NCBI RefSeq assembly: GCF_900107435.1 | Contig: NZ_FNPZ01000001.1 | Location: 530,960 to 594,959, forward strand | Source: Herbiconiux ginsengi | GTDB taxonomy: Bacteria; Actinomycetota; Actinomycetes; Actinomycetales; Microbacteriaceae | Direction of reading: 5' to 3' | DNA length: 64,000 bases | Part shown: piece by piece, positions 1 through 64,000 of the stretch | How the letters are laid out: the number at the start of each line of letters is the position of its first letter | How positions within the stretch are numbered: the stretch's first letter is position 1 | Program-made: the position numbers and the translations under genes | Notes under the pieces: generated by a model | What the model was told of the DNA's origin: nothing | Databases searched by the model: none | The model's input: the letters and a program-made list of their open reading frames with translations, nothing else

Positions 1-162
1 CAGGACCTCAACATCCCGGTGGCCGTGCACCGCGCCGGGGCGGAACGCGCCGCATCGCGCGGCACGCGCGAGGTCGCCGGAGCATCGCACGCCATCGGCG
101 TGTCGCAGCCCGAGGCTGTCGCCGCCACCATCCTCGACGCGATCGCCGCCGTCTCGGAGTAG
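1..162 (+). CDS. alpha/beta hydrolase, C-terminal end (partial)
   Basis: This is an open frame from the first base of the window to a TAG, 53 residues, cut by the window edge. The visible part has the ending expected of alpha/beta-fold hydrolases: a strand (PVAVHRAG) that would precede the acid residue, then a GASHAIGVSQPE segment whose His fits the catalytic histidine of the triad, then a final helix. The substrate cannot be told from this piece. The assignment rests on the C-terminal pattern only. Confidence 0.6.
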   Translation, partial: QDLNIPVAVHRAGAERAASRGTREVAGASHAIGVSQPEAVAATILDAIAAVSE

Positions 163-215
163 GCCGCGCGTCGGCAACCGCAGCCTCCGCGCCCCGAGGC
201 GCGTACGCTGGAGGG

Positions 216-293
216 GTGAGCATCCACCTTTCCACCGCTACGCCCTCGGGGCGATCGGAGGTCGTCGGCGCGTCGTCCGCCGACATCAGATAG
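216..293 (+). other. possible 25-residue leaderless small ORF
   Basis: A GTG at 216 follows a TACGCT hexamer (204-209) by 6 bp, the same -10/start layout seen at many real genes in this window. The frame then runs only 25 codons to a TAG. No family is recognised. It could be a small peptide, a leader upstream of the FBP-domain gene at 380, or the start of a decayed gene. The 86 bp between its stop and the next gene include a short AT-rich run (cgatttcttttttc) and nothing else identified. Confidence 0.25.
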
Positions 294-379
294 TCGCCAG
301 CACCTCGATTTCTTTTTTCTCCGCCCGCGATGCGCGTCGTTGCGACGTGCCGGTGCGGGCCGAATCGATTGGCGACATC

Positions 380-871
380 ATGCTCCCCTTGAGTGACAGC
401 ACTATCCGCGCGTCGTTCGTGAATGCGACGCGCAAAGAACTGAACGACCTCGCCCTGCCCACCGGTCTCGACGAGATCGACTGGACCAAGCTCGACTACC
501 TCGGCTGGCGCGACCGCAAGAATCCGCGCCGCGCCTTCGTGGTGATTCCGGTCGACGGCTCGCCCGTGGGTGTCATGCTGCGGCAGGCCGAGGCCACGCC
601 GCGCACCCGCGCGCAATGCTCCTGGTGCCGCGACGTGCACCTGCCGAACGACGTCGTGTTCTTCAGCGCCCGGCGCTCGGGCGCGGGTGGGCGCAACGGC
701 AACACGGTCGGCACCCTCGTCTGCGCCGAGTTCGAGTGCTCGGCGAACGTGCGCAAGACGCCGCCGGTGGCCTACATCGGCTTCGACGTCGACGCGGCGC
801 GTTCGGAGCGGATCGAGAGTCTGCGGATGCGCGCGGCCGGATTCGCGGCCGAGGTGCTGCAGGGCGACTGA
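380..871 (+). CDS. FBP-domain (EF-G-binding, treble-clef zinc) protein
   Basis: The 163-residue product matches the actinobacterial FBP-domain proteins, which share the C-terminal zinc-binding treble clef of the staphylococcal elongation-factor-G-binding proteins FusB/FusC. The Cys pattern is visible: CSWC, then about 33 residues on FECSANVR. In FusB-type proteins this domain contacts EF-G and rescues ribosomes stalled by fusidic acid; the role in actinobacteria is not established. ATG 380 (MLPLSDSTIR) is chosen because homology begins there. A GTG at 347 is an in-frame alternative. No strong ribosome site is visible at either. Confidence 0.7.
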   Translation: MLPLSDSTIRASFVNATRKELNDLALPTGLDEIDWTKLDYLGWRDRKNPRRAFVVIPVDGSPVGVMLRQAEATPRTRAQCSWCRDVHLPNDVVFFSARRSGAGGRNGNTVGTLVCAEFECSANVRKTPPVAYIGFDVDAARSERIESLRMRAAGFAAEVLQGD

Positions 872-959
872 GCGCGGAGTTCTCCACAGGCGGGAATTCC
901 CGTCCACAGATCCCCCCGCCGCGCCCACCGGTGGGGCCGCCAGGAGGCACGATGGAGGC

Positions 960-1733
960 ATGACCACGTCACCCGTCACCGTCCAGCTGATCGGCGGCCC
1001 CACGGCCCTCATCGAGATCGGCGGGATGCGCATCCTCACCGATCCGACGTTCAGCCCGCCCGGGCCGCAGCCTTCGGGGGCGTCGACGCTCACGAAACTC
1101 GTGGGGCCCGCTCGCACGGCCGACGACGTGGGGGTGGTCGACGCGGTGCTGCTCTCGCACGACCAGCACGCCGACAATCTCGACGAGGCCGGTCGCGCCT
1201 ACCTCCCCTCGGTGCCGGTCGTCGTCACCACCCAGGCGGCGGCCGAGCGGCTGGGCGGCACCGCGGTGGGGCTGGGGCCGTGGACGCACACGGAGCTCTC
1301 CCGCCCCGACGGCGGCGTGTTGCGCGTGGTGGCCGTGCCCGCCATCCACGGGCCCGACGGCATGGAGGCGTCGTCGGGGCCGGTGATCGGTTTCGTGCTG
1401 CACGGCGACGGCCTGCCCACCACCTACGTCAGCGGTGACAACGCGTCGCTGCGGGTGGTGGAAGAGGTGGCGCACCATCTCGGTCCAGTGGAGATCGCGG
1501 TGCTCTTCGGTGGCGGGGCCCGGGTCGCGCGGCTCGACGCCTATCTCACGCTCACCAGCCCGCAGGTGGCACGGGCGGCGGGCATCCTCGGCACGCGAGC
1601 GGTGGTACCGGTGCACAGCGAGGGCTGGGCGCACTTCACCCAGTCGCAGGCCTCCTTGGCGGCGGCCTTCGAGTCGGAGGGGCTCAGCGACCGTTTGGTG
1701 CTGCTGGCGCCCGGTGAGTCCCGCACCCTGTAG
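960..1733 (+). CDS. MBL-fold metallo-hydrolase (UlaG-like)
   Basis: A 257-residue metallo-beta-lactamase-fold protein. The metal motif is SHDQHADN (His67, Asp68, His70, Asp72), which keeps the H-x-H-x-D spacing with Asp replacing one His, as in UlaG-like lactonases and related proteins. The N-terminal strand pair (VQLIGGPTALIEIGGMRILTD) and a later SGDN segment fit the family. Substrate is unknown. The ATG lies 6 bp after a CACGAT hexamer (948-953), so the transcript may be leaderless, and a GGAGG stretch overlaps this spacer. Confidence 0.75.
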   Translation: MTTSPVTVQLIGGPTALIEIGGMRILTDPTFSPPGPQPSGASTLTKLVGPARTADDVGVVDAVLLSHDQHADNLDEAGRAYLPSVPVVVTTQAAAERLGGTAVGLGPWTHTELSRPDGGVLRVVAVPAIHGPDGMEASSGPVIGFVLHGDGLPTTYVSGDNASLRVVEEVAHHLGPVEIAVLFGGGARVARLDAYLTLTSPQVARAAGILGTRAVVPVHSEGWAHFTQSQASLAAAFESEGLSDRLVLLAPGESRTL

Positions 1734-1756
1734 CCGGCCGGATCACGGCGCACTGC

Positions 1757-2332
1757 TCAGGAAGCGGGTGGTGGAGCGGCGAGGGCTCGGAGCTCTGCGA
1801 GGGTGTCGCGGACGCAGGAGGCGAAGGGCACAGACGCGGGGTTGAAGACCCAGCGCTCGAAGGCGAGCCGGAAGACGGCGACACCGGCCTGCGCCGCCAC
1901 GCCCGCAGCGGGCGCAGGCACGCCGCGCGCCCGGAGCGCTGCCGTCACGGCGGCGGCGAGGTGCGCCATCTTGAGCAGCTCGCGCTCCTGCAGGCTCGGA
2001 TTGGCCGCGATCGCGGCCGAGCGTTGCAGGGCGTACGTGCGGCGGTCGTCGAGAAACACCCCGGCCTGCTCCATCGCAGTGCCCACGACCTCGAGCGGCG
2101 GGAGATCGGCGGGCGCCGCCGCGATGGCGGCCACCACTCCCTCCTGCAAGGTGTTCGACCGGTCGAAGAGCACCTCGCGCTTGTCGGCGAAATGCCGGAA
2201 GAAGGTGCGCTCGGTCACGCCCGCGCGCTCGGCGATGTCGAGCACGGTCGTCTGCTCGAATCCGCGCTCGGCGTAGAGTTCCAGCGCTGCTTGCGCGAGG
2301 CGGCCCGCCGCATCCGGTTCCCATCGTCCCAC
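1757..2332 (-). CDS. TetR/AcrR family transcriptional regulator
   Basis: About 191 residues with an N-terminal TetR helix-turn-helix: the block RGFEQTTVLDIAERAGVT and the following TFFRHFADKREVLF are typical of the first 50-60 residues of the family. The rest is a helical ligand domain. The GTG at 2332 is preferred because a TAGGAT hexamer (2340-2345, minus strand) lies 7 bp upstream; ATG 2341 or ATG 2365 are in-frame alternatives. It is transcribed divergently from the epimerase gene at 2417, and two inverted repeats sit between them, so it probably represses itself and that gene. Confidence 0.85.
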   Translation of the reverse strand: MGRWEPDAAGRLAQAALELYAERGFEQTTVLDIAERAGVTERTFFRHFADKREVLFDRSNTLQEGVVAAIAAAPADLPPLEVVGTAMEQAGVFLDDRRTYALQRSAAIAANPSLQERELLKMAHLAAAVTAALRARGVPAPAAGVAAQAGVAVFRLAFERWVFNPASVPFASCVRDTLAELRALAAPPPAS

Positions 2333-2348
2333 GGGGTCCATCCTAGTG

Positions 2349-2365
2349 ATGTCATTGCCTGACAT
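2349..2365. promoter_or_regulatory. inverted repeat, probable TetR operator 1
   Basis: ATGTCA, 5 bp, TGACAT: a perfect 6-bp inverted repeat in the divergent promoter region. It sits just upstream of the proposed -10 (TAGGAT) of the TetR gene, where bound repressor would block its transcription. Confidence 0.5.
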
Positions 2366-2377
2366 GGAGTGCTAGCC

Positions 2378-2398
2378 TGATGACAGTTACTGACATCA
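2378..2398. promoter_or_regulatory. inverted repeat, probable TetR operator 2
   Basis: TGATGACAG, 3 bp, CTGACATCA: 9-bp arms with one mismatch. It shares the half-site TGaCAT/ATGTCA with the repeat at 2349-2365, so both look like sites for one dimeric protein, most simply the adjacent TetR. It lies 19-39 bp upstream of the epimerase start. Confidence 0.5.
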
Positions 2399-2416
2399 AG
2401 ACAGGAGATCACTCTC

Positions 2417-3310
2417 ATGCGTGTATTCGTCACCGGAGCTTCCGGCTGGATCGGCTCCGCCGTCGTTCCCGAACTCCTCGCCGCCGGGCACGACGTCGTC
2501 GGACTCGCCCGTTCCGACGAGTCGGCCGCCGCCGTTCGCGCGGCGGGCGCCGACGTCCAGAAGGGCAGCCTCGACGACCTGGCGAGCCTCCGGGCCGGCG
2601 CCGAGGCATCCGACGCCGTCATCCACCTCGCCTTCAAGCACGACTTCTCCGACTTCGCGGGTGCCGGCCACACCGAGAGGGCCGCCCTCGAGACCTTCGG
2701 CGACGCCCTCGCCGGCTCGAACCATCCCCTCCTCTTCGCCTCGGGGGTCGCGATGATCGCGCCCGGCCGGGTGGCCACCGAACGCGACGAGAACCGCACG
2801 AGCGGGCCGGATGCGCCCCGCGGCGGAGCCGAGCAGCTCGCCTTCTCGTTCGCCGAGCGCGGCATCCATCCCGTGAGTCTGCGGTTCTCGCCCACCGTGC
2901 ACGGCCGCGGCGATCACGGCTTCATCGCGACCATCGCCGGCGTGGCCCGCGCGAAGGGCGTCTCGGGTTACATCGGCGACGGCACGAATCGCTGGCCCGC
3001 CGTGCACCGCAGCGACGCCGCCCGCATGGTGCGGCTCGCCCTCGAGAAGGCGCCCTCAGGCTCGGTTGTGCACGGTGTGGGTGAGGAGGGCGTTCCGGCG
3101 CGCGCCATCGCCGAGGCCATCGGCCGGCAGCTCGGGGTTCCGGTGCAGTCGATCGCTCCGGATGCCGCGGCCGAGCACTTCGGCTGGATCGGCGCCTTCT
3201 TCGGCCTCGACATCCCCGCGTCGAGCGCGCTCACGCAGGAGCTGCTGGGCTGGACGCCGACGGGGCCGACACTCCTGGAGGACCTCGCAGGGGGCGCTTA
3301 CGACCGGTAG
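2417..3310 (+). CDS. NAD(P)-dependent epimerase/dehydratase-family (extended SDR) protein
   Basis: A 297-residue Rossmann protein with the nucleotide-binding TGASGWIG at residues 6-13 and an N-terminal layout (VIHLAFKHDF) typical of atypical extended SDRs annotated as NAD-dependent epimerases or 3-beta-HSD-like oxidoreductases. A canonical YxxxK is not evident where expected, so catalysis may differ from classical SDRs. ATG 2417 has a CAGGAG ribosome site. It is divergent from, and probably controlled by, the TetR at 1757-2332. Substrate unknown. Confidence 0.8.
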   Translation: MRVFVTGASGWIGSAVVPELLAAGHDVVGLARSDESAAAVRAAGADVQKGSLDDLASLRAGAEASDAVIHLAFKHDFSDFAGAGHTERAALETFGDALAGSNHPLLFASGVAMIAPGRVATERDENRTSGPDAPRGGAEQLAFSFAERGIHPVSLRFSPTVHGRGDHGFIATIAGVARAKGVSGYIGDGTNRWPAVHRSDAARMVRLALEKAPSGSVVHGVGEEGVPARAIAEAIGRQLGVPVQSIAPDAAAEHFGWIGAFFGLDIPASSALTQELLGWTPTGPTLLEDLAGGAYDR

Positions 3311-3332
3311 GGTACCGCCTCGCCGCTCCTGC

Positions 3333-3490
3333 GCTCGCCCGGCCTTCGGCTGGGCGAGCGCACTGCTCGCGCCGCCGCTGCTGCGGCGCGAGGCGACATG
3401 TTCGGCTGAGGTCGGACGGTCCGGCCTGCGGTCGGACCCTCTGGCCTCGGCCTCACCCTGGGGCGGCTGAGCGCGGCCCGCGGCTTTCGT
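3333..3490 (+). repeat. dispersed intergenic element, copy A (two stem-loops)
   Basis: Downstream of the epimerase gene lie two stem-loops: 3333-3359 (GCTCGCCC arm around a GCC-ttc-GGC apex) and about 3366-3392 (CTCGCGCCGC / GCGGCGCGAG). The same two stem-loops plus about 80 further bases recur in inverted orientation at 31310-31459. The match continues through TGAGGTCG, then GCCTCG, CTCACCCTGGG and GAGCGCGGCCCG, with an internal length difference of about 30 bp. Each copy lies just after the 3' end of a gene, in the same orientation relative to it, so it may act as a terminator. Confidence 0.7.
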
Positions 3491-3544
3491 TCACCGTCCC
3501 GAATCATCGGGGACCCGAGGACGGAGGACGGATGGAGGACGGGG

Positions 3545-3586
3545 GACGGGCGACGGGCGACGGGCGACGGGCGACGGGCGACGGGC
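3545..3586 (+). repeat. tandem repeat, 6 x 7 bp (gacgggc)
   Basis: Six perfect head-to-tail copies of gacgggc, preceded by looser gaggacg-type units from about 3518. It lies just past the stop codon of the PHP gene. No coding role is evident; it resembles a slippage-prone microsatellite. Confidence 0.85.
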
Positions 3587-3596
3587 GACGACGATG

Positions 3597-4622
3597 CTAG
3601 CGGCGGGCCGTCCAGTCGAGGAGGCGGGGCAGGTTCCACGTCGTGACGATGCGCTCGGGCGGCACACCGGCTGCGACCGCGCGGGCGGCGCCGAGGTCGA
3701 TGAACGACAGATGCCCGGGGGCGTGCGCGTCCGAGTCGATGCTGAAGAGGCATCCGGTGTCGAGAGCGAGCCGGATGAGGTCGTCGGGCGGGTCTTGCCG
3801 CTCGGGCCGCGAGTTGATCTCGACGGCCACGCCGTTCGCCGCACAGGCCGCGAACACCGCCGCCGCGTCGAACTCCGAGGGCGGCCTGGTTCCGCGCGTT
3901 CCCTCGACGAGCCGCCCGGTGCAGTGGCCGAGAACGTCGGTGCGCGGATCGTCGATCGCGGCGAGCATCCGCTTCGTCATCGTCGCGGAGTCGGCGCGGA
4001 GCTTCGAGTGCACGCTCGCCACCACCACATCGAGACGGTCGAGCAGAGCCTTCTCCTGGTCGAGCGATCCGTCTTCCAGGATGTCGACCTCGATCCCCGC
4101 GAGCAGCGTGAAGTCGGGGCCGGTCGCGTCGGACTCGTTCAGCTCGGCGACGACATCGAGCTCCTCCTCGAGGCGCTCCGGCGAGAGCCCGTTGGCGACG
4201 GTGAGGTTCGGCGAGTGGTCGGTGAGGGCGAGGTATCGGTGCCCGAGGAACCGCGCGGCGGCGACCATGCTCGGGATGTCGGTGGTGCCGTCCGACCAAT
4301 CGCTGTGCGCGTGCAGATCGCCGAGCAGCTGCTCCCGCAGCGTGGCCACCTCGCCCGGCAGCGTCGTGGTCGTGCGCTCGCGCAGGCCGGCGAGGTAGTC
4401 GGGCACCCGGCCGGCGAGCGCCTGCGTGATGATCTCGAAAGTGCGCGATCCGATGCCCTTCGTGGCCTTCAGCCGACCATCGGATGCGCGTGCCGCCAGT
4501 TCGTCGGGCGTCCATTCCGCCACCACGGCAGCCGCCCGGCGGAACGCCTTCACCTTGAAGCCGGGGGCGAGTTCGCGCTCGAGCAGGAACGCGGTCTCGT
4601 TCAGCGCATCCAGCGGATTCAT
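3597..4622 (-). CDS. PHP-domain phosphoesterase with N-terminal Pol X-like helical region
   Basis: A 341-residue protein. Residues 1-80 resemble the helix-hairpin-helix part of family X DNA polymerases (YKVKAFRRA-like start, GIGS at 57-60), but the polymerase core is absent. A PHP domain follows: HAHSDWSDG (His104, His106) and ALTDHSPN are the metal-binding motifs, with later VDILEDG and DSDAHAPG. This is the same fusion seen in bacterial stand-alone PHP proteins. It probably hydrolyses a phosphoester in DNA repair or nucleotide metabolism; the substrate is unknown. ATG 4622 lies 6 bp after CATAAT (4629-4634, minus strand), suggesting a leaderless message. Confidence 0.85.
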   Translation of the reverse strand: MNPLDALNETAFLLERELAPGFKVKAFRRAAAVVAEWTPDELAARASDGRLKATKGIGSRTFEIITQALAGRVPDYLAGLRERTTTTLPGEVATLREQLLGDLHAHSDWSDGTTDIPSMVAAARFLGHRYLALTDHSPNLTVANGLSPERLEEELDVVAELNESDATGPDFTLLAGIEVDILEDGSLDQEKALLDRLDVVVASVHSKLRADSATMTKRMLAAIDDPRTDVLGHCTGRLVEGTRGTRPPSEFDAAAVFAACAANGVAVEINSRPERQDPPDDLIRLALDTGCLFSIDSDAHAPGHLSFIDLGAARAVAAGVPPERIVTTWNLPRLLDWTARR

Positions 4623-4732
4623 CCTCCGATTATGCCCGCCGGCTCACGACCACGCGCTGGAGCGTCGCCCGAACGGCGGTCGTCGGTCCGGGCGGGTGCG
4701 GCGGGCGGGGTTGCGGCTGAGAGGATGGAGAC

Positions 4733-5389
4733 ATGTCCGACGCTTCCCCCGACCCGGCCGAGCGGGCCGACCGACCCGCTCCGGCCGACCCGGCTGCCCC
4801 GGCCGATGCGGCCGATGCGGCCGCATCGGCCGACTCCGCCAGCTCGCCCCGCAGCCGCCGCCAGACCTTCACGCGCTGGGCGCCCCTGATCACGGCGGCC
4901 ATCGCGATCGCGACGATCGCCGCCGACCAGCTCTCCAAGCTCTGGGCCGAGGCGGCGCTCTCGACCAGCGAACGCATCCCCCTCCTCGGCGACCTGCTCG
5001 GACTGCAGCTGATCTACAACCCCGGTGCCGCATTCTCGATCGGCGAGCAGTTCACCTGGATCTTCGCGGTTCTCGCGGGCCTCGCCGCCATCGGGGTGGG
5101 CGTCATCGCCTACCGCACGAGATCGCTCGCCTGGTCGGTGGCGTGGGGACTGCTGCTCGGCGGCGCCGTCACGCACCTCGCCGACCGGCTGTTCCGGGAG
5201 CCCGGCTTCGGCATCGGCCACGTGGTCGACTTCATCGCCTACGGCAACTGGTTCATCGGCAACATCGCCGACGTAGCCATCTTCGCGGGCGCCGTGCTCA
5301 TCCTGGTGCTCTCGTTCCTCGGCCTCCGGATGCGTCCGTCTCCGAGCGGCACTTCGCCCGCCGACGACGACGCTATGCCCGACGCCTGA
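4733..5389 (+). CDS. lspA: lipoprotein signal peptidase (signal peptidase II)
   Basis: A 218-residue integral membrane aspartyl protease that removes signal peptides from prolipoproteins after diacylglyceryl transfer. It shows the family blocks YNPGAAFS, GGAVTHLADR, GHVVDFI and GNIADVAI. The catalytic pair is Asp166 (VVDF) and Asp180 (IADV), at the 14-residue spacing seen in actinobacterial LspA. An Ala/Pro/Asp-rich cytoplasmic N-tail of about 40 residues precedes the first membrane segment. The ATG lies 6 bp after a GAGGAT hexamer. The 3' end overlaps the convergent nuclease remnant by 17 bp. Confidence 0.93.
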   Translation: MSDASPDPAERADRPAPADPAAPADAADAAASADSASSPRSRRQTFTRWAPLITAAIAIATIAADQLSKLWAEAALSTSERIPLLGDLLGLQLIYNPGAAFSIGEQFTWIFAVLAGLAAIGVGVIAYRTRSLAWSVAWGLLLGGAVTHLADRLFREPGFGIGHVVDFIAYGNWFIGNIADVAIFAGAVLILVLSFLGLRMRPSPSGTSPADDDAMPDA

Positions 5390-6060
5390 CCCCGGTCTCT
5401 CCTCCGAGCACGTCGCCGGTGAGCGCATCGATCAGCCGGCGGGCATCCGGCAGCGCAGCGCGCTCCGCCTCAGGCAGCGACTCGTAGGCATACGTCGAGA
5501 CGGCCATCGGCGCCGTCGATCCGCTCAGGGCATGCCGCACGGTGTGATCGTTGCGGCCAGCGCAGATGAGGATGCCCACGGTCGCGTCGTGCGCCTGTCT
5601 CTTGAGCCGATCGTCGACCAGCGCGACGTAGAAGCCGAGCTGACCGGCGTACTCCGGCTGGAACCTCCCGGTCTTCAGCTCGATCACGACGTACCTCAGC
5701 TGCTCGACATGGAACAACAGCAGATCGAGGTAGAAGTCGTCGCCGCCGACGTCGAAATGCACCTGCCGCCCGACGAACGCGTATCCGGACCCGAGCTCGC
5801 GCAACGTCTCGACCAGGCGGTCCATGAGCCCTTGCTCGAGCTCCCGCTCGGCGACGTCGTCGGACAGGTCAAGGAAGGAGTCCAGCAGCTTGCTGGACTT
5901 TTGCCTGGACGTTTGCTCCAAACTCAGGCCAGGCCTGAGCAAACGATCGCATGTAGAAGAGATTCGATCGCGAGAACCCCTTCATCGATGGAAATTCGGC
6001 ACGGAGGTCTTCGGCGAGCTTGCCCACTACCGCGTTGCCCCAGGACGTGCGGGCGAGGAT
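5373..6060 (-). pseudogene. decayed YhcG/DUF1016-type PD-(D/E)XK nuclease
   Basis: Two pieces of one gene survive in different frames. Bases 6060 down to about 5885 encode residues like FPSMKGFSRSNLFYMRSFAQ, typical of the N-terminal half of YhcG/DUF1016 proteins. From about 5895 to 5373 another frame gives the C-terminal nuclease domain: ERELEQ, GYAFVGRQ, YLDLLLFHV and VIELKTG, which carry the Asp and Glu-x-Lys active-site residues. The linking segment normally found between them is missing and the frame shifts. The 5' end is also gone: the remnant begins 1 bp after the stop of the upstream response regulator. A 189-residue frame from TTG 5942 is open, but a functional protein is unlikely. 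Confidence 0.75.
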
Positions 6061-6061
6061 G

Positions 6062-6715
6062 TCAGAGGAGCTTGCGCTCGAGGGCCCAGGCCGTGAGCTC
6101 GTGGCGGTTCGAGAGCTGCAGCTTGCGCAGCACGGCCGACACGTGCGTCTCGACGGTCTTCACCGAGATGTAGAGCTCGGTGGCCACCTCGCGGTAGGAA
6201 TAGCCGCGCGCGATGAGCCGCATCACCTCCTGCTCGCGCTGCGAGAGACGGTCGAGCTCGTCGTGCGTGGCCGCCGTCTCACCGGCCGCCGCACCGAAGG
6301 CGTCGAGCACGAAACCCGCGAGCCGGGGCGAGAACACGGCGTCGCCGTCGGCCACGCGACGCGCTGCATCTGAGACCTCCGCACCCGAGGAACTCTTCGT
6401 GATGTAACCGCGGGCGCCGGCGCGGATGACGCGCACGACGTCGTCGGCGGCGTCCGAGACGCTCAGCGCGAGGAAGAGCGTCTCGGGCGAGGACGCAGCC
6501 GAGCGCTGGATGACCTCCGCGCCACCCCCGCCGTTGCCACCCGGTAGGTGCACGTCGAGGAGCACCACGCGCGGCCGGACCGCCCCGACGAGCGCGATGG
6601 CCTCATCGACGGTCGCCGCCTCGCCCACCACCTCCAGCCCGGCATCGAGCTCGGCACGCAGCCCGGAGCGGAAGATCGAATGGTCGTCGACGATGGCGAT
6701 GCGCAGCTCGGTCAT
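6062..6715 (-). CDS. NarL/LuxR-family response regulator
   Basis: A 217-residue regulator with an N-terminal receiver (DDH at 10-12, phosphoacceptor Asp54 in LLDVHLP, KSSSGAE region with the conserved Lys) and a C-terminal LuxR helix-turn-helix (LSQREQEVMRLIARGYSYRE, then SVKTVETHV). Its start overlaps the end of the PspC-histidine kinase gene by 4 bp, so the two are translated together and form a cognate pair. With the divergent PspC membrane protein at 8227, the module resembles LiaRS-type envelope-stress systems. Confidence 0.92.
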   Translation of the reverse strand: MTELRIAIVDDHSIFRSGLRAELDAGLEVVGEAATVDEAIALVGAVRPRVVLLDVHLPGGNGGGGAEVIQRSAASSPETLFLALSVSDAADDVVRVIRAGARGYITKSSSGAEVSDAARRVADGDAVFSPRLAGFVLDAFGAAAGETAATHDELDRLSQREQEVMRLIARGYSYREVATELYISVKTVETHVSAVLRKLQLSNRHELTAWALERKLL

Positions 6716-8112
6716 GGTGCTCCATTCTCTCGCTCGGCACCGGATGACGCGGGCTCAGGTGAGTCGGACCCCGCGGGGCGGGCGGGGTCGGCCGGAGCGG
6801 ATGAGGCGGGCTCGGTGGGCGCGGGGCCGGCGGGCACCGCGGCTTCGGGCGCGAGCGGCCCCGCGCCCTGCGCCGACGCAGCCGTCGCGGCGACCGGGAG
6901 GGTGAGGCGCACCTCGGTGCCCGTTCCCCCGCGCCCCGGCCCGATGGCGGCGGTGCCGCCCGCCCGCTTCAGCCGCCCGATGATCGACTCCCGCACACCG
7001 AGCCGGTCGGCCGGGATCGCGTCGAGGTTGACGCCCGGGCCGCGGTCGGTGACGATGAGCTCGATCCGCTCCCGCCCCACCTCGAGAAAGATCGAGACGT
7101 CGCCGCCCGCGTGCCGCGCGGCATTGAGCATCGCCTCGCGCCCCGCCGCGAGCAGACTCTCGGGCGCCGGCACCGACGCACCCACGGTCACGAGCTCGAA
7201 GCGCACGGCGTGGTCCTCCTCGATCACGGCGGCGAGGCGGCGCAATTCGCTCGCGAGATCGCGATCGTCGGCCGGTGCCGTGTCGAAGAGCCAGTCGCGC
7301 AGCTCCCGCTCCTGGGCCCGGGCGAGCCGGGCGGCCTCGCTCTGCGCCCCGGCCTTCTGCTGGATGAGGGCGAGCGTCTGCAAGACCGAGTCGTGCAGGT
7401 GCGCGGCGATCTCGGCACGCTCGGCCGCGCGCTCGTGCGCGGCTCGCTCCGCCCCGAGGTCGCGCGCGAGCCGCACCACCCAGGGCAGCGCCACGAGTCC
7501 CACCCCGAGCAGCACCGAGACCGCGGCCACCACGACGGTCCAGACATTCGGCGTCTCACCGGTGATGAAGAAGAGCAGGATGCCCGTGGCCACGAGCACG
7601 AGCGCGCCGAGCGAGCGCACCACGAGAGTCGGCCCTGAGGCGGTTCCGCCGGCGCGCAGGTCGGCGAACTGGCGCCAGGCCAGCGCCACTCCCGCCAGCA
7701 CCACGATGCCGGGGATGACCACCGCGAGCGGCACCTCGACCCCGAGGCGGCTCGCCACGAGCGCACCGCCCGCGCCGATCAGCGCGAGGCCGAGGAGGAT
7801 CTCGGTGACCGGGGCGCGTCGCAGCTGCTCCGCCCGCGGACCGCCGCCCGGCTCGCCCGCAGCGCCCGAGGTGCGAGAGCCGGCCGGCGAGGTGAGACTC
7901 TCCCGCATCCGCGGTTCACGGGCCGCCTCCGCCACCGGTGTCGTGGCCCAGAGCCAGGCGTAGAGCAGGATGCCCGCCCCACCGCAGAGCGCGAGCAGCA
8001 CGGCCACCGTGCGCACCACCGCCACCGGCACGCCGAGATGATCGGCCACTCCCGCGCACACCCCGCCCACCACGCGCAGGCGCGGGCGCACGATCGTGGC
8101 GGTGGTGTCCAT
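6712..8112 (-). CDS. PspC-domain sensor histidine kinase
   Basis: A 466-residue kinase. It begins with a PspC domain (RPRLRVVGGVCAGVADHLGV) and its transmembrane helix, then four more hydrophobic segments, then a HisKA_3 dimerisation helix with the phospho-His240 in HLHDSVLQTL and an ATPase domain (EAMLNAARHAG N-box; DRGPGVN; GGTGTEV). The tail is Ala/Pro-rich. PspC kinases of this type sense envelope state. Start ATG 8112 is chosen over the upstream GTG because the PspC homology begins there and a TTGGAT hexamer lies 6 bp upstream. Confidence 0.9.
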   Translation of the reverse strand: MDTTATIVRPRLRVVGGVCAGVADHLGVPVAVVRTVAVLLALCGGAGILLYAWLWATTPVAEAAREPRMRESLTSPAGSRTSGAAGEPGGGPRAEQLRRAPVTEILLGLALIGAGGALVASRLGVEVPLAVVIPGIVVLAGVALAWRQFADLRAGGTASGPTLVVRSLGALVLVATGILLFFITGETPNVWTVVVAAVSVLLGVGLVALPWVVRLARDLGAERAAHERAAERAEIAAHLHDSVLQTLALIQQKAGAQSEAARLARAQERELRDWLFDTAPADDRDLASELRRLAAVIEEDHAVRFELVTVGASVPAPESLLAAGREAMLNAARHAGGDVSIFLEVGRERIELIVTDRGPGVNLDAIPADRLGVRESIIGRLKRAGGTAAIGPGRGGTGTEVRLTLPVAATAASAQGAGPLAPEAAVPAGPAPTEPASSAPADPARPAGSDSPEPASSGAERENGAP

Positions 8113-8226
8113 TCCAGCATCCAAGCAGGTCACGCACCCCGACCACACTCCCCGGGGCGGATCTCAGGGTCGAATCAGGGTCATCCCCGATACCGGCGCC
8201 TCCGTCCCGGTCGCCAGAATCGAAGC

Positions 8227-9807
8227 ATGTCCACGCCACCTCCCTTTTCCGCTCCTCCCGCTCCGCCGCGACCGGTGGGCGCTTCCTTCTTCGCCTGGAT
8301 CCGCAGCCTCGGCATCACGCGCCGTGACGACGCCTGGGTCGCCGGAGTCTGCTCCGGCATCGCTGCCCGCACAGGGCTCGACGTGCGGCTCGTGCGCGGG
8401 ATCGCGATCGTCATCGCCATCCTGGGCGGCCCCGTCTTCCTCGCCTACGCGGCGGGCTGGGCATTGCTTCCCGACTCGCGCGGTCACATCCACGCTGAGA
8501 GCGCGGTGCACGGCGTCTTCACCTATCCGATGATCTTCATCGGCATCGCCGCCGTCCTCACCTTCCTCCCGTTCATGCGCGGCATCTGGTTCGACGGCGC
8601 CCCGAACGTGTGGGGCATGCCGGACTGGCTCGAGGTCACGCTGCGCACACTCTGGGTGCTCGCTCTCATCGCGGGGGCGATCTGGCTCACCGTCGCCATC
8701 GCGCGGAGCCTTCCGCGGCAGCCGGCACCGGGCCAGCCGGATGCGGGTCGACCGGATGCGGGCGGCCCCACCGCGGGCGGTTTCACGGCACCCGCCCCCG
8801 AGTACTCGCCCGCCGCGGGCACCGCTCCGAGCTGGGCGCCGACGGCTGCAGCGACGACAGCAGCGACATCTCCCGCAGCGACGGCGGCAGCGACCGGAAC
8901 TCCGACCGCGACGGCGACACCGGATGCCGCGACGACACCCGGGGGTTCGGAACCCGATCCCGCTGCCGCCTTCGCGCCATCCGCGTCCGCGACATCCGTT
9001 CCGCCCGCCGGAGCCTGGTCGCACACCGACTGGACCAACCAGGGCACGAACCGCGAGCGGCACGAACGCGCACACGAGGCCGCCCGAGCCCGGGCCGCGG
9101 CCTGGCGCGCTGCGCATCCGCAACCCCGCGGCGCCGGTGCGGCGTTCGCCTCGGTCGTGCTCGGCATCGCCCTCGTGGCGGCGGCCGTGGTGGGCATCGG
9201 CTACGGCGCGGTGGTGCCGGGCGGCAAGCTCGTGCTCGTCGTGTCGATCGCGGCACTCGTCGTGATCGCGGCCGGTATCGTGATCGCGGGCATCCGCGGC
9301 CGCACGAGCGGCGGTCTCGGACCCTTCGCGCTCCTGCTCGCGGCCGTCGTGGTGTTCACCGGAGTGCTGCCGGCCGGAACCGCGGTGCTCCCCTTCGGCA
9401 CCCAGAACATCGACGTGAGCCAGGCCGTCTCCGACGGGCCCGACAGCTACCTGGTCATCGCCGGAAAGACGGTGGTGGACACGACGGATCTCACTGCCGC
9501 ATCGCCCGACGGTGCCATCGACGTATGGCTCGGAGCCGGTCAGAGCGAGGTGCTGCTGCCGAGGGGCGTGCCGCTCGTGGTGGAGTCGCACGTGTTGGCC
9601 GGCACCGTCACCTCGACGCTCGGAACCGAGCGCAGCGGCATCCTGATCGACGACGACCGGCTGTTCCCGGCCTCCGGATCGCCGACGGGGATCCCTGCCG
9701 GATCGGACGCCGGTCGGGTCGCCGACGCCAAGGCCGCCGGGGTTCCCGTGATCCGGGTCTGGGTGCTCGCCGGAACCGTCACCCTCGTGCCCGAGAACGA
9801 AAGGTAG
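8227..9807 (+). CDS. PspC-domain membrane protein with LiaF-like C-terminal region
   Basis: A 526-residue protein divergent from the PspC kinase. Residues about 28-85 form a PspC domain (RRDDAWVAGVCSGIAARTGL) with a membrane helix; further membrane segments follow, interrupted by a long Ala/Pro/Thr-rich linker (about residues 160-260). The C-terminal part (DGAIDVWLGAGQSEVLLPRG) resembles the beta-helical LiaF/DUF2154 region that holds LiaRS kinases inactive. It probably modulates the adjacent kinase. ATG 8227 follows CAGAAT (8215-8220) by 6 bp. Confidence 0.85.
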   Translation: MSTPPPFSAPPAPPRPVGASFFAWIRSLGITRRDDAWVAGVCSGIAARTGLDVRLVRGIAIVIAILGGPVFLAYAAGWALLPDSRGHIHAESAVHGVFTYPMIFIGIAAVLTFLPFMRGIWFDGAPNVWGMPDWLEVTLRTLWVLALIAGAIWLTVAIARSLPRQPAPGQPDAGRPDAGGPTAGGFTAPAPEYSPAAGTAPSWAPTAAATTAATSPAATAAATGTPTATATPDAATTPGGSEPDPAAAFAPSASATSVPPAGAWSHTDWTNQGTNRERHERAHEAARARAAAWRAAHPQPRGAGAAFASVVLGIALVAAAVVGIGYGAVVPGGKLVLVVSIAALVVIAAGIVIAGIRGRTSGGLGPFALLLAAVVVFTGVLPAGTAVLPFGTQNIDVSQAVSDGPDSYLVIAGKTVVDTTDLTAASPDGAIDVWLGAGQSEVLLPRGVPLVVESHVLAGTVTSTLGTERSGILIDDDRLFPASGSPTGIPAGSDAGRVADAKAAGVPVIRVWVLAGTVTLVPENER

Positions 9808-9814
9808 AGAGACC

Positions 9815-10222
9815 ATGACCGACGACCTGAACCTCGCCGGCGCGGGAGCCGAGCAGGCTCCCGCACCCGGCCCGACGCCGCCTTCTGCTCCGGCCGCGTC
9901 GACCCCGACCACCCCCGCAGCGACGGCATCAGCCGCACCGACCGCACCGACCGCCCCGACGCCGCCCTTCCCGGCGTCCGGTGTGACCCCGACGCCCGAC
10001 TCGGCACCGATCCCGCCCGTCGACGTGACGAAGCGCCCCCACCCAGCCCAATTCGGCACGATCGTCTGGGGCATGCTGCTCCTCGCACTCTGCGGTTTCG
10101 TCGCCCTCGCCCAGTTCGGCCCCGGGATCGACGCCGACCGCTACCTCTGGGCCTTCGTCGGCGTCATCGCCGCGGGAGTCGCCCTCGTCGTGGTGGGCAT
10201 CGCGGCCGCGTTCCGGCGCTGA
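9815..10222 (+). CDS. small membrane protein with Ala/Pro/Thr-rich N-terminus
   Basis: A 135-residue protein: an extended, probably disordered Ala/Pro/Thr-rich region (residues 1-70), then KRPHPAQFGTIVWGMLLL beginning the first of two membrane segments, with a short loop (QFGPGIDADRY) between them. It follows the PspC/LiaF-like gene by 7 bp with a GAGAG ribosome site and is almost certainly co-transcribed. Its role is unknown; placement suggests the same envelope-stress module. Confidence 0.75.
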   Translation: MTDDLNLAGAGAEQAPAPGPTPPSAPAASTPTTPAATASAAPTAPTAPTPPFPASGVTPTPDSAPIPPVDVTKRPHPAQFGTIVWGMLLLALCGFVALAQFGPGIDADRYLWAFVGVIAAGVALVVVGIAAAFRR

Positions 10223-10315
10223 CGGGCGGTCTCTCCCGGAAACGCGCCGGCTCCTCCTGGGATGCGGCAGTGGACGGATCTGGCGGCGAGGCGGCCCCGG
10301 CCCCAGAATGGCAGC

Positions 10316-10825
10316 ATGAGCGAACCACTCGCCGCCGTCGTCGCGGTCGTCGCCGTGACCGGGGCGAGCGCGCTCGGCGCCGCCGTGGTGGGCGGTGTGT
10401 TCTTCGCCTTCTCCGGGTTCGTGATGCGTGCCCTCGGCGACGCGCCGCCCTCGGCAGGGCTCACCGTCATGCAGGCCATCAACCGCACCGCGGTGCGCCC
10501 GCCCCTCATGATCACCCTCTTCGGCACCCTGCTCGCGGGGCTCGCCGCGTGCATCCTGCTCGTCGTCACCGCGGCCGGGGCGGCGCTGTGGTGGGCGGTG
10601 GCGGGCGAGGCCGTCTACCTCGTGGGAGTCGTGGGCCTGACCGTGGGGTTCCACGTGCCGCGCAACAACGCGATCGACCGACTCGACGCGGGGTCGACGG
10701 ATGCGGTTCCCGCGTGGCGCGAGTACGTGACCGCCTGGACCCGCGGCAACCACGTGCGCGCTCTGGCCGGCGTCGCCGCCGCCGTGCTCTTCGGCATCGC
10801 GACGGCGCTCGCGACCACGCGCTGA
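10316..10825 (+). CDS. DUF1772 (anthrone oxygenase-like) membrane protein
   Basis: A 169-residue protein with four predicted membrane helices and the family blocks GGVFFAFSGFVM and MQAINRTAVRPPLM. Relatives include fungal anthrone oxygenases and many uncharacterised bacterial membrane proteins. Bacterial function is not established. ATG 10316 follows CAGAAT (10304-10309) by 6 bp, identical to the layout at 8227. About 215 bp separate it from the next gene; that gap holds a weak hairpin (TTCGGGAG 10863-10870 with CTCCCGAG 10881-10888). Confidence 0.8.
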   Translation: MSEPLAAVVAVVAVTGASALGAAVVGGVFFAFSGFVMRALGDAPPSAGLTVMQAINRTAVRPPLMITLFGTLLAGLAACILLVVTAAGAALWWAVAGEAVYLVGVVGLTVGFHVPRNNAIDRLDAGSTDAVPAWREYVTAWTRGNHVRALAGVAAAVLFGIATALATTR

Positions 10826-11039
10826 CGGAGGCGCCGTTCGCGCTTCGGGATGCCAGGCGCGGTTCGGGAGCCGCTGAGACCTCCCGAGCGTGTGCCACGC
10901 CGAGCACGGCCTCCCGAATCCCCCCGACGGATCTCCACCCGGTCTCCACCCCCGGGTGGTGCCGCTCCGCACGGCCGGCGACGAGTCTGGGATGACCAGG
11001 CCGACGCATCCGTTCGGCCCCCGTTCAGAGAGTGACCCC

Positions 11040-11591
11040 ATGTCGTACGACGTCGTCATCCGCACCGTGCTCATCCTGCTCGTGGTGGGCTGGATCTGTT
11101 ACCGGCAGACCCAGTGGCGAGCGGTGGTGATCCCCCGGATGTGGCGCTCCGCGCTGCTGTTCACGGTGATCGGACTGGTGCAGATCGGCGGCACCACCTC
11201 GCTCGGCACGGTCTCAGCGTTCGATGTCGGCGTGATGGCGATCGAGATCGTGATCTCGCTCGGAGTCGGGGCCGTGATGGGGTGGATCGCCCACTTCCGG
11301 CCGGTGACCGAGCAGGCGCTTGCGGCGTGGGAGGCCAAGGCAGGGTCACGGGGCCGGCCGTCCGCGGGCGAGGTGGCGCCGATCGTGGAGAGCCGCACCG
11401 GATGGTGGGGCATCGGACTGTGGCTCGTGTTCATCGCGGTGCGCCTCGGCATGGACGTCTGGGCTGGTGCCGCCGGTTCGCAGCTGGCCGTCACCGTCGG
11501 CGCCATCCTCATCGTCGTCGCAGCCAACCGGGCGGCGCGCACGCTCGTCTTCATGGCGCGGATCGAGCGGATGCGCATCGTCGCCGCCTGA
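11040..11591 (+). CDS. membrane protein of unknown function (DUF1453/CcdC-like)
   Basis: A 183-residue hydrophobic protein with about five membrane segments and an LVVGWICYRQTQWR motif after the first helix, as in CcdC/DUF1453-type proteins. It lies 16 bp upstream of the two-component gene pair and may belong to that locus. ATG 11040 has an AGAGAG-type ribosome site; an in-frame ATG at 10992 is an alternative. Function unknown. Confidence 0.7.
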   Translation: MSYDVVIRTVLILLVVGWICYRQTQWRAVVIPRMWRSALLFTVIGLVQIGGTTSLGTVSAFDVGVMAIEIVISLGVGAVMGWIAHFRPVTEQALAAWEAKAGSRGRPSAGEVAPIVESRTGWWGIGLWLVFIAVRLGMDVWAGAAGSQLAVTVGAILIVVAANRAARTLVFMARIERMRIVAA

Positions 11592-11607
11592 GCGGGATGA
11601 TGGAACC

Positions 11608-13065
11608 GTGATCACCTCCCCCGACGGCGGCCGCACCTGGCTGAGCCGCGCGCTCACCCTGCTCGGGGTGGCGGTGGTGGCGTTCTTCGCCTGGCGCGAC
11701 ACGCTGCCGCAGGCCGACGCCTGGGTGGTGGTGCTCGTCGGGCTGGCCCTGGCCTGCTGGGTCGCGACCCTCTTCGTTCCGCGGCGGTTCACCACCGCGG
11801 GCACTGCCCTGCTCACCGTGATGGTGCTGAGCAGTGCGGTGGTGGTCGTGCCGAGCAACGGCGTGCTCGTCGTGACGGTGGCGGTCGGGCTGGTGCTCAT
11901 GATGGCCGACCTCGGCAGGCCGCTCTGGCAGGCGATCGCTCTCGGTGTCGTGGCCGTGGTGATCGTGCCGATCTCCAGTCTCTCCTCGCCCATCACCCCG
12001 CTCGGCATCCTCTCGATCGAGGCGGGGATCGTCGTGGCCGTGCTCGCCGGGCTGAGCCGCCGGCAATTCCGTGCGGCGGAGGCGCAGGCCCGGCAGCTGC
12101 TCGAGGAGCGCGTCGCCGCGCGCGAGGAGATGGCCCGGGCGACGGTGCTCGCGTCGCGTCAACAGGTCGCTCGCGACATCCACGACGTGCTGGCGCACAG
12201 TCTGGGTGGCCTGGTGATCCAGCTCGACGCCGTCGACGCACTGCTCGAGGCGGGGCGAACAGACGATGCGGCCGGTCGCGTGCGCGACGCCCGGGAGCTC
12301 GCGGTGTCGGGGCTCACGGAGGCCCGGCGCGCGGTCGACGCACTGCGCGACGTGAGTGCTGCCGGCGCGGCGACGGGCGTGGCGGATGCCGCAGACGAGG
12401 AGACGGACTCAGACGCGGCCGGTGCGAGCCGTAGCAGCGCGGGTGGCGGCAGCCCATCTTCCGACGCGGCCCGCGAGTTGGTGCGCGAGCTCGGGGTGCT
12501 CGCCGATGCGCACCGCGCGCTCGGCGGCACGATCGATTTCACGGTGATCGACACCGAAGAGCCTCCCCCGTCGGCGTCGCCGTCGGCGCGGATGCTCGAT
12601 GCCGACGCCGTGGTCGCGGTGCGCCGGGCATTCCAGGAGTCGCTGACCAACGCCCGCAAGCACGCGCCGGGCCGCCCGGTCACCGCGGAGCTCCGCTGGG
12701 CGGGCGACGGCTCTCTCGACCTGCGCGTGGAGAACCCGCTGGCCCTGTCCGCTCGGGCCACGGCTCCGTCCTCCGGCACCCTCGCCGCACCTGCCGCGCC
12801 CGCCGCACCGGCCGAAGCGAGCGGTTCGCCGGCAGCGTCCGTCACCTCGCCGGACGCGGTCGCGGGCGGGAGCGTGGCGGCGGCGCACGGGCATCGCGGG
12901 CACGGACTCGAGGGGATGGCCGAGCGCTTCGGCGCGGTGCGGGGCGGGAGCGTCGACGCCGGCGAGCACGACGGGCGCTTCGTCGTGCTCGCCCGGGTGG
13001 AGGCGGTCATGACCACGACCCGTCCCACCGCCGACACATCGCGCGGACAGGCGGGGGCGTCATGA
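11608..13065 (+). CDS. sensor histidine kinase (NarL-type partner)
   Basis: A 485-residue kinase: four to five N-terminal membrane helices (residues about 12-150), a coiled-coil-like linker, a HisKA_3 helix with phospho-His192 in ARDIHDVLAHSLGG, and an HATPase domain (FQESLTNARKH N-box; GHRGHGLEGMAERF G-box). The ATPase region is broken by two Ala/Ser/Pro-rich insertions (about residues 250-285 and 385-425), longer than usual for the family. GTG 11608 lies 6 bp after GATGAT (11596-11601). The stop overlaps the next gene's ATG by 4 bp. Confidence 0.9.
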   Translation: MITSPDGGRTWLSRALTLLGVAVVAFFAWRDTLPQADAWVVVLVGLALACWVATLFVPRRFTTAGTALLTVMVLSSAVVVVPSNGVLVVTVAVGLVLMMADLGRPLWQAIALGVVAVVIVPISSLSSPITPLGILSIEAGIVVAVLAGLSRRQFRAAEAQARQLLEERVAAREEMARATVLASRQQVARDIHDVLAHSLGGLVIQLDAVDALLEAGRTDDAAGRVRDARELAVSGLTEARRAVDALRDVSAAGAATGVADAADEETDSDAAGASRSSAGGGSPSSDAARELVRELGVLADAHRALGGTIDFTVIDTEEPPPSASPSARMLDADAVVAVRRAFQESLTNARKHAPGRPVTAELRWAGDGSLDLRVENPLALSARATAPSSGTLAAPAAPAAPAEASGSPAASVTSPDAVAGGSVAAAHGHRGHGLEGMAERFGAVRGGSVDAGEHDGRFVVLARVEAVMTTTRPTADTSRGQAGAS

Positions 13066-13757
13066 CGCCGCCACGGCTCGCGGGCGAGGGCGCACGCATC
13101 CGGGTGCTCGTGTGCGACGACCAGGCGATCGTGCGCGACGGGCTCGTGACCCTGCTCTCGCTGCTGCCTGACGTCGAGGTGGTGGGTGAGGCATCCGACG
13201 GCGCCGACGCGGTGCGCCGCGCCGCGGCGGAGCAGCCTGATGTCGTGCTGATGGATCTGCGGATGCCGGTGCTCGACGGCGCCGCAGCGACCGCCGCCAT
13301 TCTCTCCGCCCGGCCCGGCACCGCCGTTCTCGTGCTCACCACCTACGCCGACGACGCCTCGATCGTCGGCGCCCTCCGCGCCGGCGCCCGCGGCTACCTC
13401 ACGAAAGACGCCGGACGCGCCGAGCTCGCCGCCGCCATCCGCTCGGTCTCTCAGGGTCAGTCGACGTTCGCACCCGAGGTGGGTGCGCGGCTGATCGACA
13501 CCCTCACCGGGCGAGCGGATGCGGATGCCGCGACCGCCGCCGATCGGTCCACCCCCGACGCCCTCCGCATCCGCTTCCCCTCCCTCACCCCGCGGGAGGC
13601 CGACGTGCTGGCGTTGGTGGGCGACGGACTCTCCAACACCGAGATCGCGGCACGGATGTTCGTGAGCGTGGCGACCGTCAAGACCCACATCAACGCCCTG
13701 TTCGCGAAGCTCGCGGTGCGCGACCGGGCCCAGGCGATCGCCCTCGTCCGCTCCTGA
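13062..13757 (+). CDS. NarL/LuxR-family response regulator
   Basis: A 231-residue regulator with a receiver domain (VCDDQAIVRDG; phosphoacceptor Asp65 in LMDLRMP; LTKDAGR with the conserved Lys) and a C-terminal LuxR helix-turn-helix (LTPREADVLALVGDGLSNTE, SVATVKTHI). The ATGA overlap with the kinase gene marks it as the cognate partner. It is convergent with the oxidoreductase at 13819. Confidence 0.93.
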   Translation: MTPPRLAGEGARIRVLVCDDQAIVRDGLVTLLSLLPDVEVVGEASDGADAVRRAAAEQPDVVLMDLRMPVLDGAAATAAILSARPGTAVLVLTTYADDASIVGALRAGARGYLTKDAGRAELAAAIRSVSQGQSTFAPEVGARLIDTLTGRADADAATAADRSTPDALRIRFPSLTPREADVLALVGDGLSNTEIAARMFVSVATVKTHINALFAKLAVRDRAQAIALVRS

Positions 13758-13818
13758 CGGCCCACGGTGACCCCAGGTCCCGACACGGCGGCGCCTGCTC
13801 CCGGGAGGCCGGAGCGCC

Positions 13819-14760
13819 TCAGGGGCGCACGACGAGAACCGTCTTGCCCGCCTTGTGCAGCCGCGGCCCCTCCTCGAACGCGGCCCGGCCCTCGGACAGC
13901 AGGAACGTCGCGGCCACGATCGGCCGCAGACTCCCGTCGTCGACGAGCTCGGCGAGTCGTCGCAGCTCCGCCGGATCGGCGCCCACCACGAAGAACGTCG
14001 CCGTCACATCGCGCCCCTCCGTCAGCTCGGGCGGTGGCGGCGCCGTCAGCGTCACCAGCCGCCCACCGGGCTTCACGAGCTCGAACGCACGCGCCAGGGT
14101 GGGCCCGCCGACCGTGTCGATCACGACGTCGGCGGGTTGCAGCACGTTGTCGTCGGTGGCGTTCGCGTAGTCGATGACGAGGTCGGCGCCGAGGTCGAGC
14201 ACCAGGCCGAGGTCGCTGCCCCGCGCGGTGGCGCTGACGCTGGCTCCCAGGATGCGGGCCAGCTGCACCACGTACACCCCCACTCCTCCGGAGGCGCCGC
14301 GCACCAGCACGTGCTCGCCCGGCTGCACCCGCGCGTGGTCGACGAGCGCCTGCCACGCCGTGAGGGCCGCGAGAGGGAGCGCCGCGCTCTCGACGTGATC
14401 GACCGAGTGCGGGCGGATCGCGGCATCCGCGACCTCCATCACGACGTACTCGGCGGCCGCGCCGTCGCGGTCGAAGCGGATGCGGCCGTAGACCTCGTCG
14501 CCCACCGCGAACTCCGTCACGCCCTCACCGAGTGCGGCCACCACCCCCGAGACCTCGTGCGACGGGATGATGGGCGTGCGGTCGGAGCCGTCGGCGTTCT
14601 GCCAGGTCTCGTCCCAGCTGAGCTCGGCGAACGTGATGGCGGCGGCGTGCACCTCGACGAGGATCTCCCCGGGGCCCGGAACCGGAACCGGCGCCGTCTC
14701 GAACACCAAGGTCTCGGGCCCGCCGCGCGTGTGCGATCGGAGCGCCTGCATGGTCGTCAT
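13819..14760 (-). CDS. NADP-dependent quinone oxidoreductase (zinc-less MDR family)
   Basis: A 313-residue medium-chain reductase. It has a GroES-like N-domain (IPSHEVSGVVAALGEGV) and a Rossmann domain with the nucleotide motif RGASGGVGVYVVQLAR, and lacks the structural-zinc Cys cluster, which places it with quinone oxidoreductases rather than alcohol dehydrogenases. Start ATG 14760 has a strong GGGAGGA ribosome site. It is divergent from the AlkZ-like gene at 14906. Confidence 0.88.
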   Translation of the reverse strand: MTTMQALRSHTRGGPETLVFETAPVPVPGPGEILVEVHAAAITFAELSWDETWQNADGSDRTPIIPSHEVSGVVAALGEGVTEFAVGDEVYGRIRFDRDGAAAEYVVMEVADAAIRPHSVDHVESAALPLAALTAWQALVDHARVQPGEHVLVRGASGGVGVYVVQLARILGASVSATARGSDLGLVLDLGADLVIDYANATDDNVLQPADVVIDTVGGPTLARAFELVKPGGRLVTLTAPPPPELTEGRDVTATFFVVGADPAELRRLAELVDDGSLRPIVAATFLLSEGRAAFEEGPRLHKAGKTVLVVRP

Positions 14761-14905
14761 CTCGTCCTCCCATCGGGACGGCGTGCGCCGGCGCACGCCT
14801 GCATCCACTCTGCTCGCCCGACGCCCCGCTGTCCACGTTCGATGTGGCTCGATCTCGGGGGGAGCGATCCCGGCCGGCGCCGCCGCGCGCAGGCATACTG
14901 GGCGC

Positions 14906-16153
14906 ATGGCGAAATCGGCGGCGGGCGGCCGCGCAGCGACGCGGGAGCTGCTGCGGCAGCGGCTCGAGACGCAGTGGATCGCACCACCGGTTCGGCCGGC
15001 CGGTCAGGAGGGCGGCGGCCCGGGCATCGCCGAGGTCGCGCACCACCTGCTCGCCGTGCAGGCCCAGGACTTCGGGCAGGCCGTCTGGGCTCTCGGACTC
15101 CGCGCCCCCGGCAGCACCCGCACCGACGTCGCAGCCGCCCTCGACAGCGCGCAGGTGGTGCGCTCCTGGCCGATGCGCGGCACCCTGCACTTCAGCACGC
15201 CCGACGACCTGCGCTGGATGCTCTCCCTCACCGCGGCGAAGACCGTCACCGGGGTCGCCGCCCGGCACCGGCAGCTCGAACTCGACGACACGGTCTTCGC
15301 CCGGGCCCGACGCATCGCGCAGGCCGAGCTGCGCGGCGGGGGCTCCTTCTCGCGCGAGGAGTTCTTCGCCCTGCTCGAGGCCGACGGCATCTCCACCACG
15401 GGCCAGCGCGGCGTGCACATCATCTGGTGGCTCGCCCACGACGGGCTGCTCTGCTGGGGTCCGACCCGCGGCACCCAGCAGGCGCTCGTGCTGCTCGACG
15501 ACTGGGCGCCCCCGACCCGCGATCCGCACCCCGACCGCGACACCTCCCTCGCCGAGTTCGTGTTGCGCTACGTCACGGGCCACGGCCCCGCCACCCTGAA
15601 GGACTTCTGCTGGTGGTCGAAGACGACCGTGATCGATGCGCAACGGGGCCTGGCGCTGGTTCGGGACCGACTGGTCGAGACCGATATCGACGGTGTGAGC
15701 TACTGGATGCGCGACCCGGCCGACGCCCCGCCGTCGCCGCCCCGAAGGGCATCCGTGGTTCACGCCCTCCCCGGTTTCGACGAATACCTGCTCGGCTACC
15801 AGGACCGCTCCCACGCCCTGCCGGCCGAGTTCGCCGCCCGCATCGTGCCGGGCAACAACGGCATGTTCCTGCCGATGATCGTGTCGCGCGGAACGATCGT
15901 AGGCACCTGGCGGCGCAGCGTCACGCCGAAGAAGGCCACCGTCTCCGCCGAGCCGTTCACGTCGCTGAGCCGCGCCGACCAGACGGGATTCGCACGCGAA
16001 GTCGCCCGCTACGGCCGGTTCCTCGGCGTGCCGGCGACCATCGCCGATGCCGACCCTGCAGCCGGGACCACCCCGACCGATGCGAACGTCGCCACGGCCG
16101 ACCCGAACGTCACCTCGCCCCCTCCCGGCGGCGCGGCCGGAGCCCCCGCATGA
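14906..16153 (+). CDS. winged-helix DNA-binding protein (AlkZ/HTH_42 family)
   Basis: A 415-residue protein of the HTH_42 family, which contains the DNA glycosylases AlkZ and YcaQ that open interstrand crosslinks. It starts LLRQRLETQWI and continues HHLLAVQAQDFGQAVWALGL, then SWPMRGTLHF, all typical. Many actinobacterial members of this subgroup have no tested activity. The C-terminal 40 residues are a low-complexity Ala/Thr/Pro tail. ATG 14906 lies 6 bp after CATACT. It overlaps the next gene by 3 bp. Confidence 0.82.
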   Translation: MAKSAAGGRAATRELLRQRLETQWIAPPVRPAGQEGGGPGIAEVAHHLLAVQAQDFGQAVWALGLRAPGSTRTDVAAALDSAQVVRSWPMRGTLHFSTPDDLRWMLSLTAAKTVTGVAARHRQLELDDTVFARARRIAQAELRGGGSFSREEFFALLEADGISTTGQRGVHIIWWLAHDGLLCWGPTRGTQQALVLLDDWAPPTRDPHPDRDTSLAEFVLRYVTGHGPATLKDFCWWSKTTVIDAQRGLALVRDRLVETDIDGVSYWMRDPADAPPSPPRRASVVHALPGFDEYLLGYQDRSHALPAEFAARIVPGNNGMFLPMIVSRGTIVGTWRRSVTPKKATVSAEPFTSLSRADQTGFAREVARYGRFLGVPATIADADPAAGTTPTDANVATADPNVTSPPPGGAAGAPA

Positions 16154-17040
16154 GCCTCGCCACCACCGTGCTGCAGCCGAGCGGCTCGCTCGCCGAGATC
16201 GCGCCCGATCCCGTCGTACCCGGCTCCTTCGTGCTCTCGATCGGCAGCTCGGCGCAGTCGCACGTCTCGCTCGGCGACCCGGGCACGCTGTTCTACGACT
16301 ACGTGCGGCGCATCGGCAACGCGATCGACCGCATCCGGATGCCGGGCGAACCCCTCACCGCGGTGCACCTCGGGGCCGGCGCGCTCACCCTGCCGCGGTA
16401 CGTGCAGGTGACCCGACCCGAATCGGAGCAGCACGTGGTCGAGCTCGAGGAGAACCTCGTCGACTTCGTCACCGCCCACCTGCCGCTGCCGGCCGGCACC
16501 GAGCTCGCCGTGCATCCGGGAGACGCGGCCGAGCGGCTCGCCGACCTCGCGCCCTTTCTCGGCGGGCAGGCCGATCTCGTCGTCGCCGACCTCTACCAGG
16601 GCACCACCACACCGCCGCACCTGCGCACCACCGCGTTCTTCGAGCGCGCCGCCGACCTCCTGGTTCCCGACGGCGTGCTGGCCGTGAACGTGGCCGACGA
16701 CGACGGGCTCCCGGCCCTGCGCGAACAGCTCGCCGCCCTGACGCCGGTGCTGCCGCACCTCCTCGTGATCGGCCCGGCCTCCGTGCTGCGGGATGCGCAC
16801 ACCGGCAACGCGGTGGTGCTCGCCTCGCGTTCGGCCGGTCTGCTCGCCTGGGCCGACGCCCTGCGGCTCGCCGGGCCGCATCCGGGTGCCGTGCTCTCGA
16901 GCACCGACGGCTCGCTCGACCGGCTGCTACGCGCCCTGCACGACGCCGAACCGGCGCGGGAAGAACGGAAGCGGGAGCGGGACGAGAGCGCGGGCGACCC
17001 CCACCCGCACCCCCGCCCCGCTGTCGGTGGCGGCGACTAG
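16150..17040 (+). CDS. spermidine synthase-like SAM-dependent protein
   Basis: A 296-residue Rossmann-fold protein resembling the spermidine synthase/fused methyltransferase group: LSIGSSAQSHVSLGDP and FYDYVRRIGNAID, then the SAM-site VHLGAGALTLPRYV (72-85), then a DLVVADLYQGTTTP strand. The aminopropyltransferase signature is incomplete, so polyamine synthesis is not assured. The charged C-tail (about 265-296) looks disordered. It is translationally coupled (ATGA) to the AlkZ-like gene. Confidence 0.78.
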   Translation: MSLATTVLQPSGSLAEIAPDPVVPGSFVLSIGSSAQSHVSLGDPGTLFYDYVRRIGNAIDRIRMPGEPLTAVHLGAGALTLPRYVQVTRPESEQHVVELEENLVDFVTAHLPLPAGTELAVHPGDAAERLADLAPFLGGQADLVVADLYQGTTTPPHLRTTAFFERAADLLVPDGVLAVNVADDDGLPALREQLAALTPVLPHLLVIGPASVLRDAHTGNAVVLASRSAGLLAWADALRLAGPHPGAVLSSTDGSLDRLLRALHDAEPAREERKRERDESAGDPHPHPRPAVGGGD

Positions 17041-17078
17041 CGTAGAAGCAGACCCAGCGACCGGGAGGACGGTGCGGA

Positions 17079-17789
17079 ATGTGCGGCCGATTCACGATGA
17101 GCGCCGAGACGGATGAACTCATCACCGAGTTCGTGGCCCGCGGCGGCAAGCTCGAAGACTGGCGGCCGTCGTACAACGTGGCGCCCACCGAGACCTCGCC
17201 GATCGTGCGCGAACGCCTGATCGACGGCGAGCTGGTGCGCGAGATCGACTCGGCCGCGTGGGGGCTGCGGCCCGCCTGGGCCAAGCAGGGTGGCCCGGCT
17301 CCGATCAACGCCCGGCTCGAGAGCGTGGCCACGAACGGGCTGTTCCGCAACGCCTTCGCGCAGCGGCGCTGCATCGTGCCGATGAACGGCTACTTCGAGT
17401 GGGAGGCCACGCCCACCGGCAAACAACCGCACTACATCCACGGGCCCGAGAGCATCCTGGCGGCCGCCGGGCTCTACGAGCTGAAGAAGGAGGCCGACGG
17501 CTGGGCGCTATCGTTCACCATCATCACCCGCGAGGCGGCAGACGCCTCGGGCGAAGTCCACGACCGCATGCCGGTGTTCCTCACCCCCGACACCTGGGAC
17601 GAGTGGACCGAGCCCATCAAGGTCGAAGAACCCTCGGCGAAGGAGGGCCTCGTGGCCATGCTCGACCGTTCGTCGCTCGCCGTGGCCCGCACGATCACCA
17701 CCTACCCCGTCTCGAAGCGCGTCAACAACGTGCGCGACACCTCGGTGGCGAAAGACGACCCGACCCTCATCGAGCCCATCGAGCTCTGA
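17079..17789 (+). CDS. SOS response-associated peptidase (SRAP/HMCES-YedK family)
   Basis: A 236-residue SRAP protein. The catalytic Cys2 (MCGRFTMS) becomes N-terminal after Met removal and forms a covalent crosslink with abasic sites in single-stranded DNA. NVAPTE, PINARLESV, MNGYFEWE and HDRMPVFL carry the other conserved Asn, Arg, Glu and His residues. A TAGCGT hexamer lies about 36 bp upstream and a GGGAGG ribosome site precedes the ATG. Its stop codon lies in the first unit of a 17-bp tandem repeat. Confidence 0.93.
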   Translation: MCGRFTMSAETDELITEFVARGGKLEDWRPSYNVAPTETSPIVRERLIDGELVREIDSAAWGLRPAWAKQGGPAPINARLESVATNGLFRNAFAQRRCIVPMNGYFEWEATPTGKQPHYIHGPESILAAAGLYELKKEADGWALSFTIITREAADASGEVHDRMPVFLTPDTWDEWTEPIKVEEPSAKEGLVAMLDRSSLAVARTITTYPVSKRVNNVRDTSVAKDDPTLIEPIEL

Positions 17790-17848
17790 GGCCCAGTGAG
17801 CTCTGAGGCCTAGCGAGCACTGAGGCCTAGCGAGCACCGAGGCCTAGC
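17781..17848 (+). repeat. 4 x 17-bp tandem repeat spanning two convergent gene ends
   Basis: Four consecutive 17-bp units of the form GAGCtCTGAGGCCtAGC (17781-17797, 17798-17814, 17815-17831, 17832-17848), differing at one to three positions. The first unit contains the TGA of the SRAP gene; the last contains the minus-strand TAG of the SMP-30 gene. Each unit therefore offers a stop codon for both strands. Confidence 0.9.
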
Positions 17849-18701
17849 CGCCGAACGCGCGCACCGGCAAGCCGCGCACCCCGGCCGGAGCGGCGAACAC
17901 CGAACCCGCCAGCGGCTGCTCGCCGTCGGCCAGGTTCTCGCGCGAGGTCGTGATGTAGAGCGTGCTGAGCGCAGGGCCGCCGAAGGTGCACGAGGTGACG
18001 TTCGTGGCCGGCAGCTCCACCACATCCGCCAGCGCTCCGGATGCGTCGTAGTGGTGCACCGCCGCGCCACCGTAGAGCGCCACCCACACGCCGTCCTCGT
18101 CGTCGACCCAGAGCCCGTCGGGATCGCCGGCTCCTTCCGCCACGTGCACGAACGGCCGCCGGTCGCTCAGCACCCCGGCGGCGTAGTCGAACACGTCGAT
18201 GCGTCGGGTGGGCGTGTCGACGTAGAACATCCGCGAGCCGTCGGCGGTGAAGCCGAGGCCGTTCGAGATCGTCGCCCCGTCGAACATCCGCTCGATCGAT
18301 CGGTCGACACCGAACCGCCACAGGGTTCCGGCCCCCGGGATCATGTCGTACGACATCGAGCCGCAGAGCAGCCGCCCCTCGGGGTCGCATCCGCCCTCGT
18401 TGAAGCGAATGCCCGCACTCGCCGCCCACACGGGTTCGCTCGCCCACTCGCGCCCACCGTCGGCTCCCCACAGGGTGAACTCGCGCTCGGTCACCACCAC
18501 GAAGCCGCCGCCCACCCGAGGGCGCACCATCGCGGCGATCGTCGACCCCGTGGGCATCCGGTCGACCGCCCCGTCGGCGCCGAGCGACAGCACGTCGCCG
18601 CGGAACATGTCGACCCATTTCAGGCCGCCCCAGGCCTCCGACCACACCGCCCCTTCGGCGTGGAAGGCGATCGGATCGGTGACCTGCTCAGCGCTGACCA
18701 T
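17844..18701 (-). CDS. SMP-30/gluconolactonase/LRE-family lactonase
   Basis: A 285-residue six-bladed propeller protein. The metal-site Glu is in FHAEGAVW near residue 16, and later blocks (RFNEGGCDPEGRLLCGS; ISNGLGFTADGSRMFYVDTP; DPDGLWVDDEDGVWVALYGG) carry the Asn and Asp ligands of the family. It probably opens a sugar lactone; the substrate is unknown. The ATG follows a GGGGGAG ribosome site, and a GATAAT -10-like hexamer lies about 40 bp upstream. Confidence 0.88.
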   Translation of the reverse strand: MVSAEQVTDPIAFHAEGAVWSEAWGGLKWVDMFRGDVLSLGADGAVDRMPTGSTIAAMVRPRVGGGFVVVTEREFTLWGADGGREWASEPVWAASAGIRFNEGGCDPEGRLLCGSMSYDMIPGAGTLWRFGVDRSIERMFDGATISNGLGFTADGSRMFYVDTPTRRIDVFDYAAGVLSDRRPFVHVAEGAGDPDGLWVDDEDGVWVALYGGAAVHHYDASGALADVVELPATNVTSCTFGGPALSTLYITTSRENLADGEQPLAGSVFAAPAGVRGLPVRAFGG

Positions 18702-18823
18702 GCTCGCGTCTCCCCCGTGTGTCGTGCCGACGATGCGTGCCCATTATCGCGTGCCCCGCGCCTGCGCTCCGTCGCTCGCGCCGACCGGCCGAACGGGGGA
18801 TCGCGAGATCGGCGTGGTCGACC

Positions 18824-19636
18824 TCACCGGCCGGCGTCGGCATCGACCAGGGTCACGACCCAGCCGTACTCCTCCGCGCGCCGGCGGAGCGCGTCGGCGT
18901 TCGCCGAGCAGCGCGAGACGGCCTCGCCCGACGGGTAGAGCTCCTCGATCACGAGCGGTGGCACGAAGCGCCCACCGAGGCCGGAGTGCCGCCGGCAGCG
19001 ATCGGTCCACCATCGGTCGGTGGAGCGGCGCACCGCGGTCTGCGCCGGAACCTCCGCCCGCACCACGGCGAGGGCCTCGTAACCGTGCTCGTCGAGGTCG
19101 CCGAGCAGCGCCTCGAGGTGTTCGGTGCTGGCCAGCGTGCCCTGGATGACGACGCTCTCCTGGTGCTGCAGGCTGCGTTGGCGCATCCGGTTCGCTATCG
19201 CGGTCGACTCCGCGTGCACGAAGGCCGACAGTTCGCGCACCGACACGGGCCGCCCGTCGGAGAGCTCGTGCGACATCCACTGGTCGAGGCGGCCGCTGTC
19301 CCGCGACTCGACCAGCAGGGCGTCTTTGAACGCATCGGCATCGATGTGCCGATAGCCGGCGAACTCCGCGCGACCGGCGACGGCCGTCGTCTTTCCGGCT
19401 CCCGGCGGCCCCGCCGTGATCACCGCCGTGAGCGGGCCCACCTGGTCGGCTTGCATCTCGGTCAGTGCCGCATCGATGAGTTCGTCGTGAAAGCGCAGGC
19501 GCGCAGGTTCGTAGAGCTCGCCGTCGGTGGAGAAGAGCGTGCGAGTGGTGCGCCCGGACACCTCCGTCCACGGGTCGGTGAGCCCGGACGCCACGAGGTG
19601 TGCCGACAACTCCGCCGCAACGAGGTCGGCACTCAC
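18824..19636 (-). CDS. zeta-toxin-family P-loop kinase
   Basis: A 270-residue protein with a P-loop GPPGAGKTT (76-84), followed by HIDADAFKDALL, a zeta-toxin motif that binds the kinase substrate, and a charged C-terminal half. Zeta toxins phosphorylate UDP-N-acetylglucosamine and block wall synthesis. The GTG at 19636 overlaps the stop of the HTH gene by 4 bp (GTGA), so the partner is made first and the two are coupled, as in toxin-antitoxin operons. The partner is an HTH protein, not a classical epsilon antitoxin. Confidence 0.85.
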   Translation of the reverse strand: MSADLVAAELSAHLVASGLTDPWTEVSGRTTRTLFSTDGELYEPARLRFHDELIDAALTEMQADQVGPLTAVITAGPPGAGKTTAVAGRAEFAGYRHIDADAFKDALLVESRDSGRLDQWMSHELSDGRPVSVRELSAFVHAESTAIANRMRQRSLQHQESVVIQGTLASTEHLEALLGDLDEHGYEALAVVRAEVPAQTAVRRSTDRWWTDRCRRHSGLGGRFVPPLVIEELYPSGEAVSRCSANADALRRRAEEYGWVVTLVDADAGR

Positions 19637-20088
19637 GAGTGGCCGGTCGCGACCGTCTTCACCTGGCCGCGCAGCTGGTCGTACTCCTTCTCTGTCAGCA
19701 GGCCGTCGAGGAATGCCTGCCCGAGCTGCGCCGCGTTGCCGGATGACGAGACCGCGCCGTCGTGGGCGGCATCGGCCGACGGCGGCGACGACGTCATGCG
19801 CATCGCGAGCAGCCGCTGCATCATCTGCTCGCTCGTGCAGTCGCCCACGGCGCGGTGCAGGATGATCTCGCGCGGCGACTCCTCGAACGACGCCAGCCGG
19901 CGCCGCTTGAGCCGCCGCGAGACTTCGGGCTGCGAGAGCCCGACGAGTTCGGCGATGGTGCGCTGCGACAAACCCTCGTCGTCGAGACGCAGGATGTCGC
20001 GGCGGAGGTGCAGGTCGGCGAGCTCTCGCTGACTGCGCGAGAGCAGCGCGCGCTGCACGGCGGGAAGGGCAAGCAGTTCCGGAGTCAT
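19633..20088 (-). CDS. HTH protein, probable antitoxin/regulator of the zeta-type toxin
   Basis: A 151-residue protein with a central helix-turn-helix (LSQRTIAELVGLSQPEVSRR, about residues 41-60) and a C-terminal helical part (LGQAFLDGLLTEKEYDQLRG) resembling the tail of SHOCT-like domains. It lies directly upstream of, and overlaps, the zeta-toxin gene. ATG 20088 has a GAGGTG ribosome site, and an inverted repeat (20101-20117) in its promoter suggests autoregulation. That it neutralises the toxin is inferred from the arrangement. Confidence 0.75.
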   Translation of the reverse strand: MTPELLALPAVQRALLSRSQRELADLHLRRDILRLDDEGLSQRTIAELVGLSQPEVSRRLKRRRLASFEESPREIILHRAVGDCTSEQMMQRLLAMRMTSSPPSADAAHDGAVSSSGNAAQLGQAFLDGLLTEKEYDQLRGQVKTVATGHS

Positions 20089-20100
20089 CAGACACACCTC

Positions 20101-20117
20101 TGATACCAAAAGTATCA
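20101..20117. promoter_or_regulatory. inverted repeat in the toxin-HTH operon promoter
   Basis: TGATAC, 5 bp, GTATCA: a perfect 6-bp inverted repeat 13-29 bp upstream of the HTH gene. It probably overlaps the -10 region, the position expected for an autoregulatory operator. Confidence 0.55.
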
Positions 20118-20196
20118 CCCTCTTGTCACGGCGCGCGAGGAGGAGGACCCTAGGTGCCAGGAACAGACGGTGAGGTCTGAAAGGCGGTGAGTTCGC

Positions 20197-20613
20197 ATGC
20201 GCGCCAATGCAGTGCTCTGGTGGATTCTGGCGGCATTCTTCGTGGTGGTCGACGTCGCGTACCTCGTGTGGAATCTCGTGTCCTACGGCGCCGTGGAGTG
20301 GTCGGGCACCGTGGCGCTGTCGCTGGCCACGATCGCCTCGGTCTTCCTGGCCTTCTATCTCACCCGCGCTCACTCCGCCGAGCACGGCGAACTGCCCGAG
20401 GACCGCCTCGACGGCGAGATCGACGAGGGCGACCCGGAGATGGGCTTCTACAGCCCCTGGAGCTGGTGGCCGATCATGCTCGCGTTCTCGGCGGGCCTGT
20501 TGATGCTCGGCCTCGCCGTGGGGTTCTGGATCTGCTTCATCGGCGCCGCGCTCCTCCTCGTCTCCGTGGTGGGCTGGGTCTTCGAGTACTACCGCGGATA
20601 CTTCGCCCGCTGA
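20197..20613 (+). CDS. ctaF: cytochrome c oxidase subunit IV, actinobacterial type
   Basis: A 138-residue membrane protein matching the actinobacterial aa3 oxidase subunit IV: four hydrophobic segments, a polar loop (PEDRLDGEIDEGDPEMG) and the diagnostic GFYSPWSWWPIMLAFSAG, ending VFEYYRGYFAR. Length is as in Mycobacterium CtaF (139). An AAGGCGGTGAG ribosome site precedes the ATG. In most actinobacteria ctaF sits next to ctaC/ctaD and the bc1 genes; here the neighbours are a toxin pair and an alcohol dehydrogenase, so it is an orphan or second copy. Confidence 0.88.
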   Translation: MRANAVLWWILAAFFVVVDVAYLVWNLVSYGAVEWSGTVALSLATIASVFLAFYLTRAHSAEHGELPEDRLDGEIDEGDPEMGFYSPWSWWPIMLAFSAGLLMLGLAVGFWICFIGAALLLVSVVGWVFEYYRGYFAR

Positions 20614-20662
20614 CGCGCGTCGGTCGGCTCCCACCGTGGTGCCGGATGTCTACAGTGAGTGC

Positions 20663-21676
20663 ATGAAGGCCTTTCTCGTCACGTCCCCCGCCACCGGCGC
20701 CGTCTCCGACGTCGCACCACCCGAACCCGGCGCCGGGCAGGTCGTGGTGCAGATCGATCACGCGGGGATCTGCGGCACGGATGTCGGCCTGTTCCGCGGC
20801 GATCCCGACCGTCTCGCCCAGCTCGACCTGACCTTCCCGCTGCGCCTCGGCCACGAGTGGAACGGCCGGGTGATCGAGGCCGGCCAGGGCGTCGACGCCG
20901 CGTGGGTCGGCAAGAGGGTGACCGGTGACACGATGCTCGGCTGCGGGCATTGCGAGCGCTGTCTCTCCGGCCGCCACAACGTCTGCGCCGACCGGTTCGA
21001 GATCGGCGTGCGCGGTAATTGGCCGGGGGCGCTCGCCGAGCGGCTGCTGGTGCCGGTGACCGCGCTGTACGAACTGCCCGATGCCGTCACCGCACAGCTG
21101 GGGGCGATGGTGGAGCCGGGAGCGAACGCCTTGCGCAGCGTGCGCGCCGCGGGGGTGCAGGCCGGCTCGCGTGCGCTCGTGCTCGGCACGGGCACCATCG
21201 GGTTGCTCAGCGCGCTCTTCGCCCGGGCCGAGGGCGCCGAGGTGCACGTGCTCGGCCGCGACCCCGAGGCGCTCGAGCTGGCCCGCTCACTGGGCGTGGC
21301 CGGTGCGTGGACCCAGGACGAGCTGCCCTCGCTGGTCTGGGATGCGGTCATCGACGCCACGAACGCCGCAGCGATGCCTCGCTTCGCCGTGGATGTGGTC
21401 GAGCCGGGCGGTCGGGTGGCACTGGTCGGCATCTCGGGCGAACCGAGCCTCATCGACACGCGGGTCGTGGGCGGAAAAGACGTGACCGTTGTCGGCATCC
21501 TCGCCGGTTCGCCCGCCATCCAGGCCACCATCGACGCCTACGCGAGCGGCCGGGTCGATCCGCTCCCGCTCATCTCACGGGTGATCGCGCTCGACGAGGT
21601 GGCCGACGCGCTCAGTGGCGCCCGGCCCATGAAGTCGGCGGGGGCCCCGAAGGTGCTGGTCGACCTGGCGCGCTGA
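20663..21676 (+). CDS. zinc-dependent alcohol/sorbitol dehydrogenase (MDR family)
   Basis: A 337-residue zinc MDR. Catalytic-zinc residues are in AGICGTDVG (Cys) and GHEWNG (His-Glu), and the structural-zinc cluster CGHCERCLSGRHNVC is complete. The cofactor motif is VLGTGTIGLLSALFA. Such enzymes oxidise polyols or secondary alcohols with NAD(P). ATG 20663 follows TACAGT (20651-20656) by 6 bp, suggesting a leaderless mRNA. The gene ends just before a long hairpin shared with 24490-24555. Confidence 0.9.
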   Translation: MKAFLVTSPATGAVSDVAPPEPGAGQVVVQIDHAGICGTDVGLFRGDPDRLAQLDLTFPLRLGHEWNGRVIEAGQGVDAAWVGKRVTGDTMLGCGHCERCLSGRHNVCADRFEIGVRGNWPGALAERLLVPVTALYELPDAVTAQLGAMVEPGANALRSVRAAGVQAGSRALVLGTGTIGLLSALFARAEGAEVHVLGRDPEALELARSLGVAGAWTQDELPSLVWDAVIDATNAAAMPRFAVDVVEPGGRVALVGISGEPSLIDTRVVGGKDVTVVGILAGSPAIQATIDAYASGRVDPLPLISRVIALDEVADALSGARPMKSAGAPKVLVDLAR

Positions 21677-21711
21677 GCGCCCGGCCGTGCGCCTTCAGGG
21701 AGACGCGTGGA

Positions 21712-21777
21712 TTTCGGGAGGAGGAGAAGCGAACCGAGGCCGTATACGGGGGTAGTCCGCTTCTCCTCCTCCCGAAA
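21712..21777. repeat. long palindromic element, copy 1 (20-bp perfect arms)
   Basis: Arms 21712-21731 and 21758-21777 (starting TTTCGGGAGGAGGA) pair without mismatch and continue past one mismatch. The loop carries GAGGCCGTATACGGGGGT. It lies between convergent genes, so it may terminate both. Copy 2 at 24490-24555 has the same arms and loop with paired changes. Confidence 0.85.
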
Positions 21778-21887
21778 CGACGTCCAAGGCCTGGCGGACT
21801 GACCGGGGGGAGATCGCCGTGACCGAAGCACCTCCGCCCCCCTGAGCTGCTGCCCCCGCACCCGCACCCGGGCGCCGATGGCGACTG

Positions 21888-22334
21888 TCAGGGCAGGCGC
21901 GACACGGTCCAGGCGATGAAGAGCGCCGGCACGGTGATTCCTACGATCAGGCCGAAGACACCGATGCCGATGCCGGTGGTGGCCTGACGACGGCCTGAAT
22001 CGAAGCGACCGGCGAAGTGCGGCTGCTCTGAGCGGTGCAGGCCGATGATTCCGAGCACGATGGCCGCGATGCTCACGAGCAGCAGCGGGTTGAACACCAC
22101 CGAGACGATCGCGCAGATGCGCGCCCAGCGGGCGACCTCGTTGCGCGGCGCCGACTGCGCGCGGGCCGGACGCGCTGCGGGCGGCGTGTGCCCACCCGCC
22201 GCGGCGGGCGTGTCCGGGCCGCTCGCGGTGACCGCGGAACCCAGCACATTCGCGGATGCCGGCGCGATCGGCATCCCCGGCGGCGCCCACTCGGTGCTCC
22301 CGCCCGCATCCGCGGCGTCTGTTCGCGTGTCCAT
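21888..22334 (-). CDS. DUF4190-type small membrane protein
   Basis: A 148-residue protein with a Pro/Ala-rich cytoplasmic N-half and two membrane helices in the C-half (RICAIVSVVFNPLLLVSI; GIGIGVFGLIVGITV), joined by a loop with GLHRSEQPHFAGR. This layout matches DUF4190/DUF4352-neighbour proteins common in actinobacteria. Function unknown. ATG 22334 has an AGGGAGAGG ribosome site. It lies downstream of the ABC-2-like gene and may be co-transcribed with it. Confidence 0.75.
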   Translation of the reverse strand: MDTRTDAADAGGSTEWAPPGMPIAPASANVLGSAVTASGPDTPAAAGGHTPPAARPARAQSAPRNEVARWARICAIVSVVFNPLLLVSIAAIVLGIIGLHRSEQPHFAGRFDSGRRQATTGIGIGVFGLIVGITVPALFIAWTVSRLP

Positions 22335-22395
22335 GCCTCTCCCTCTGCGCCCCCGCGCGGCTTCCACCGTACCGCTCCGCGGCTCCGAGCCACCG

Positions 22396-23502
22396 CTACG
22401 ACGTCGGAGCCGCAGTCGCAGTCGCGGCGGGCTCGGGCTTCGGGTCGGGCGCCGGGGCCGGGATACGCCCGGGGCCGTACTTGAGCGAACGCGCGATCAC
22501 GAAGGCGCCTGTCGCCCCGAGCAGCCACGCGCCCAGCACCAGGTACGGCTCCGCATGCGGAAAATCGGGGAAGTAGGTGAGGTCGCGCAACGCGCGCACG
22601 GTCGCGCCCGTAGGCATCCAGCGCCCCATGAACTCGTAGAACGGCGGCAGCAGCTGTGGCGCCACCGCCCCGCCCGACGACGGGTTGCTGATGAGGATGA
22701 AGAGCGCCCAGGTGGGCACGAGCGCCCACCTCCCGCCGATCACCACGCGCCAGAAGCTGTACACCGCCCCCGCGATGAACACCGAGCACGAGAGCACGGC
22801 CCAGACGGGCACGATCGGAAAGCTCTCGAAGCCGAAGATCGGCCCGGTGGTGAGGGTGATGACGAGGCCGACGAGGATGGCACGCCCTGCGTCCCAGATC
22901 AGCTCGCCGGCCAGCGTGAGCCCCGCGGCGTTCACCCGGGTCTGGATGGCGCCGACGAAGCCGATGATCGTGGCCGCGAGCGCGAGGTTGAACAGTACGA
23001 GTCCACTCGGGTCGCTGGAGCTCAGCGGATGCAGGTCGGTGACCGTGATGCTCACGCCCGCCTTCTGGCCGAGCTCGGTGGCGTCGGCGTCGATGAGCTT
23101 CGCGATCGACGCGCCCGAGGCACTCGAGATGAAGAGCTCGGCGCTCGTGCCGCTGCCGGTGACGAGAGCGGCGTAGATCTCCTGCTGGTCGATGGCTTCC
23201 TTCGCCGCGGCCACCGAGGAATAAGAGGAGACGACGAAGGAGGTGCCTTCGAGGTTCTCCAGGCCCTGGTCGAACTGCGCTGCAGTCACGGTGTCGGAGA
23301 CGATGCCGATCGGCACGTCGTGCGGCTGCGGATTGCTCATCGCGAGGCTGTACGAGGTCACGAACAGTGCCGCGAAGAGCGAGACCAGCAGAGAGACGAT
23401 GAGGGCGGGCTTGTTGGGCCCGGTCACGGCGCGCTTCGCGGCACCGAGGCTCCGCTGAACCGGGGTGGAGTCAGGGGCAGCCGGGGAATCTGACGACGAC
23501 AT
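22396..23502 (-). CDS. DUF3533/YhgE-Pip-like membrane protein (ABC-2-type permease fold)
   Basis: A 368-residue membrane protein: one N-terminal helix (LIVSLLVSLFAALFVTSYSL), a large extracytoplasmic domain (residues about 60-190), then five helices, the classic layout of ABC-2 permease-like YhgE/Pip and DUF3533 proteins. No ATPase partner is adjacent. The C-tail is Pro/Ala-rich. ATG 23502 follows TAGCGT (23509-23514, minus strand) by 6 bp. It is divergent from the TspO-like gene, with an inverted repeat between them. Confidence 0.78.
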   Translation of the reverse strand: MSSSDSPAAPDSTPVQRSLGAAKRAVTGPNKPALIVSLLVSLFAALFVTSYSLAMSNPQPHDVPIGIVSDTVTAAQFDQGLENLEGTSFVVSSYSSVAAAKEAIDQQEIYAALVTGSGTSAELFISSASGASIAKLIDADATELGQKAGVSITVTDLHPLSSSDPSGLVLFNLALAATIIGFVGAIQTRVNAAGLTLAGELIWDAGRAILVGLVITLTTGPIFGFESFPIVPVWAVLSCSVFIAGAVYSFWRVVIGGRWALVPTWALFILISNPSSGGAVAPQLLPPFYEFMGRWMPTGATVRALRDLTYFPDFPHAEPYLVLGAWLLGATGAFVIARSLKYGPGRIPAPAPDPKPEPAATATAAPTS

Positions 23503-23569
23503 GCTCTCACGCTAGCGGCAAGCGTCCGGGCCGGCATCCACTCCGATCCGAGCGGCGCGACAGCCATAT

Positions 23570-23585
23570 AGCTAAGCTGTTTAGC
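23570..23585. promoter_or_regulatory. possible operator between divergent genes
   Basis: AGCTAA-gctg-TTTAGC is an imperfect inverted repeat (GCTAA/TTAGC) in the 114-bp gap between the divergent permease-like and TspO-like genes. It is AT-rich relative to the surroundings and resembles MarR- or TetR-type sites. No such regulator is adjacent. Confidence 0.35.
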
Positions 23586-23616
23586 GAATCGATCCGCGCA
23601 CGTCGAGGAGAGAACG

Positions 23617-24450
23617 ATGACCAGCAGCGCCACAGCGACCGTCCCGCTCCCGGCCGACCGCGTTCGCCAGGTGGTGGTGGCCGCGAGCGCCGTCGTCGCC
23701 GTGATCGGGTCGTTCGTCGGCTCGGGTGCGGCCGGGGGCACGCCGATCCAGGATGCCGCGGGCGGAGCCCTGAGCGCCGACGCCACCCTCATCGCTCCCG
23801 CCGGCCCGGCCTTCTCGATCTGGAGCGTGATCTACGCCGGCCTCCTCGCCTACGCGGTCTGGCAGTTCCTCCCCCGGCAGACCGCGAGCGCGCGCCAGCG
23901 CCGCCTCGGCTACCCGATCGCGCTGACGCTGCTGCTGAACGCCGCCTGGATCGTGAGCGTGCAGGCGGGCCTGCTCGCCGCGAGCGCCGTGGTGATCGTC
24001 GTGCTGCTGGCGGCCCTCCTCGTGACGTTCGTGCTCGTGGTGCGCACCCGGCGGAGCGGACAGCCGTGGGTGGAGTCGGTGGTGGTCGACGGCACCGTGG
24101 GCCTCTACCTCGGTTGGGTCTGCGTGGCGACCGCCGCGAACCTCACGGCAGGCCTGATGGTCGCCGGTTTCGACGGCTTCGGCTGGTCTCCGGATGCCTG
24201 GGGTGTCGCGATCGTGATCGTCGCCGGCCTCGCGGGGCTGGCTCTCGCCGTCTTCGGGGCCGGCCGGCTGGCACCGGCCGCAGCCCTGGCGTGGGGCCTC
24301 GTGTGGGTGGCCGTCTCGCGCATCTCGGGGGAGCTCGTGTCGCCGCTGGTCGCATCCGTCGCTCTCGTCACGGCGATCGCGGTGGTGCTGGTGACGGTGA
24401 TGATCCGCACGGCCCACGCGACGCGGACCAGGGCGTCCGCGAGCCGGTAG
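23617..24450 (+). CDS. TspO/MBR-related membrane protein
   Basis: A 277-residue protein with about seven hydrophobic segments and the TspO-like block PAGPAFSIWSVIYAGLLAYA, followed by LLLNAAWIVSVQAG. It is longer than classical five-helix TspO (about 160) and belongs to the extended group often annotated tryptophan-rich sensory protein. It may bind tetrapyrroles or act in stress signalling; unproven. A GAGAGAA ribosome site precedes the ATG. Confidence 0.75.
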   Translation: MTSSATATVPLPADRVRQVVVAASAVVAVIGSFVGSGAAGGTPIQDAAGGALSADATLIAPAGPAFSIWSVIYAGLLAYAVWQFLPRQTASARQRRLGYPIALTLLLNAAWIVSVQAGLLAASAVVIVVLLAALLVTFVLVVRTRRSGQPWVESVVVDGTVGLYLGWVCVATAANLTAGLMVAGFDGFGWSPDAWGVAIVIVAGLAGLALAVFGAGRLAPAAALAWGLVWVAVSRISGELVSPLVASVALVTAIAVVLVTVMIRTAHATRTRASASR

Positions 24451-24489
24451 ACGTCGCGTCGGAGAGGCGCATCCGGCCGGAGACGTTTG

Positions 24490-24555
24490 TTTCGGGAGGA
24501 GGAAACGCGAACCAAGGCCGTATTCGGGGGTGGTTCGCGTTTCCTCCTCCCGAAA
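24490..24555. repeat. long palindromic element, copy 2 (25-bp perfect arms)
   Basis: Arms 24490-24514 and 24531-24555 are perfectly complementary over 25 bp, with a 16-nt loop (aggccgtattcggggg). Compared with copy 1 (21712-21777), two arm positions differ and in each case the partner base changes too, so pairing is conserved. It lies between the convergent TspO-like and histidine kinase genes. Confidence 0.88.
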
Positions 24556-24573
24556 TAACGCGGCGGTCGCGGA

Positions 24574-26262
24574 TCAGACGTGCGTCGGCTCGGAGGGAGT
24601 GACCGCGGCTTCGCCCGGCGCCGCGCTCCCGCGGGCGGGGGTCGGAGACGGGGCGGAGGCGGACGGCGCCGCGCGGGCGAGGCGCACCGTGAAGGTGGTG
24701 CCGGCCGGAGTCGAGGCGACGTCGATCGACCCCGCGTGGGCCTCGACGATCGATGCCACGATCGCGAGCCCCAGGCCCGTGCTGCCCGCCCGGCGGGAGC
24801 GCGAGGAGTCTCCGCGGGCGAAGCGCTCGAAGAGCTCCGGCACGAGTTCGGACGCGATTCCGGGACCGTCGTCGGTCACCTGCAGCTCCACCACGACGAC
24901 TTCAGAGGAGGCGGAGGGTGAGGCGGCGGGAGCCGCCGCAGCGCCCGAATCCGCGGCGCCGCCGGCCGGCACGAAGGCCACCCGCGCCGACACCGCCGTG
25001 CCCTCCGGCGTGTGCACGGCCGCGTTCGAGAGCAGGTTCAGTACGAGCTGATGCATCCGTTCCCGGTCGGCGTGCACGAGAGCCGGCGCGTCCGGAACGT
25101 CGACCGTCCAGCGGTGGCCCGGCGCCGACGCCTTGGCATCGCTCACCGCGTTCACCACGATCTCGCCGAGATCGACCTCGTCGACGTGCAGGTCCTGCCC
25201 CTCGTCGAGCCGCGCGAGCAGCAGCAGGTCGCTCACCAGGGAGTTCATGCGCTGCGCCTCCGACTCGATGCGCGCCAGGGCGTACTCCGTCATCTCGGGC
25301 AGCTCCGCACTCTGCTGCCGGGTGAGTTCGGCATAGCCCTGGATCGCGGCGAGCGGGGTGCGCAGTTCGTGACTGGCGTCGGTGACGAAGCGGCGCATCC
25401 GCTTGTCGGTCGCGGCACGCACCGCGAGCGCGTCGTCGACGTGCGCGAGGAGGTGGTTGAGCGCCTCGCCCACCTGCCCCACCTCGGTGCGCGGATCGGT
25501 GTCCGACTGCTGCACCCGCGTGGTGATCGCGACCTCGCCACGGTCCAGCGGCATCGCGGCCACGTCGGCTGCAGTGGCGGCCACCCGTTCGAGCGGGCGG
25601 AGGGCGAGCCTCACGATCACGATCACGCCGAATCCGATGATGATGATCGCCGCGAGGGCGAGCACGAGCATCGTCACCGTCTGCTGTGCCGAGGAGGCGT
25701 CGGCCGCCGCCATCGAGACCCCGGTCACGAGCAGGGCGCCCCGGCTGTCGGTCTCAGTGGCGATGCGATAGCTGCCGAGACCGTCGAGGGCGATCGTCTC
25801 GCGGGTGCCGGTGGCGAGCCCCTCCGCTTCGAGCTGCTCGACGACGGCGGGCGGCAGGGCGCTCGCGTCGCCGTCGGTGAAGCGCGCGGAGTCGACCACG
25901 GTGCCGTCGTCGATCAGGGCGACCACCGAGCCAGGTCCGCTGCCCGTGTACTCGGTGAACGGCTTCTCGGGATGGGCATCAATCTGCTTGAGGCCGTCGG
26001 CACTGTGGAAGTTGCCGTAGCGGTACTTCTCCACCGAGAACGCGAACGACGACATCGATCCGGTCAGCTGCGTGTCGACGACGCGCGTCACCGTGGCGTT
26101 CAGGATGAGGATGCTCGCGATGCCGATCGCCACGAGCACCCCTGCGACGACGGCACTGACACCCACCACGAGCCGCGAGCGCAGCGTCCAGGGGCGCCGC
26201 GCTCGTCCGGACCGGGCGCCGGCGGCGCCGCGCCCACCGGAACCCGTCTCGACGGGTGTCAT
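24574..26262 (-). CDS. OmpR-type sensor histidine kinase
   Basis: A 562-residue kinase with two membrane helices (about 31-55 and about 185-205) framing an extracytoplasmic sensor, a HAMP domain, a HisKA helix with phospho-His298 in TDASHELRTPLAAIQGY, and an HATPase_c domain (NLLSNAAVHTP, DDGPGIASELVPELFERF, GSTGLGLAI). The layout is like mycobacterial TcrY/MprB-class kinases. The ATPase domain carries an Ala/Ser-rich insertion (about residues 430-455). Its ATG overlaps the stop of the regulator gene by 4 bp. Confidence 0.92.
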   Translation of the reverse strand: MTPVETGSGGRGAAGARSGRARRPWTLRSRLVVGVSAVVAGVLVAIGIASILILNATVTRVVDTQLTGSMSSFAFSVEKYRYGNFHSADGLKQIDAHPEKPFTEYTGSGPGSVVALIDDGTVVDSARFTDGDASALPPAVVEQLEAEGLATGTRETIALDGLGSYRIATETDSRGALLVTGVSMAAADASSAQQTVTMLVLALAAIIIIGFGVIVIVRLALRPLERVAATAADVAAMPLDRGEVAITTRVQQSDTDPRTEVGQVGEALNHLLAHVDDALAVRAATDKRMRRFVTDASHELRTPLAAIQGYAELTRQQSAELPEMTEYALARIESEAQRMNSLVSDLLLLARLDEGQDLHVDEVDLGEIVVNAVSDAKASAPGHRWTVDVPDAPALVHADRERMHQLVLNLLSNAAVHTPEGTAVSARVAFVPAGGAADSGAAAAPAASPSASSEVVVVELQVTDDGPGIASELVPELFERFARGDSSRSRRAGSTGLGLAIVASIVEAHAGSIDVASTPAGTTFTVRLARAAPSASAPSPTPARGSAAPGEAAVTPSEPTHV

Positions 26263-27092
26263 TCGGCGGGCCTCAGCACGTAGCCGACACCGCGCACGGT
26301 GTGGATCATCGAGGGCCGGCCCGCGTCGATCTTCTTGCGCAGGTACGACACGTAGAGATCGACGATCGACGCCTTGCCGGCGAAGTCGTAGTTCCACACC
26401 CGGTCGAGGATCTGCGCCCGCGAGAGCACCCGGCGCGGGTTGCGCATCAGATAGCGCAGCAGTTCGAACTCGGTGGTGGTGAGCTGGATGGCGTCTCCGC
26501 CGCGGTTGACCTCGTAGCTCGTCTCGTCGAGCAGCAGGTCGCCCACCACGATCCGCGAATCCTCGTCGGAGCTCGTGGTGATCGAACGGCGCAGGAGGCC
26601 CCGCAGCCGCGCCACGAGCTCCTCGAGGCTGAACGGCTTCGTCATGTAGTCGTCGCCGCCCGCGGTGAGACCGACGATGCGGTCGTCGACCGAGTCGCGC
26701 GCGGTGAGGAAGAGCGTGGGCGAGCTCTGCTCCACCTCGCGCAGCTGCCGGAGCAGACGGATGCCGTCGGTGTCGGGCAGCATGATGTCGAGCACCACGA
26801 CATCCGGCCGCTCGTCGCGGTACTTCTGCAGGGCGGTGGCTCCGTCGTGGGCGATGTCGACCACCCAGCCTTCGTAGGCGAGCGCGAGGCTGACCAAGCT
26901 GGTGAGCACCACCTCGTCGTCGACGAGGAGCACACGGATGGCCGATCCGTCGGCCCGGTACATGCGCGGCAGCTTCGCCAGAACCGCGCGCCGGCGCCCC
27001 GACGTGACGAGTTCGTCGGAGATCGGAGAGTCGGCCACGGTTCCATGGTCGCCCGCGCCCGCGCGGAACTCCACGGATCGATGCAGATTCAT
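26259..27092 (-). CDS. OmpR-family response regulator
   Basis: A 277-residue regulator: receiver domain (VLLVDDEVVLTSLV; phosphoacceptor Asp in VVLDIMLPD; YMTKPFSLEEL) and a C-terminal winged helix (LTTTEFELLRYLMRNPRRVL, VDLYVSYLRKKID, IHTVRGVGYVL). The 50-residue extension before the receiver is unusual; ATG 27092 has a GAGG ribosome site, but a shorter start is possible. It is the cognate partner of the overlapping kinase. Confidence 0.92.
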   Translation of the reverse strand: MNLHRSVEFRAGAGDHGTVADSPISDELVTSGRRRAVLAKLPRMYRADGSAIRVLLVDDEVVLTSLVSLALAYEGWVVDIAHDGATALQKYRDERPDVVVLDIMLPDTDGIRLLRQLREVEQSSPTLFLTARDSVDDRIVGLTAGGDDYMTKPFSLEELVARLRGLLRRSITTSSDEDSRIVVGDLLLDETSYEVNRGGDAIQLTTTEFELLRYLMRNPRRVLSRAQILDRVWNYDFAGKASIVDLYVSYLRKKIDAGRPSMIHTVRGVGYVLRPAE

Positions 27093-27148
27093 AGAGACCT
27101 CAAATGTTCCCACACGCCTCACCTGAGCGGCGCGCGTACGGTCGCCGC

Positions 27149-27865
27149 ATGACTCACCCGAGAGCCCTCGACCATCCGGCCCGGTGGGCGCCCTCGCATC
27201 ACGAGCTCGCGGCTTCCGACTCCGGTTCCGGTCGGTCGCCTGCTCTGCTGCGACGCGCGCGCGATCGTCTGGCCTCGGCGGGCATCCGTCGCCCCCGTCT
27301 GCTGCGCGGCGAACGCACCGAGACCCCGTTCGACGCCCCGAGCATCCGCACCGACCACCTGCTGCTGCGTCCCCACCGCATGCCGGATGCCGCCGACTGG
27401 TTCGCCCTGCAGTCCGAGCCCGCGGTGCGCGAGTTCCTGCCCTGGCCCGACCGCGACGCCCGCGGCTCGGCCCGGCACCTGCGCGACCGCACCCGGCACA
27501 CGCGGCTCTGGCAGAACGACGACTTCCTGGCCTTGGCCGTGGAGAAGGACGGCCGGCTGATCGGCGACGTCTCCCTGCACCTGCGCACCGTGGCGGCGGC
27601 GTCACGTTCGGTCGAGATCGGGTGGGTGCTGCATCCGGAGTTCGGCGGGCACGGTTACGCGACCGAGGCGACCGCGGCTCTGCTCGCGTTCGCCGACGAC
27701 GTGGTCGGCGCGCGCTGGGCGATCGCGGTGACGGATGCGCGCAACGCCGCCTCCCTCGCGCTGGCCCGGCGGCTCGGTTTCGTGGAGGTGCGCTCCGACG
27801 GCACCGACATCGTGCTCATGCGCCCGCGCGGCACCCGCTCCGCGACGGACCTTCGAGCCCCTTGA
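27149..27865 (+). CDS. GNAT-family N-acetyltransferase (RimJ/RimL-like)
   Basis: A 238-residue protein. After a basic N-tail of about 65 residues, a RimJ/RimL-type GNAT domain follows: [20 protein letters not shown], then [20 protein letters not shown] as the acetyl-CoA loop, then [16 protein letters not shown]. It probably acetylates a protein N-terminus or small amine. ATG 27149 lies 6 bp after TACGGT (27137-27142). It is divergent from the OmpR-type pair. Confidence 0.82.
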
Positions 27866-28013
27866 CTCCACCACCCCCGCCCGGGGGTCACGGAGTCGAC
27901 ACGAGTGGTACACCCCCGCGTCGCCGGATGTTCAGCCGGAGGCCGCCACGGCTGGATGTGCTGGAACGACGGCGTCCGGGGTGGGCGCCTTCTCGACTCA
28001 GACGGAGCACACG

Positions 28014-29912
28014 ATGGCGTTCAGCACACACACTCGCGGGGGGCGGCGGCGCACGCTGATCCTCGCCTCGGCGGCCCTTCTCACGGCAGCGAGCATCGGC
28101 GTCCCGGCGGCGGCGTTCGCCGACGTCAGCGACAACGGCGGAGCGACCCGCAACGACGGCGACAAGTCAGCCGCGTTGAAGGCCTCGATCGTCGACGGTC
28201 CGGCCAAGAACGTGATCCTGCTGATCGGCGACGGCATGGGCGACTCGGAGATCACGGTCGCGCGCAACTACGAATACGGTGCGGCCGGCGAGCTGCCCGG
28301 CATCGACGCCCTGCCGCTGACCGGCCAGTACACCACCTACTCGGTCTACCGTGACGGCGAGAACAAGGGCAAGCCCGACTACGTGCCCGACTCCGCGGCA
28401 ACCGGCTCGGCCTGGTCGACCGGCACGAAGACCTTCGACAACGCGATCTCGGTCGACGTCGACGGCAACCCGCAGGACACCCTGATCGAGATCGCGAAGG
28501 CGAACGGCCTGAAGACCGGCAACGTGTCGACCGCCGAGATCCAGGATGCGACGCCCGCCGTCGAGGTCGCTCACGTGAACGCCCGTAGCTGCTACGGGCC
28601 CGACAGCACCTCCTGCGGAACCGACGCCCTCGCGGCCGGCGGCCTCGGCTCGATCAGCGAACAGCTGCTCGACACCCGAGCCGACGTGACGCTCGGCGGA
28701 GGGTCGAAGACCTTCGAGCAGACCGCGAAGGCCGGCCAGTGGAACGGCGAGACGCTGTTCCAGCAGGCCGACGACCGCGGCTACCAGGTGGTCGGCGACG
28801 TCGCGGGCCTGGCGGGAGTCACGGAGGCGAACCAGTCGCAGCCGCTCCTCGGCCTCTTCACCCCGGGCAACTTCCCCACCCGCTACGCCGCGAGCGAGGC
28901 GACCGTGGGAGGCGCCGACGGCGCACCCATCACCTGCCAGCCGAACCCCGGTCGCCTCGACACGGGGCTCTCGCTGAAGTCGCTCACCACGAAGGCGATC
29001 GACCTGCTCGACACCGACGACAACGGCGACAAGGGCTTCTTCCTGCAGGTGGAGGGCGCCTCGATCGACAAACAGGACCACGCCGCCAACGCCTGCGGCC
29101 AGATCGGCGAGACCATCGACCTCGACGAGGCCGTCCAGGCCGCCCTCGAGTTCGCGAAGACCGACGGCAACACGCTCGTCATCGTGACCGCCGACCACGC
29201 GCACACCAGCCAGATCGTCGACTCGACGCCGCCCGCGACCCTGAGCACCGCGCTCACCACGCACGACGGCACCGTCATGAAGGTGGCCTACGGCACCGCG
29301 GCGGCCGGCGGATCGCAGCAGCACACCGGCTCGCAGCTCCGCATCGCCGCCTACGGCCCGGGCGGGGCGCAGGTGGTGGGCCTCACCGACCAGAGCGACA
29401 ACTTCTTCACCATGGCCGAGGCGCTCGAACTGAACCGCAACACGGCTTCGCTCAGCTCCGGCGCCAGCGCGACCCTCTCGTCGACCACGGTGGAGCCCGG
29501 CGCCGAGGTGACCGTGTCGGCATCCGGATTCCAGGGCGACCGGCAGCTCGGTGCAGTCGTCGCCTCGACGCCCACCGACCTCGGTTCGCAGGACGTGATC
29601 GACGGTGCCGCCTCTTACACCTTCACCGCGCCGGCCGACCCGGGTGAGCACTCGGTCACGCTGACCGGGCGGCAGAGCGCCAAGGTGGTCGTGGTGGAGT
29701 TCACCGTGGCCGCAGCCGGCACGCCGACGACCACGCCGACCACGCCGGGCGGCGCGGGAGCGGGTGGGACCGGATCGGGCGGCTCGGGCTCGGCAGCGGC
29801 GGGAGTGCTCGGCAACACGGGCGCCGCCGTCACCCCGTTCATCGTGCTCGGCGGCCTCCTGCTCGCGGCCGGCGTGGTGCTGGTGCTCCAGCGCCGCCGC
29901 CGTCACGCGTAG
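28014..29912 (+). CDS. phoA: secreted alkaline phosphatase with C-terminal wall-sorting signal
   Basis: A 632-residue PhoA-family phosphomonoesterase. A signal peptide ends at about residue 36 (AFA-D). Active-site features: IGDGMGDSE (metal Asp), nucleophile Ser127 in [27 protein letters not shown] (metal Glu, Asp and His) and TADHAHTSQ. After the enzyme domain come an Ig-like segment (about 480-565), a Gly/Ser/Thr linker and a C-terminal LGNTG, hydrophobic helix and RRRRH tail, a sortase-type anchor. It would sit on the cell wall and release phosphate. The 148-bp upstream gap shows no convincing PhoP box. Confidence 0.9.
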
Positions 29913-29926
29913 AGCCGTCGTTCATC

Positions 29927-29990
29927 GAATCGCCAGATTCTGCCGCTTTCCTCAACCGGATTCCGACAGAATCTGTCGATTCGGCGATTC
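29927..29990. terminator. hairpin downstream of phoA
   Basis: GAATCGCC-AGATTCTG (29927-29942) can pair with CAGAATCT (29967-29974) and, past an 8-nt bulge, GGCGATTC (29983-29990). It lies between the convergent phoA and MBL genes and probably terminates one or both. Confidence 0.5.
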
Positions 29991-30004
29991 CCGACGCGGG
30001 GCGG

Positions 30005-30703
30005 CTACGGGGCGAGGGCGCGGATGACGCGGGCCGGCGGGTTGTGGCCGGCGCAGACCCACTCGACGTCGGTCGCCGCGATCCGCTCGTTCAACACGGC
30101 CTCACTCGCCATCGCGAGCGTCTTGTCTGCGATCAAGGGTCCCATCGAGAACTGGCGCAGCGCGCCGTCTTTCGAGACGCTCACCGCGTCGCCCACGAAC
30201 AGCACCGGGCCCCACTGCAGCGCCACGTGACCGGGCGTGTGGCCCGGCGTCGGGATGACGGTGAGGCCGGGGAAGACCTCGCTCTCGTGGTGCGGTTCGC
30301 CCGCGGGCGCCGTCAACTCGCGCACTCCTGCGGGGTTCTTCACCCGTGACAACGCGCTCATGAAGCGGCGCGCGCCCGACGGCGCCTCCTTCTCGCCACT
30401 CAGGATCTCGGCATCCGCGGCGCCGATCCACACCGGCACGTCGAGTTCGCGCTGCAGGCGGGCGGCGGCACCCGAGTGGTCGGGGTCGTAGTGGGTGAGC
30501 ACGATGTCGGTGATGGGCCCGGTCTGCGACTCCGAGTCGCGTAGTTCGCGGAGGAGCTTCGCGAAGCCGGATGCGAGCCCCGGGTCGATCACCGCGGCCC
30601 GGCCCTCGCCCACCACCACGTAGCCGTTGGCTCCTCGCGAGTGGTCGAGCTGGAAGCAACGATCGGTGATGCGGCGCACGGTTCCCCCTTGTGTCGTCTT
30701 CAT
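30005..30703 (-). CDS. MBL-fold metallo-hydrolase
   Basis: A 232-residue metallo-beta-lactamase-fold protein. The metal motif is THYDPDHSG (H-x-x-x-DH: the first His of the usual HxHxDH is replaced by Tyr), followed by PTPGHTPGHVA and FVGDAV, with a final AGHNPP. Such variants occur in glyoxalase-II-like and flavoprotein-type hydrolases. Substrate unknown. It is divergent from the DUF1697 gene; the 27-bp gap is largely the DUF1697 promoter. Confidence 0.8.
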   Translation of the reverse strand: MKTTQGGTVRRITDRCFQLDHSRGANGYVVVGEGRAAVIDPGLASGFAKLLRELRDSESQTGPITDIVLTHYDPDHSGAAARLQRELDVPVWIGAADAEILSGEKEAPSGARRFMSALSRVKNPAGVRELTAPAGEPHHESEVFPGLTVIPTPGHTPGHVALQWGPVLFVGDAVSVSKDGALRQFSMGPLIADKTLAMASEAVLNERIAATDVEWVCAGHNPPARVIRALAP

Positions 30704-30730
30704 TGAAGCACGCTCGCGTAGCGTTGCCCC

Positions 30731-31279
30731 ATGACTCGCTTCGCAGCCCTCCTCCGCGGCGTGAACGTCGGCGGCATCACCATCACGAGCGCCGACCTCG
30801 CCGAACTGTTCCGCTCACTCGGATTCGACGGCGTGAAGACCGTGCTCGCCTCGGGCAACGTGCTCTTCGACACGGATGCGCCCGGAGGCTCGCCCGCCGA
30901 TGTCGCGGCCCTGAAGACCACGATCGAGGCGGGTCTGCGCAAGCGCTTCGGCTACGAGGCGTGGATCGTGCTGATCGAGCACGCCGACCTCGCCGGCATC
31001 GTCGACGGCTTCCCCTACGACGAGGTCGACGACATGCAGCCCTACGTGGTGTTCTCGTCGGATCCCGCGGTCACGGCCGAGCTCGGAGAGTTCATTAAGT
31101 CGCTCGACCCGTCGGCAAATCCTCCCGAGCGAGCGCAGCGAAGCGACAACCGAATCGTCTACTGGGAGGTGCCCAAGGGCCACAGCCTCGACACGGCGCT
31201 GGCGAAGTTTCTGGCGAAGCCGAAGTTCAAGGCCGCCACCACCACAAGAAACCTCCGCACCCTCCGCAAGCTGCTCTGA
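30731..31279 (+). CDS. DUF1697 protein
   Basis: A 182-residue member of DUF1697: it opens TRFAALLRGVNVGG, continues LASGNVLFDTD and ends with NLRTLRKLL, all hallmarks. The family is widespread in bacteria, and the structure suggests two ferredoxin-like halves, but no activity is known. ATG 30731 follows TAGCGT (30719-30724) by exactly 6 bp. A dispersed repeat element and the convergent CGNR gene follow. Confidence 0.88.
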   Translation: MTRFAALLRGVNVGGITITSADLAELFRSLGFDGVKTVLASGNVLFDTDAPGGSPADVAALKTTIEAGLRKRFGYEAWIVLIEHADLAGIVDGFPYDEVDDMQPYVVFSSDPAVTAELGEFIKSLDPSANPPERAQRSDNRIVYWEVPKGHSLDTALAKFLAKPKFKAATTTRNLRTLRKLL

Positions 31280-31309
31280 CCTGACCCCCTCCTCTCCACC
31301 TCCCGAATC

Positions 31310-31459
31310 ATCGCGCACGAGATCGCAGGCCACGGGCCGCGCTCGACGACCCAGGGTGAGCGCGAGGCCGCGAAGCGACCTCACGCGAACATGTCGCCTC
31401 GCGCCGCAGCAGCGGCGGCGCGAGCAAAAAGGGCCCGCCCAGCCGAAGGCCGGGCGAGC
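31310..31459 (-). repeat. dispersed intergenic element, copy B (with T-tract terminator)
   Basis: Read on the minus strand this copy repeats the two stem-loops and flanks of 3333-3490. Here the first stem-loop (GCCCGGCC/GGCTGGGC) is followed by CCTTTTTG, a canonical factor-independent terminator for the CGNR gene upstream of it. The second stem-loop and the TGAGGTCG...CTCACCCTGGG...GAGCGCGGCCCG tail are retained. An imperfect direct repeat of about 15-20 bp (aagcggaaccca...) lies at 31474-31512. Confidence 0.7.
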
Positions 31460-31538
31460 CCGGAAACGCGGCGAAGCGGAACCCAAGAATTGAAGCGGAA
31501 CCCACGATTCGAAGAGGCGCGCGAAGAAGGGGCCGCAA

Positions 31539-32090
31539 CTATGCGCCGCGCCTCTTCCGGTAGGCGATCACGTTCATGCGGTTGCCGCAGTTGCCGACGT
31601 CGCAGTAGCGCTTCGAGCGGTTGCGCGAGAGGTCGACGAGCACGGCGGCGCAGTCGGAGGCCTCGCACTCCCGCAGGCGGTCGAACTCGTCGGTGCGGAT
31701 GACGTCGATGAACGCCATGGCGACCTCCACGCGCATCCGGGTGGCCAACGGGGCGTCGGATTCGGTGGCGTGCAGGTGCCAGTCCCAGTCGCCGTGCCGC
31801 ACGAGCTGGGGCAGGGCGTTCGAGTCGCGCAGGATGTCGTTGACGAGCCCCACCGCGGTGTCGCGATCGACCTCCCAGAAGCGCCGGAACTCGGCCCGCA
31901 GGGCGCGTACGTCCTGGAGCTCGGCGTCATCCCGGTCGCGGCGGCCCGAATACTCGTGCTCCTCGAGCAACTGTTCGAGGGCCGCCACGTCGGTGAGCTC
32001 GTCGTCGCGGGAGTTCGACGCGCCCTCGCCGGTGTTCACGAGGGCGGCCGCGAACGCGAGCGTCGCCTCGGTGTCATAGGCAAAGAGCAC
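31539..32090 (-). CDS. CGNR zinc-finger (ABATE-domain) regulator
   Basis: A 183-residue protein with the N-terminal ABATE-type domain and a C-terminal CGNR zinc finger: CEASDCAAVLVDLSRN, then RSKRYCDVGNCGNRMN with the four Cys. Members are stress-responsive transcription regulators. GTG 32090 is chosen because AGGAG lies 6-7 bp upstream; a TTG at 32105 is further out. It is divergent from the EamA transporter, a common pairing, and probably controls it through the direct repeats between them. Confidence 0.88.
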   Translation of the reverse strand: MLFAYDTEATLAFAAALVNTGEGASNSRDDELTDVAALEQLLEEHEYSGRRDRDDAELQDVRALRAEFRRFWEVDRDTAVGLVNDILRDSNALPQLVRHGDWDWHLHATESDAPLATRMRVEVAMAFIDVIRTDEFDRLRECEASDCAAVLVDLSRNRSKRYCDVGNCGNRMNVIAYRKRRGA

Positions 32091-32091
32091 G

Positions 32092-32150
32092 TTGACTCCT
32101 GACAACTCGGATCGATAGTGTCACTAGCGTAACCGCATTGACTCCTGACA
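32092..32150. promoter_or_regulatory. divergent promoter with 13-bp direct repeats and central palindrome
   Basis: TTGACTCCTGACA occurs at 32092-32104 and again at 32138-32150, 46 bp apart. Between them is TAGTGTCACTA (32116-32126), an 11-bp palindrome. The first repeat doubles as a -35 (TTGACT) with TAGTGT as -10, 18 bp apart, for the EamA gene; on the other strand it contains the ribosome site of the CGNR gene. A bound regulator could control both genes. Confidence 0.6.
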
Positions 32151-32163
32151 CGAAGGATGCCCG

Positions 32164-33234
32164 ATGAGCTCCGCCGCCGCACGCGCGCCCCGCGCCCTCC
32201 GTGGAGCCGGGGCGCCCGGGGCCTCGCACCGCGCATCCGGTCTCGTCTTCGCCATCGCCGCCGCGGCCGCGTTCGGCACCAGCGGCCCCTTCGTGAAGCC
32301 CCTGCTCGACGCGGGCTGGTCGCCCGTGGCAGCGGTCGCCGTGCGGGCCGGCGCCGGAGGTCTCGTGCTGCTGATTCCCGCTCTGCTGGCCTTGCGCGGG
32401 CGGTTCCGGCTGCTCGCCGCCTCCTGGAAGCTCGTGCTCGCCTACGGCTTCATCGCCGTGATCGGTGCGCAGGTCTTCTACTTCGCCGCGATCGGCCGGA
32501 TGCCGGTGGGCATCGCGTTGCTCATCGAGTACTCGGCGCCGATCCTGCTGGTGCTGCTCGCGTGGGCGCGCACGCGCATCCCGCCCGCCCTGCTGACGAT
32601 CATCGGCGCGGTGCTCAGCATCGCCGGCCTCGCGCTCGTGATCAACCCCTCGGGCGCCGGCTCCCTCGACGTGCTGGGCGTGGTGTTCGCCCTGGCGGCC
32701 GCCGTGTGCCTGGCCGGCTACTACCTGATCTCGGCGATGCCGTCGAACGGGCTGCCGCCGGTGACGCTCGTGAGCGTCGGGCTGCTCGTCGGCGCCGCCG
32801 GACTCGGCCTGGTGGGGGCGACCGGGCTGCTGCCGTTCACGATGTCGTTCGCCGACGTCGTGCTGCCGGTGGTGGGCGAGGTGTCCTGGCTGGTGCCGAT
32901 GGGTGTCGTGGTGCTGGTGGCGACCGCGTTCGCCTATCTCGCAGGGATCCTCGGCACGGTGCGACTCGGCTCGCGGGTGGCGTCGTTCGTCGGACTCGTC
33001 GAAGTGCTGTTCGCGGTGCTGCTGTCGTGGCTGCTCCTCGGCGAGGTGCCGACGCTGCTGCAGGGCGTGGGTGGGGCGTTGATCGTGGCGGGCGTCGTGT
33101 TCGTGAAGCTGGAACGGGAGGCGCAGCGAGAGCCGGCCGGCAGCACGGCTGCGGCGGGCGACGCTCCGGCATCCCCGTTGCCGGAGCCGATCACCCCCGA
33201 CCCGGGCGCGGTGGCGGTCGACCGCTCCCGCTGA
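32164..33234 (+). CDS. EamA-family (DMT) transporter
   Basis: A 356-residue permease with ten hydrophobic segments in two EamA repeats (SGLVFAIAAAAAFGTSGPFV starts the first; DVLGVVFALAAAVCLAGYYL starts the second). Such transporters export or exchange amino acids and metabolites. The C-tail is polar and Ala/Pro-rich. ATG 32164 has a GAAGGA ribosome site. It is divergent from the CGNR regulator. Confidence 0.9.
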   Translation: MSSAAARAPRALRGAGAPGASHRASGLVFAIAAAAAFGTSGPFVKPLLDAGWSPVAAVAVRAGAGGLVLLIPALLALRGRFRLLAASWKLVLAYGFIAVIGAQVFYFAAIGRMPVGIALLIEYSAPILLVLLAWARTRIPPALLTIIGAVLSIAGLALVINPSGAGSLDVLGVVFALAAAVCLAGYYLISAMPSNGLPPVTLVSVGLLVGAAGLGLVGATGLLPFTMSFADVVLPVVGEVSWLVPMGVVVLVATAFAYLAGILGTVRLGSRVASFVGLVEVLFAVLLSWLLLGEVPTLLQGVGGALIVAGVVFVKLEREAQREPAGSTAAAGDAPASPLPEPITPDPGAVAVDRSR

Positions 33235-33295
33235 GCAGGCTCGAGCCGAGCGGGTCGGTGCCGCGGGCGGCGCCCGCCATCCGCGGCGCCCGTCG

Positions 33296-33709
33296 TCACA
33301 TGGCGGAGCCGTCGGCGCCGCCGATGTGGGCGACGCCCTGGATCTCGATCAGCGCTTCGGGCTGCCAGAGCCGCGTGACCCCGATGCCGGCCATCGCCGG
33401 ATAGTCCGTGCCGGCCAGTTCGCGCCACTTCGCGCCGATCGCCTTGCCATGGCGCTGGTAGTCCTCGACGTCGGTGAGGTAGATCGTCACGTCGACCAGG
33501 TCGTCGGGAGCACCCCCGGCTGCGCGCAGCGTGGTCAGCAGGTTGGTGAACGCCCGCTCGAACTGCTCCACGATCCCGCCGGGAACGATCGCGCCCGACG
33601 CGTCCATCGCGGTCTGCCCACCGAGGTAGACCGTGGCGCCGGCGACGACGCCGTGCGCGAAGCCGATCGGTGTGGCGAGCTCGGGAGGGTTGACGATTCG
33701 ACGTGACAC
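33296..33709 (-). CDS. Rid-family (RidA-like) protein
   Basis: A 137-residue YjgF/Rid protein: VVAGATVYLGGQTAMDASGA, then QFERAFTNLLTTLRAAGG and DLVDVTIYLTD, ending ALIEIQGVAH. The position of the catalytic Arg of archetypal RidA (PxRSC) is Met106 here, so it belongs to the Rid4-7-like groups, whose imine deaminase activity is not shown. GTG 33709 has an AAAGGA ribosome site. It is divergent from the aryl-CoA operon, whose ring-reduction product is an enamine, which suggests a linked role. Confidence 0.82.
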   Translation of the reverse strand: MSRRIVNPPELATPIGFAHGVVAGATVYLGGQTAMDASGAIVPGGIVEQFERAFTNLLTTLRAAGGAPDDLVDVTIYLTDVEDYQRHGKAIGAKWRELAGTDYPAMAGIGVTRLWQPEALIEIQGVAHIGGADGSAM

Positions 33710-33790
33710 AGCAGTCCTTTCTCCGGGCGGCGATGCCGCACATCCATCTTCCGATAGACCCACATATTTCGTTCTTGTGACGTTCGTTAC

Positions 33791-33805
33791 GAGTATGGCA
33801 TACTC
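33791..33805. promoter_or_regulatory. 15-bp palindrome in the aryl-CoA operon promoter
   Basis: GAGTATG-G-CATACTC is a perfect palindrome with a one-base centre, in the 137-bp gap between the Rid gene and the FAH-family gene. The core GTATGNCATAC resembles sites of FadR-subfamily GntR regulators. It would sit near the start of transcription of the plus-strand operon. Confidence 0.6.
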
Positions 33806-33846
33806 ATGCTCTGAGCACACTGGGCGGCGGAAGGCGGGGCGAGCGG

Positions 33847-34716
33847 ATGCAGCTGGCAGCACTGAGAACGAGCCGCGGCGAGACCGTGGCGGCCGTTTCA
33901 GCGGGTGGCGGCTGGGCGGTCGTCGATGGCGCGACCGACATCTCCTCTCTCGTCTCCCGGGTGAATTGGCGGAGCGACGCCGACGCGGCCCTCGCATCCG
34001 GTCGTCGCATCACGGGAGCGGATGCGCTGTTCGCCAACCCCCTCCCGAATCCGGCCAAAGTCATCTGTTGCGGGCTGAACTACGCCGATCACATCGCCGA
34101 GACCGGCCGCGAGGTGCCCGAGTTCCCCACGCTCTTCGCGAAGTTCGCCGACACGCTGACCGGCCCGGATGCCGACATCACGGTGACGGATTCGACCGCC
34201 GTCGACTGGGAGGCCGAACTCGCCGTGGTGATCGGCTCCCCCCTCCGCCACGGCGATCGCGCGGCGGCGCAGGCCGCGATCCTCGGCTACACGATCGCGA
34301 ACGACATCTCGATGCGGGACTGGCAGAGCCGCACCCTGCAGTGGTTCCAGGGCAAGGCCTTCGACGCCACCACCCCGGTGGGACCGGTGATCGTGACGGC
34401 CGACGAGTTCGACCCGGCCGACGGCGCCGAGATCACCTGTCACATCGGCGACGAACTGATGCAGCGCAGCGACACCGCGCGCCTCGTGTTCGACGCTCCG
34501 GCCCTGGTCTCGTACAGCTCCGGGTTCACCGCGCTCGCACCGGGCGACCTGGTGCTCACGGGAACCCCGGGCGGGGTCGGACTGGGCCGGAAGCCGCGAC
34601 GCTACCTGGCCGACCAGGAGGTCGTGATCACCCGCATCGCGGGGATCGGAGAGCTCCGCAACCGGATCGTCCTGGGCGACCGGATCATCACGAACGAAGA
34701 GAGGCACGAATCATGA
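33847..34716 (+). CDS. fumarylacetoacetate hydrolase-family protein
   Basis: A 289-residue FAH-fold enzyme. The metal site is visible: GLNYADHIAETG, EAELAVVIG (two Glu), ANDISMRDWQ and GTPGGVG. Family members hydrolyse or decarboxylate 2-oxo acids and diketones late in aromatic degradation. It opens an operon (cupin, thioesterase, CoA ligase, aryl-CoA oxygenase), overlapping the cupin gene by 4 bp. It may cleave the ring-opened product; the substrate is inferred from context only. Confidence 0.87.
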   Translation: MQLAALRTSRGETVAAVSAGGGWAVVDGATDISSLVSRVNWRSDADAALASGRRITGADALFANPLPNPAKVICCGLNYADHIAETGREVPEFPTLFAKFADTLTGPDADITVTDSTAVDWEAELAVVIGSPLRHGDRAAAQAAILGYTIANDISMRDWQSRTLQWFQGKAFDATTPVGPVIVTADEFDPADGAEITCHIGDELMQRSDTARLVFDAPALVSYSSGFTALAPGDLVLTGTPGGVGLGRKPRRYLADQEVVITRIAGIGELRNRIVLGDRIITNEERHES

Positions 34717-35162
34717 CCGCTGACGACACCGCGGAGTTGCGCTGGGACAAAGTCCCGCAGGTCACCCGTTCCGGCGAGGAGGACACGCGCACGCTCTCCT
34801 CGGGAGACTGCATCCGCGTCACCGGGGTGGGGCCGCAGCACACCGAGGCCACGAAGATCTGGTTCGGCCAGGTCTCGAACAAGCCCGGCTACCGCTCGCT
34901 CCCCCACCACCACGGCGAAGCGGAGACAGGCGGTTACGTGCTGCGTGGCCGGGGCCGGATCTACTTCGGCGAGGACTACGCGCAGTGGCTCGACATGGCC
35001 GAGGGCGACTGGGTGTTCGTGCCCCCCTTCATGCCGCACGTCGAAGCCAACATGTCGGTCACCGACGAGTTGATCTGGTTGACCACGCGCACCCCCGACA
35101 ACATCGTCGTCGATCTGCCCGAGGTCGACGACAGCGTGCTCGAGGGGTTCCGTCGCGTATGA
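34713..35162 (+). CDS. cupin-domain protein
   Basis: A 149-residue single cupin. Motif 1 is PHHHGEAETGGYVLRGRGRI (His-His-Glu) and motif 2 is GDWVFVPPFMPHVEAN (His), a complete metal site. It overlaps its neighbours by 4 bp on each side. Cupins in aryl-CoA operons can be dioxygenases, isomerases or metabolite-binding proteins; this one cannot be assigned more exactly. Confidence 0.83.
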   Translation: MTADDTAELRWDKVPQVTRSGEEDTRTLSSGDCIRVTGVGPQHTEATKIWFGQVSNKPGYRSLPHHHGEAETGGYVLRGRGRIYFGEDYAQWLDMAEGDWVFVPPFMPHVEANMSVTDELIWLTTRTPDNIVVDLPEVDDSVLEGFRRV

Positions 35163-36028
35163 CCTCATCCGCGGAGGTCTTCCGCCGGGCCATCGCCCTC
35201 ACCGAGGTGCCGGCCGTCGTGTTCGACCGTGCCTTCGAGGCCGAAGCGCAGTACGTTCCCTGGCCGAAGGCCTACGGCGGCGACATGGTGGCACAGTCCG
35301 TGGTCGCCGCGACCGCGACCGTCGCCGCCGACCGCGTGCTCCATTCGCTGCACAACTCCTTTCTGCGGCCCGTCGACGTCGGGGTCGCCGTTCGCTACGA
35401 GGTGGAACTGCTGCGCGACGGACGCGGATACTCCACCCGGCAGGTGCGCGGATTCCAGCACGAGAAGCCGGTGTTCCTCAGCACGGCGTCGTTCCAGGTG
35501 CCGGAGGCCGGCCCCACCCACGCCCCGGCCAGGCCCGAGGTCCCGGCCCCTGAATCGCTGCCGAGCTCGGCGGAGTACCTCGGGGATGCGCAGGATGACG
35601 CGTCGACCTACTGGGCGCACGGGCGCAGCTTCGACCACCGCCATGTTCCCGGCCCCCTCTACCGCCGGCTCGAGGGAGAGCACGCCCCACACCAAGCAGT
35701 GTGGGTGCGCGCCTTCGAGAGCCTGCCCGACGACCCGGCCCTGCACCGGGCCGCGATCGCCTACGTCTGCGACTACACCATCCTGGAGCCCTCGTTGCGG
35801 GTGCTGGGGCTGCACTGGTCGTCGCCGGGGCTGCGCACCGCGAGCCTCGACCATGCGATGTGGTTCCATCGCGATGCCCGCGCCGACGACTGGCTCCTCT
35901 ACGTGCAGGAGTCCGGTGGCGTGCAGAGCGCCCGCGGCCTGAACTTCGGTCGTTTCTTCGACCGAGAGGGCGCCCTGGTCGCGTCCGTCGCCCAGGAGGG
36001 CATGATCCGCGCCCCCGAACCGGCCTGA
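35159..36028 (+). CDS. acyl-CoA thioesterase II (TesB-like)
   Basis: A 289-residue double hot-dog thioesterase: KAYGGDMVAQSVVAATATV and LHSLHNSFLRPVD in the first half, ILEPSLRVLGLHWSS and ASLDHAMWFHRD in the second (catalytic Asp in the DHAMWFH block). It probably releases CoA from a dead-end or terminal acyl-CoA of the pathway and so prevents CoA depletion. It is coupled (ATGA) to the cupin gene. Confidence 0.88.
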   Translation: MTSSAEVFRRAIALTEVPAVVFDRAFEAEAQYVPWPKAYGGDMVAQSVVAATATVAADRVLHSLHNSFLRPVDVGVAVRYEVELLRDGRGYSTRQVRGFQHEKPVFLSTASFQVPEAGPTHAPARPEVPAPESLPSSAEYLGDAQDDASTYWAHGRSFDHRHVPGPLYRRLEGEHAPHQAVWVRAFESLPDDPALHRAAIAYVCDYTILEPSLRVLGLHWSSPGLRTASLDHAMWFHRDARADDWLLYVQESGGVQSARGLNFGRFFDREGALVASVAQEGMIRAPEPA

Positions 36029-36073
36029 CCGATCCGAGCCCACCCGAACCCCGATCCCGAAAGGACGACGTCG

Positions 36074-37729
36074 ATGAGCCTGACGCCCTCTGCCCACCTG
36101 GACACGTTCGCGCGGGACAACCTTCCCGCGCCCGAGAGCTGGCCGGTGATCGAACAGTCATTGCCCGAACTGCAGTACCCCGAGCGGTTGAACGCCGCGG
36201 CAGCGTTGCTCGACGAGACGGTCGAGCGCTTCGGGCCCGATCGGATCGCGCTGCGCTCCGACGACGGAGAGGTCTGGACCTACGGCCGCCTGCAACACCA
36301 GGCGAACAGCATCGCGCAGGTGCTCACCGAAGACTTCGGCATCGTTCCGGGCAATCGCGTGCTGCTGCGCATCCCCAACAACCCCTGGGCGGTGGCGGCC
36401 TGGTTCGCCGTGGTCAAGGCGGGGGCGGTCGTCGTCACGACGATGGTGGCCTGGCGCTCCGCGGAACTCGCGAAGATCACCGCGAAGACGAAGCCGGGGC
36501 TGGTGATCGTCGACCACCGCTTCACGGCCGAACTCGCCGATGCGATCGACGACGCCGTTCCGGTGGTGGTGCTCGGAGGTCCGGATGACGTACTGGTGCG
36601 CTCGGCCGCCGAGAAGTCCGGTGAGTTCACGACGGTGCAGACGGCCGCCGACGACGTCGCGATGCTCGGCCCCACCTCGGGAACCACCGGGGTGCCGAAG
36701 GTCACCATGCACTTCCACCGCGACATCCTGGCGATCGCCGACACCTTCGCCCGCCACGTGCTGAAGCTGCAGCCTGACGACGTCTGTGCCGGATCGCCGC
36801 CGCTGGCGTTCACCTTCGGACTCGGCGGCCTGGTGATCTTCCCCTTCCGTTTCGGCGCATCCTCGGTGCTGCTGGAGCGCGCCGGACCGGTCGCGCTGGC
36901 CGACGCGATCGACGACTTCGGCGTCAGCGTGCTCTACACCGCACCCACCGGCTACCGCGCCATCCTCAAAGAGGGCCGCGCCGACGCCCTCCGACGGCTG
37001 CGGATCGGCGTCTCCGCCGGCGAACACCTCCCCCGGGAGACCTTCGAGGCCGTGGAGGGCGCGAGCGGGCTGCGGCTGATCGACGGCATCGGCGCCACGG
37101 AGATGCTCCACGTGTTCATCTCGGCTGCGGGAGACGACATCCGCCCCGGCTCGACAGGCCGACCGGTGCCCGGATACCGCGCCACCATCCTCGACGACGA
37201 GGGCCGCGAGGCGCCGCGAGGCACCCTCGGCCGCCTCGCCGTCATCGGGCCGACCGGATGCCGCTACCTGGCCGACCCGCGGCAGGCCGACTATGTGCAG
37301 AACGGCTGGAACGTCACGGGCGACAGCTATCGGCAGGACGACGAGGGCTACTTCGTCTACGGCGGCCGGTCGGACAGCATGATCGTGGCGGCCGGGTACA
37401 ACATCGGCGCCCCCGAGGTCGAGGGCGTCATCGACCTGCATCCGGATGTCGCCGAATCGGCGGTCGTCGGGCGCCCCGACCCGGAGAAGGGCGCCATCGT
37501 CAACGCCTTCGTCGTGCTGCGCCCCGGAATCGCCGCCGACGACGCCGCACGGGAGTCGATCCAGGCTCACGTGCGCGCGCGCCTTGCGCCCTACAAAGTG
37601 CCGCGACGCATCGACTTCGTCGACGCACTCCCTCGCAACCCCAGCGGAAAGCTCCAGCACTTCCTTCTCCGAGAACGGATCGCGGCAGAACTCGCCCCGG
37701 CCGGCTCCCCGACCCCCACGGAGGCATGA
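36074..37729 (+). CDS. 2-aminobenzoate (anthranilate)-CoA ligase
   Basis: A 551-residue AMP-forming ligase. Its start (SAHLDTFARDNLPAPESWP, LPELQYPERLN) is characteristic of 2-aminobenzoate- and benzoate-CoA ligases. The P-loop is TSGTTGVPK (about 200-208), the A5 motif is GATEM (about 340), the A8 hinge is YKVPRRIDF and the C-terminal catalytic Lys is in NPSGKL. It would make anthraniloyl-CoA from anthranilate delivered by kynureninase. An AAAGGA ribosome site precedes the ATG. Substrate assignment rests on family resemblance plus the next gene. Confidence 0.87.
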   Translation: MSLTPSAHLDTFARDNLPAPESWPVIEQSLPELQYPERLNAAAALLDETVERFGPDRIALRSDDGEVWTYGRLQHQANSIAQVLTEDFGIVPGNRVLLRIPNNPWAVAAWFAVVKAGAVVVTTMVAWRSAELAKITAKTKPGLVIVDHRFTAELADAIDDAVPVVVLGGPDDVLVRSAAEKSGEFTTVQTAADDVAMLGPTSGTTGVPKVTMHFHRDILAIADTFARHVLKLQPDDVCAGSPPLAFTFGLGGLVIFPFRFGASSVLLERAGPVALADAIDDFGVSVLYTAPTGYRAILKEGRADALRRLRIGVSAGEHLPRETFEAVEGASGLRLIDGIGATEMLHVFISAAGDDIRPGSTGRPVPGYRATILDDEGREAPRGTLGRLAVIGPTGCRYLADPRQADYVQNGWNVTGDSYRQDDEGYFVYGGRSDSMIVAAGYNIGAPEVEGVIDLHPDVAESAVVGRPDPEKGAIVNAFVVLRPGIAADDAARESIQAHVRARLAPYKVPRRIDFVDALPRNPSGKLQHFLLRERIAAELAPAGSPTPTEA

Positions 37730-37733
37730 CGCC

Positions 37734-40160
37734 ATGAAGATCGCGATCATCGGCGCAGGACCCGGCGGACTGTATTTCGCCGCCCTCATGAAACAACTCG
37801 ACCCCGCCCACGAGGTGACGGTGTGGGAGCGCAACGCCCCCGACGACACCTTCGGTTTCGGCGTGGTGTTCAGCGACGAGACCCTCGGGGGCATCGAGAA
37901 CGCCGACCGGGTGGTGGCGGCCGAGATGCGTGACCGCTTCGCCCGCTGGACCGACATCGACATCACCCTCGACGGGGTGACCCACACCGTCGGCGGCCAG
38001 GGCTTCGCGGCGATGAGCCGCAAGGAGCTCCTGCTCGTGCTCCAGCAGCGGGCGCGCGACCTGGGCGTGCTGGTGCACTACCGCACCGAGGCGCCCGACC
38101 CCGAGCTGCTGGCCGCCGACCACGACCTCGTGATCGCCTCCGACGGCCTGAACTCGCGGGTGCGCAGCCGCTACGCCGACAGCTTCGGGCCGACCCTCGA
38201 CGTGCGCCGGTCGAAGTACATGTGGCTGGGACTCGACCGCGCCTTCGAGGCGTTCACCTTCATCGTGAAGCACACGCCCTACGGCGTCATGCAGATCCAC
38301 GGCTACCCCTACTCGGCCACGGAGAGCACCTTCATCGTGGAGATGCACGAGGACGTCTGGCGGCGCGCCGGCTTCGACGCGAGCGAGACCGAGGTCTTCC
38401 CGCCCGGCGTCAGCGACGAGCGATCGATCGCCCTCATCACCAAGTTGTTCGCCGATGAGCTCGGCGGCTCGCGGGTGCTCAGCAACAACTCCAAGTGGCT
38501 GAACTTCTCCACCGTGCGCAACGAGCACTGGCGGCACCAGAACGTGGTGCTGCTCGGCGACGCTGCGCACACCGCCCATTTCTCGATCGGATCGGGCACG
38601 AAGCTCGCCATGGAAGACGCCCTGGCCCTCGCGGCGTGTCTGCACGAGCATCCGGAGCTCGACTCCGCGCTCACGGCCTACGAGGCCGAGCGCAAGCCCG
38701 TCGTGCTCTCGACCCAGCGGGCCGCGCAGGCGTCACTGGAGTGGTTCGAGAACATCGGCCAGTACGGCGACCAGGAGCCGCTGCAGTTCGCCTTCAACCT
38801 GCTGACGCGCAGCCGGCGGATCACCTTCGACAACCTCGCTCTGCGCGATCCCGGATTCGCGGGCACGGTGTTGCAGGACTTCGCGGGAACGGAGGAGGAA
38901 TCCGTCACCGCCCCCGCGATGTTCCAGCCGCACCGGATCGGCGGCCTCACCCTGAAGAACCGCGTGGTGGTCTCGGCGATGGACATGTACTCCGCGGTCG
39001 ACGGCGTCGCGGGCGACTTCCACCTCGTGCACCTCGGCAGCAAGGCGGCGGGCGGCGCCGGACTCGTGATGACCGAGATGATCGCGGTCTCGGCGGAGGG
39101 CCGGATCACCCTCGGGTGCAGCGGTCTCTACGAGGACGAGCACGCGGCATCCTGGAAGCGGATCGTCGACTTCGTGCACGGCACGACCACGGCGAAGATC
39201 GGCGCTCAGATCGGGCACTCCGGCCGCAAGGGCTCGACCAGGCTGATGTGGGAGGGCATCGACGACCCGCTGCCCGAGGGCGGGTGGGAGACGGTCGGCC
39301 CGTCGGCCATCCCTTACGGACCCTCGAGCCCCGAGCCACGCGCACTCACCCGCGCCGGCATGATCGAACTGCGCGAGCAGTTCGTGTCGGCCGCCCGGCG
39401 CGCTGCGGATGCGGGATTCGACCTGCTCGAGGTGCACGCGGCCCACGGCTACCTGCTCTCCTCGTTCCTCTCCCCGCTCGCCAACCACCGCGACGACGAG
39501 TACGGCGGAACCCTGGAGAACCGGTTGCGCTACCCGCTCGAGGTCTTCGACGCGGTGCGGGAGGTGTGGCCGGCCGATCGCCCGCTGCTGGTGCGCATCT
39601 CGGCCCATGACTGGGTGCCCGGCGGCAACACCGATGACGACGCCGTCGAGATCGCCGCAGCGTTCATCGCGCACGGCGCCGACGGCATCGACGTGTCGTC
39701 GGGCCAGGTGGCCAAGCAGGAGCGCCCGGCCTACGGCCGCAGCTACCAGACGCCGTTCGCCGACAAGATCCGCAACCGGGTCGGCCGTGCCGCCCAGGTG
39801 ACGGTGATCGCGGTCGGAGCGGTGTCGTCGTACGACGACGTCAACTCCCTGCTGCTGGCGGGTCGAGCCGACCTCGTGGCGCTCGGTCGCACCCACCTCT
39901 GGGATCCGCAGTGGACGCTGCACGCCGCCGCAGACCAGGGCTACCGCGGCCCGGGGGCCGAATGGATCGCGCCCTTCCGTGCCGGATCGCGCAAGCCGCC
40001 GGCGGCCCGGACGGATGCGGTCAGGCCGCGCCTCGAACTGCTCGCCGCAGCCGTCTCACCGGTCGAGGACGGCGTGCACCGACGCTGGGTCGACGGCGCC
40101 GTGCTCGACGCCTCGTCGCGGAACGACGCCGCGTCGCCGGTGGCGGTGGGCGCTCGCTGA
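37734..40160 (+). CDS. anthraniloyl-CoA monooxygenase/reductase (two-domain flavoprotein)
   Basis: An 808-residue fusion. Residues 1-385 are a class A FAD monooxygenase (GAGPGGLYFA at 7-16; GDAAHTAHFSIGSGTKLAME near 275) like salicylyl-CoA 5-hydroxylase. Residues about 395-760 are an old-yellow-enzyme FMN reductase (FQPHRIGGLTLKNRVV, HSGRKG, EVHAAHGYLLSSFLSP, VSSGQVA). This architecture is that of 2-aminobenzoyl-CoA monooxygenase/reductase, which hydroxylates and then reduces the ring of anthraniloyl-CoA without cleaving it. A 50-residue tail is non-conserved. It ends the operon in a hairpin shared with the convergent fgd gene. Confidence 0.92.
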   Translation: MKIAIIGAGPGGLYFAALMKQLDPAHEVTVWERNAPDDTFGFGVVFSDETLGGIENADRVVAAEMRDRFARWTDIDITLDGVTHTVGGQGFAAMSRKELLLVLQQRARDLGVLVHYRTEAPDPELLAADHDLVIASDGLNSRVRSRYADSFGPTLDVRRSKYMWLGLDRAFEAFTFIVKHTPYGVMQIHGYPYSATESTFIVEMHEDVWRRAGFDASETEVFPPGVSDERSIALITKLFADELGGSRVLSNNSKWLNFSTVRNEHWRHQNVVLLGDAAHTAHFSIGSGTKLAMEDALALAACLHEHPELDSALTAYEAERKPVVLSTQRAAQASLEWFENIGQYGDQEPLQFAFNLLTRSRRITFDNLALRDPGFAGTVLQDFAGTEEESVTAPAMFQPHRIGGLTLKNRVVVSAMDMYSAVDGVAGDFHLVHLGSKAAGGAGLVMTEMIAVSAEGRITLGCSGLYEDEHAASWKRIVDFVHGTTTAKIGAQIGHSGRKGSTRLMWEGIDDPLPEGGWETVGPSAIPYGPSSPEPRALTRAGMIELREQFVSAARRAADAGFDLLEVHAAHGYLLSSFLSPLANHRDDEYGGTLENRLRYPLEVFDAVREVWPADRPLLVRISAHDWVPGGNTDDDAVEIAAAFIAHGADGIDVSSGQVAKQERPAYGRSYQTPFADKIRNRVGRAAQVTVIAVGAVSSYDDVNSLLLAGRADLVALGRTHLWDPQWTLHAAADQGYRGPGAEWIAPFRAGSRKPPAARTDAVRPRLELLAAAVSPVEDGVHRRWVDGAVLDASSRNDAASPVAVGAR

Positions 40161-40217
40161 ACGCGGCCGGCGGGCGGGGCGTTCGATGGGCGCCACCGCC
40201 CGCCGGGCGCGTTCAGC
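40156..40217. terminator. hairpin spanning both convergent stop codons
   Basis: Arms 40156-40177 and 40196-40217 (starting GCTGAACGCG) pair over 22 bp with one mismatch. The TGA of the anthraniloyl-CoA monooxygenase gene lies in the left arm and the stop of the fgd gene in the right arm. It can terminate both operons. Confidence 0.8.
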
Positions 40218-41220
40218 GACTCAAGGCGCGCAGTCGATCGGCGAGGTCGCGCTCGAAGAGGTCGAGGAAACGGCGCTGGTCGTGCCCGGGCGCGTGGAAG
40301 ACGAGGTGGTTGAACCCCCAGTCGACGTAGGGCTTGATCGCGGCGACGACCTCGTCGGGATCCGACCCCACGATCCAGCGCTTGGCCACGGTCTCGATCG
40401 GCAGCGCGTCGGCGGCCCGCTCCATCTCGACCGGATCGGTGATGTCGTGCTTCTGCTCCTTCGAGAGCGACAGCGGCGCCCAGAAGCGGGTGTTCTCGAG
40501 CGCCGCCGCCTCGGTCTCCTCGTAGGAGAGCTTGATCTCGATCATCCGGTCGATCGACTCGAACGACCTCCCCGCCGACTCCGCCCCCGTCTTCACCGCG
40601 GGCACGAGCTGGTCGGTGTAGAGCTCCGCACCCTTGCCCGAGGTGCAGATGAAGCCGTCGCCGGCGCGGCCGGCGTAGCGCGCGACGACCGGGCCGCCCG
40701 CAGCGACGTAGATCGGCACGCCGCCGGGATCGACGTCGTAGATGGAGGCGTCGACCGCGCGGTAGTAGTCGCCGTCGAACGTCACGCGTTCCCCGCTCCA
40801 CAGCGCCCTCATCAGCTCGACGCTCTCGCGGAGCCGGGCGAAGCGCTCCTTGAACTCGGGCCACTCCCGGGTGCCGGTGGCGATCTCGTTGAGGGCCTCG
40901 CCGGTGCCCACGCCGAGCCAGAGCCGACCGGGAGTGAGGCAGCTCATGGTGGCGAAGGTCTGGGCGAGCACGGCAGGGTTGTAGCGGAAAGTGGGGGTGA
41001 GCACGCTGGTGCCGATGCGGATGCGCGAGGTGCGCTCGCCCACCGCGGCCATCCACGCCAAGGCCGAGGGCGCGTGTCCGCCGGTGTGGCGCCAGGGTTG
41101 GAAGTGATCGCTCACCGCGACCGACTCGAAGCCGTGCCGCTCGGCGGTGACGGCCAGTTCGACCAGCTCGCGCGGGCCGAACTGCTCGGCGGAGGCCTTG
41201 TAACCCAGGGTGATGGTCAT
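40213..41220 (-). CDS. fgd: F420-dependent glucose-6-phosphate dehydrogenase
   Basis: A 335-residue LLM-fold protein nearly collinear with Mycobacterium Fgd1: [76 protein letters not shown] and [15 protein letters not shown]. These include the F420 pocket His/Trp of SDHFQPW and the residues that hold glucose-6-phosphate. It reduces cofactor F420 to F420H2. Here it is the last gene of the tryptophan operon, so it may feed F420H2 to an oxidoreductase of the pathway. GAGAGGA ribosome site. Confidence 0.93.
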
Positions 41221-41230
41221 GGTGTTCCTC

Positions 41231-41998
41231 TCAGTGCCGGCCGAGCGCGGCGAGCACCGCAGGCCAGGCTCCGCTCGTCGGATCGATCAACTCGTAGTGG
41301 CCCGCATCCGGCAGCTCCTGGAGCGTGATGCGCGCATCGCGATCTGCGTAGCCGCGACTGTACGACGCGGGCACCTCGTCGTCGAGTGAGCCGTGAACGA
41401 GCGTGAGGGCGACATCCGCGGGCACGGGCAGCTGCATCGGGTCGGCGCCGGCGAGGATCGAGGAGAACTCCGCCTGATCGGCCCCGCCCAGGAGCTCGCT
41501 CACGGCGCCCACGCTCAACCGCTCCCGATGCGCCGCGGCGAGGTCGAGCACGCCCGCGAGCGCGACCACCGCATCGACGGTCACGGCCCTCGTCTGACTC
41601 CAGAGCGCGAGGTGGCCGCCGGCGGAGTGACCGACGAGCGTGATGCGGTCGGCCGCGGCGTCGCCGAAGCGCCGGCGCACGAGCTCGGGCACGGTCTCCA
41701 GCAGGAGCAGCACGTCATCGCCGGTGCCCGGCCATCCGCCACCGGCATCGCCGACGCGCCGGTACTCCGGCAGGGCCACCGTGTACCCCTCCTCGCTGAG
41801 GGCGACGGCCATCGGGTAGAGGTGGGTGCGATCCCAGCGGCGGCGCCAGAAGCCGCCGTGCAGGAGCACGACGAGGCCTCGATGCATCCGCCCCCGCGCG
41901 GCGAACAGGTCGACGAGGTGCAACTCGTCGGGGCCGTAGCGATCCGTGACATCCGGAACGCTTCCGTCACCCGGCGCGGGCCCGGACTCAGTCGTCAC
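41231..41998 (-). CDS. alpha/beta hydrolase, probable kynurenine formamidase
   Basis: A 255-residue serine hydrolase with the HGGFW oxyanion motif (47-51), nucleophile Ser125 in GHSAGG, Asp in GSLDDEVP and His in DAGHYEL, a complete triad. The HGG[FY]W motif is typical of the AFMID/BNA7-type N-formylkynurenine formamidases. Placed after tryptophan dioxygenase and kynureninase, it supplies the missing hydrolytic step from N-formylkynurenine to kynurenine. It overlaps the flavin reductase gene by 11 bp. A general esterase is the alternative. Confidence 0.83.
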
Positions 41999-42491
41999 CG
42001 TGAACGCGCGAGAACGAGGAACGGTGGAACACCAGGGGGTTCAGGTCGGGATTGAAGCCCAGCGCCGTCACCTCGAGCAGCACCACGTGATGGTCGCCCG
42101 CCGGCACCTCGCTGAAGACGGAGCACTCGAGCCACACCGGCGAGTCGGGAACGAAGAGCGATCCGGTCGAGCTCAGTTCGATGTCCATCCCCTCGAACCG
42201 ACGGGATTTGTCTTTCGACGCGATCTGCCGGCACACCTCGCTGTGCCCTGACCCCATCACCGACACACCGACCAGCGGCGCGCGCCGGATGATCGGCCAG
42301 GTGGTGGACGTGTTCTGCACGGCGAACGACACCAGCGGCGGGTCGAGCGAGACGCCGACCGTGAAAGACGAGGCGACGATGGCTTCGTTGGCCCCGTCGA
42401 CGACGGCACCGATGCAGGCCACGCCCGAGGGGAAGAGAGAGAAGGTCTGGCGCAGCAGCGCCGGCTCGGGGAGTCGCTTCTGAAGACCCAT
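41988..42491 (-). CDS. flavin reductase-family protein
   Basis: A 167-residue FMN-binding split-barrel protein: FSLFPSGVACIGAV, ASSFTVGVSLDPPLVSFAVQ and a central TWPIIRRAPLVGVSVM. Family members supply reduced FMN/FAD to two-component monooxygenases. The two acyl-CoA-dehydrogenase-fold monooxygenases in this operon are likely clients. It starts 2 bp after the kynureninase gene ends. Confidence 0.88.
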   Translation of the reverse strand: MGLQKRLPEPALLRQTFSLFPSGVACIGAVVDGANEAIVASSFTVGVSLDPPLVSFAVQNTSTTWPIIRRAPLVGVSVMGSGHSEVCRQIASKDKSRRFEGMDIELSSTGSLFVPDSPVWLECSVFSEVPAGDHHVVLLEVTALGFNPDLNPLVFHRSSFSRVHGDD

Positions 42492-42493
42492 GG

Positions 42494-43762
42494 TCAGGCA
42501 CCTTTCGTCGAGTCGACCGGGGTGGAGGCATCGGCCTCGGTGAGGAGGGCGTGGATCGCGTCGATCACGATCTCGACCTCCTCGAAGCTCGTGGACAGCG
42601 GCGACAGTCCGATGCGGATGCCCGACGGGGCCCGGAAATCCGGAATCACTCCCTTCGCCCACAGCGCGTGCATCAAACCGGAGAACCGCGGATGATCGAC
42701 GGTCACGTGGCTTCCGCGCACGGCGTGCTCACGCGGGGTCGAGAGCTCCACTCCGAGAGGAGCGAGCCGCTCGTCGTAGAGGGCGATGGCGTAGTCCGAC
42801 AGCGCCAGCGACTTGGTGCGGATGGCGTCGATCCCCGCTTCGGCGATGAGATCGAGCATCTCCTGCATCGCGATCATGCCCATGATGGGCGGAGTGCCGC
42901 TGATGAAGCGGCGGATGCTCGGAGCCGGTTGATAGCCGTCGGCCATGTCGAAGGGTGCGCGGTCGCCCATCCAGCCCCAGATCGGCTGGCGAGCGGAGGC
43001 GAGCAAGGCCTGGTTCACGTAGAGGAACGCGGGCGACCCGGGGCCGCCGTTGAGGTACTTGTAGGTGCAGCCCGTGGCCAGATCGACGCCCCACTCGTCG
43101 AGGGAGATGGGGATGGCGCCCACGGAGTGGCAGAGATCCCAGAGCACCAGGGCGCCTCGCTCGTGCGCGAGAGCCGTGATGCCGGGAACATCCGCGATGT
43201 AACCCGACCGGTAGGCGATCTGGCTCAGCACGATCACCGCCGTGTTCTCGCCGATGACCGCATCGGCCTCCGCCAGCGTCACCCCCGCACCGGGGTCGGT
43301 CTCGATCCAGCGGATGACCGACCCGGTCTCCTCGGCGACGCCCTCCACCACGAAGCGATCCGTCGGGAAGTTGCCGCGGTCGATCACGATCTCGGTGCGC
43401 CCGGGGCGCGCGTGCAGGGCCGTGCGGATGAGCTTGTAGAGCGACACCGTCGTCGAATCGGCCACGACGGTCTGGCCGGCGGCCGCGCCGAGGGTTTCCC
43501 GAGCGATCCGGTCGCCGAGCTGCACGGGCAGGTCGAGCCATTGCTCGTCCCAGCCGCGGATGAGACGCGCACCCCATTGGTCGGTGACGAAGGCAGCGAT
43601 CTTCTCCGGCAACCCCTTGGTGGGCCGACCGAGTGAGTTGCCATCGAGGTAGGCGCGGATCTCGGGGTCGTCGGCGCCCAGGAATCGGTCGCGGTACTCC
43701 CGCAGCGGGTCGCGGGCGTCGAGCTCCGCCGCCGTCGGAGCATCGGTCTCGAACAGGGTCAT
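42494..43762 (-). CDS. kynU: kynureninase
   Basis: A 422-residue PLP enzyme that splits kynurenine into anthranilate and alanine. Seen: YLDGNSLGRPTKGL, DSTTVSLYKLI, LCHSVGAIPISLDEWGVDLA, the PLP-Lys235 in GCTYKYLNGGPGSPAFLYV, and IWGWMGDRAPFDM. Length and order match bacterial KynU. ATG 43762 starts 1 bp after the TDO stop; an in-frame TTG (43774) would overlap it. Kynureninase feeds the CoA ligase of the convergent operon. Confidence 0.95.
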   Translation of the reverse strand: MTLFETDAPTAAELDARDPLREYRDRFLGADDPEIRAYLDGNSLGRPTKGLPEKIAAFVTDQWGARLIRGWDEQWLDLPVQLGDRIARETLGAAAGQTVVADSTTVSLYKLIRTALHARPGRTEIVIDRGNFPTDRFVVEGVAEETGSVIRWIETDPGAGVTLAEADAVIGENTAVIVLSQIAYRSGYIADVPGITALAHERGALVLWDLCHSVGAIPISLDEWGVDLATGCTYKYLNGGPGSPAFLYVNQALLASARQPIWGWMGDRAPFDMADGYQPAPSIRRFISGTPPIMGMIAMQEMLDLIAEAGIDAIRTKSLALSDYAIALYDERLAPLGVELSTPREHAVRGSHVTVDHPRFSGLMHALWAKGVIPDFRAPSGIRIGLSPLSTSFEEVEIVIDAIHALLTEADASTPVDSTKGA

Positions 43763-43763
43763 G

Positions 43764-44630
43764 TCAGCGTCCAATCTCGGTGCGAACGGCGAACAGCTCG
43801 GGAAAGAAGGTCAGGTCGAGGGCGCGGCGCAGGAAGTCCACTCCGCTCGAGCCACCGGTTCCCGTCTTCATCCCGATGGTGCGTTGCACCGTTCGCAGGT
43901 GCCGGAAGCGCCAGAGCTGGAAGTTGTCCTCCAGGTCGACGAACTCCTCGCAGGCTTCGTAGATGGCCCAGTACTTCTCGGCGTTGTCGTAGATCTCGAT
44001 GAAGACCGGCAGCAGCTCCGGCGTCATCGTGTGGGCCACCGTGACGTCGCGCTCGAGCACGGATGCCGGGATGTCGAACCCGCGACGCGCCAGGTAGCGG
44101 AGGAACTCGTCGTAGACGCTCGGCCGGTGCAGCAGATCGTCGAGCAGGGCGCGAGCCTGCGGCTCACCGTCGAAGATCTGCAGCATCTTCGCGTTCTTGT
44201 TGCCGAGGGCGAACTCCACGGCCCGGTACTGGTACGACTGGAAGCCGGAGCTGTTGGCCAGGGAATCCCGGAACTGCACGTATTCGCTCGGGGTCAGAGT
44301 CGCCAGCACCGACCACTGCTCGGTCATCGTCTTCTGGATGTGCTTCACCCGCGCCACCTTCTTGAGCGCCGCCGCGAGTTCGTCGGCGGCGATGAGCGAG
44401 CACGCCTCGCGAAGCTCGTGCAGCACGAGCTTCAGCCAGAGCTCGGTGGTCTGGTGCTGGATGATGAACAACAGCTCGTCGTGGTGCTCCGGTCGGCTCA
44501 CCGGATTCTGCGCGCTGAGCAAGGTGTCGAGATCGAGGTAGGAACCGTACGTCATCTTCTCGCGCAGGTCGGTGACGATGCCGTCTTCGAGGGCGCGCGT
44601 GTTGGTCGCTGCTGTCGTGTCGTTGTCCAC
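43764..44630 (-). CDS. kynA: tryptophan 2,3-dioxygenase
   Basis: A 288-residue heme dioxygenase that opens the indole ring of tryptophan to N-formylkynurenine. Seen: [35 protein letters not shown] with distal-pocket His59, [17 protein letters not shown] and [18 protein letters not shown] with the proximal heme His. GTG 44630 lies 6 bp after TAGAGT (44637-44642, minus strand), so kynA appears to have its own leaderless promoter inside the operon and could be expressed separately from the upstream genes. Confidence 0.95.
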
Positions 44631-44636
44631 CTCTTC

Positions 44637-44642
44637 ACTCTA
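44637..44642 (-). promoter_or_regulatory. internal -10 element for kynA
   Basis: TAGAGT ends 6 bp before the GTG start of kynA, the spacing seen at many starts in this window. It lies in the 38-bp gap after the ABM gene, next to an AT-rich run (TTAATTA). It would give a leaderless kynA-kynU-flavin reductase-formamidase-fgd transcript. Confidence 0.5.
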
Positions 44643-44668
44643 TCTCTTAATTACGACGAGCGTCAGGC

Positions 44669-44962
44669 TTACGAGACAACATCGACGACGAACTTCGAGA
44701 ACGACGGCGGAGCGGTCGCCGCCGACTGGATGAACGCCGTCCACTCCAGCACGTGCGGCTGCTGCGTGTGCGTGGCGTGGGCTTCATTCGGCACCCAGAC
44801 CTCGAGCAGGCGCAGGTAGCCGGGTTCGGCGATCGACCAGGAGAGGTTGTACTCCACGCACCCCTCCTCCGCGAGGCACTTCTCCTGGAAGGCTCGCGCC
44901 GCCTCCTCGATCTCGGCGCGCTTCGCGGGGTCGGTGGGCACGCCGCCGTAGACGTAGAGCAT
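44669..44962 (-). CDS. antibiotic biosynthesis monooxygenase (ABM)-domain protein
   Basis: A 97-residue dimeric alpha-beta barrel protein: KRAEIEEAARAFQEKCLAEE, GCVEYNLSWS and LLEVWVPNEAHATHTQQPHV are the ABM/quinol-monooxygenase blocks. Cofactor-free oxygenases and heme-degrading proteins share the fold. In this operon it may oxidise a hydroxylated aromatic or quinol intermediate. An AAGGAA ribosome site precedes the ATG. Confidence 0.83.
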   Translation of the reverse strand: MLYVYGGVPTDPAKRAEIEEAARAFQEKCLAEEGCVEYNLSWSIAEPGYLRLLEVWVPNEAHATHTQQPHVLEWTAFIQSAATAPPSFSKFVVDVVS

Positions 44963-44999
44963 GGTGATTCCTTCGTTTCAGTGAGATGGGGGTGGGGGG

Positions 45000-46010
45000 T
45001 CAGAACATCGCGCGCAGGGCCGGCAGCACCTGGTCGCCGAGCAGGCGCAGCGCGCGCCCGGGGTCGGGTGCCATCGGCGGCCCGAACGAGATGTGGCGGG
45101 CGCCCGCGTCGATCAGGGCGCCGCACTGGTCGATCACCTCGGCGGCCTCGCCCACGATTCCGAGCTGGAGCATCGAGTCGGTGACCGAGGCGACGGCGTC
45201 GTCCTCACGACCCTCGAGCATGAGTTGCTGGGTGCGGGCGAACTCCTCGGGGTCGAGCCCGTTCGCGGCCAGCGCTTCGGTGGAGAGCGACCCGCTGTAG
45301 ACGGCGATGTGCCGGGCCAGCAGGGCGCGGGCCTCGTCGCGGTCATCGGAGATCGACACCCACACGCAGGCGGCGACGTCGAGGTCCTCGATCGAGCGTC
45401 CCGCCTTCTCGGCTCCGGCCGTGATCTGCTCGATCACGCCGAAGACGTGCCGGGGCGGAAGGCAGAGCGACAGGGCGCCGTCGGCGAGCCGGCCGGTCAT
45501 CTCGATCATCTTCGGGCCCAGGGCTCCGACGTAGATCGGGGTGGGCCGGGGTTCGCGCAAGACGGCCTGCTCCGTCCAGCCGTCGGCGACGCCCTCCAAG
45601 CCGGCCGGGCTCCGGCCCTCCAGGAGCGCCCGGATGGCGATCACCGCCTGGCGTGTGCGCACCACCGGGGGCGGCGGGGTGAGACCCGCCCACGAGTAGA
45701 ACACGTCCGATCCGGCCCCGAGACCCAGCCGGAACCGATCGCCCGAGAGCTCCTGGAGCGCCGACGCGAAGCTGGCGATCTGGGCCGGATGCAGCGACAC
45801 CGGGTCCATCACCCCCGAACCGAAGCCGATCCGGGTGGTGCGCATCGCGATCGCGACGAGCGCCACGAGACCGGAGTGGCCGAAGAGGTCGTTGCCCGTC
45901 CAGACCTGATCGAACCCGGACTCCTCGGCGAGGACGGCCCGATCGGCGAGGGCTCCGGGGCTGGCAGCCGTTCCGCCGATCCGGGCGCTGAAGGCGATGG
46001 GGCGGGTCAT
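45000..46010 (-). CDS. LLM-class (Mer-like) flavin- or F420-dependent oxidoreductase
   Basis: A 336-residue TIM-barrel protein of the luciferase-like family, closest in pattern to methylenetetrahydromethanopterin reductase-type members: ADRAVLAEESGFDQVWTGND, MRTTRIGFGSGVMDP, FRLGLGAGSDV and IYVGALGPKMIEMTGRLADG. Many such proteins use F420. The presence of fgd in the same operon makes F420H2 a likely cofactor. It overlaps the TIGR04076-like gene by 4 bp. Substrate unknown. Confidence 0.87.
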   Translation of the reverse strand: MTRPIAFSARIGGTAASPGALADRAVLAEESGFDQVWTGNDLFGHSGLVALVAIAMRTTRIGFGSGVMDPVSLHPAQIASFASALQELSGDRFRLGLGAGSDVFYSWAGLTPPPPVVRTRQAVIAIRALLEGRSPAGLEGVADGWTEQAVLREPRPTPIYVGALGPKMIEMTGRLADGALSLCLPPRHVFGVIEQITAGAEKAGRSIEDLDVAACVWVSISDDRDEARALLARHIAVYSGSLSTEALAANGLDPEEFARTQQLMLEGREDDAVASVTDSMLQLGIVGEAAEVIDQCGALIDAGARHISFGPPMAPDPGRALRLLGDQVLPALRAMF

Positions 46011-46333
46011 GCGGTGAATCCTGTCTGGTCGGGTTCGGAAGCGGAACCGTCGGCCGCGGGCGCCGGCTGCACGATCTCGAGGCGCATCCGCAGCGCTTCC
46101 GGCGGGTCGGGGCATTGCACGAGCGGTTTCGAGGCGAGCCAGTCGTCGGCGCCGTCGTCATCGAGGCGCCCGTTCACGAGGGGCAGAACCGTGGTGATGG
46201 CGAACGCGCAGAACGGCAATCCGTCGGGCAGGCGGAGTCCGTCGGCGTCGACTTCGAACCAGTCCCCCGTCTTCAGACCGCAGGCGGAGTAGGCCATCGA
46301 TTCGACCGTGCACCGCACGGTGCGCCCGGTCAC
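46007..46333 (-). CDS. TIGR04076-like small protein B
   Basis: A 108-residue protein of the pattern KTGDWFEVDADGLRLPDG followed by FCAFAITTVLPLVNG, as in TIGR04076 proteins, whose function is unknown. It is a tandem paralogue of the next gene upstream (46330-46644), sharing GDWFEVD, the FC-A motif and a xxKPxxxCPD-type segment near the end. Both are locked by 4-bp overlaps between an LLM oxidoreductase and a flavin monooxygenase, so they may be subunits or helpers of these enzymes. Confidence 0.7.
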   Translation of the reverse strand: MTGRTVRCTVESMAYSACGLKTGDWFEVDADGLRLPDGLPFCAFAITTVLPLVNGRLDDDGADDWLASKPLVQCPDPPEALRMRLEIVQPAPAADGSASEPDQTGFTA

Positions 46334-46644
46334 GCGAGCACCTCGGCGGCGGGGACGGCTTCGACCCTCATCACGAGGTTCTCCTCCGCATCGGGTCCGC
46401 AGATGTAGGGCTTTCGCACGAGCCAGCTATCGGCGGGCAGATCACCCTGGCGCATCACCACGATCGGGAACACCGCCATGAGTGCGTAGGGGCAGAACGA
46501 CTGACCGGGCGGCAGGAACAGCCGGCTGCCGTCGACCTCGAACCAGTCGCCCACCTTGGCCGACCCGCGAGGCTTGTCGACGCGCGTCACGGTGACCCGC
46601 ACCCGTCCGGTGCCGGGAGAGACACCTCCGGCCATGTCGCTCAT
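46330..46644 (-). CDS. TIGR04076-like small protein A
   Basis: A 104-residue protein: VRVTVTRVDKPRGSAKVGDW begins the domain, then FEVDGSRLFLPPGQSFCPYA and VRKPYICGPDAEENLVMRVE. Paralogous to protein B just downstream. A conserved Cys (SFCPYALMAVFP) may bind metal or act catalytically. It overlaps both neighbours by 4 bp. The family is best known from anaerobes and its presence in an aerobic aromatic operon is notable. Confidence 0.7.
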   Translation of the reverse strand: MSDMAGGVSPGTGRVRVTVTRVDKPRGSAKVGDWFEVDGSRLFLPPGQSFCPYALMAVFPIVVMRQGDLPADSWLVRKPYICGPDAEENLVMRVEAVPAAEVLA

Positions 46645-47921
46645 CGGCTCTCTCGAACGCGTGCTCCGCCGTCGTTGGAGACGTCGTCGGGGATCGTGTA
46701 TCCGTTCTGAGGGTTGTTGAGTGCTGCCGCGGCATAGGTGCCGAGGTGCGTGCGCCGGGTGCCGGCGTGCGCGAGCGCGCTCATACCGTCGCGCAGCACC
46801 CGTTGGATGGGGTTCACGTCGAGGATGTAGCTGGCCGACGCGATCTCCATGCACAGGTTCATCGAGCGCCGGAGGGCGTTGGCGGCCACGGCGTTCGCCG
46901 CCGTCATCCGCGTCCGCTGCACCGGGGTGAGGGCGAGTCCGGGGGTCCAGAGCACCTCGTCGGTGAGCCGGGCCACCTCGCGAACGCCGGCGTAGGCGAA
47001 GTCGACCTCGCCCATCGCCTCCCCGAGCGCCTGCCGGGTGGCCGCGTCGATCTTCGCCGCGTCGGCGGAGCCGAGCCGCGCGCGCACGAAGTCGCCGGCG
47101 AGCTGCACCGCGTGCCGGGCGACACCCAGCACGACGCCCGTGAGGGCGAAATGCGACACGTGCACGCTCTTGTTGAGCGGATCGGCGTCACCGTTGTCGA
47201 GCGCCTCCCGGTCGAAGGCGTGACCGGCCGGCACGAAGGCCGGCTCGGTGATCGAGTAGGAGGTGCTGCCCGAGCCGCGCACGCCGAGGGTCTGCCAGTT
47301 GTGGGAAACCTCGATGCTCGGCCGCGGCAGCCAGAGGCCGAGGTGCATCTGCTTGCCGTGGGCTCCCGTCACGGGCTCTCCGTTCTCGAACACCTCGGCT
47401 CCGCCGACGATGTGCTCGGCCGTGTAGCTTCCGGAGCCCCAGTTCCACTCACCGGTCACCAGGTAGCCGCCGTCGACGCGCTCAGCGCGCCCCCGGGGGT
47501 GGAAGGCGCCACTGGTCGGCATGTCCCGCGTGGGGTAGAGCTCGGCGTAGGCCTCGTCGCCGAGGCGTCCGGCGTAGTAGCCGCCGGCGTTCAGAACGCC
47601 CACGTTCCAGCCCGCCGAGGCATCCACGGCGGCGATCAGGGCGGTGACCTCCACCTGCTGGGCGAGGGTGGCCTCGACCCCGCCCCGGTGGGCCGGGAAG
47701 CCCATCTCGAACACGCCGGCGGCTCGCATCACCCGCTCGGCACGCGGACTGAGGCGCGCCAGCCTCTCGATCTCGTCGGCCTCCTCGGCGATCACGGGGA
47801 GGATCGCGTGCGCGTTGCCGACGATGGCCTCGGCGGTGTCGGGCACCGAGAGCCCGTATTCGGCGCGGATGGTCTCGGTGGTCGCTTCGCGCGGGCTGGG
47901 GTTCGTGTCGATCGCGGTCAT
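46641..47921 (-). CDS. acyl-CoA-dehydrogenase-fold flavin monooxygenase, paralogue 1
   Basis: A 426-residue protein of the acyl-CoA dehydrogenase fold. The FHPRGRAERVDGGYLVTGEW and FGSGS-like WGSGSYTAEHIVGG segments, and lack of the dehydrogenase catalytic Glu context, place it with group D two-component monooxygenases (IacA, HsaA, DszC). These use reduced flavin from a separate reductase, here plausibly the flavin reductase at 41988. It is paralogous to 50451-51638 (shared AHRGG, FYAGRLGDEAxAELYP, GSFHPRGRA). ATG 47921 has an AAAGGA ribosome site. Confidence 0.83.
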   Translation of the reverse strand: MTAIDTNPSPREATTETIRAEYGLSVPDTAEAIVGNAHAILPVIAEEADEIERLARLSPRAERVMRAAGVFEMGFPAHRGGVEATLAQQVEVTALIAAVDASAGWNVGVLNAGGYYAGRLGDEAYAELYPTRDMPTSGAFHPRGRAERVDGGYLVTGEWNWGSGSYTAEHIVGGAEVFENGEPVTGAHGKQMHLGLWLPRPSIEVSHNWQTLGVRGSGSTSYSITEPAFVPAGHAFDREALDNGDADPLNKSVHVSHFALTGVVLGVARHAVQLAGDFVRARLGSADAAKIDAATRQALGEAMGEVDFAYAGVREVARLTDEVLWTPGLALTPVQRTRMTAANAVAANALRRSMNLCMEIASASYILDVNPIQRVLRDGMSALAHAGTRRTHLGTYAAAALNNPQNGYTIPDDVSNDGGARVRESR

Positions 47922-47966
47922 GGCGCGTGTCCTTTCAAGGCGCAAGGGAAGGGTGGCAGGGGCGGA

Positions 47967-48767
47967 TCAGCTTCCGATGGGCTCCCCGCCGGTCACCCAC
48001 ATGGTCTGCCCGGTGATCGATCCCGAACCGGGGCCGACGAGCATCGACACCACCTGGGCCACCTCGAGCGGCGAGGGGAAGACGCCGAGTGCGGTGCGCT
48101 CGAGCAGGCGGTCGGACAGCTCCTGCCGGGTGGCGTCCAACTCGACCTGCTCGGCCGGATCGACCACACGGCCCGGCGCCACCACATTCGCGGTGATGCC
48201 GTTGCGCCCCTCTTCGAGTGCGAGGTAGCGGGTGAGCGTGGTCGCGGCCGCCTTGGCGGCACCGTAGATTCCGAAGCCAGGGTGAGGCCTCGACATGAGG
48301 GCACCCGAGAGGTACACCACGCGGCCCCAGCCCTCGTCGCGCATGCCGGGAACGACGCGGGCGACGAGCGCCGCGTGCAGCTTCACGCCGGCGAACTCGG
48401 CGTCGATGATGCCGGGTGTCGCGTCGGCCACCCGGACCGGGCCCTGCCCCGCGTGCACCGTGTTGACGAGAACGGTCACGGGACCGACGAGCGACTCCAC
48501 CTCGGCGAAAGCGCCCTCGAGCGCGCCCGCGTCTCCGAGGTCGGCCTGAACGACCGGATGCTCGCCGGGCAGCGCTCCAGCGAGCGCCTCGGCCCCGCTC
48601 CGGTCGCCCCGGCAGTGCACCACGACGGTGGCTCCGAGAGCCGCGAGCTCGGCCGCGACCGCGCGGCCGATCGTGCCCGTGGCGCCGGCGACGAACGCCA
48701 CCCGGCCGGCCAGCGCACCGCCGCCCGCGACGGCGCCGAGCGCATCCGGCGTGGTCGCCATCGTCAC
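47967..48767 (-). CDS. short-chain dehydrogenase/reductase
   Basis: A classical SDR of 266 residues: cofactor motif GATGTIGRAVA (about 29-39), LVNTVHAGQG (NNAG variant), catalytic YGAAKAAATTL (YxxxK) and VVAPGRV. It probably oxidises or reduces an alcohol/ketone of the pathway; IacE-like SDRs appear in auxin degradation. GTG 48767 overlaps the ABC ATPase stop by 4 bp; ATG 48761 is two codons downstream and equally possible. Confidence 0.87.
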   Translation of the reverse strand: MTMATTPDALGAVAGGGALAGRVAFVAGATGTIGRAVAAELAALGATVVVHCRGDRSGAEALAGALPGEHPVVQADLGDAGALEGAFAEVESLVGPVTVLVNTVHAGQGPVRVADATPGIIDAEFAGVKLHAALVARVVPGMRDEGWGRVVYLSGALMSRPHPGFGIYGAAKAAATTLTRYLALEEGRNGITANVVAPGRVVDPAEQVELDATRQELSDRLLERTALGVFPSPLEVAQVVSMLVGPGSGSITGQTMWVTGGEPIGS

Positions 48768-49555
48768 CGGATCACCGCGGAGAGGAATTCACGCGTACGG
48801 GCGTTCTGGGGCGAGTCGAGCACCTGCGCCGGCTCGCCCTGCTCCACGAGGCGCCCGTCGGCCATGAACACCACGCGATCGGCGACTTCGCGGGCGAAGC
48901 CCATCTCGTGGGTCACCACGACGATGGTCATGTTGGCCGTGCGTACGAGGTCTTTCATCACCTCGAGCACCTCGCCCACCAGCTCGGGGTCGAGGGCGCT
49001 GGTGGGTTCGTCGAAGAGCAGCACCGTGGGGCGCATGGCGACGGCCCGGGCGATGGCGACGCGTTGCTGCTGCCCGCCCGACAACTGCGACGGGTAGAAG
49101 TCGGCCTTCGCCGCCAGCCCCACGCGTTCGAGCAGCGTGCGAGCGCGCGAGATCGCCTCGGCCTTCGGAACCCGCAGGATCTTGATCGGCGCGAAGGCGA
49201 TGTTCTCCAGCGCGGTCATGTGCGGAAAGAGGTTGAACTGCTGGAAGACCATGCCCACCCGCACCCGCTGGTGGCACGCCTCGTGCTCCTTCAGCTCGTG
49301 CAGACGCCCGCGTTTCTCGCGGTAGCCGATGAGATCGTCGCCCACCCGGATGCGGCCGGTGTTGATCTCCTCGAGGTGGTTGATGCAGCGCAGCAGGGTG
49401 CTCTTGCCCGAGCCGGACGGCCCGATCAGGCACACGGTCTCGCCTTCGGCGATCTGCAGATCGATGTCGAACAACACCTGGTTCTGCCCGAACCATTTGT
49501 CGACGCCCTCCACCGACACCATCGGGCGCACCAGGGTCTGAGTCTCTGCGGTCAT
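48764..49555 (-). CDS. polar amino acid ABC transporter, ATP-binding protein
   Basis: A 263-residue ATPase of the GlnQ/HisP class: Walker A GPSGSGKST (45-53), Q-loop VFQQFNLFPHMT, signature QLSGGQQQRVAIARA, Walker B LLFDEPTSALDPE and the switch His in VTHEMGF. It pairs with the permease (4-bp overlap) and the binding protein at 51719 to import an amino acid, most simply tryptophan, kynurenine or a related aryl amino acid given the operon. Confidence 0.93.
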   Translation of the reverse strand: MTAETQTLVRPMVSVEGVDKWFGQNQVLFDIDLQIAEGETVCLIGPSGSGKSTLLRCINHLEEINTGRIRVGDDLIGYREKRGRLHELKEHEACHQRVRVGMVFQQFNLFPHMTALENIAFAPIKILRVPKAEAISRARTLLERVGLAAKADFYPSQLSGGQQQRVAIARAVAMRPTVLLFDEPTSALDPELVGEVLEVMKDLVRTANMTIVVVTHEMGFAREVADRVVFMADGRLVEQGEPAQVLDSPQNARTREFLSAVIR

Positions 49556-50454
49556 CGTTCGGCCGTCCTCTTCTCGATGAAGTACTGCACGATCGTCAAC
49601 ACCGTGATCACCAGCAGGTACCAGATGGTCGCGACGATCAGCAGCTCGATCGTGCGGAAGTTCGACCCGGAGATGCCGAGCGCCACGGTGAGCAGGTCGC
49701 CACCGGCGATCACAGAGACGATGGCCGAGGCCTTCAGCATGCTGATGAACTCGTTGCCCATGGGAGGAAGCAGAACCCTCAGGGCCTGCGGGAGCACGAC
49801 GTAACGGAGCGTGCGGGCCCCGTTCAGGCCGAGCGCCTTCGCGGCCTCGTGCTGCCCGCGCCCGATCGAGAGCAGCCCGCCTCGCACGATCTCGGCCATG
49901 TAGCCCGATCCGGCCAGCGAGAGCCCGATCACCGATGCCAGGAAGGGCGTCATCACCTCTTTCACCGGCACCGACCAGAAGGTGATGTCGGTGAACGGGA
50001 TGCCGATCGCGAAGTTCTGGAAGAACAGGCCGAGGTTGCCCACGAAGATCAGCAGCACGATCAGTGGCACGCCGCGGAAGATGAAGACGTAGCCGGCCGC
50101 GAATCCGCTCACGATCCGGCTGGGCGAGATGCGCATCACGGCGATCACCACGGCGAGCACGAGCGCGAACACCATCGACACGGCGGTGATCTCGAGCGTC
50201 GTGCCGAGCCCCTTGAGGATGGCCGGGCTGAAGAGGAACTCCCCCACGATCGGCCATTGGATGTTCGGGTTGGTCCACAGGCCCAGCACGACGCTGATCA
50301 GCACGATCACCGACACCACGGCGAGCACACCGCGGCCCCAGTGCCGCACGGGCACCACGTTGAGCTTGTTCTCCCTCGTGAGCAACGACCTGGTCTTCAG
50401 GTTCACGCGCCCGCTGGTCGATCCGGTCTCGGTCACCACCGTTCCCTCCGTCAT
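49552..50454 (-). CDS. polar amino acid ABC transporter, permease
   Basis: A 300-residue permease of the HisM/GlnP class with about five to six membrane helices, a FRGVPLIVLLIF motif and the cytoplasmic EAA loop (GGLLSIGRGQHEAAKALGLN). An N-terminal soluble extension of about 40 residues precedes the first helix. It overlaps both the monooxygenase gene and the ATPase gene by 4 bp. Confidence 0.92.
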   Translation of the reverse strand: MTEGTVVTETGSTSGRVNLKTRSLLTRENKLNVVPVRHWGRGVLAVVSVIVLISVVLGLWTNPNIQWPIVGEFLFSPAILKGLGTTLEITAVSMVFALVLAVVIAVMRISPSRIVSGFAAGYVFIFRGVPLIVLLIFVGNLGLFFQNFAIGIPFTDITFWSVPVKEVMTPFLASVIGLSLAGSGYMAEIVRGGLLSIGRGQHEAAKALGLNGARTLRYVVLPQALRVLLPPMGNEFISMLKASAIVSVIAGGDLLTVALGISGSNFRTIELLIVATIWYLLVITVLTIVQYFIEKRTAER

Positions 50455-51638
50455 CGGTCTTCGTCCTCGATCAGGGTCTTGCCGACCTCGACCCAGCGAC
50501 TGCGCCAGGTGGACGCGTGAGCGGCCACGGCCGTGAGGTCGCGGATGAGCACCTCGAACGGCCCCGCGGTGTAGACCACCTGGGCGCCGAGCAGCTCCGC
50601 GCACAGGTCGACGATCCGGCGAGCCAGATCGGCGGCGACCGGGGCGTCGCCCCGGGCCATGATCGAGTCGCTCGGCAGCTCGCCGGGGGTGAAGATCGAC
50701 TCGTCGATGCGCTGCACACCCTGATACACCACGGCGCGGGCAGCCCGCAGATAGCTCTCCGCCTCCCCCAGCAACCCGAGCTTGCGGGTGTCGATCGGCG
50801 CCGTCCCCGCTTTCGCGCGAAGGCCCGCCGTGGCGAGGTCGACCGCGTGCTGCGCGATGCCCACGGCGATGCCGGCCGTGCTGTAGAACGGCAGGTCGAC
50901 CAGCTTGTTCAGGGGCTCGGCATCCGGATCCGGGTCGAAATAGCGGTCGAAGGAGTGCCCCTCCGGCACGAACACGTCGGTGACGTCGTAGCCGTTGCTC
51001 CCCGAGCCGCGGAGGCCGATGGTGTCCCAGTCGTTCTGGATCTCGACCTGATCGGCCGGCAGCCAGACGCCCAGCACGAGGGGGGTGCCGTCGTCTTTGA
51101 GCACCTTCTCGCCGGCGTCGAACACTTCGACGCCGCCCACGATGTGATGGGCCGAGCGGATGCCGCTGCCGAACTTCCATCGCCCGGTGACGCGGTAGCC
51201 ACCCTCGACGACGTCTGCGCGGCCTCGCGGGTGGAACGAGCCGCAGGTGGGCAGGTCGAGCTCGGGATAGAGCTCGGCGAAGGCCTCATCGCCCAGCCGC
51301 CCGGCGTAGAACCCCGTCGCCGCGAGGATGGCCGCGTTCCACGCGATGCTCGCGTCGCGGGTGGCGATGAGCTCGGCGATGCGGGTCTGCGCGGTGAGCG
51401 GCATCTCCGGGCCGCCGCGGTGGGCGGCGAAGCCCACCCGGAAGACTCCGGCGGCGCGGAGGGCCTCGCGTGCGCGCTCCGTCATGAAGTGCTGTCGGGA
51501 GGTGGCCTCGGCCTCTTCGCCGACGATGGGGAGGATGGCCTCGACGTTCGCCACGATGGCGGCGGCGCTCGTCGGATCCTGCAGGGCGGAGAGCAGCCCT
51601 CGGTCGGTGTCCGTGAGGGTGGGACTGTCCAGTGTCAT
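50451..51638 (-). CDS. acyl-CoA-dehydrogenase-fold flavin monooxygenase, paralogue 2
   Basis: A 395-residue paralogue of the protein at 46641: AILPIVGEEA, AAHRGGPEMPL, FYAGRLGDEAFAELYPELD, CGSFHPRGRADVVEGGYRVT and WDTIGLRGSGSNGYDVTDVF. As a group D flavin monooxygenase it would need FMNH2/FADH2 from the operon's flavin reductase. It lies between the binding-protein and permease genes of the importer, an unusual position that links it tightly to uptake. GAAGGAG ribosome site. Confidence 0.83.
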   Translation of the reverse strand: MTLDSPTLTDTDRGLLSALQDPTSAAAIVANVEAILPIVGEEAEATSRQHFMTERAREALRAAGVFRVGFAAHRGGPEMPLTAQTRIAELIATRDASIAWNAAILAATGFYAGRLGDEAFAELYPELDLPTCGSFHPRGRADVVEGGYRVTGRWKFGSGIRSAHHIVGGVEVFDAGEKVLKDDGTPLVLGVWLPADQVEIQNDWDTIGLRGSGSNGYDVTDVFVPEGHSFDRYFDPDPDAEPLNKLVDLPFYSTAGIAVGIAQHAVDLATAGLRAKAGTAPIDTRKLGLLGEAESYLRAARAVVYQGVQRIDESIFTPGELPSDSIMARGDAPVAADLARRIVDLCAELLGAQVVYTAGPFEVLIRDLTAVAAHASTWRSRWVEVGKTLIEDEDR

Positions 51639-51718
51639 CGCGTTACTCCTTCGTGGGGATGCCGAGGTCGAGGCGAAGCGGCCGGGCTGCGGGCTGCGAC
51701 CCGGCCGCCTCGAGCGGG

Positions 51719-52687
51719 TCAGGACGCGGCGACCTCACCGGGAGCCGTGCCGGTCGTCGGGTTGATGACCAGCTCGTCCACCGTGATCGCCATCGGCGCC
51801 ACGTCGTATTCCTGGTAGACGGCGTCGTAGCTGCCATCCTCGATCAGCACCTTGAGCGCGCCGGCGATCGCCTTGGAGAGACCCGGGTTGGCCTTGGCGA
51901 CGGCGATACCGCCGAACTCCGCCGGGATCTCGGACTCGGGCAGCACGATGGAGGTGAAGGTGGCGGAGTCCTTGTCGACGATCGCCTGCAGGCTCGCGGC
52001 GGTGTCGAACCAGGCGTCGACGGTTCCCGCCCGGAGTGCCTGCACAGCGGCGGTCGCGCCCTGGTACTCGGCCATCTGGATCGGGTCGCTCGCGCACTCG
52101 GCGTCGCTGATCGCCTTGACCTTCTCGGACTGGTTGGAACCGACCGGCACCGCGATCGTCAGGCCGCACGCGTCGGCGAGCTTCTCGACGTCCTTCGGGT
52201 TGCCCGCCGGCAGGAGCAGCCCCTCCTCGGTCTTCTGGAACGGGACGAGGTCGACGATGGACTGCTCGCGCTCGGCGGTGATGGTGACCTGACCGAACAG
52301 GGCGTCGACCGTTCCTGCCTGCACACCCGGAAGCTGGGCCGGCCACTGCAGGTTCGACCACTCCGCCTTCACGCCGAGGATGGGTGCGATCTTGGCCGCG
52401 AGGTCGGGTGCGATACCGATGGGCGTGGTCGCGTCGGCGGCGTCGACACCGATCACGGGAGGAGTCTCCCAGAGAGCGCCGAAGGAGATGACCCCGGAAT
52501 CCTGGATCGACTGGGGCAGGAGATCGTGGAGCTCCTGATTGAAGACGTCGTCGGCCGGAGCCGTCTCAGCCGTGGCTGCGGTGTCGGAGCTGCTGCATCC
52601 GGCGAGAGCGAGGACTCCGATCACGGCGACGGCCGGAATCGTCGCCCGAACGAGGTGGCGAGTGCGGGAAGGGGAGGAAGAACGCAT
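51719..52687 (-). CDS. amino acid ABC transporter substrate-binding lipoprotein
   Basis: A 322-residue periplasmic-binding-type lipoprotein: signal peptide with lipobox LALAGC (Cys31), then a type II binding fold (SGVISFGALWETPPVIGVDA, APDLAAKIAPILGV, VDALFGQVTITAEREQ, GTVDAWFDTAASLQAI). LspA would process it. It is the first gene of the 15-gene operon. Ligand unknown; an aryl amino acid is inferred. Confidence 0.92.
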   Translation of the reverse strand: MRSSSPSRTRHLVRATIPAVAVIGVLALAGCSSSDTAATAETAPADDVFNQELHDLLPQSIQDSGVISFGALWETPPVIGVDAADATTPIGIAPDLAAKIAPILGVKAEWSNLQWPAQLPGVQAGTVDALFGQVTITAEREQSIVDLVPFQKTEEGLLLPAGNPKDVEKLADACGLTIAVPVGSNQSEKVKAISDAECASDPIQMAEYQGATAAVQALRAGTVDAWFDTAASLQAIVDKDSATFTSIVLPESEIPAEFGGIAVAKANPGLSKAIAGALKVLIEDGSYDAVYQEYDVAPMAITVDELVINPTTGTAPGEVAAS

Positions 52688-52922
52688 GCTGGGTCCTATC
52701 GATCAGTCGGGATGATGCGGGGTGCAGGCCCCGTGGTGCCAACCTGCTAAGACCATTCCTACTCATCGCATGTGTCCGCGCCGTCATTGGCGTGTTACGG
52801 TCATGTTTCATTATGCTGACTCGCGTCACATTAGTGTGAGATGGCCTTGTGGAGAGAATAGCGCGCCCACCCGGCGAGTGCAATCACCAGAAACGTCACT
52901 CATCCAGGAGGGGCGTTGCGCG
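52688..52922 (-). promoter_or_regulatory. promoter region of the tryptophan operon
   Basis: This 235-bp gap upstream of the binding-protein gene holds the perfect palindrome TCACA-TTAG-TGTGA (52826-52839). On the minus strand a CATAAT -10-like hexamer (about 52811-52816) lies 18 bp after TCACAC, so the palindrome overlaps the -35. It is locally AT-rich. A regulator, possibly the upstream PaaX, could act here. Confidence 0.5.
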
Positions 52923-53915
52923 TCAGACCGCCGCCCTCACCGACTCGCTCCAGACGACGGTGCAGCCCGCCCCGCGGTAGGCGGATTCGATCCGGCGACG
53001 ATCGCCCTGTTCCGCGAAAGCGCCCGCGTCGACGACCGCCACGGAGTACTCGTGACCGTAGAGCTCGGCGAACTCGGCGACGTCCTCGACCCGGAGCGAT
53101 TCCTCGCCGACCCGAGGGAAGAGCCGCGCCAGCCGTCGCTCCGGCTCGAGTCCGGCCGCCCGCAAGGCCTCCTCGACGGCTTCCGTCCCGGCGTCCGAGA
53201 TCGGACCCAGCACCGCGATTCCGAGCCGGCGACCCTGCGGTGAGAAGTGCGCCGCCAGAGCGCGACCGAGTTCCTCGTCGCCGGACGCGACGGCCGGCAG
53301 GGGCCACACGCCCGTCTCGCACCATTGGAGCATCTCGGGCCACGGCCCGAATCCGGCGGCCTGATTCAGGTGTCCGCCGCCGGGCACCTCGACCGTGGCC
53401 AGGCCGAGCGGCAGGCCGTAGCGGGTCTCGGCGCCCTCGGGGAGATAGGGGTCGCCGATCGAGGAGAGCAGGAGAGCGGGTTCGACGGTTGCGGCCGCCA
53501 CCGCCTCGGCCGTCACGGTGACGGGAAGGCTCTCGGAGACGTCTCCCCCGTGCATCCCGGTCGCCGGCGGCGCGACGAGAACGGCCCGCCTGGCCAGGGG
53601 AGCGGGCGGACGGCCGTCGGCGAGCGCCGCATCGCGGGCACGATCGCCGCACATGCGCAGCCACAACAGCACGCTGAGGCCGTGCGCCACCACCGTCACC
53701 CGCTCGCGCCCCCGCAGGGCGCGCAGCGCGACGTCCGACCAGTCGGCGTAACGGGGATGCTCGGGGTCGGGCAGCGTGAGGTAGTCGACGCTCGCCCCCC
53801 GCTCCACCAGCCTCTCGGCCAGCCACCCCTGCCAGTGCCCCGGCTGACGGCGGTGCTGCCAGCCGTCGAGGAGGAGGAAATGCTCATCGGCGAGCGCGGG
53901 AGCGGTCGAGGTCAT
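52923..53915 (-). CDS. RBBP9/YdeN-like alpha/beta hydrolase, nucleophile absent
   Basis: A 330-residue protein. The start LLLDGWQHRRQPGHWQGWLA matches the RBBP9/YdeN serine hydrolases, and GGGHLNQAAGFGPWPEM near 180 carries the family His. At the nucleophile elbow the sequence is VVAHGLS, with Gly79 where GHSxG would have Ser, so hydrolysis by the usual triad is doubtful. An additional C-terminal domain of about 110 residues is not recognised. It lies 43 bp downstream of paaX and may be co-transcribed. Confidence 0.7.
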   Translation of the reverse strand: MTSTAPALADEHFLLLDGWQHRRQPGHWQGWLAERLVERGASVDYLTLPDPEHPRYADWSDVALRALRGRERVTVVAHGLSVLLWLRMCGDRARDAALADGRPPAPLARRAVLVAPPATGMHGGDVSESLPVTVTAEAVAAATVEPALLLSSIGDPYLPEGAETRYGLPLGLATVEVPGGGHLNQAAGFGPWPEMLQWCETGVWPLPAVASGDEELGRALAAHFSPQGRRLGIAVLGPISDAGTEAVEEALRAAGLEPERRLARLFPRVGEESLRVEDVAEFAELYGHEYSVAVVDAGAFAEQGDRRRIESAYRGAGCTVVWSESVRAAV

Positions 53916-53958
53916 CAGTCATCCTTCACGGTAGGGAATCGCGGGGAGCGCGAGGTGA

Positions 53959-54882
53959 TCAGTCGGTCACGGTCAGGGCCAGCGACGCTTCGCCGGCGGG
54001 ATCGTCGATCGCGGTGCCGGTGACCTCGCGCACGAACTCGGTGGCGAGGCCGCTGAAGCGGCCCCGAAGGCGGAAGACCAGGGCATTGCTGGCGTCGCCG
54101 GGCCAGTCGTCGGGGAGCAACGAGTCGGGAAGACCGGGATCGATGTAGGGGATGATGCGCCAGGTGTCGACGCTCCGGATGTAGATCGCGAACGCGTCGC
54201 GCGGGGCCACCTCGGCGGAGTCGGCCATCAATCCCTCGGCCGAGTAGTCGCTCAGGAACTCCTCGTGCTGGGCGCGGATGGCGTCGAGGTCCCACCACGA
54301 GGCCACGGCGTCTCGGAGATCGCCGGCGACACGAGGGCGTTCCGTGATGAACACCGTCGCGTGCTCTCTGACGCCCAGATCCTGGAGGATCTCGTCGACC
54401 TCGTCGACGAGATAGGCGGGGCAGATCCACAGTGCGGGCGAGACCGTGCCGCACCCGATCCAGTGCAGCCGGCGCCGCAGCTGATGGCGCAGATGCCGGT
54501 TCTCCTCGGGGATCGAGAACGACACGGCACACCATTTGCTCTCCGGGCCCATGTTGCGTGGATGGTAGATGCGGCGGTCGCCCCGGGCGAGCATGGGCGC
54601 GGCGTCGGGAACGAGCGCGTATCCCGCCACCTTGCCGCGGGTCTCGGGAACCACGAGCGACTTCTTCTTCACCCGCGCCAGAGCGGTGCGCGTGCGCGGG
54701 GCGGGAACGTCCAGAGCCTCCATGAGGGAGACCAGGTCGGCCACCGCGATCCACCCGCCGAGCTGTCGGAGGTAGATGCCGAGCACGGTGCGCAGCAACG
54801 ACGTGATGCTCCCGGGCCGGGAGTCCATGTCGTCGAGGATCTCACCCATCACCGCCCCCGTCCGGCGTCCGGCGACGCCCAC
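53959..54882 (-). CDS. PaaX-family transcriptional repressor
   Basis: A 307-residue PaaX-like protein: N-terminal winged helix (TSLLRTVLGIYLRQLGGWIA, RTALARVKKKSLV), middle part VSFSIPEENRHLRHQLRRRL and GCGTVSPALWICP, and a C-terminal ligand domain. E. coli PaaX is released from DNA by phenylacetyl-CoA, so this protein may sense an aryl-CoA of the pathway. GTG 54882 is chosen over ATG 54849 because TACGGT (54889-54894) lies exactly 6 bp upstream. Confidence 0.87.
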   Translation of the reverse strand: MGVAGRRTGAVMGEILDDMDSRPGSITSLLRTVLGIYLRQLGGWIAVADLVSLMEALDVPAPRTRTALARVKKKSLVVPETRGKVAGYALVPDAAPMLARGDRRIYHPRNMGPESKWCAVSFSIPEENRHLRHQLRRRLHWIGCGTVSPALWICPAYLVDEVDEILQDLGVREHATVFITERPRVAGDLRDAVASWWDLDAIRAQHEEFLSDYSAEGLMADSAEVAPRDAFAIYIRSVDTWRIIPYIDPGLPDSLLPDDWPGDASNALVFRLRGRFSGLATEFVREVTGTAIDDPAGEASLALTVTD

Positions 54883-54888
54883 CTCCCG

Positions 54889-54924
54889 ACCGTAGCATCT
54901 CTCAAACGTGACGACCGTCTTGAG
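54889..54924 (-). promoter_or_regulatory. paaX promoter with possible inverted repeat
   Basis: TACGGT (54889-54894, minus strand) is the proposed -10, 6 bp before the GTG. Upstream of it CTCAA (54901-54905) and TTGAG (54920-54924) form a loose inverted repeat with partial extension (ACG/CGT), a candidate autoregulatory site. Confidence 0.35.
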
Positions 54925-55054
54925 CCTGCGCATCCGTGGCGGTCGATCACGCCGGCTGACGGGGCCGCGCATCCGCCGCATCCGGAATTCACCCCCACGT
55001 GCCGCCGGATCGGGACAGGATGGAGGAAACAGTCCGCCTGCCGAGGGGAGAACC

Positions 55055-55615
55055 GTGAGCCAGCCGACACCCGACCATCCCGCCGCACCGCCGTATCCGA
55101 CCCCGGGTCAGCCCGTCTACCCGCCCTCCCAGCCGCAGTACGGCGCGCCGGCCGGCTACCCACCGCAGCAGCGACCTCATCCGGGTTACGGCGCGACACC
55201 GCCCGCGAGCGCGCCGCCGCGCCATCCGGGCTACGGACCGAATCCGCCGGGTGCACCCGGCCGGCCCGGTGCACCCGGTCCTCAGCAGGCCGGCGGTGCG
55301 ACGACCCGCGATCCGCTCGGGCTCGCGGCCCTCCTGCTCGGTGCCGTCGGACCGGTGCTCGGATTCCTGTTCCTCTTCGTCCAGGCCGCGGCCTTCGCCT
55401 CGGGCAGCGGTGCCGCCTCCGCCGTCTCGGGCGTTCAGACGGTGCTGGTGGGCCTGACGGCGCTGGCCGCGGTGATCCTCGGTCTCGTGGCGATCAGCAA
55501 GCCCGGGTCGCCGAAAGCCCTCGCCTCCGCCGGCCTCGCGCTCGGTGCAGCGGGCCTGCTCGGCGTGCTGGGTGCTCTCGTCTATCCGGTCATCCTCGCG
55601 GTCGTGTACGGCTGA
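55055..55615 (+). CDS. Pro-rich DUF4190-type membrane protein
   Basis: A 186-residue protein: an 85-residue Pro/Gly/Tyr-rich cytoplasmic segment with PxYP and GYGxxPP repeats, then three hydrophobic segments (LAALLLGAVGPVLGFLFLFV; LVGLTALAAVILGLVAI; AGLALGAAGLLGVLGALV). This layout is common in actinobacterial envelope proteins of unknown role. GTG 55055 has a GAGGGGAG ribosome site. Confidence 0.75.
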   Translation: MSQPTPDHPAAPPYPTPGQPVYPPSQPQYGAPAGYPPQQRPHPGYGATPPASAPPRHPGYGPNPPGAPGRPGAPGPQQAGGATTRDPLGLAALLLGAVGPVLGFLFLFVQAAAFASGSGAASAVSGVQTVLVGLTALAAVILGLVAISKPGSPKALASAGLALGAAGLLGVLGALVYPVILAVVYG

Positions 55616-55659
55616 CGCCGCCGTGGCCCGATAGAGGCGTGGCTCGATAGAGTCGAAGC

Positions 55660-56025
55660 GTGGACGACGCGGATGGGGTGCTGCTCTTCTCCTACGGCAC
55701 GTTGCGCCAGCCGGAGGTGCAGCTCGCGACCTTCGGGCGCCTGCTCGGCGGGTGCGAGGCAGCCGTGGTGGGATACCGTCTCGACTGGCTCACCATCACA
55801 GACCCGGCCGTGATCGCCACGAGCGGGAGCGACCGGCATCCGCTCCTCGTGCCCGACTCGACCGCCGATCCGGTGTCGGGCACGGTGTTCGAGATCACGG
55901 TCGACGAGTTGCTCGCCGCCGACGACTACGAGGTCGACGACTACCGGCGGGTGCTGGTTCCACTCGACTCGGGCGAGCAGGCCTGGGTCTACGTCTTCGC
56001 GGGCGCTTCGGGACCGGTCGGCTGA
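55660..56025 (+). CDS. gamma-glutamylcyclotransferase-like (AIG2/GGCT fold) protein
   Basis: A 121-residue protein with the fold's YGTLRQPE motif (the glycine-rich substrate loop) near residue 12 and a later GTVFEITVDELLAADDYE containing the acidic residue expected to act in catalysis. It may act on gamma-glutamyl amines or peptides. GTG 55660 follows TAGAGT (55648-55653) by 6 bp. The 132 bp that follow hold no gene I can support. Confidence 0.82.
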   Translation: MDDADGVLLFSYGTLRQPEVQLATFGRLLGGCEAAVVGYRLDWLTITDPAVIATSGSDRHPLLVPDSTADPVSGTVFEITVDELLAADDYEVDDYRRVLVPLDSGEQAWVYVFAGASGPVG

Positions 56026-56157
56026 CAGCCGAGCAGGTCACGACCGGATGCGCTCCTCGGCCTCCCGGGCGAAGGGCACCTGTGGCCCCCCTTCCGGATG
56101 CGGGCCGTTCGATCGAGACGGCGGACCTCGCGGCGTACCTACGCTGAGACGGCGGGC

Positions 56158-56775
56158 TCAGCGCCCCGCGCGCCGATCGGGCTCGGTCTGCGCCCGCACG
56201 TGGATGCGCTCCCCGTCGCGGCTGAAGATGCCGATGATCTCCACGGGCCGGTCGTCGGCGCTGCCCAGCCAGTGCGGCACTCGCGTCGCGAACTCCGCCG
56301 CTTCTCCGGGCTTCAGCACGATGTCGTGCTCCCCCAACCGCAGCCGGAGGCGGCCGTCGAGCACGTAGAGCCACTCGAAGCCCTCGTGACTGCGCAGCTC
56401 GGGCTCCTCGTCGCGCCGGTGCAGCACCATCCGCACCGTCTGCATCGCCGAGCCCTCGCGCGAGAGCATCTCCACCTCGGCACCCCACCGCTTGGAGAGC
56501 CGGGGCCGCACCCGGGGGTCGGGAACGGCGGCATCCGACACCAATTCGTCGATCGTCACCTCGAGGGTCGCCGACAACGGGATGAGCAGCTCGAGGTTGG
56601 GCTGGCGCTTGCCGCTCTCCAGGCGCGAGATCGTGCTCGCCGAGATGCCGGTGGCGGCAGCGAGCGCCGCGAGGGTCAGCTCGCGGTCGAGGCGGGCCGC
56701 CTTGAGGCGCGCGCCGATCAGGGCGCCGCGACTCGGAACGGGGGCGCCGGAGGTCGTCACGGCCATGTCACTCAT
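56158..56775 (-). CDS. XRE-family regulator with C-terminal cupin domain
   Basis: A 205-residue regulator: HTH_XRE (IGARLKAARLDRELTLAALA, TGISASTISRLESGKRQPNL) and a small cupin sensor (SHEGFEWLYVLDGRLRLRLG, VPHWLGSADD). This architecture controls catabolic or redox genes in response to small ligands. It is divergent from the FAD oxidoreductase at 56832 and is its likely regulator. A TGAAAT hexamer lies 6 bp before ATG 56775. Confidence 0.87.
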   Translation of the reverse strand: MSDMAVTTSGAPVPSRGALIGARLKAARLDRELTLAALAAATGISASTISRLESGKRQPNLELLIPLSATLEVTIDELVSDAAVPDPRVRPRLSKRWGAEVEMLSREGSAMQTVRMVLHRRDEEPELRSHEGFEWLYVLDGRLRLRLGEHDIVLKPGEAAEFATRVPHWLGSADDRPVEIIGIFSRDGERIHVRAQTEPDRRAGR

Positions 56776-56831
56776 CTTGCCATTTCAGCACATTGCTTTG
56801 CCAGGGCGGATGACGGCGCGACAGTGGAGTC

Positions 56832-57779
56832 ATGAACAACGAATCCTGGGATGTCATCATCGTCGGCGGCGGAGCCGCCGGACTCAACGCGGCCCTCGTG
56901 CTGGCCCGCGCCCGCCGCCGTGTGGTCGTGGTCGACGGCGGAGAACCGCGCAATCGCTTCGCACCGCACATGCACGGTTTTCTCAGCCGTGACGGGATGT
57001 CGCCGCTCGAACTCCTCGAGATCGGCCGCGCCGAGGTGCGCGGTTACGGTGCCGAGATCATCACCGGGCGGGCCGTGCGCGCCGCCGGCGAGTCCGGCGC
57101 GTTCACGGTCGAACTCGACGACGGTCGGATGCTCGCGGGCCGTCGACTCGTGATCGCCACCGGTCTGCGCGACGAGCTGCCCGACCTCCCGGGCCTCGCC
57201 GAGCAGTGGGGGCGCGGCGCGGTGATCTGCCCCTACTGCGACGGCTGGGAGTCGCGCGACTCGCGCATCGGGGTGCTCGCCACCACCGCGCTCAGCCAGC
57301 ACCAGGCCGCAATGCTCCGGCAGTGGTCGGCCGACGTGACGTTCTTCGGGCCCCTCACGGCCGAGCTCGACGACGAGACCCGCGCGGGTCTGGAAGCACG
57401 CGGGGTGCGCATCCTCCCGGCGGACGCGACCGCCGTGCTCGCCGACGACGAGGGCCGCCTCACGGGTGTGACCCTCGACGACGGCGCCACGTTGGAGCTC
57501 GATCGCCTCTTCCTCGGCCCGCGCCTGGTGGCGAACGACGAGCTGCTGCGGCAGCTCGGAGCCGCCCGTGGCGAGACGATGATGGGCGAGTGGGTGACGT
57601 CCGACTCCGTGGGGCTCACCTCGGTGCCCGGCGTCTGGGTGGCGGGCAACTCGGCCATGTCGAACTCGCTCGTGGTGATGGCCGCGGCATCGGGCGCCAC
57701 CGTCGCCACGCAGATCAACGCCGACTTGGTGATGGACGACACGCGCCGCGCCCTCAAAGCGACGGAAGCCCACGTGTAA
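56832..57779 (+). CDS. FAD-dependent thioredoxin reductase-like oxidoreductase
   Basis: A 315-residue flavoprotein of the low-molecular-weight thioredoxin reductase group: FAD motif GGGAAG (13-18), a central redox CPYC (Cys133, Cys136) in CPYCDGWE where thioredoxin reductases have CATC, and the closing VAGNSAMSNSLVVMAAASGA. The NADP-binding GxGxxA is poorly conserved (IGVLATTALSQHQ), as in ferredoxin- or dithiol-type reductases, so the electron donor is uncertain. ATG 56832 follows GACAGT by 6 bp. Confidence 0.83.
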   Translation: MNNESWDVIIVGGGAAGLNAALVLARARRRVVVVDGGEPRNRFAPHMHGFLSRDGMSPLELLEIGRAEVRGYGAEIITGRAVRAAGESGAFTVELDDGRMLAGRRLVIATGLRDELPDLPGLAEQWGRGAVICPYCDGWESRDSRIGVLATTALSQHQAAMLRQWSADVTFFGPLTAELDDETRAGLEARGVRILPADATAVLADDEGRLTGVTLDDGATLELDRLFLGPRLVANDELLRQLGAARGETMMGEWVTSDSVGLTSVPGVWVAGNSAMSNSLVVMAAASGATVATQINADLVMDDTRRALKATEAHV

Positions 57780-57839
57780 TTGTGCAAATAGCGAGGACCG
57801 ACCCCCTATAGGGCGTCGGTCCTCGCTATTTGCGCAATT
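57778..57839. terminator. 25-bp stem hairpin between convergent genes
   Basis: Arms 57778-57802 and 57815-57839 (starting AATTGTGCAAATAGC) pair over 25 bp with one G-T wobble; the loop is 12 nt. The left arm begins in the stop codon of the FAD gene, and the right arm ends 1 bp before the SDR stop. A bidirectional terminator is likely. Confidence 0.75.
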
Positions 57840-57840
57840 T

Positions 57841-58665
57841 CTAGCCCTGCGCGAGCTCCGAGACGTCGTTCCACTTCTCCCAGGTCGCGATGCGCGACGC
57901 GTAGTCGGCCTTCGCGATGCCAAGCGGCGCGATTCCGAAGAACACGCGCAGCGGCGGTTCATCCGCGTCGACCACCTGCAGCAGCGCGGCCGCCGACGCC
58001 GCGGGGTCGCCCGCCGCCCCGAGCCGGGCGCGTCGCGCTGCGGCGACCTGCTCGTGCACCTCGGCGTAGTCCTCGAGGGGCTCCGAGGTCGACGACGAGG
58101 AGCCGCTCCAATCGGTGCTGAACCCGCCCGGTTCCACGAGCGTCACCTTCACCCCGAATCCGGCGACCTCCTGGGCGAGCGCCTGCGAGAAGCCCTCGAG
58201 CGCCCATTTCGAGGCGTGATAGATGCCCACCAGCGGGAACGCCGAGATGCCGCCGATCGACGAGACCTGCACGATGTGACCGCTGCCCTGCTCGCGGAGG
58301 AACGGCAGCGCCGCCTGGGTGATCCAGAGCGCGCCGAAGAGGTTCGTCTCCAGCTGTGCACGGGCCTCCGCCTCGGTGATCTCCTCGATGAATCCGAAGT
58401 GCCCGTACCCGGCGTTGTTCACCACGACGTCGAGGCGCCCGAAGTAGTTGAACGCCTCGGTCACGGCGGCGAAATCCGCCTCGCGGTCGGTGACGTCGAG
58501 CTGGAGCGGCAGGATGCGCTCGCCGAAGCGGTCGACGAGTTCGGCCAGCGTCGCCGTGTCGCGGGCGGTCGCCGCCACGCTGTCGCCGCGCTCCAGGGCA
58601 GCCGTGGCCCACTCCTTGCCGAACCCGCGCGATGCGCCGGTGATGAACCAAACCTTCTGAGCCAT
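57841..58665 (-). CDS. short-chain dehydrogenase/reductase
   Basis: A 274-residue classical SDR: cofactor motif TGASRGFG (9-16), NNAGYGHFG, catalytic Ser in VSSIGGI, YHASKWALEG (YxxxK) and PGGFSTDW. The pattern fits the group annotated as oxidoreductase/short-chain dehydrogenases acting on carbonyls; substrate unknown. ATG 58665 has a GAAGGGA ribosome site. It is divergent from the Ntn-hydrolase gene. Confidence 0.88.
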   Translation of the reverse strand: MAQKVWFITGASRGFGKEWATAALERGDSVAATARDTATLAELVDRFGERILPLQLDVTDREADFAAVTEAFNYFGRLDVVVNNAGYGHFGFIEEITEAEARAQLETNLFGALWITQAALPFLREQGSGHIVQVSSIGGISAFPLVGIYHASKWALEGFSQALAQEVAGFGVKVTLVEPGGFSTDWSGSSSSTSEPLEDYAEVHEQVAAARRARLGAAGDPAASAAALLQVVDADEPPLRVFFGIAPLGIAKADYASRIATWEKWNDVSELAQG

Positions 58666-58776
58666 GGGGAGTCCCTTCTCAACGGGTCGCGGGGACGCGA
58701 TCTCTTCGGAATCGAACGTAGCGCGCAGCGGAGAACTTCCCCAGAGGGAGAACGGATGCCCGCTACGCTCGGATTC

Positions 58777-59718
58777 ATGTGCACACGCATCTTCTGGAAC
58801 GACAACGCCGTCGCGAAGACCGTCAGCCGCTGCATGGACTGGTCGGTGAGCGACGAGCCCGAGCTCTGGTTCGTTCCCCGCGGTGTGACGCGTTCCGGCA
58901 ACGCCGACGAGGCCTCCCTCAACTGGACGTCGTCGTACTCGAGCATCGTCGTCAGCATGTGGGGCGTCGGCACGGTCGACGGACTCAACGAGAAGGGCCT
59001 GGCGGCACACGCCCTCTACCTCGACCTGGATGACGTGGAGTTCCCGGCGCCCGACGACCGCCCCACCATCGCCACGACGCTCTGGGTGCAGTACCTGCTC
59101 GACAACTACTCGACGGTGGCCGAGGCCGTCGCCCACCTCGACGAGGTGCGCATCTACTCCCCCGACATCCGCGGTCAGGAGCTCGGTGTGCACATCGCGC
59201 TGGAAGACGCTTCCGGCGACTCGGCGATCGTCGAACCGATCGGCGGCGAACTCGTCGTGCATCACGGCCGGGAGTTCACGGTGATGAGCAACTCCCCCAC
59301 GCTCGACGAGCAGCTGGCCAACCGCTCGCGGTACCGCGCCTTCGGCGGCGAACTGCCGCCGCCCGGTGACATCACGTCGCTCGACCGTTTCGTGCGCGCC
59401 TCGTATTTCCTGCACTACCTGCCCGAGCCCGAGAACGTGGAGCAGGCGGTGGCCGGGGTGTTCCAGCTCATCGCCAACGTCTCGGTGCCCTACGGTGCTC
59501 CGTATTCGGATGGCGGCGTGTATCCCACCTGGTGGCAGTCGGGTGCCGACCTCACGAACGGGGTCTACTACTTCGGGTCCACGCGCAGCCCGAGCATCTT
59601 CTGGGTGAGCCTCGACCGCTTGCGCGACGGCACCGAGGTGTTGCGCCTCGATCCGCGCGACGAGTCGCTCGTGGGCGAGCAGTCGGGCCGCCTGGAACCG
59701 GCGACACTGCCCTACTGA
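58777..59718 (+). CDS. linear amide C-N hydrolase (choloylglycine hydrolase/penicillin V acylase family)
   Basis: A 313-residue Ntn hydrolase starting MCTRIFWN. After Met removal Cys2 is the N-terminal nucleophile, as in bile salt hydrolases and penicillin V acylases; SRCMDW (Asp), GLNEKGLA and VMSNSPTLDEQL (Asn) are the other conserved sites. ATG 58777 is preferred because it exposes Cys2 and lies 7 bp after TACGCT (58764-58769). ATG 58756 with a GAGGGAG ribosome site is the alternative and would add a 7-residue propeptide. It may cleave N-acyl amides such as quorum signals. Confidence 0.86.
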   Translation: MCTRIFWNDNAVAKTVSRCMDWSVSDEPELWFVPRGVTRSGNADEASLNWTSSYSSIVVSMWGVGTVDGLNEKGLAAHALYLDLDDVEFPAPDDRPTIATTLWVQYLLDNYSTVAEAVAHLDEVRIYSPDIRGQELGVHIALEDASGDSAIVEPIGGELVVHHGREFTVMSNSPTLDEQLANRSRYRAFGGELPPPGDITSLDRFVRASYFLHYLPEPENVEQAVAGVFQLIANVSVPYGAPYSDGGVYPTWWQSGADLTNGVYYFGSTRSPSIFWVSLDRLRDGTEVLRLDPRDESLVGEQSGRLEPATLPY

Positions 59719-59736
59719 GCGCATCCGGCCGTCGAC

Positions 59737-59785
59737 CCGTCACTTGTGGTCGTTCTGGCCGACCCAGAGCGACCACAAGTGACGG
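59737..59785. terminator. 22-bp stem hairpin
   Basis: Arms 59737-59758 and 59764-59785 (starting CCGTCACTTGTGG) pair over 22 bp with one G-T wobble around a 5-nt loop. It lies after the Ntn-hydrolase gene and 28 bp before the MFS gene, so it probably ends the former transcript. Confidence 0.75.
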
Positions 59786-59812
59786 ATCGAGGGGACGAAG
59801 AGAGGGGATGTC

Positions 59813-61036
59813 GTGACAGGAGCGAGCAGGCCGAACCGGCGGGTGCTGATCGCGATCCTGCTGGGCGTCATCCCGCTCAGCCAGTTCCCGATCGACGTCT
59901 ACACACCGGCGATCCCCGACATGATCCGCGAGTTCGGCGCATCCGCCACCCTCGTGCAGAACTCGGTGTCGGCCTATGTGCTGGGCATGAGCATCGGACT
60001 GCTCCCGGTGGGCATCATCGCCGATGCACGCGGCCGAAAGCCCACCCTGCTCGTCTGCCTCGCGCTCCTGTTCGCCGCGAGCCTCGGCATCACGGCCACC
60101 ACCGACATCGGGCTGCTGCTCGTGCTGCGCTTCGTGCAGGGAGTCGGAGCGTGCGCCTGCATGGTGGTGGTCTACGCCATCGCCGCCGATACGCACCGCG
60201 GGCGGGAACTGACGGCGCTCTCGGGCTGGCTCGGCGCATCCTGGGGCCTCGCGCCGGTGATCGCGCCCGCGATCGGCGGGCTGCTGGTGCAGTTCGTGAG
60301 CTGGCGCGGCATCTTCGTGCTGATCGCGGGGCTCGCCGCCGTCGCCGCCGTCGTGGTGTGGCGCCTGTTGCCAGAGACGCTCGCGGCCGACAAGGCGGAG
60401 CCGATCCGGCCGCGCCTGATCGTTCGCGTGCTGGGCACGACGCTGGGGAGAAGGCTCTTCGTGGGCCTCACTCTGGTGTTCGCCGTGTTCGCGAGTGCCC
60501 AGCTGCTCTTCGGCGTGGTGGCACCGCTGCTCTACGAGACGCAGCTCGGCCTGCCGCCCGCGGCCTACGGCGGCATCGCCCTGCTCGTGGGCGCCGCGAA
60601 TCTCGGTGGCGAGCTGGCGACCGGCTCGCTGGCCACCCGAATCTCGTCGAGACTCCTGGGCTTCTCGGCCTTGGCGTCGTTCACCGTCGGCGCCGTCATC
60701 CTCACCGTGAGCGGGCTCCTGATCGGTCCCGACATCCTGTTCATCACACTCGGCGGCATCTTCGTGATGCTCGGCTGCGGCGCCCTCTGCCCGATGGCCT
60801 ACGGTCTCGCGCTCGGCCTCTTCGACCGCAACCTCGGCCTCATCGGCGGACTGACCAGCGCCGTCTGCTACCTCTTCGTCGCGGTCACGATGGGGGCGGC
60901 GGCCACCCTGCCCGACGACAGCCAGACGCCGATCGGCGTGATCTACCTGGGTTGCGCCGCGGTCGGCGGGGTGCTGCTCGCGCTCTGCCTGCCGAGCACC
61001 AGACGGGCGATCGCGTCGCCCAGCCAGGCCTCGTAG
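59813..61036 (+). CDS. Bcr/CflA-family (DHA1) MFS drug efflux transporter
   Basis: A 407-residue MFS protein with twelve hydrophobic segments. Near the start, IPLSQFPIDVYTPAIPDMI is the Bcr/CflA hallmark; motif A appears as GIIADARGRKP and motif C-like GASWGLAPVIAPAIGG in helix 5. It would export antibiotics or sulfonamide-like compounds by proton antiport. GTG 59813 has a GAGAGGGG ribosome site. Its end overlaps the convergent TetR remnant by 94 bp. Confidence 0.9.
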   Translation: MTGASRPNRRVLIAILLGVIPLSQFPIDVYTPAIPDMIREFGASATLVQNSVSAYVLGMSIGLLPVGIIADARGRKPTLLVCLALLFAASLGITATTDIGLLLVLRFVQGVGACACMVVVYAIAADTHRGRELTALSGWLGASWGLAPVIAPAIGGLLVQFVSWRGIFVLIAGLAAVAAVVVWRLLPETLAADKAEPIRPRLIVRVLGTTLGRRLFVGLTLVFAVFASAQLLFGVVAPLLYETQLGLPPAAYGGIALLVGAANLGGELATGSLATRISSRLLGFSALASFTVGAVILTVSGLLIGPDILFITLGGIFVMLGCGALCPMAYGLALGLFDRNLGLIGGLTSAVCYLFVAVTMGAAATLPDDSQTPIGVIYLGCAAVGGVLLALCLPSTRRAIASPSQAS

Positions 61037-61191
61037 CGCTCCTTGCTCCAGCCGGGTTGCACCACGAGCTGCTCGTGGCTCTCCGGTGAGACGGGAAAGG
61101 AGAGGATGTCGGCGAGCTCGCGCCTCTCCCCGTCGTCGTCGAGTTCGCGGCAGCCATGCCGGGCAGCGAGCGCGCGCATCGGCTCCGACAT
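60943..61191 (-). pseudogene. TetR-family regulator, C-terminal remnant
   Basis: An open stretch of about 80 codons that resembles only the end of a TetR ligand domain: SPESHEQLVVQPGWSKERYE followed by AWLGDAIARLVL. The DNA-binding N-terminal half is absent and nothing upstream restores it. Its position convergent to an efflux pump fits a lost local repressor. The overlap with the pump gene suggests decay after loss of function. Confidence 0.6.
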
Positions 61192-61258
61192 CCTCCCCTC
61201 CCGGGGCCGCGACGCCGTGCGGGCGGGCGTCACTCCCACGCCCGCCCACCAGGCACAT

Positions 61259-61280
61259 GTGGTACGCTTTCTGGTACCAC
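61259..61280. promoter_or_regulatory. palindromic operator of the YefM/YoeB operon
   Basis: GTGGTAC, 8 bp, GTACCAC: perfect 7-bp arms, the right one containing the 8-bp palindrome TGGTACCA. It ends 15 bp before the antitoxin ATG. YefM-family antitoxins bind palindromes in their own promoters, so this is the expected autoregulatory site. Confidence 0.65.
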
Positions 61281-61295
61281 TCGAAAGGGGATGCG

Positions 61296-61547
61296 ATGTC
61301 CGCGATCACAGCGACCGACGCTCGGCGCAACCTGTTCGGACTCATCCAGCAGGTCAACGACGATCATGCCCCGATCGAGGTCGTGTCGAAGCACGGCAAC
61401 GCCGTCCTCATCTCCAAGGACGACTACGACGCGATCACCGAGACCGCCTACCTGTTGCGGAATGCGAAGGGTGCGGAGCGGCTGCTCGCGGCCCTCGAGC
61501 GCGCACGGCGCGGTGAGTTCGAGACCCACGAGTTGCACGAGGCGTGA
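61296..61547 (+). CDS. yefM: YefM/Phd-family antitoxin
   Basis: An 83-residue antitoxin: SAITATDARRNLFGLIQQVN is the N-terminal DNA-binding and dimerisation part, EVVSKHGNAVLISKDDYDAI the core, and LLRNAKGAERLLAALERARR the toxin-binding tail. It neutralises YoeB and represses the operon. The ATG follows GAAAGGGG. The stop overlaps the toxin GTG by 4 bp. Confidence 0.93.
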   Translation: MSAITATDARRNLFGLIQQVNDDHAPIEVVSKHGNAVLISKDDYDAITETAYLLRNAKGAERLLAALERARRGEFETHELHEA

Positions 61548-61804
61548 GCCGGCAGCTGGCCTTCGACCGGGGCGGGTGGGAGGACTACACGTACTGGCAA
61601 GGTCAGGACCGGAAGACCCTGAAGAGGGTCAACGGCTTGATCCAGGAGATCCTGCGCGACCCGTTCACAGGCACCGGCAAACCCGAACCGCTGAAACACA
61701 TCCTCTCGGGGGCGTGGTCAAGGCGCATCGACGATGCCAACCGTCTCGTGTACCTCGTGACCGACACGCACATCGTGGTCTTGCAGGCGCGCGATCATTA
61801 CTGA
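61544..61804 (+). CDS. yoeB: Txe/YoeB-family mRNA interferase toxin
   Basis: An 86-residue ribosome-dependent endoribonuclease. Alignment with E. coli YoeB is direct: WEDYTYWQGQDRKTLKRVN, GKPEPLKHILSGAWSRRI and the C-terminal DHY. The catalytic Glu48, Arg67 and His85 correspond to Glu46, Arg65 and His83 of E. coli YoeB. All are present, so the toxin should be active. GTG start, coupled to yefM. Confidence 0.94.
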   Translation: MSRQLAFDRGGWEDYTYWQGQDRKTLKRVNGLIQEILRDPFTGTGKPEPLKHILSGAWSRRIDDANRLVYLVTDTHIVVLQARDHY

Positions 61805-61981
61805 ATAGACGACACCGGCACCTCAGCGTCGATCCGTGCTGGGAGCTGTCGGACAAGAACTTCGCGGTGATCTCCGCGGCGCTGCGGCTGATCGCGCAGC
61901 GGATCGACGCGCTCGAGAACCGCTGACCGAGATCCGCTGACGCGAACCGCGAACCGCGAACCGCGACGCCCGCGCCGCCGC

Positions 61982-62833
61982 TCAGGTCGCGAGCAGCCGT
62001 TTGCGCTGCTCGTCGACGTCGTAGTCGGCCGCCGGCCAGCCGAGGTCCAGCCCCTGCAGCGCCTCGTTGAGGATCTGCTGCACCGCCAGCGACGAATACC
62101 ACTTCTTGTCAGCCGGAACCACGTGCCACGGCGCGTGCTCGGTGTCGGTCTGGGTGAGCGCCACCTCGTAGGCGTCGTGGAACAACGGCCAGAGCCCGCG
62201 GTCGTCGACGTCGCCGGGATTGAACTTCCAGTGCTTGTCGGAGCGGTCGAGCCGCCGTAGCAAGCGGTTCTTCTGCTCGTCGCGGCCGAGGTGCAGCATC
62301 ACCTTGAGCACCGTCGTGCCACCCTCGACGAGCCGACGCTCGAACTCGTTGATCTCGGCATAGCGCGCGGTCAACTCCTCGGAGGAGATGAGCTCGTGCA
62401 CGCGCGGCACCAGCACGTCTTCATAGTGCGACCGGTCGAAGAAGCAGATCTGCCCGGGCGCCGGCAACTCCTTCTCCACCCGCCAGAGGAACGGATGCGC
62501 CAGCTCTTCCTCGGTCGGCTTCTTGAACGCGTGATGCGTGATGCCCTGCGGATCCATCGGCCCGGCCACACGTTTCACCGTGCCGCCCTTGCCTGCCGTG
62601 TCCATGCCCTGCAGCACCACGAGCACGGAGTGCTCACCCCCGAACAGGCTGTCGGCGAAGAGCTTCTCCTGCAGCTTCGGGAGGGAACGACTGGTTCCGT
62701 CGAAGATCTCCTCTGCGGCATCCTTGTCGAGCACACCCGGCGTGGCGGAGGTGTCGATGGCCGAGAGGTCGACCGGGCTGCTGACCCGGAGCCGATCGCT
62801 CCAGCCGGCCGGATGGGTGGGGTGCTTGGTCAC
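61982..62833 (-). CDS. ppk2: polyphosphate kinase 2-family protein
   Basis: A 283-residue PPK2: Walker A VLQGMDTAGKGG (73-84), GITHHAFKKPTEEELAHPFL, Walker B FFDRSHYEDVLVPRVH and the lid RLDRSDKHWKFNPGD. It transfers phosphate between polyphosphate and nucleoside mono- or diphosphates. The single-domain short form usually phosphorylates ADP/GDP or AMP. GTG 62833 overlaps the nitronate monooxygenase stop by 4 bp and has a GAAGGAG ribosome site. Confidence 0.92.
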   Translation of the reverse strand: MTKHPTHPAGWSDRLRVSSPVDLSAIDTSATPGVLDKDAAEEIFDGTSRSLPKLQEKLFADSLFGGEHSVLVVLQGMDTAGKGGTVKRVAGPMDPQGITHHAFKKPTEEELAHPFLWRVEKELPAPGQICFFDRSHYEDVLVPRVHELISSEELTARYAEINEFERRLVEGGTTVLKVMLHLGRDEQKNRLLRRLDRSDKHWKFNPGDVDDRGLWPLFHDAYEVALTQTDTEHAPWHVVPADKKWYSSLAVQQILNEALQGLDLGWPAADYDVDEQRKRLLAT

Positions 62834-63852
62834 ACGATCTCCTTCGCGAGGTGCCGGACGATCTCGGCGGCGCTGCCGGACCGGATGGATCGGAAACCCG
62901 CCCCCGCCCACACGTTGGTGCCGTGCGGGTCGCCGGCCGCGGTGGCTGCGGCGCGGAGGGGTGTGGTGAGCTGGTTGACCTCGGGATAGCCGAGTGGCGC
63001 GACCGGGTCGTGCCGGCGCATGAACTCGTTCGCCAGGCCGCGGGCCGGGCGCCCCGAGAAGGCGTGGGTGACAGCGGTCTCGGTGAACTGCGGGTCGACG
63101 AGAGCGGCGCGCTGCACGGGATGGGTGCCGGCCTCGCGGGCGAGGAGGAACGCAGTGCCGGCCTGCGCGGCGACGGCTCCGCGGGCCAGCACGTGAGCGA
63201 CTGACGCCGGAGTGGTGAGGCCCCCGGCGACGACGAGCGGCGCATCCGTGTAGTGGCGGATGCGTCCGAACAGCGTGTCGAGATCGTCTCGGGGCGGCGG
63301 AGCTGCCGGGTCGAAGGTGCCGCGGTGTCCGCCGGCGAGCGGCCCTTGAACCACGAGCACGGGTGCTCCGTTCGCCAGAGCGATCTGCGCCTCGGCGAGC
63401 GAGGTGACGGTGACGACGGCGAGCACATCGGCATCGGCCAGTCGCCCGATCGTCTCGGCGTCGGGGCTGCCGAACGTGAAGGACGCGACGGCGGGGCGGA
63501 GAGCCAGCAGCACGTCGAGCTTCTCGGCCCAGGCATCGTCATCCGGATGCGGGCTGCCGGTCTCGACGCCGTAACGGGCAGCACGCGGTGCCAGCGCAGC
63601 AACGTAGGCGGCGAGCGCCTCCTCCGTCGCGGCCGAGGGCTGCGGCACGAAGAGATTCACGCCGAAGGCCTCGCCGGTGAGCAGGCGCGCGCGGTGGATC
63701 TGCTCGTCGAGATCGGCGGCGCTGCGGTAGCCGGCGGCGAGGAATCCGAGGGCTCCGGCGTTGCTCACCGCGGCCGCGAGCTCGGGCGTCGAGGGCCCGC
63801 CGGCCATCGGCGCCTGCACGATCGGAACGCGGAGAGCACGGAAGTCGAACAT
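62830..63852 (-). CDS. nitronate monooxygenase (NMO/2-nitropropane dioxygenase family)
   Basis: A 340-residue FMN TIM barrel: VPIVQAPMAGGPSTPELAAA, GALGFLAAGYRSA, FGVNLFVPQP, VVQGPLAGGHRGTF, VVAGGLTTPASVAHVLARGA and GTAFLLAREAG. It detoxifies alkyl nitronates such as propionate-3-nitronate. ATG 63852 follows TAGGGT (63860-63865, minus strand) by 7 bp; GTG 63861 is a longer alternative. It is translationally coupled to ppk2. Confidence 0.88.
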   Translation of the reverse strand: MFDFRALRVPIVQAPMAGGPSTPELAAAVSNAGALGFLAAGYRSAADLDEQIHRARLLTGEAFGVNLFVPQPSAATEEALAAYVAALAPRAARYGVETGSPHPDDDAWAEKLDVLLALRPAVASFTFGSPDAETIGRLADADVLAVVTVTSLAEAQIALANGAPVLVVQGPLAGGHRGTFDPAAPPPRDDLDTLFGRIRHYTDAPLVVAGGLTTPASVAHVLARGAVAAQAGTAFLLAREAGTHPVQRAALVDPQFTETAVTHAFSGRPARGLANEFMRRHDPVAPLGYPEVNQLTTPLRAAATAAGDPHGTNVWAGAGFRSIRSGSAAEIVRHLAKEIV

Positions 63853-63908
63853 CGACTTCACCCTACTCGCGCCCGAGCGCTCCTCTCCTGGCGAGCATCG
63901 ACGCAGTT

Positions 63909-63956
63909 CCGTCGATTTCGGCCCTGAGACGCAGCGGGAAGGGCCGAAAGCGACGG
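63909..63956. terminator. 17-bp stem hairpin near the window end
   Basis: Arms 63909-63925 and 63940-63956 (starting CCGTCGATTTCGG) pair over 17 bp with one A-C mismatch around a 14-nt loop. It lies upstream of the nitronate monooxygenase gene and probably ends a gene to the right of the window. The last 44 bp hold nothing identifiable. Confidence 0.55.
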
Positions 63957-64000
63957 ATCTGGCTGCACGTGGAGGGGGAAGCAGGAGGCGTCAGAGGGGT

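Follow-up and report, generated by a model that had tools for sequence, protein, structure and literature searches.

Anthranilate catabolism through CoA esters has been described in Azoarcus evansii, whose 2-aminobenzoyl-CoA pathway, like the locus described here, employs a CoA ligase and a two-domain monooxygenase/reductase. The part of the literature available to us reports a beta-oxidation ending for that pathway (PMC4539516), whereas the present locus has an FAH-superfamily hydrolase, a cupin and a TesB thioesterase. For Arthrobacter Rue61a, the available portions of the original report describe a ligase of proven activity, a putative anthraniloyl-CoA monooxygenase/reductase (ACMR), PaaX-related regulators and CoA esters detected by LC-MS (PMC3534580). 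Anthraniloyl-CoA has been published from these cells, and cells on anthranilate contained two CoA esters, one of C7H7NO3 and one of C7H8O4; C7H8O4 is the formula of 2,5-dioxocyclohexanecarboxylate, an assignment that the paper makes tentatively (PMC3534580, same portions).

The window analyzed here is a 64,000-nucleotide stretch of Herbiconiux ginsengi DNA. An earlier note had described in it a tryptophan-to-anthraniloyl-CoA island built from two convergent operons, and reading frames and family models located all of the named genes where that note had placed them. The two gene sets of the window converge near 40.2 kb, meeting between 40160 and 40213. To this layout we add a RidA gene that lies on the minus strand and diverges from the FAH gene. 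The note had also passed over the genes for a TesB thioesterase and for a flavin reductase, and had not named one LLM-class gene as F420-dependent glucose-6-phosphate dehydrogenase (FGD). On balance, sequence comparison leads us to favor a tryptophan catabolic island in which a RidA/TesB/cupin/FAH ending replaces the Azoarcus-type beta-oxidation half. The genes proposed to lead from tryptophan to a dearomatized CoA ester are as follows.

43764..44630, minus strand: tryptophan 2,3-dioxygenase, TDO (TIGR03036, 395.6 bits; cut-off 390.7)
42494..43762, minus strand: kynureninase (TIGR01814, 272.3 bits; cut-off 246.4; YKYLN motif)
41231..41998, minus strand: alpha/beta hydrolase, probable kynurenine formamidase (BD-FAE; HGGFW and GHSAG)
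36074..37729, plus strand: putative 2-aminobenzoate (anthranilate)-CoA ligase of the benzoate-CoA-ligase family (335.5 bits against TIGR02262, short of the cut-off of 375.25)
37734..40160, plus strand: ACMR, FAD monooxygenase plus OYE domain (NF006101, 1196.3 bits; cut-off 1078)

TDO and kynureninase, both above cut-off, occur together with the putative formamidase carrying the HGGFW and GHSAG motifs, and a similar HGGYW protein adjoins TDO in Ruegeria pomeroyi. It is well supported by family membership that TDO, the HGGxW hydrolase and kynureninase would yield formate, alanine and anthranilate. The window ligase shares 66% identity with the ligase adjoining ACMR on plasmid pAL1 of Arthrobacter Rue61a, which is taken, judging from its position, to be ARUE_113p00220, an enzyme whose ligase activity is shown in the available text (PMC3534580). 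Through this identity to a presumed characterized ligase, the window contains the 2-aminobenzoate-CoA ligase of an Azoarcus-type pathway, and its predicted formation of anthraniloyl-CoA is well supported by family. The residues of both active sites of the Azoarcus-type two-domain enzyme (FAD and OYE) are present in ACMR, and at least 97% of the 47 rows aligned retain the FAD motif and H568/H571/Y573. Window ACMR is 72% identical to the Rue61a plasmid ACMR, which adjoins the anthranilate-CoA ligase. Family matches thus bear out the suggested route from tryptophan through anthranilate and anthraniloyl-CoA to a dearomatized CoA ester. The claim that a CoA-dependent route would be new to an actinobacterium did not survive, as Arthrobacter Rue61a already has a ligase of shown activity and a putative ACMR in the available text (PMC3534580); the novel part of the island looks instead to be the apparent ending after ACMR.

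Taken literally, the NCBIfam name of NF006101, salicylyl-CoA 5-hydroxylase/oxidoreductase, would point to salicylate degradation. We regard this as extremely unlikely, given the linkage of ACMR to TDO and kynureninase both in the window and in Rhodococcus, the identity to the Rue61a enzyme beside an anthranilate-CoA ligase, and the classical gentisate dioxygenase model, which had no match in the Herbiconiux ginsengi genome at E <= 0.001. An anthranilate dioxygenase large-subunit model likewise had no match in this genome at E <= 0.001. The proposed ending is encoded by four genes.

33296..33709, minus strand: RidA-family protein (PF01042 match, reading frame, alignment)
33847..34716, plus strand: FAH-superfamily hydrolase, putative acylpyruvate (succinylpyruvate) hydrolase (PF01557 above gathering score)
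34713..35162, plus strand: single-domain cupin of 149 aa, putative ring-opening dioxygenase (Cupin_2 and Cupin_1 above gathering scores)
35159..36028, plus strand: TesB-type acyl-CoA thioesterase II (PF02551, PF13622 and PF20789 above cut-off; TIGR00189, 205.3 bits, below 292.85)

The island had been given a start at 33296, which is the 3' end of the RidA gene; the TesB and cupin genes share a 4 bp overlap. FAH residues H82, E85, E122, E124, D153 and K170 were invariant in 23 of 23 aligned sequences (29 orthologues found). The protein thereby has what we take to be the catalytic His-Glu pair and the Glu/Glu/Asp metal site of the acylpyruvate hydrolases of this superfamily. Among its PDB relatives, L-2,4-diketo-3-deoxyrhamnonate hydrolase scores 232.6 bits, maleylpyruvate hydrolase 140.5 bits and the acylpyruvase FAHD1 132.5 bits. 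The cupin metal site HxHxxxE...H (H65, H67, E71 and H109) was invariant in all 30 aligned sequences (36 orthologues found). Cupin PDB relatives were weak (oxalate decarboxylase, E 3.1e-5), no ring-cleaving enzyme appears by name among the 19 PDB matches listed with E no higher than 0.1, and the predicted structure was of low quality (pLDDT 45.6). Alignment of the Rid protein to the goat protein located the position corresponding to Arg105 of E. coli RidA, which we take to be the archetypal catalytic arginine. This position holds Met in 39 of 43 rows, Leu in 2, Thr in 1, Ser in 1 and Arg in none. Because the island protein has Met in place of the arginine of an archetypal RidA imine deaminase, its deaminase activity is not assured.

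ACMR neighborhoods were surveyed at 29 loci fetched from an order sample and at 7 loci of a family sample. RidA was near ACMR in 27 of the 29 order loci, and FAH, cupin and TesB in 25 each. The latter three occurred all together at 25 loci, none of which had a beta-oxidation set. The SDR/enoyl-CoA hydratase/acyl-CoA dehydrogenase set was confined to two order loci of one family (L051 and L053), both without FAH, cupin and TesB, while two others had neither ending (L050 and L052, the latter a 4-kb contig). This exclusivity gives a Fisher p of 0.015, with relatedness not corrected for and few beta-oxidation cases. Within 10 kb of ACMR in the family sample, FAH was absent from 2 of 7 loci and cupin from 1. 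Annotation of the proteobacterial loci fetched gave ACMR, SDR, enoyl-CoA hydratase, acyl-CoA dehydrogenase and ligase in 5/5, and RidA in 4/5. Since RidA occurs on both sides of this apparent module swap, in which the RidA/TesB/cupin/FAH set would substitute for Azoarcus-type beta-oxidation, the survey suggests that its step precedes the fork between the two endings.

It could be argued that Azoarcus-type beta-oxidation is encoded elsewhere in the genome, with FAH, cupin and TesB detoxifying side products or recovering CoA. Actinobacteria carry many beta-oxidation genes, which speaks for such an arrangement, as does the Azoarcus ending as published in the available text (PMC4539516). Against it stand the survey, in which the beta-oxidation set appeared only where those three genes were missing, and the window, where enoyl-CoA hydratase, acyl-CoA dehydrogenase and 3-hydroxyacyl-CoA dehydrogenase of the proteobacterial type were not found at E <= 1e-6. 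The only window matches to the proteobacterial beta-oxidation queries were two SDR proteins at 30-31% identity, so that the cluster lacks the beta-oxidation genes of an Azoarcus-type locus. We consider this arrangement decidedly unlikely.

In the favored RidA/TesB/cupin/FAH ending, the Rid protein would hydrolyze an enamine to 2,5-dioxocyclohexanecarboxyl-CoA and NH3, and TesB would release the free acid from its CoA ester. The small cupin, acting with O2 before or after TesB, would cleave the C1-C2 bond of the beta-keto acid to give 2,4-dioxoheptanedioate (succinylpyruvate), which FAH would hydrolyze to succinate and pyruvate (C7 to C4 plus C3). The same four genes could also serve a gentisate-like ending. 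ACMR, or its N-domain, would then form 5-hydroxyanthraniloyl-CoA, TesB would free 5-hydroxyanthranilate, the cupin would cleave it in the manner of a gentisate dioxygenase, Rid would deaminate the ring-opened enamine and FAH would split an acylpyruvate to fumarate or maleate and pyruvate. The C7H7NO3 CoA ester of Rue61a, presumably hydroxyanthraniloyl-CoA, and the production of hydroxyanthraniloyl-CoA by ACMR under NADH limitation (PMC3534580, available portions) agree with this scheme, as do the 5-hydroxyanthranilate and gentisate reported as Nocardia opaca intermediates in the available text of PMC4539516 and the maleylpyruvate hydrolase among the FAH relatives. We nevertheless judge it unlikely, as the conserved OYE domain (H568/H571/Y573) would be idle if the ring remained aromatic, and the cupin is single-domain in a genome in which the gentisate dioxygenase model was unmatched.

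The remainder of the minus-strand set includes an oxidoreductase module and an importer.

40213..41220, minus strand: FGD, LLM class (TIGR03554, 619.3 bits; cut-off 420)
41988..42491, minus strand: flavin reductase, presumably serving two-component monooxygenases (PF01613; frame, start)
44669..44962, minus strand: ABM-domain protein (PF03992 above gathering score)
45000..46010, minus strand: second LLM-class oxidoreductase, F420/MER-like (PF00296, Bac_luciferase; NCBIfam F420 families all below cut-off)
46007..46333, minus strand: TIGR04076 protein b (39.5 bits; cut-off 33)
46330..46644, minus strand: TIGR04076 protein a (38.6 bits; cut-off 33)
46641..47921, minus strand: class-D flavin monooxygenase MoxB, acyl-CoA-dehydrogenase fold (family matches)
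47967..48767, minus strand: SDR oxidoreductase (family matches)
48764..49555, minus strand: polar-amino-acid ABC importer ATPase (frame; annotation of relatives as amino acid ABC transporter ATP-binding)
49552..50454, minus strand: ABC importer permease (frame, annotation of relatives)
50451..51638, minus strand: class-D flavin monooxygenase MoxA (family matches; 46% identity to MoxB)
51719..52687, minus strand: amino-acid solute-binding protein (PF00497, SBP_bac_3, above gathering score)
52923..53915, minus strand: Ser_hydrolase domain protein (PF06821)

The module of flavin monooxygenase, SDR, LLM, ABM, two TIGR04076 proteins and importer adjoins TDO and kynureninase in 8/8 genomes examined; the H. 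moechotypicola cassette is without the flavin reductase. ACMR is encoded in all eight of these genomes with the minus-strand monooxygenase clade, in the same island in six and on a separate contig of a draft assembly in two, which upholds the proposal that both operons serve one route. The expected co-occurrence in related genomes was also found, and since the gene set recurs across several genera in different orders, the island is more than chance. FGD is, by its family model, the predicted supplier of F420H2, and the genome combines it with F420 biosynthesis (CofH, TIGR03551, 527.3 bits; cut-off 374.1), the pairing looked for in F420-linked catabolism. The importer would have tryptophan, or an amino acid related to it, as its substrate, and the flavin monooxygenase/flavin reductase/SDR/LLM/ABM/TIGR04076 module, drawing on the F420H2 of FGD, would most likely convert a tryptophan- or kynurenine-like amino acid into the trunk. 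Of the enzymes earlier listed as having no step, FAH and cupin proved to be usual ACMR companions and the LLM at 40213-41220 to be FGD, while the description still fits the flavin monooxygenases, the SDR, the second LLM, the ABM protein and the TIGR04076 pair.

These last enzymes might instead form an iif/iac-like indole or indole-acetate branch making anthranilate. XiaF, which we take to be an indole hydroxylase, is a distant relative of both monooxygenases (61.9 bits to MoxB, 53.7 to MoxA), although the HsaA relatives outscore it for both and the best match of MoxA is Rv3094c. The enzyme types agree with such a branch (class-D monooxygenase, flavin reductase, SDR, cofactor-free oxygenase), the available texts describing IacA as acyl-CoA-dehydrogenase-like, IacE as an SDR, IacG as a flavin reductase and IifA as a putative cofactor-free oxygenase (PMC7225977, PMC12538310). 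An importer for amino acids does not provide for indole entry, however, and TDO and kynureninase, present in 8/8 loci, would be superfluous for an indole route; we therefore find an indole branch improbable.

Both operons are probably repressed by a PaaX-family regulator; three operator-like sites were also noted.

53959..54882, minus strand: PaaX-family regulator (PF07848, PF20803 and PF08223, all above cut-offs)
33778..33789, plus strand: operator-like palindrome, TGACGTTCGTTA, within the divergent promoter between RidA and FAH (sequence match)
52817..52828, plus strand: operator-like site TGACTCGCGTCA upstream of the solute-binding-protein gene (suggestive only)
54909..54920, plus strand: operator-like site upstream of paaX (suggestive only)

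The regulator scored 141.8 bits against TIGR02277, below the equivalog cut-off of 264.55. Two TGACGTTCGTTA matches were observed in the window against 0.79 expected, which is not significant alone, and TGACGNNCGYNA was present in 15 of 24 RidA-FAH intergenic regions, against a mean of 0.04 in mononucleotide shuffles.

The Rue61a pAL1 cluster (ARUE_113p00220/00230) also holds PaaX, RidA, FAH, cupin, TesB, ligase and ACMR in one block, and the window contains all six genes of the Rue61a-type cassette from RidA to ACMR. On pAL1, in contrast, anthranilate is derived from quinaldine, and the stretch fetched is without TDO, kynureninase and the monooxygenase/TIGR04076 module. The iif and iac routes resemble the window by enzyme type, sharing class-D monooxygenase, flavin reductase and SDR in the available texts (PMC7225977, PMC12538310), whereas the window set is accompanied by an importer, TDO and kynureninase. 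The plasmid islands of Rhodococcus qingshengii N9T-4 (pN9T4-1) and Rhodococcus sp. NJ-530, known here from annotated records, share the importer, a MoxB-type monooxygenase, two TIGR04076 proteins, LLM, ABM, SDR and flavin reductase with the window, as well as ACMR, ligase, RidA, FAH, cupin, TesB, TDO and kynureninase. Both carry two PaaX genes, and the N9T-4 island additionally has FGD and alanine dehydrogenase. Unlike the window, they have one monooxygenase, no Ser_hydrolase match in the stretch, an extra 4HBT thioesterase and a different gene order. Like the window, the Ruegeria pomeroyi DSS-3 megaplasmid combines ACMR, ligase and RidA with adjoining genes for TDO and an HGGYW hydrolase, but differs in its MarR regulator, its SDR/enoyl-CoA hydratase/acyl-CoA dehydrogenase ending and a stretch with no kynureninase. 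As judged from these gene neighborhoods, the link from tryptophan to ACMR is present in a proteobacterium too.

In the window (host genome 4.85 Mb), HMM scans and reading frames showing GC bias by codon position gave the following layout of the island:

33296-33709: RidA, divergent from FAH (family search)
Plus strand, in order: FAH, cupin, TesB, CoA ligase and the two-domain anthraniloyl-CoA monooxygenase/reductase (ACMR)
Minus strand, from 54.9 kb down: PaaX, Ser_hydrolase, solute-binding protein, the flavin monooxygenase MoxA, permease, ATPase, SDR and the flavin monooxygenase MoxB
Minus strand, continuing after MoxB: TIGR04076 a and b, LLM, ABM, tryptophan 2,3-dioxygenase (TDO), kynureninase, flavin reductase, HGGxW hydrolase and F420-dependent glucose-6-phosphate dehydrogenase (FGD)

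Seven pairs of neighbouring genes overlap by 4 bp, and the island is real and coherent. All genes listed in the earlier note were correct; absent from its list were RidA, TesB and the flavin reductase, and FGD stood there unrecognised.

The minus-strand cassette has its nearest named relative in Herbiconiux moechotypicola (MoxB 87% identity), and MoxA and MoxB form a small clade. Members occur in 3/199 family genomes (E <= 1e-60) and 3/396 order genomes (MoxA query, E <= 1e-50), the own genome included in both, and at four loci of a contig collection in a scan sensitive to close relatives only. Two Rhodococcus plasmids carry the clade at 50% identity, the next plasmid match standing at 34%; a MoxB search of 394 genomes of the class returned, besides the own genome, two relatives alone (35-36% identity). 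The monooxygenases of Providencia and Rhodococcus LW-XY12 were set aside, their gene neighbourhoods appearing unrelated.

Eight genomes of this clade were compared: the window, H. moechotypicola (locus L016), Microbacterium sp. 67-17 (L017), M. album (L018), Microbacteriaceae bacterium 3FA27C10 (L019), R. qingshengii N9T-4 (L020) and two sampled genomes, G301 (L035/L058) and G328 (L041/L059). A ninth member, NJ-530 (L076), has the gene order of L020. TDO, kynureninase, PaaX, the importer genes, SDR, LLM, ABM and two TIGR04076 genes are grouped in all eight. Flavin reductase is found in seven and is absent from H. moechotypicola, FGD in five within the stretches covered, the HGGxW hydrolase in five (L020 has a different alpha/beta hydrolase) and alanine dehydrogenase in two. 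A single Mox is present in the stretches covered of five of the eight, of the MoxB type in L017, L018 and L020 and of the MoxA type in L035 and L041. All eight encode ACMR, six of them in the same island; the remaining two, both draft assemblies from the genus of the window, have it on a separate contig. Gene orders vary among the clade islands and the link between the operons is therefore more than the shared descent of one block. These results support the central inference of the earlier note, that both operons are linked in one route. In L035 (6743-7717) and L041 (about 6479-7330) an amidohydrolase lies between kynureninase and TDO, at the place of the HGGxW hydrolase of the others, and is a candidate alternative kynurenine formamidase.

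The minus-strand operon contains a second module, composed of Mox, SDR, LLM, ABM, the TIGR04076 pair and the importer. MoxA and MoxB are class-D two-component monooxygenases with best PDB matches to HsaA and Rv3094c, XiaF scoring lower. The own genome encodes both FGD and F420 biosynthesis, which suggests that LLM may use F420H2. On plasmids, LLM and ABM had relatives (E <= 1e-30 and E <= 1e-4, respectively) in the two Rhodococcus islands only. The TIGR04076 protein gave no meaningful match in sequence searches (best E 0.091), and its model (pLDDT 75.5, 7 sequences) matched none of the PDB folds at E <= 0.001. Relatives of it occur in 11 plasmid records, and four of these were inspected besides the Rhodococcus islands. 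Their neighbours, LLM enzymes and an amino-acid permease in Rhodococcus YL-1 and aldo/keto reductases in Alloyangia, Phyllobacterium and Thioclava, held no pointer to the substrate in these four neighbourhoods. The YL-1 plasmid pYLL1 (L072, 8923-11274), where TIGR04076 lies with two LLM genes, an APC permease, an FAD oxidoreductase and an amidase, is a second context pairing TIGR04076 with LLM. The flavin-monooxygenase/TIGR04076 module has so far been met only alongside TDO and kynureninase. We prefer to read it as a peripheral route from an imported tryptophan- or kynurenine-like amino acid, the main rival being that it constitutes an indole branch. The module offers a defined gene set for tracing a new F420-linked catabolic reaction.

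To examine what follows ACMR, 396 genomes of the order were searched with this protein. Counting the own genome, thirty matched at E <= 1e-180, and the other 29 loci were fetched and scored for neighbours within 10 kb of ACMR at 35% identity over half the query. RidA and PaaX were each present in 27/29, FAH, cupin, TesB and the benzoate-type ligase each in 25/29, and 4HBT in 19/29, while the Ruegeria-type SDR, enoyl-CoA hydratase and acyl-CoA dehydrogenase (the beta-oxidation set) were found in 2/29 each. FAH, cupin and TesB were complete in 25 loci, none of which carried the beta-oxidation set. This set was present in two of the four loci lacking the full trio (L051 and L053, both of family f5); of the others, L050 has neither ending and L052 is a 4-kb contig. 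The exclusivity gives a Fisher p of 0.015 with kinship ignored. In the family sample 7/199 genomes passed the ACMR cut-off, and the tally at 38% identity, covering seven loci in six genomes besides the window, gave RidA and TesB in 7/7, cupin in 6/7, FAH in 5/7, benzoate-type ligase in 4/7, PaaX in 2/7 and the beta-oxidation set in 0/7.

ACMR matches were found in 97 plasmid records, and five proteobacterial loci were fetched from among the matches listed. By annotation, all five have ACMR with SDR, enoyl-CoA hydratase, acyl-CoA dehydrogenase and ligase, and four have RidA. The actinobacterial FAH, cupin and TesB had no match in these five loci at 35% identity over half the query; the tally itself scored four of them, the Phyllobacterium ACMR falling below a 50% identity filter, and the match list of the fifth likewise lacked the three proteins. 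Cupins near ACMR in Ruegeria and Paroceanicella had no clear similarity to the actinobacterial one (E 0.08 and 0.005), and in Paracoccus an annotated FAH gene belongs to an adjoining sugar-type cluster. This distribution indicates that the two endings substitute for each other behind a common ligase-ACMR-Rid core. The swap in gene content points to four genes for the steps after ACMR. A search by title and abstract opening returned no paper on the FAH-cupin-TesB ending among the matches listed, most subscription papers lying outside the search.

The ligase itself varies. A PaaK-type ligase is present in three of the four order loci without the benzoate-type enzyme (L035, L041 and L054) and in the sampled genomes G093 and G155; L018 also has one, and L017 carries one at its end. 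It adjoins ACMR at

L018, 4415-5749: PaaK-type ligase
L003, 11465-12790: PaaK-type ligase
L005, 4554-5879: PaaK-type ligase

In several genomes it thus takes the place next to ACMR that the benzoate-type ligase holds elsewhere, a non-orthologous replacement. Two ACMR cassettes lie within 25 kb in one sampled genome of 2.2 Mb (L009-L011; G083:C6, 53-78 kb).

A chemistry can be proposed for the FAH-cupin-TesB ending. Across actinobacteria and proteobacteria, the Rid proteins linked to ACMR have Met in place of the archetypal Arg in 39/43 rows and may constitute a distinct Rid subfamily. Enamine hydrolysis would yield 2,5-dioxocyclohexanecarboxyl-CoA, the acid of which is C7H8O4, matching a formula reported in Arthrobacter Rue61a. 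Dke1 provides an analogue for cupin cleavage of beta-keto compounds, and a Dke1-like cupin could cut C1-C2 of the beta-keto acid or thioester to give 2,4-dioxoheptanedioate, an acylpyruvate. TesB would release CoA before or after this step. Acylpyruvates are the substrate type cleaved by FAH-superfamily hydrolases, and FAH would split 2,4-dioxoheptanedioate into succinate and pyruvate, so that every carbon is predicted. The FAH residues N78-x3-H82-x2-E85, E122, E124, D153 and K170 are kept in 23/23 aligned sequences (23 of the 29 orthologues found), and the best PDB match (311 bits) is 6j57/6j5x, listed under a generic name and probably the fumarylpyruvate hydrolase of Corynebacterium glutamicum. 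Two points weaken the proposal: the archetypal Arg is absent from the Rid protein, and the cupin had no informative relative, its AlphaFold2 model from 26 sequences reaching a pLDDT of 45.6.

Regulation was approached through the motif TGACGNNCGYNA, present in 15/24 RidA-FAH intergenic regions against a mean of 0.04 regions and a most of 1 in 200 mononucleotide shuffles, the sequences being related and not independent. It is absent from the other nine, that of Rhodococcus L020 included. In the window one exact copy lies at 33778 (two in total, 0.79 expected), and near matches precede the binding-protein gene (52817) and paaX (54909). One-mismatch sites show a small excess (9 against 5.1 expected; at least 9 in 4/100 shuffles). 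The copy at 33778 and these near matches would fit a single PaaX that acts on both operons through a common operator, a suggestive reading only.

Taken as a whole, we consider it possible, if somewhat short of an even chance, that the island combines an undescribed actinobacterial ending with an F420-linked Mox/TIGR04076 module joining an imported amino acid to the tryptophan trunk. The cupin would open the dearomatised 2,5-dioxocyclohexane to succinylpyruvate and FAH would release succinate and pyruvate, with two oxygenases acting per ring, before and after dearomatisation. Such a pathway would be a sink in actinobacteria for tryptophan, kynurenine and anthranilate, plus anthranilate-yielding quinolones.

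Several plasmids carry related genes. Two linear plasmids of Rhodococcus, both typed as mobilizable (L020, NZ_AP026692.1 533-556 kb; L076, NZ_CP034156.1), carry the entire tryptophan/anthraniloyl-CoA island within approximately 35 kb of the record end, and in L020 alanine dehydrogenase and an Lrp regulator adjoin it. In Rhodococcus erythropolis BG43 the anthranilate-CoA set known from Arthrobacter Rue61a occurs close to aqdC1, a quinolone dioxygenase gene, which the cassette adjoins on pRLCBG43 (L022); this suggests that the cassette serves to mineralise quinolone signals. Tsukamurella tyrosinosolvens has the same set. The linear plasmid of Arthrobacter Rue61a is annotated in the order PaaX, RidA, FAH, cupin, TesB, ligase, ACMR, PaaX, and the window proteins are 66% (ligase) and 72% (ACMR) identical to its products. 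According to the available part of the Rue61a report, the plasmid encodes an anthranilate-CoA ligase, active in E. coli extracts, a putative ACMR and two PaaX-related regulators; cells grown on anthranilate contain anthraniloyl-CoA together with CoA esters of C7H7NO3 and C7H8O4, and a plasmid-less mutant retains growth on anthranilate via chromosomal paralogues (PMC3534580). The Rue61a ligase and ACMR, BG43 and Tsukamurella thus make the actinobacterial CoA route a known one. The same part of the Rue61a report leaves the fate of the dearomatised ring past ACMR open and gives no description of the steps after it (PMC3534580). The CoA route of the window is already known in kind from these systems, and what is new beside them are the ending and the second module.
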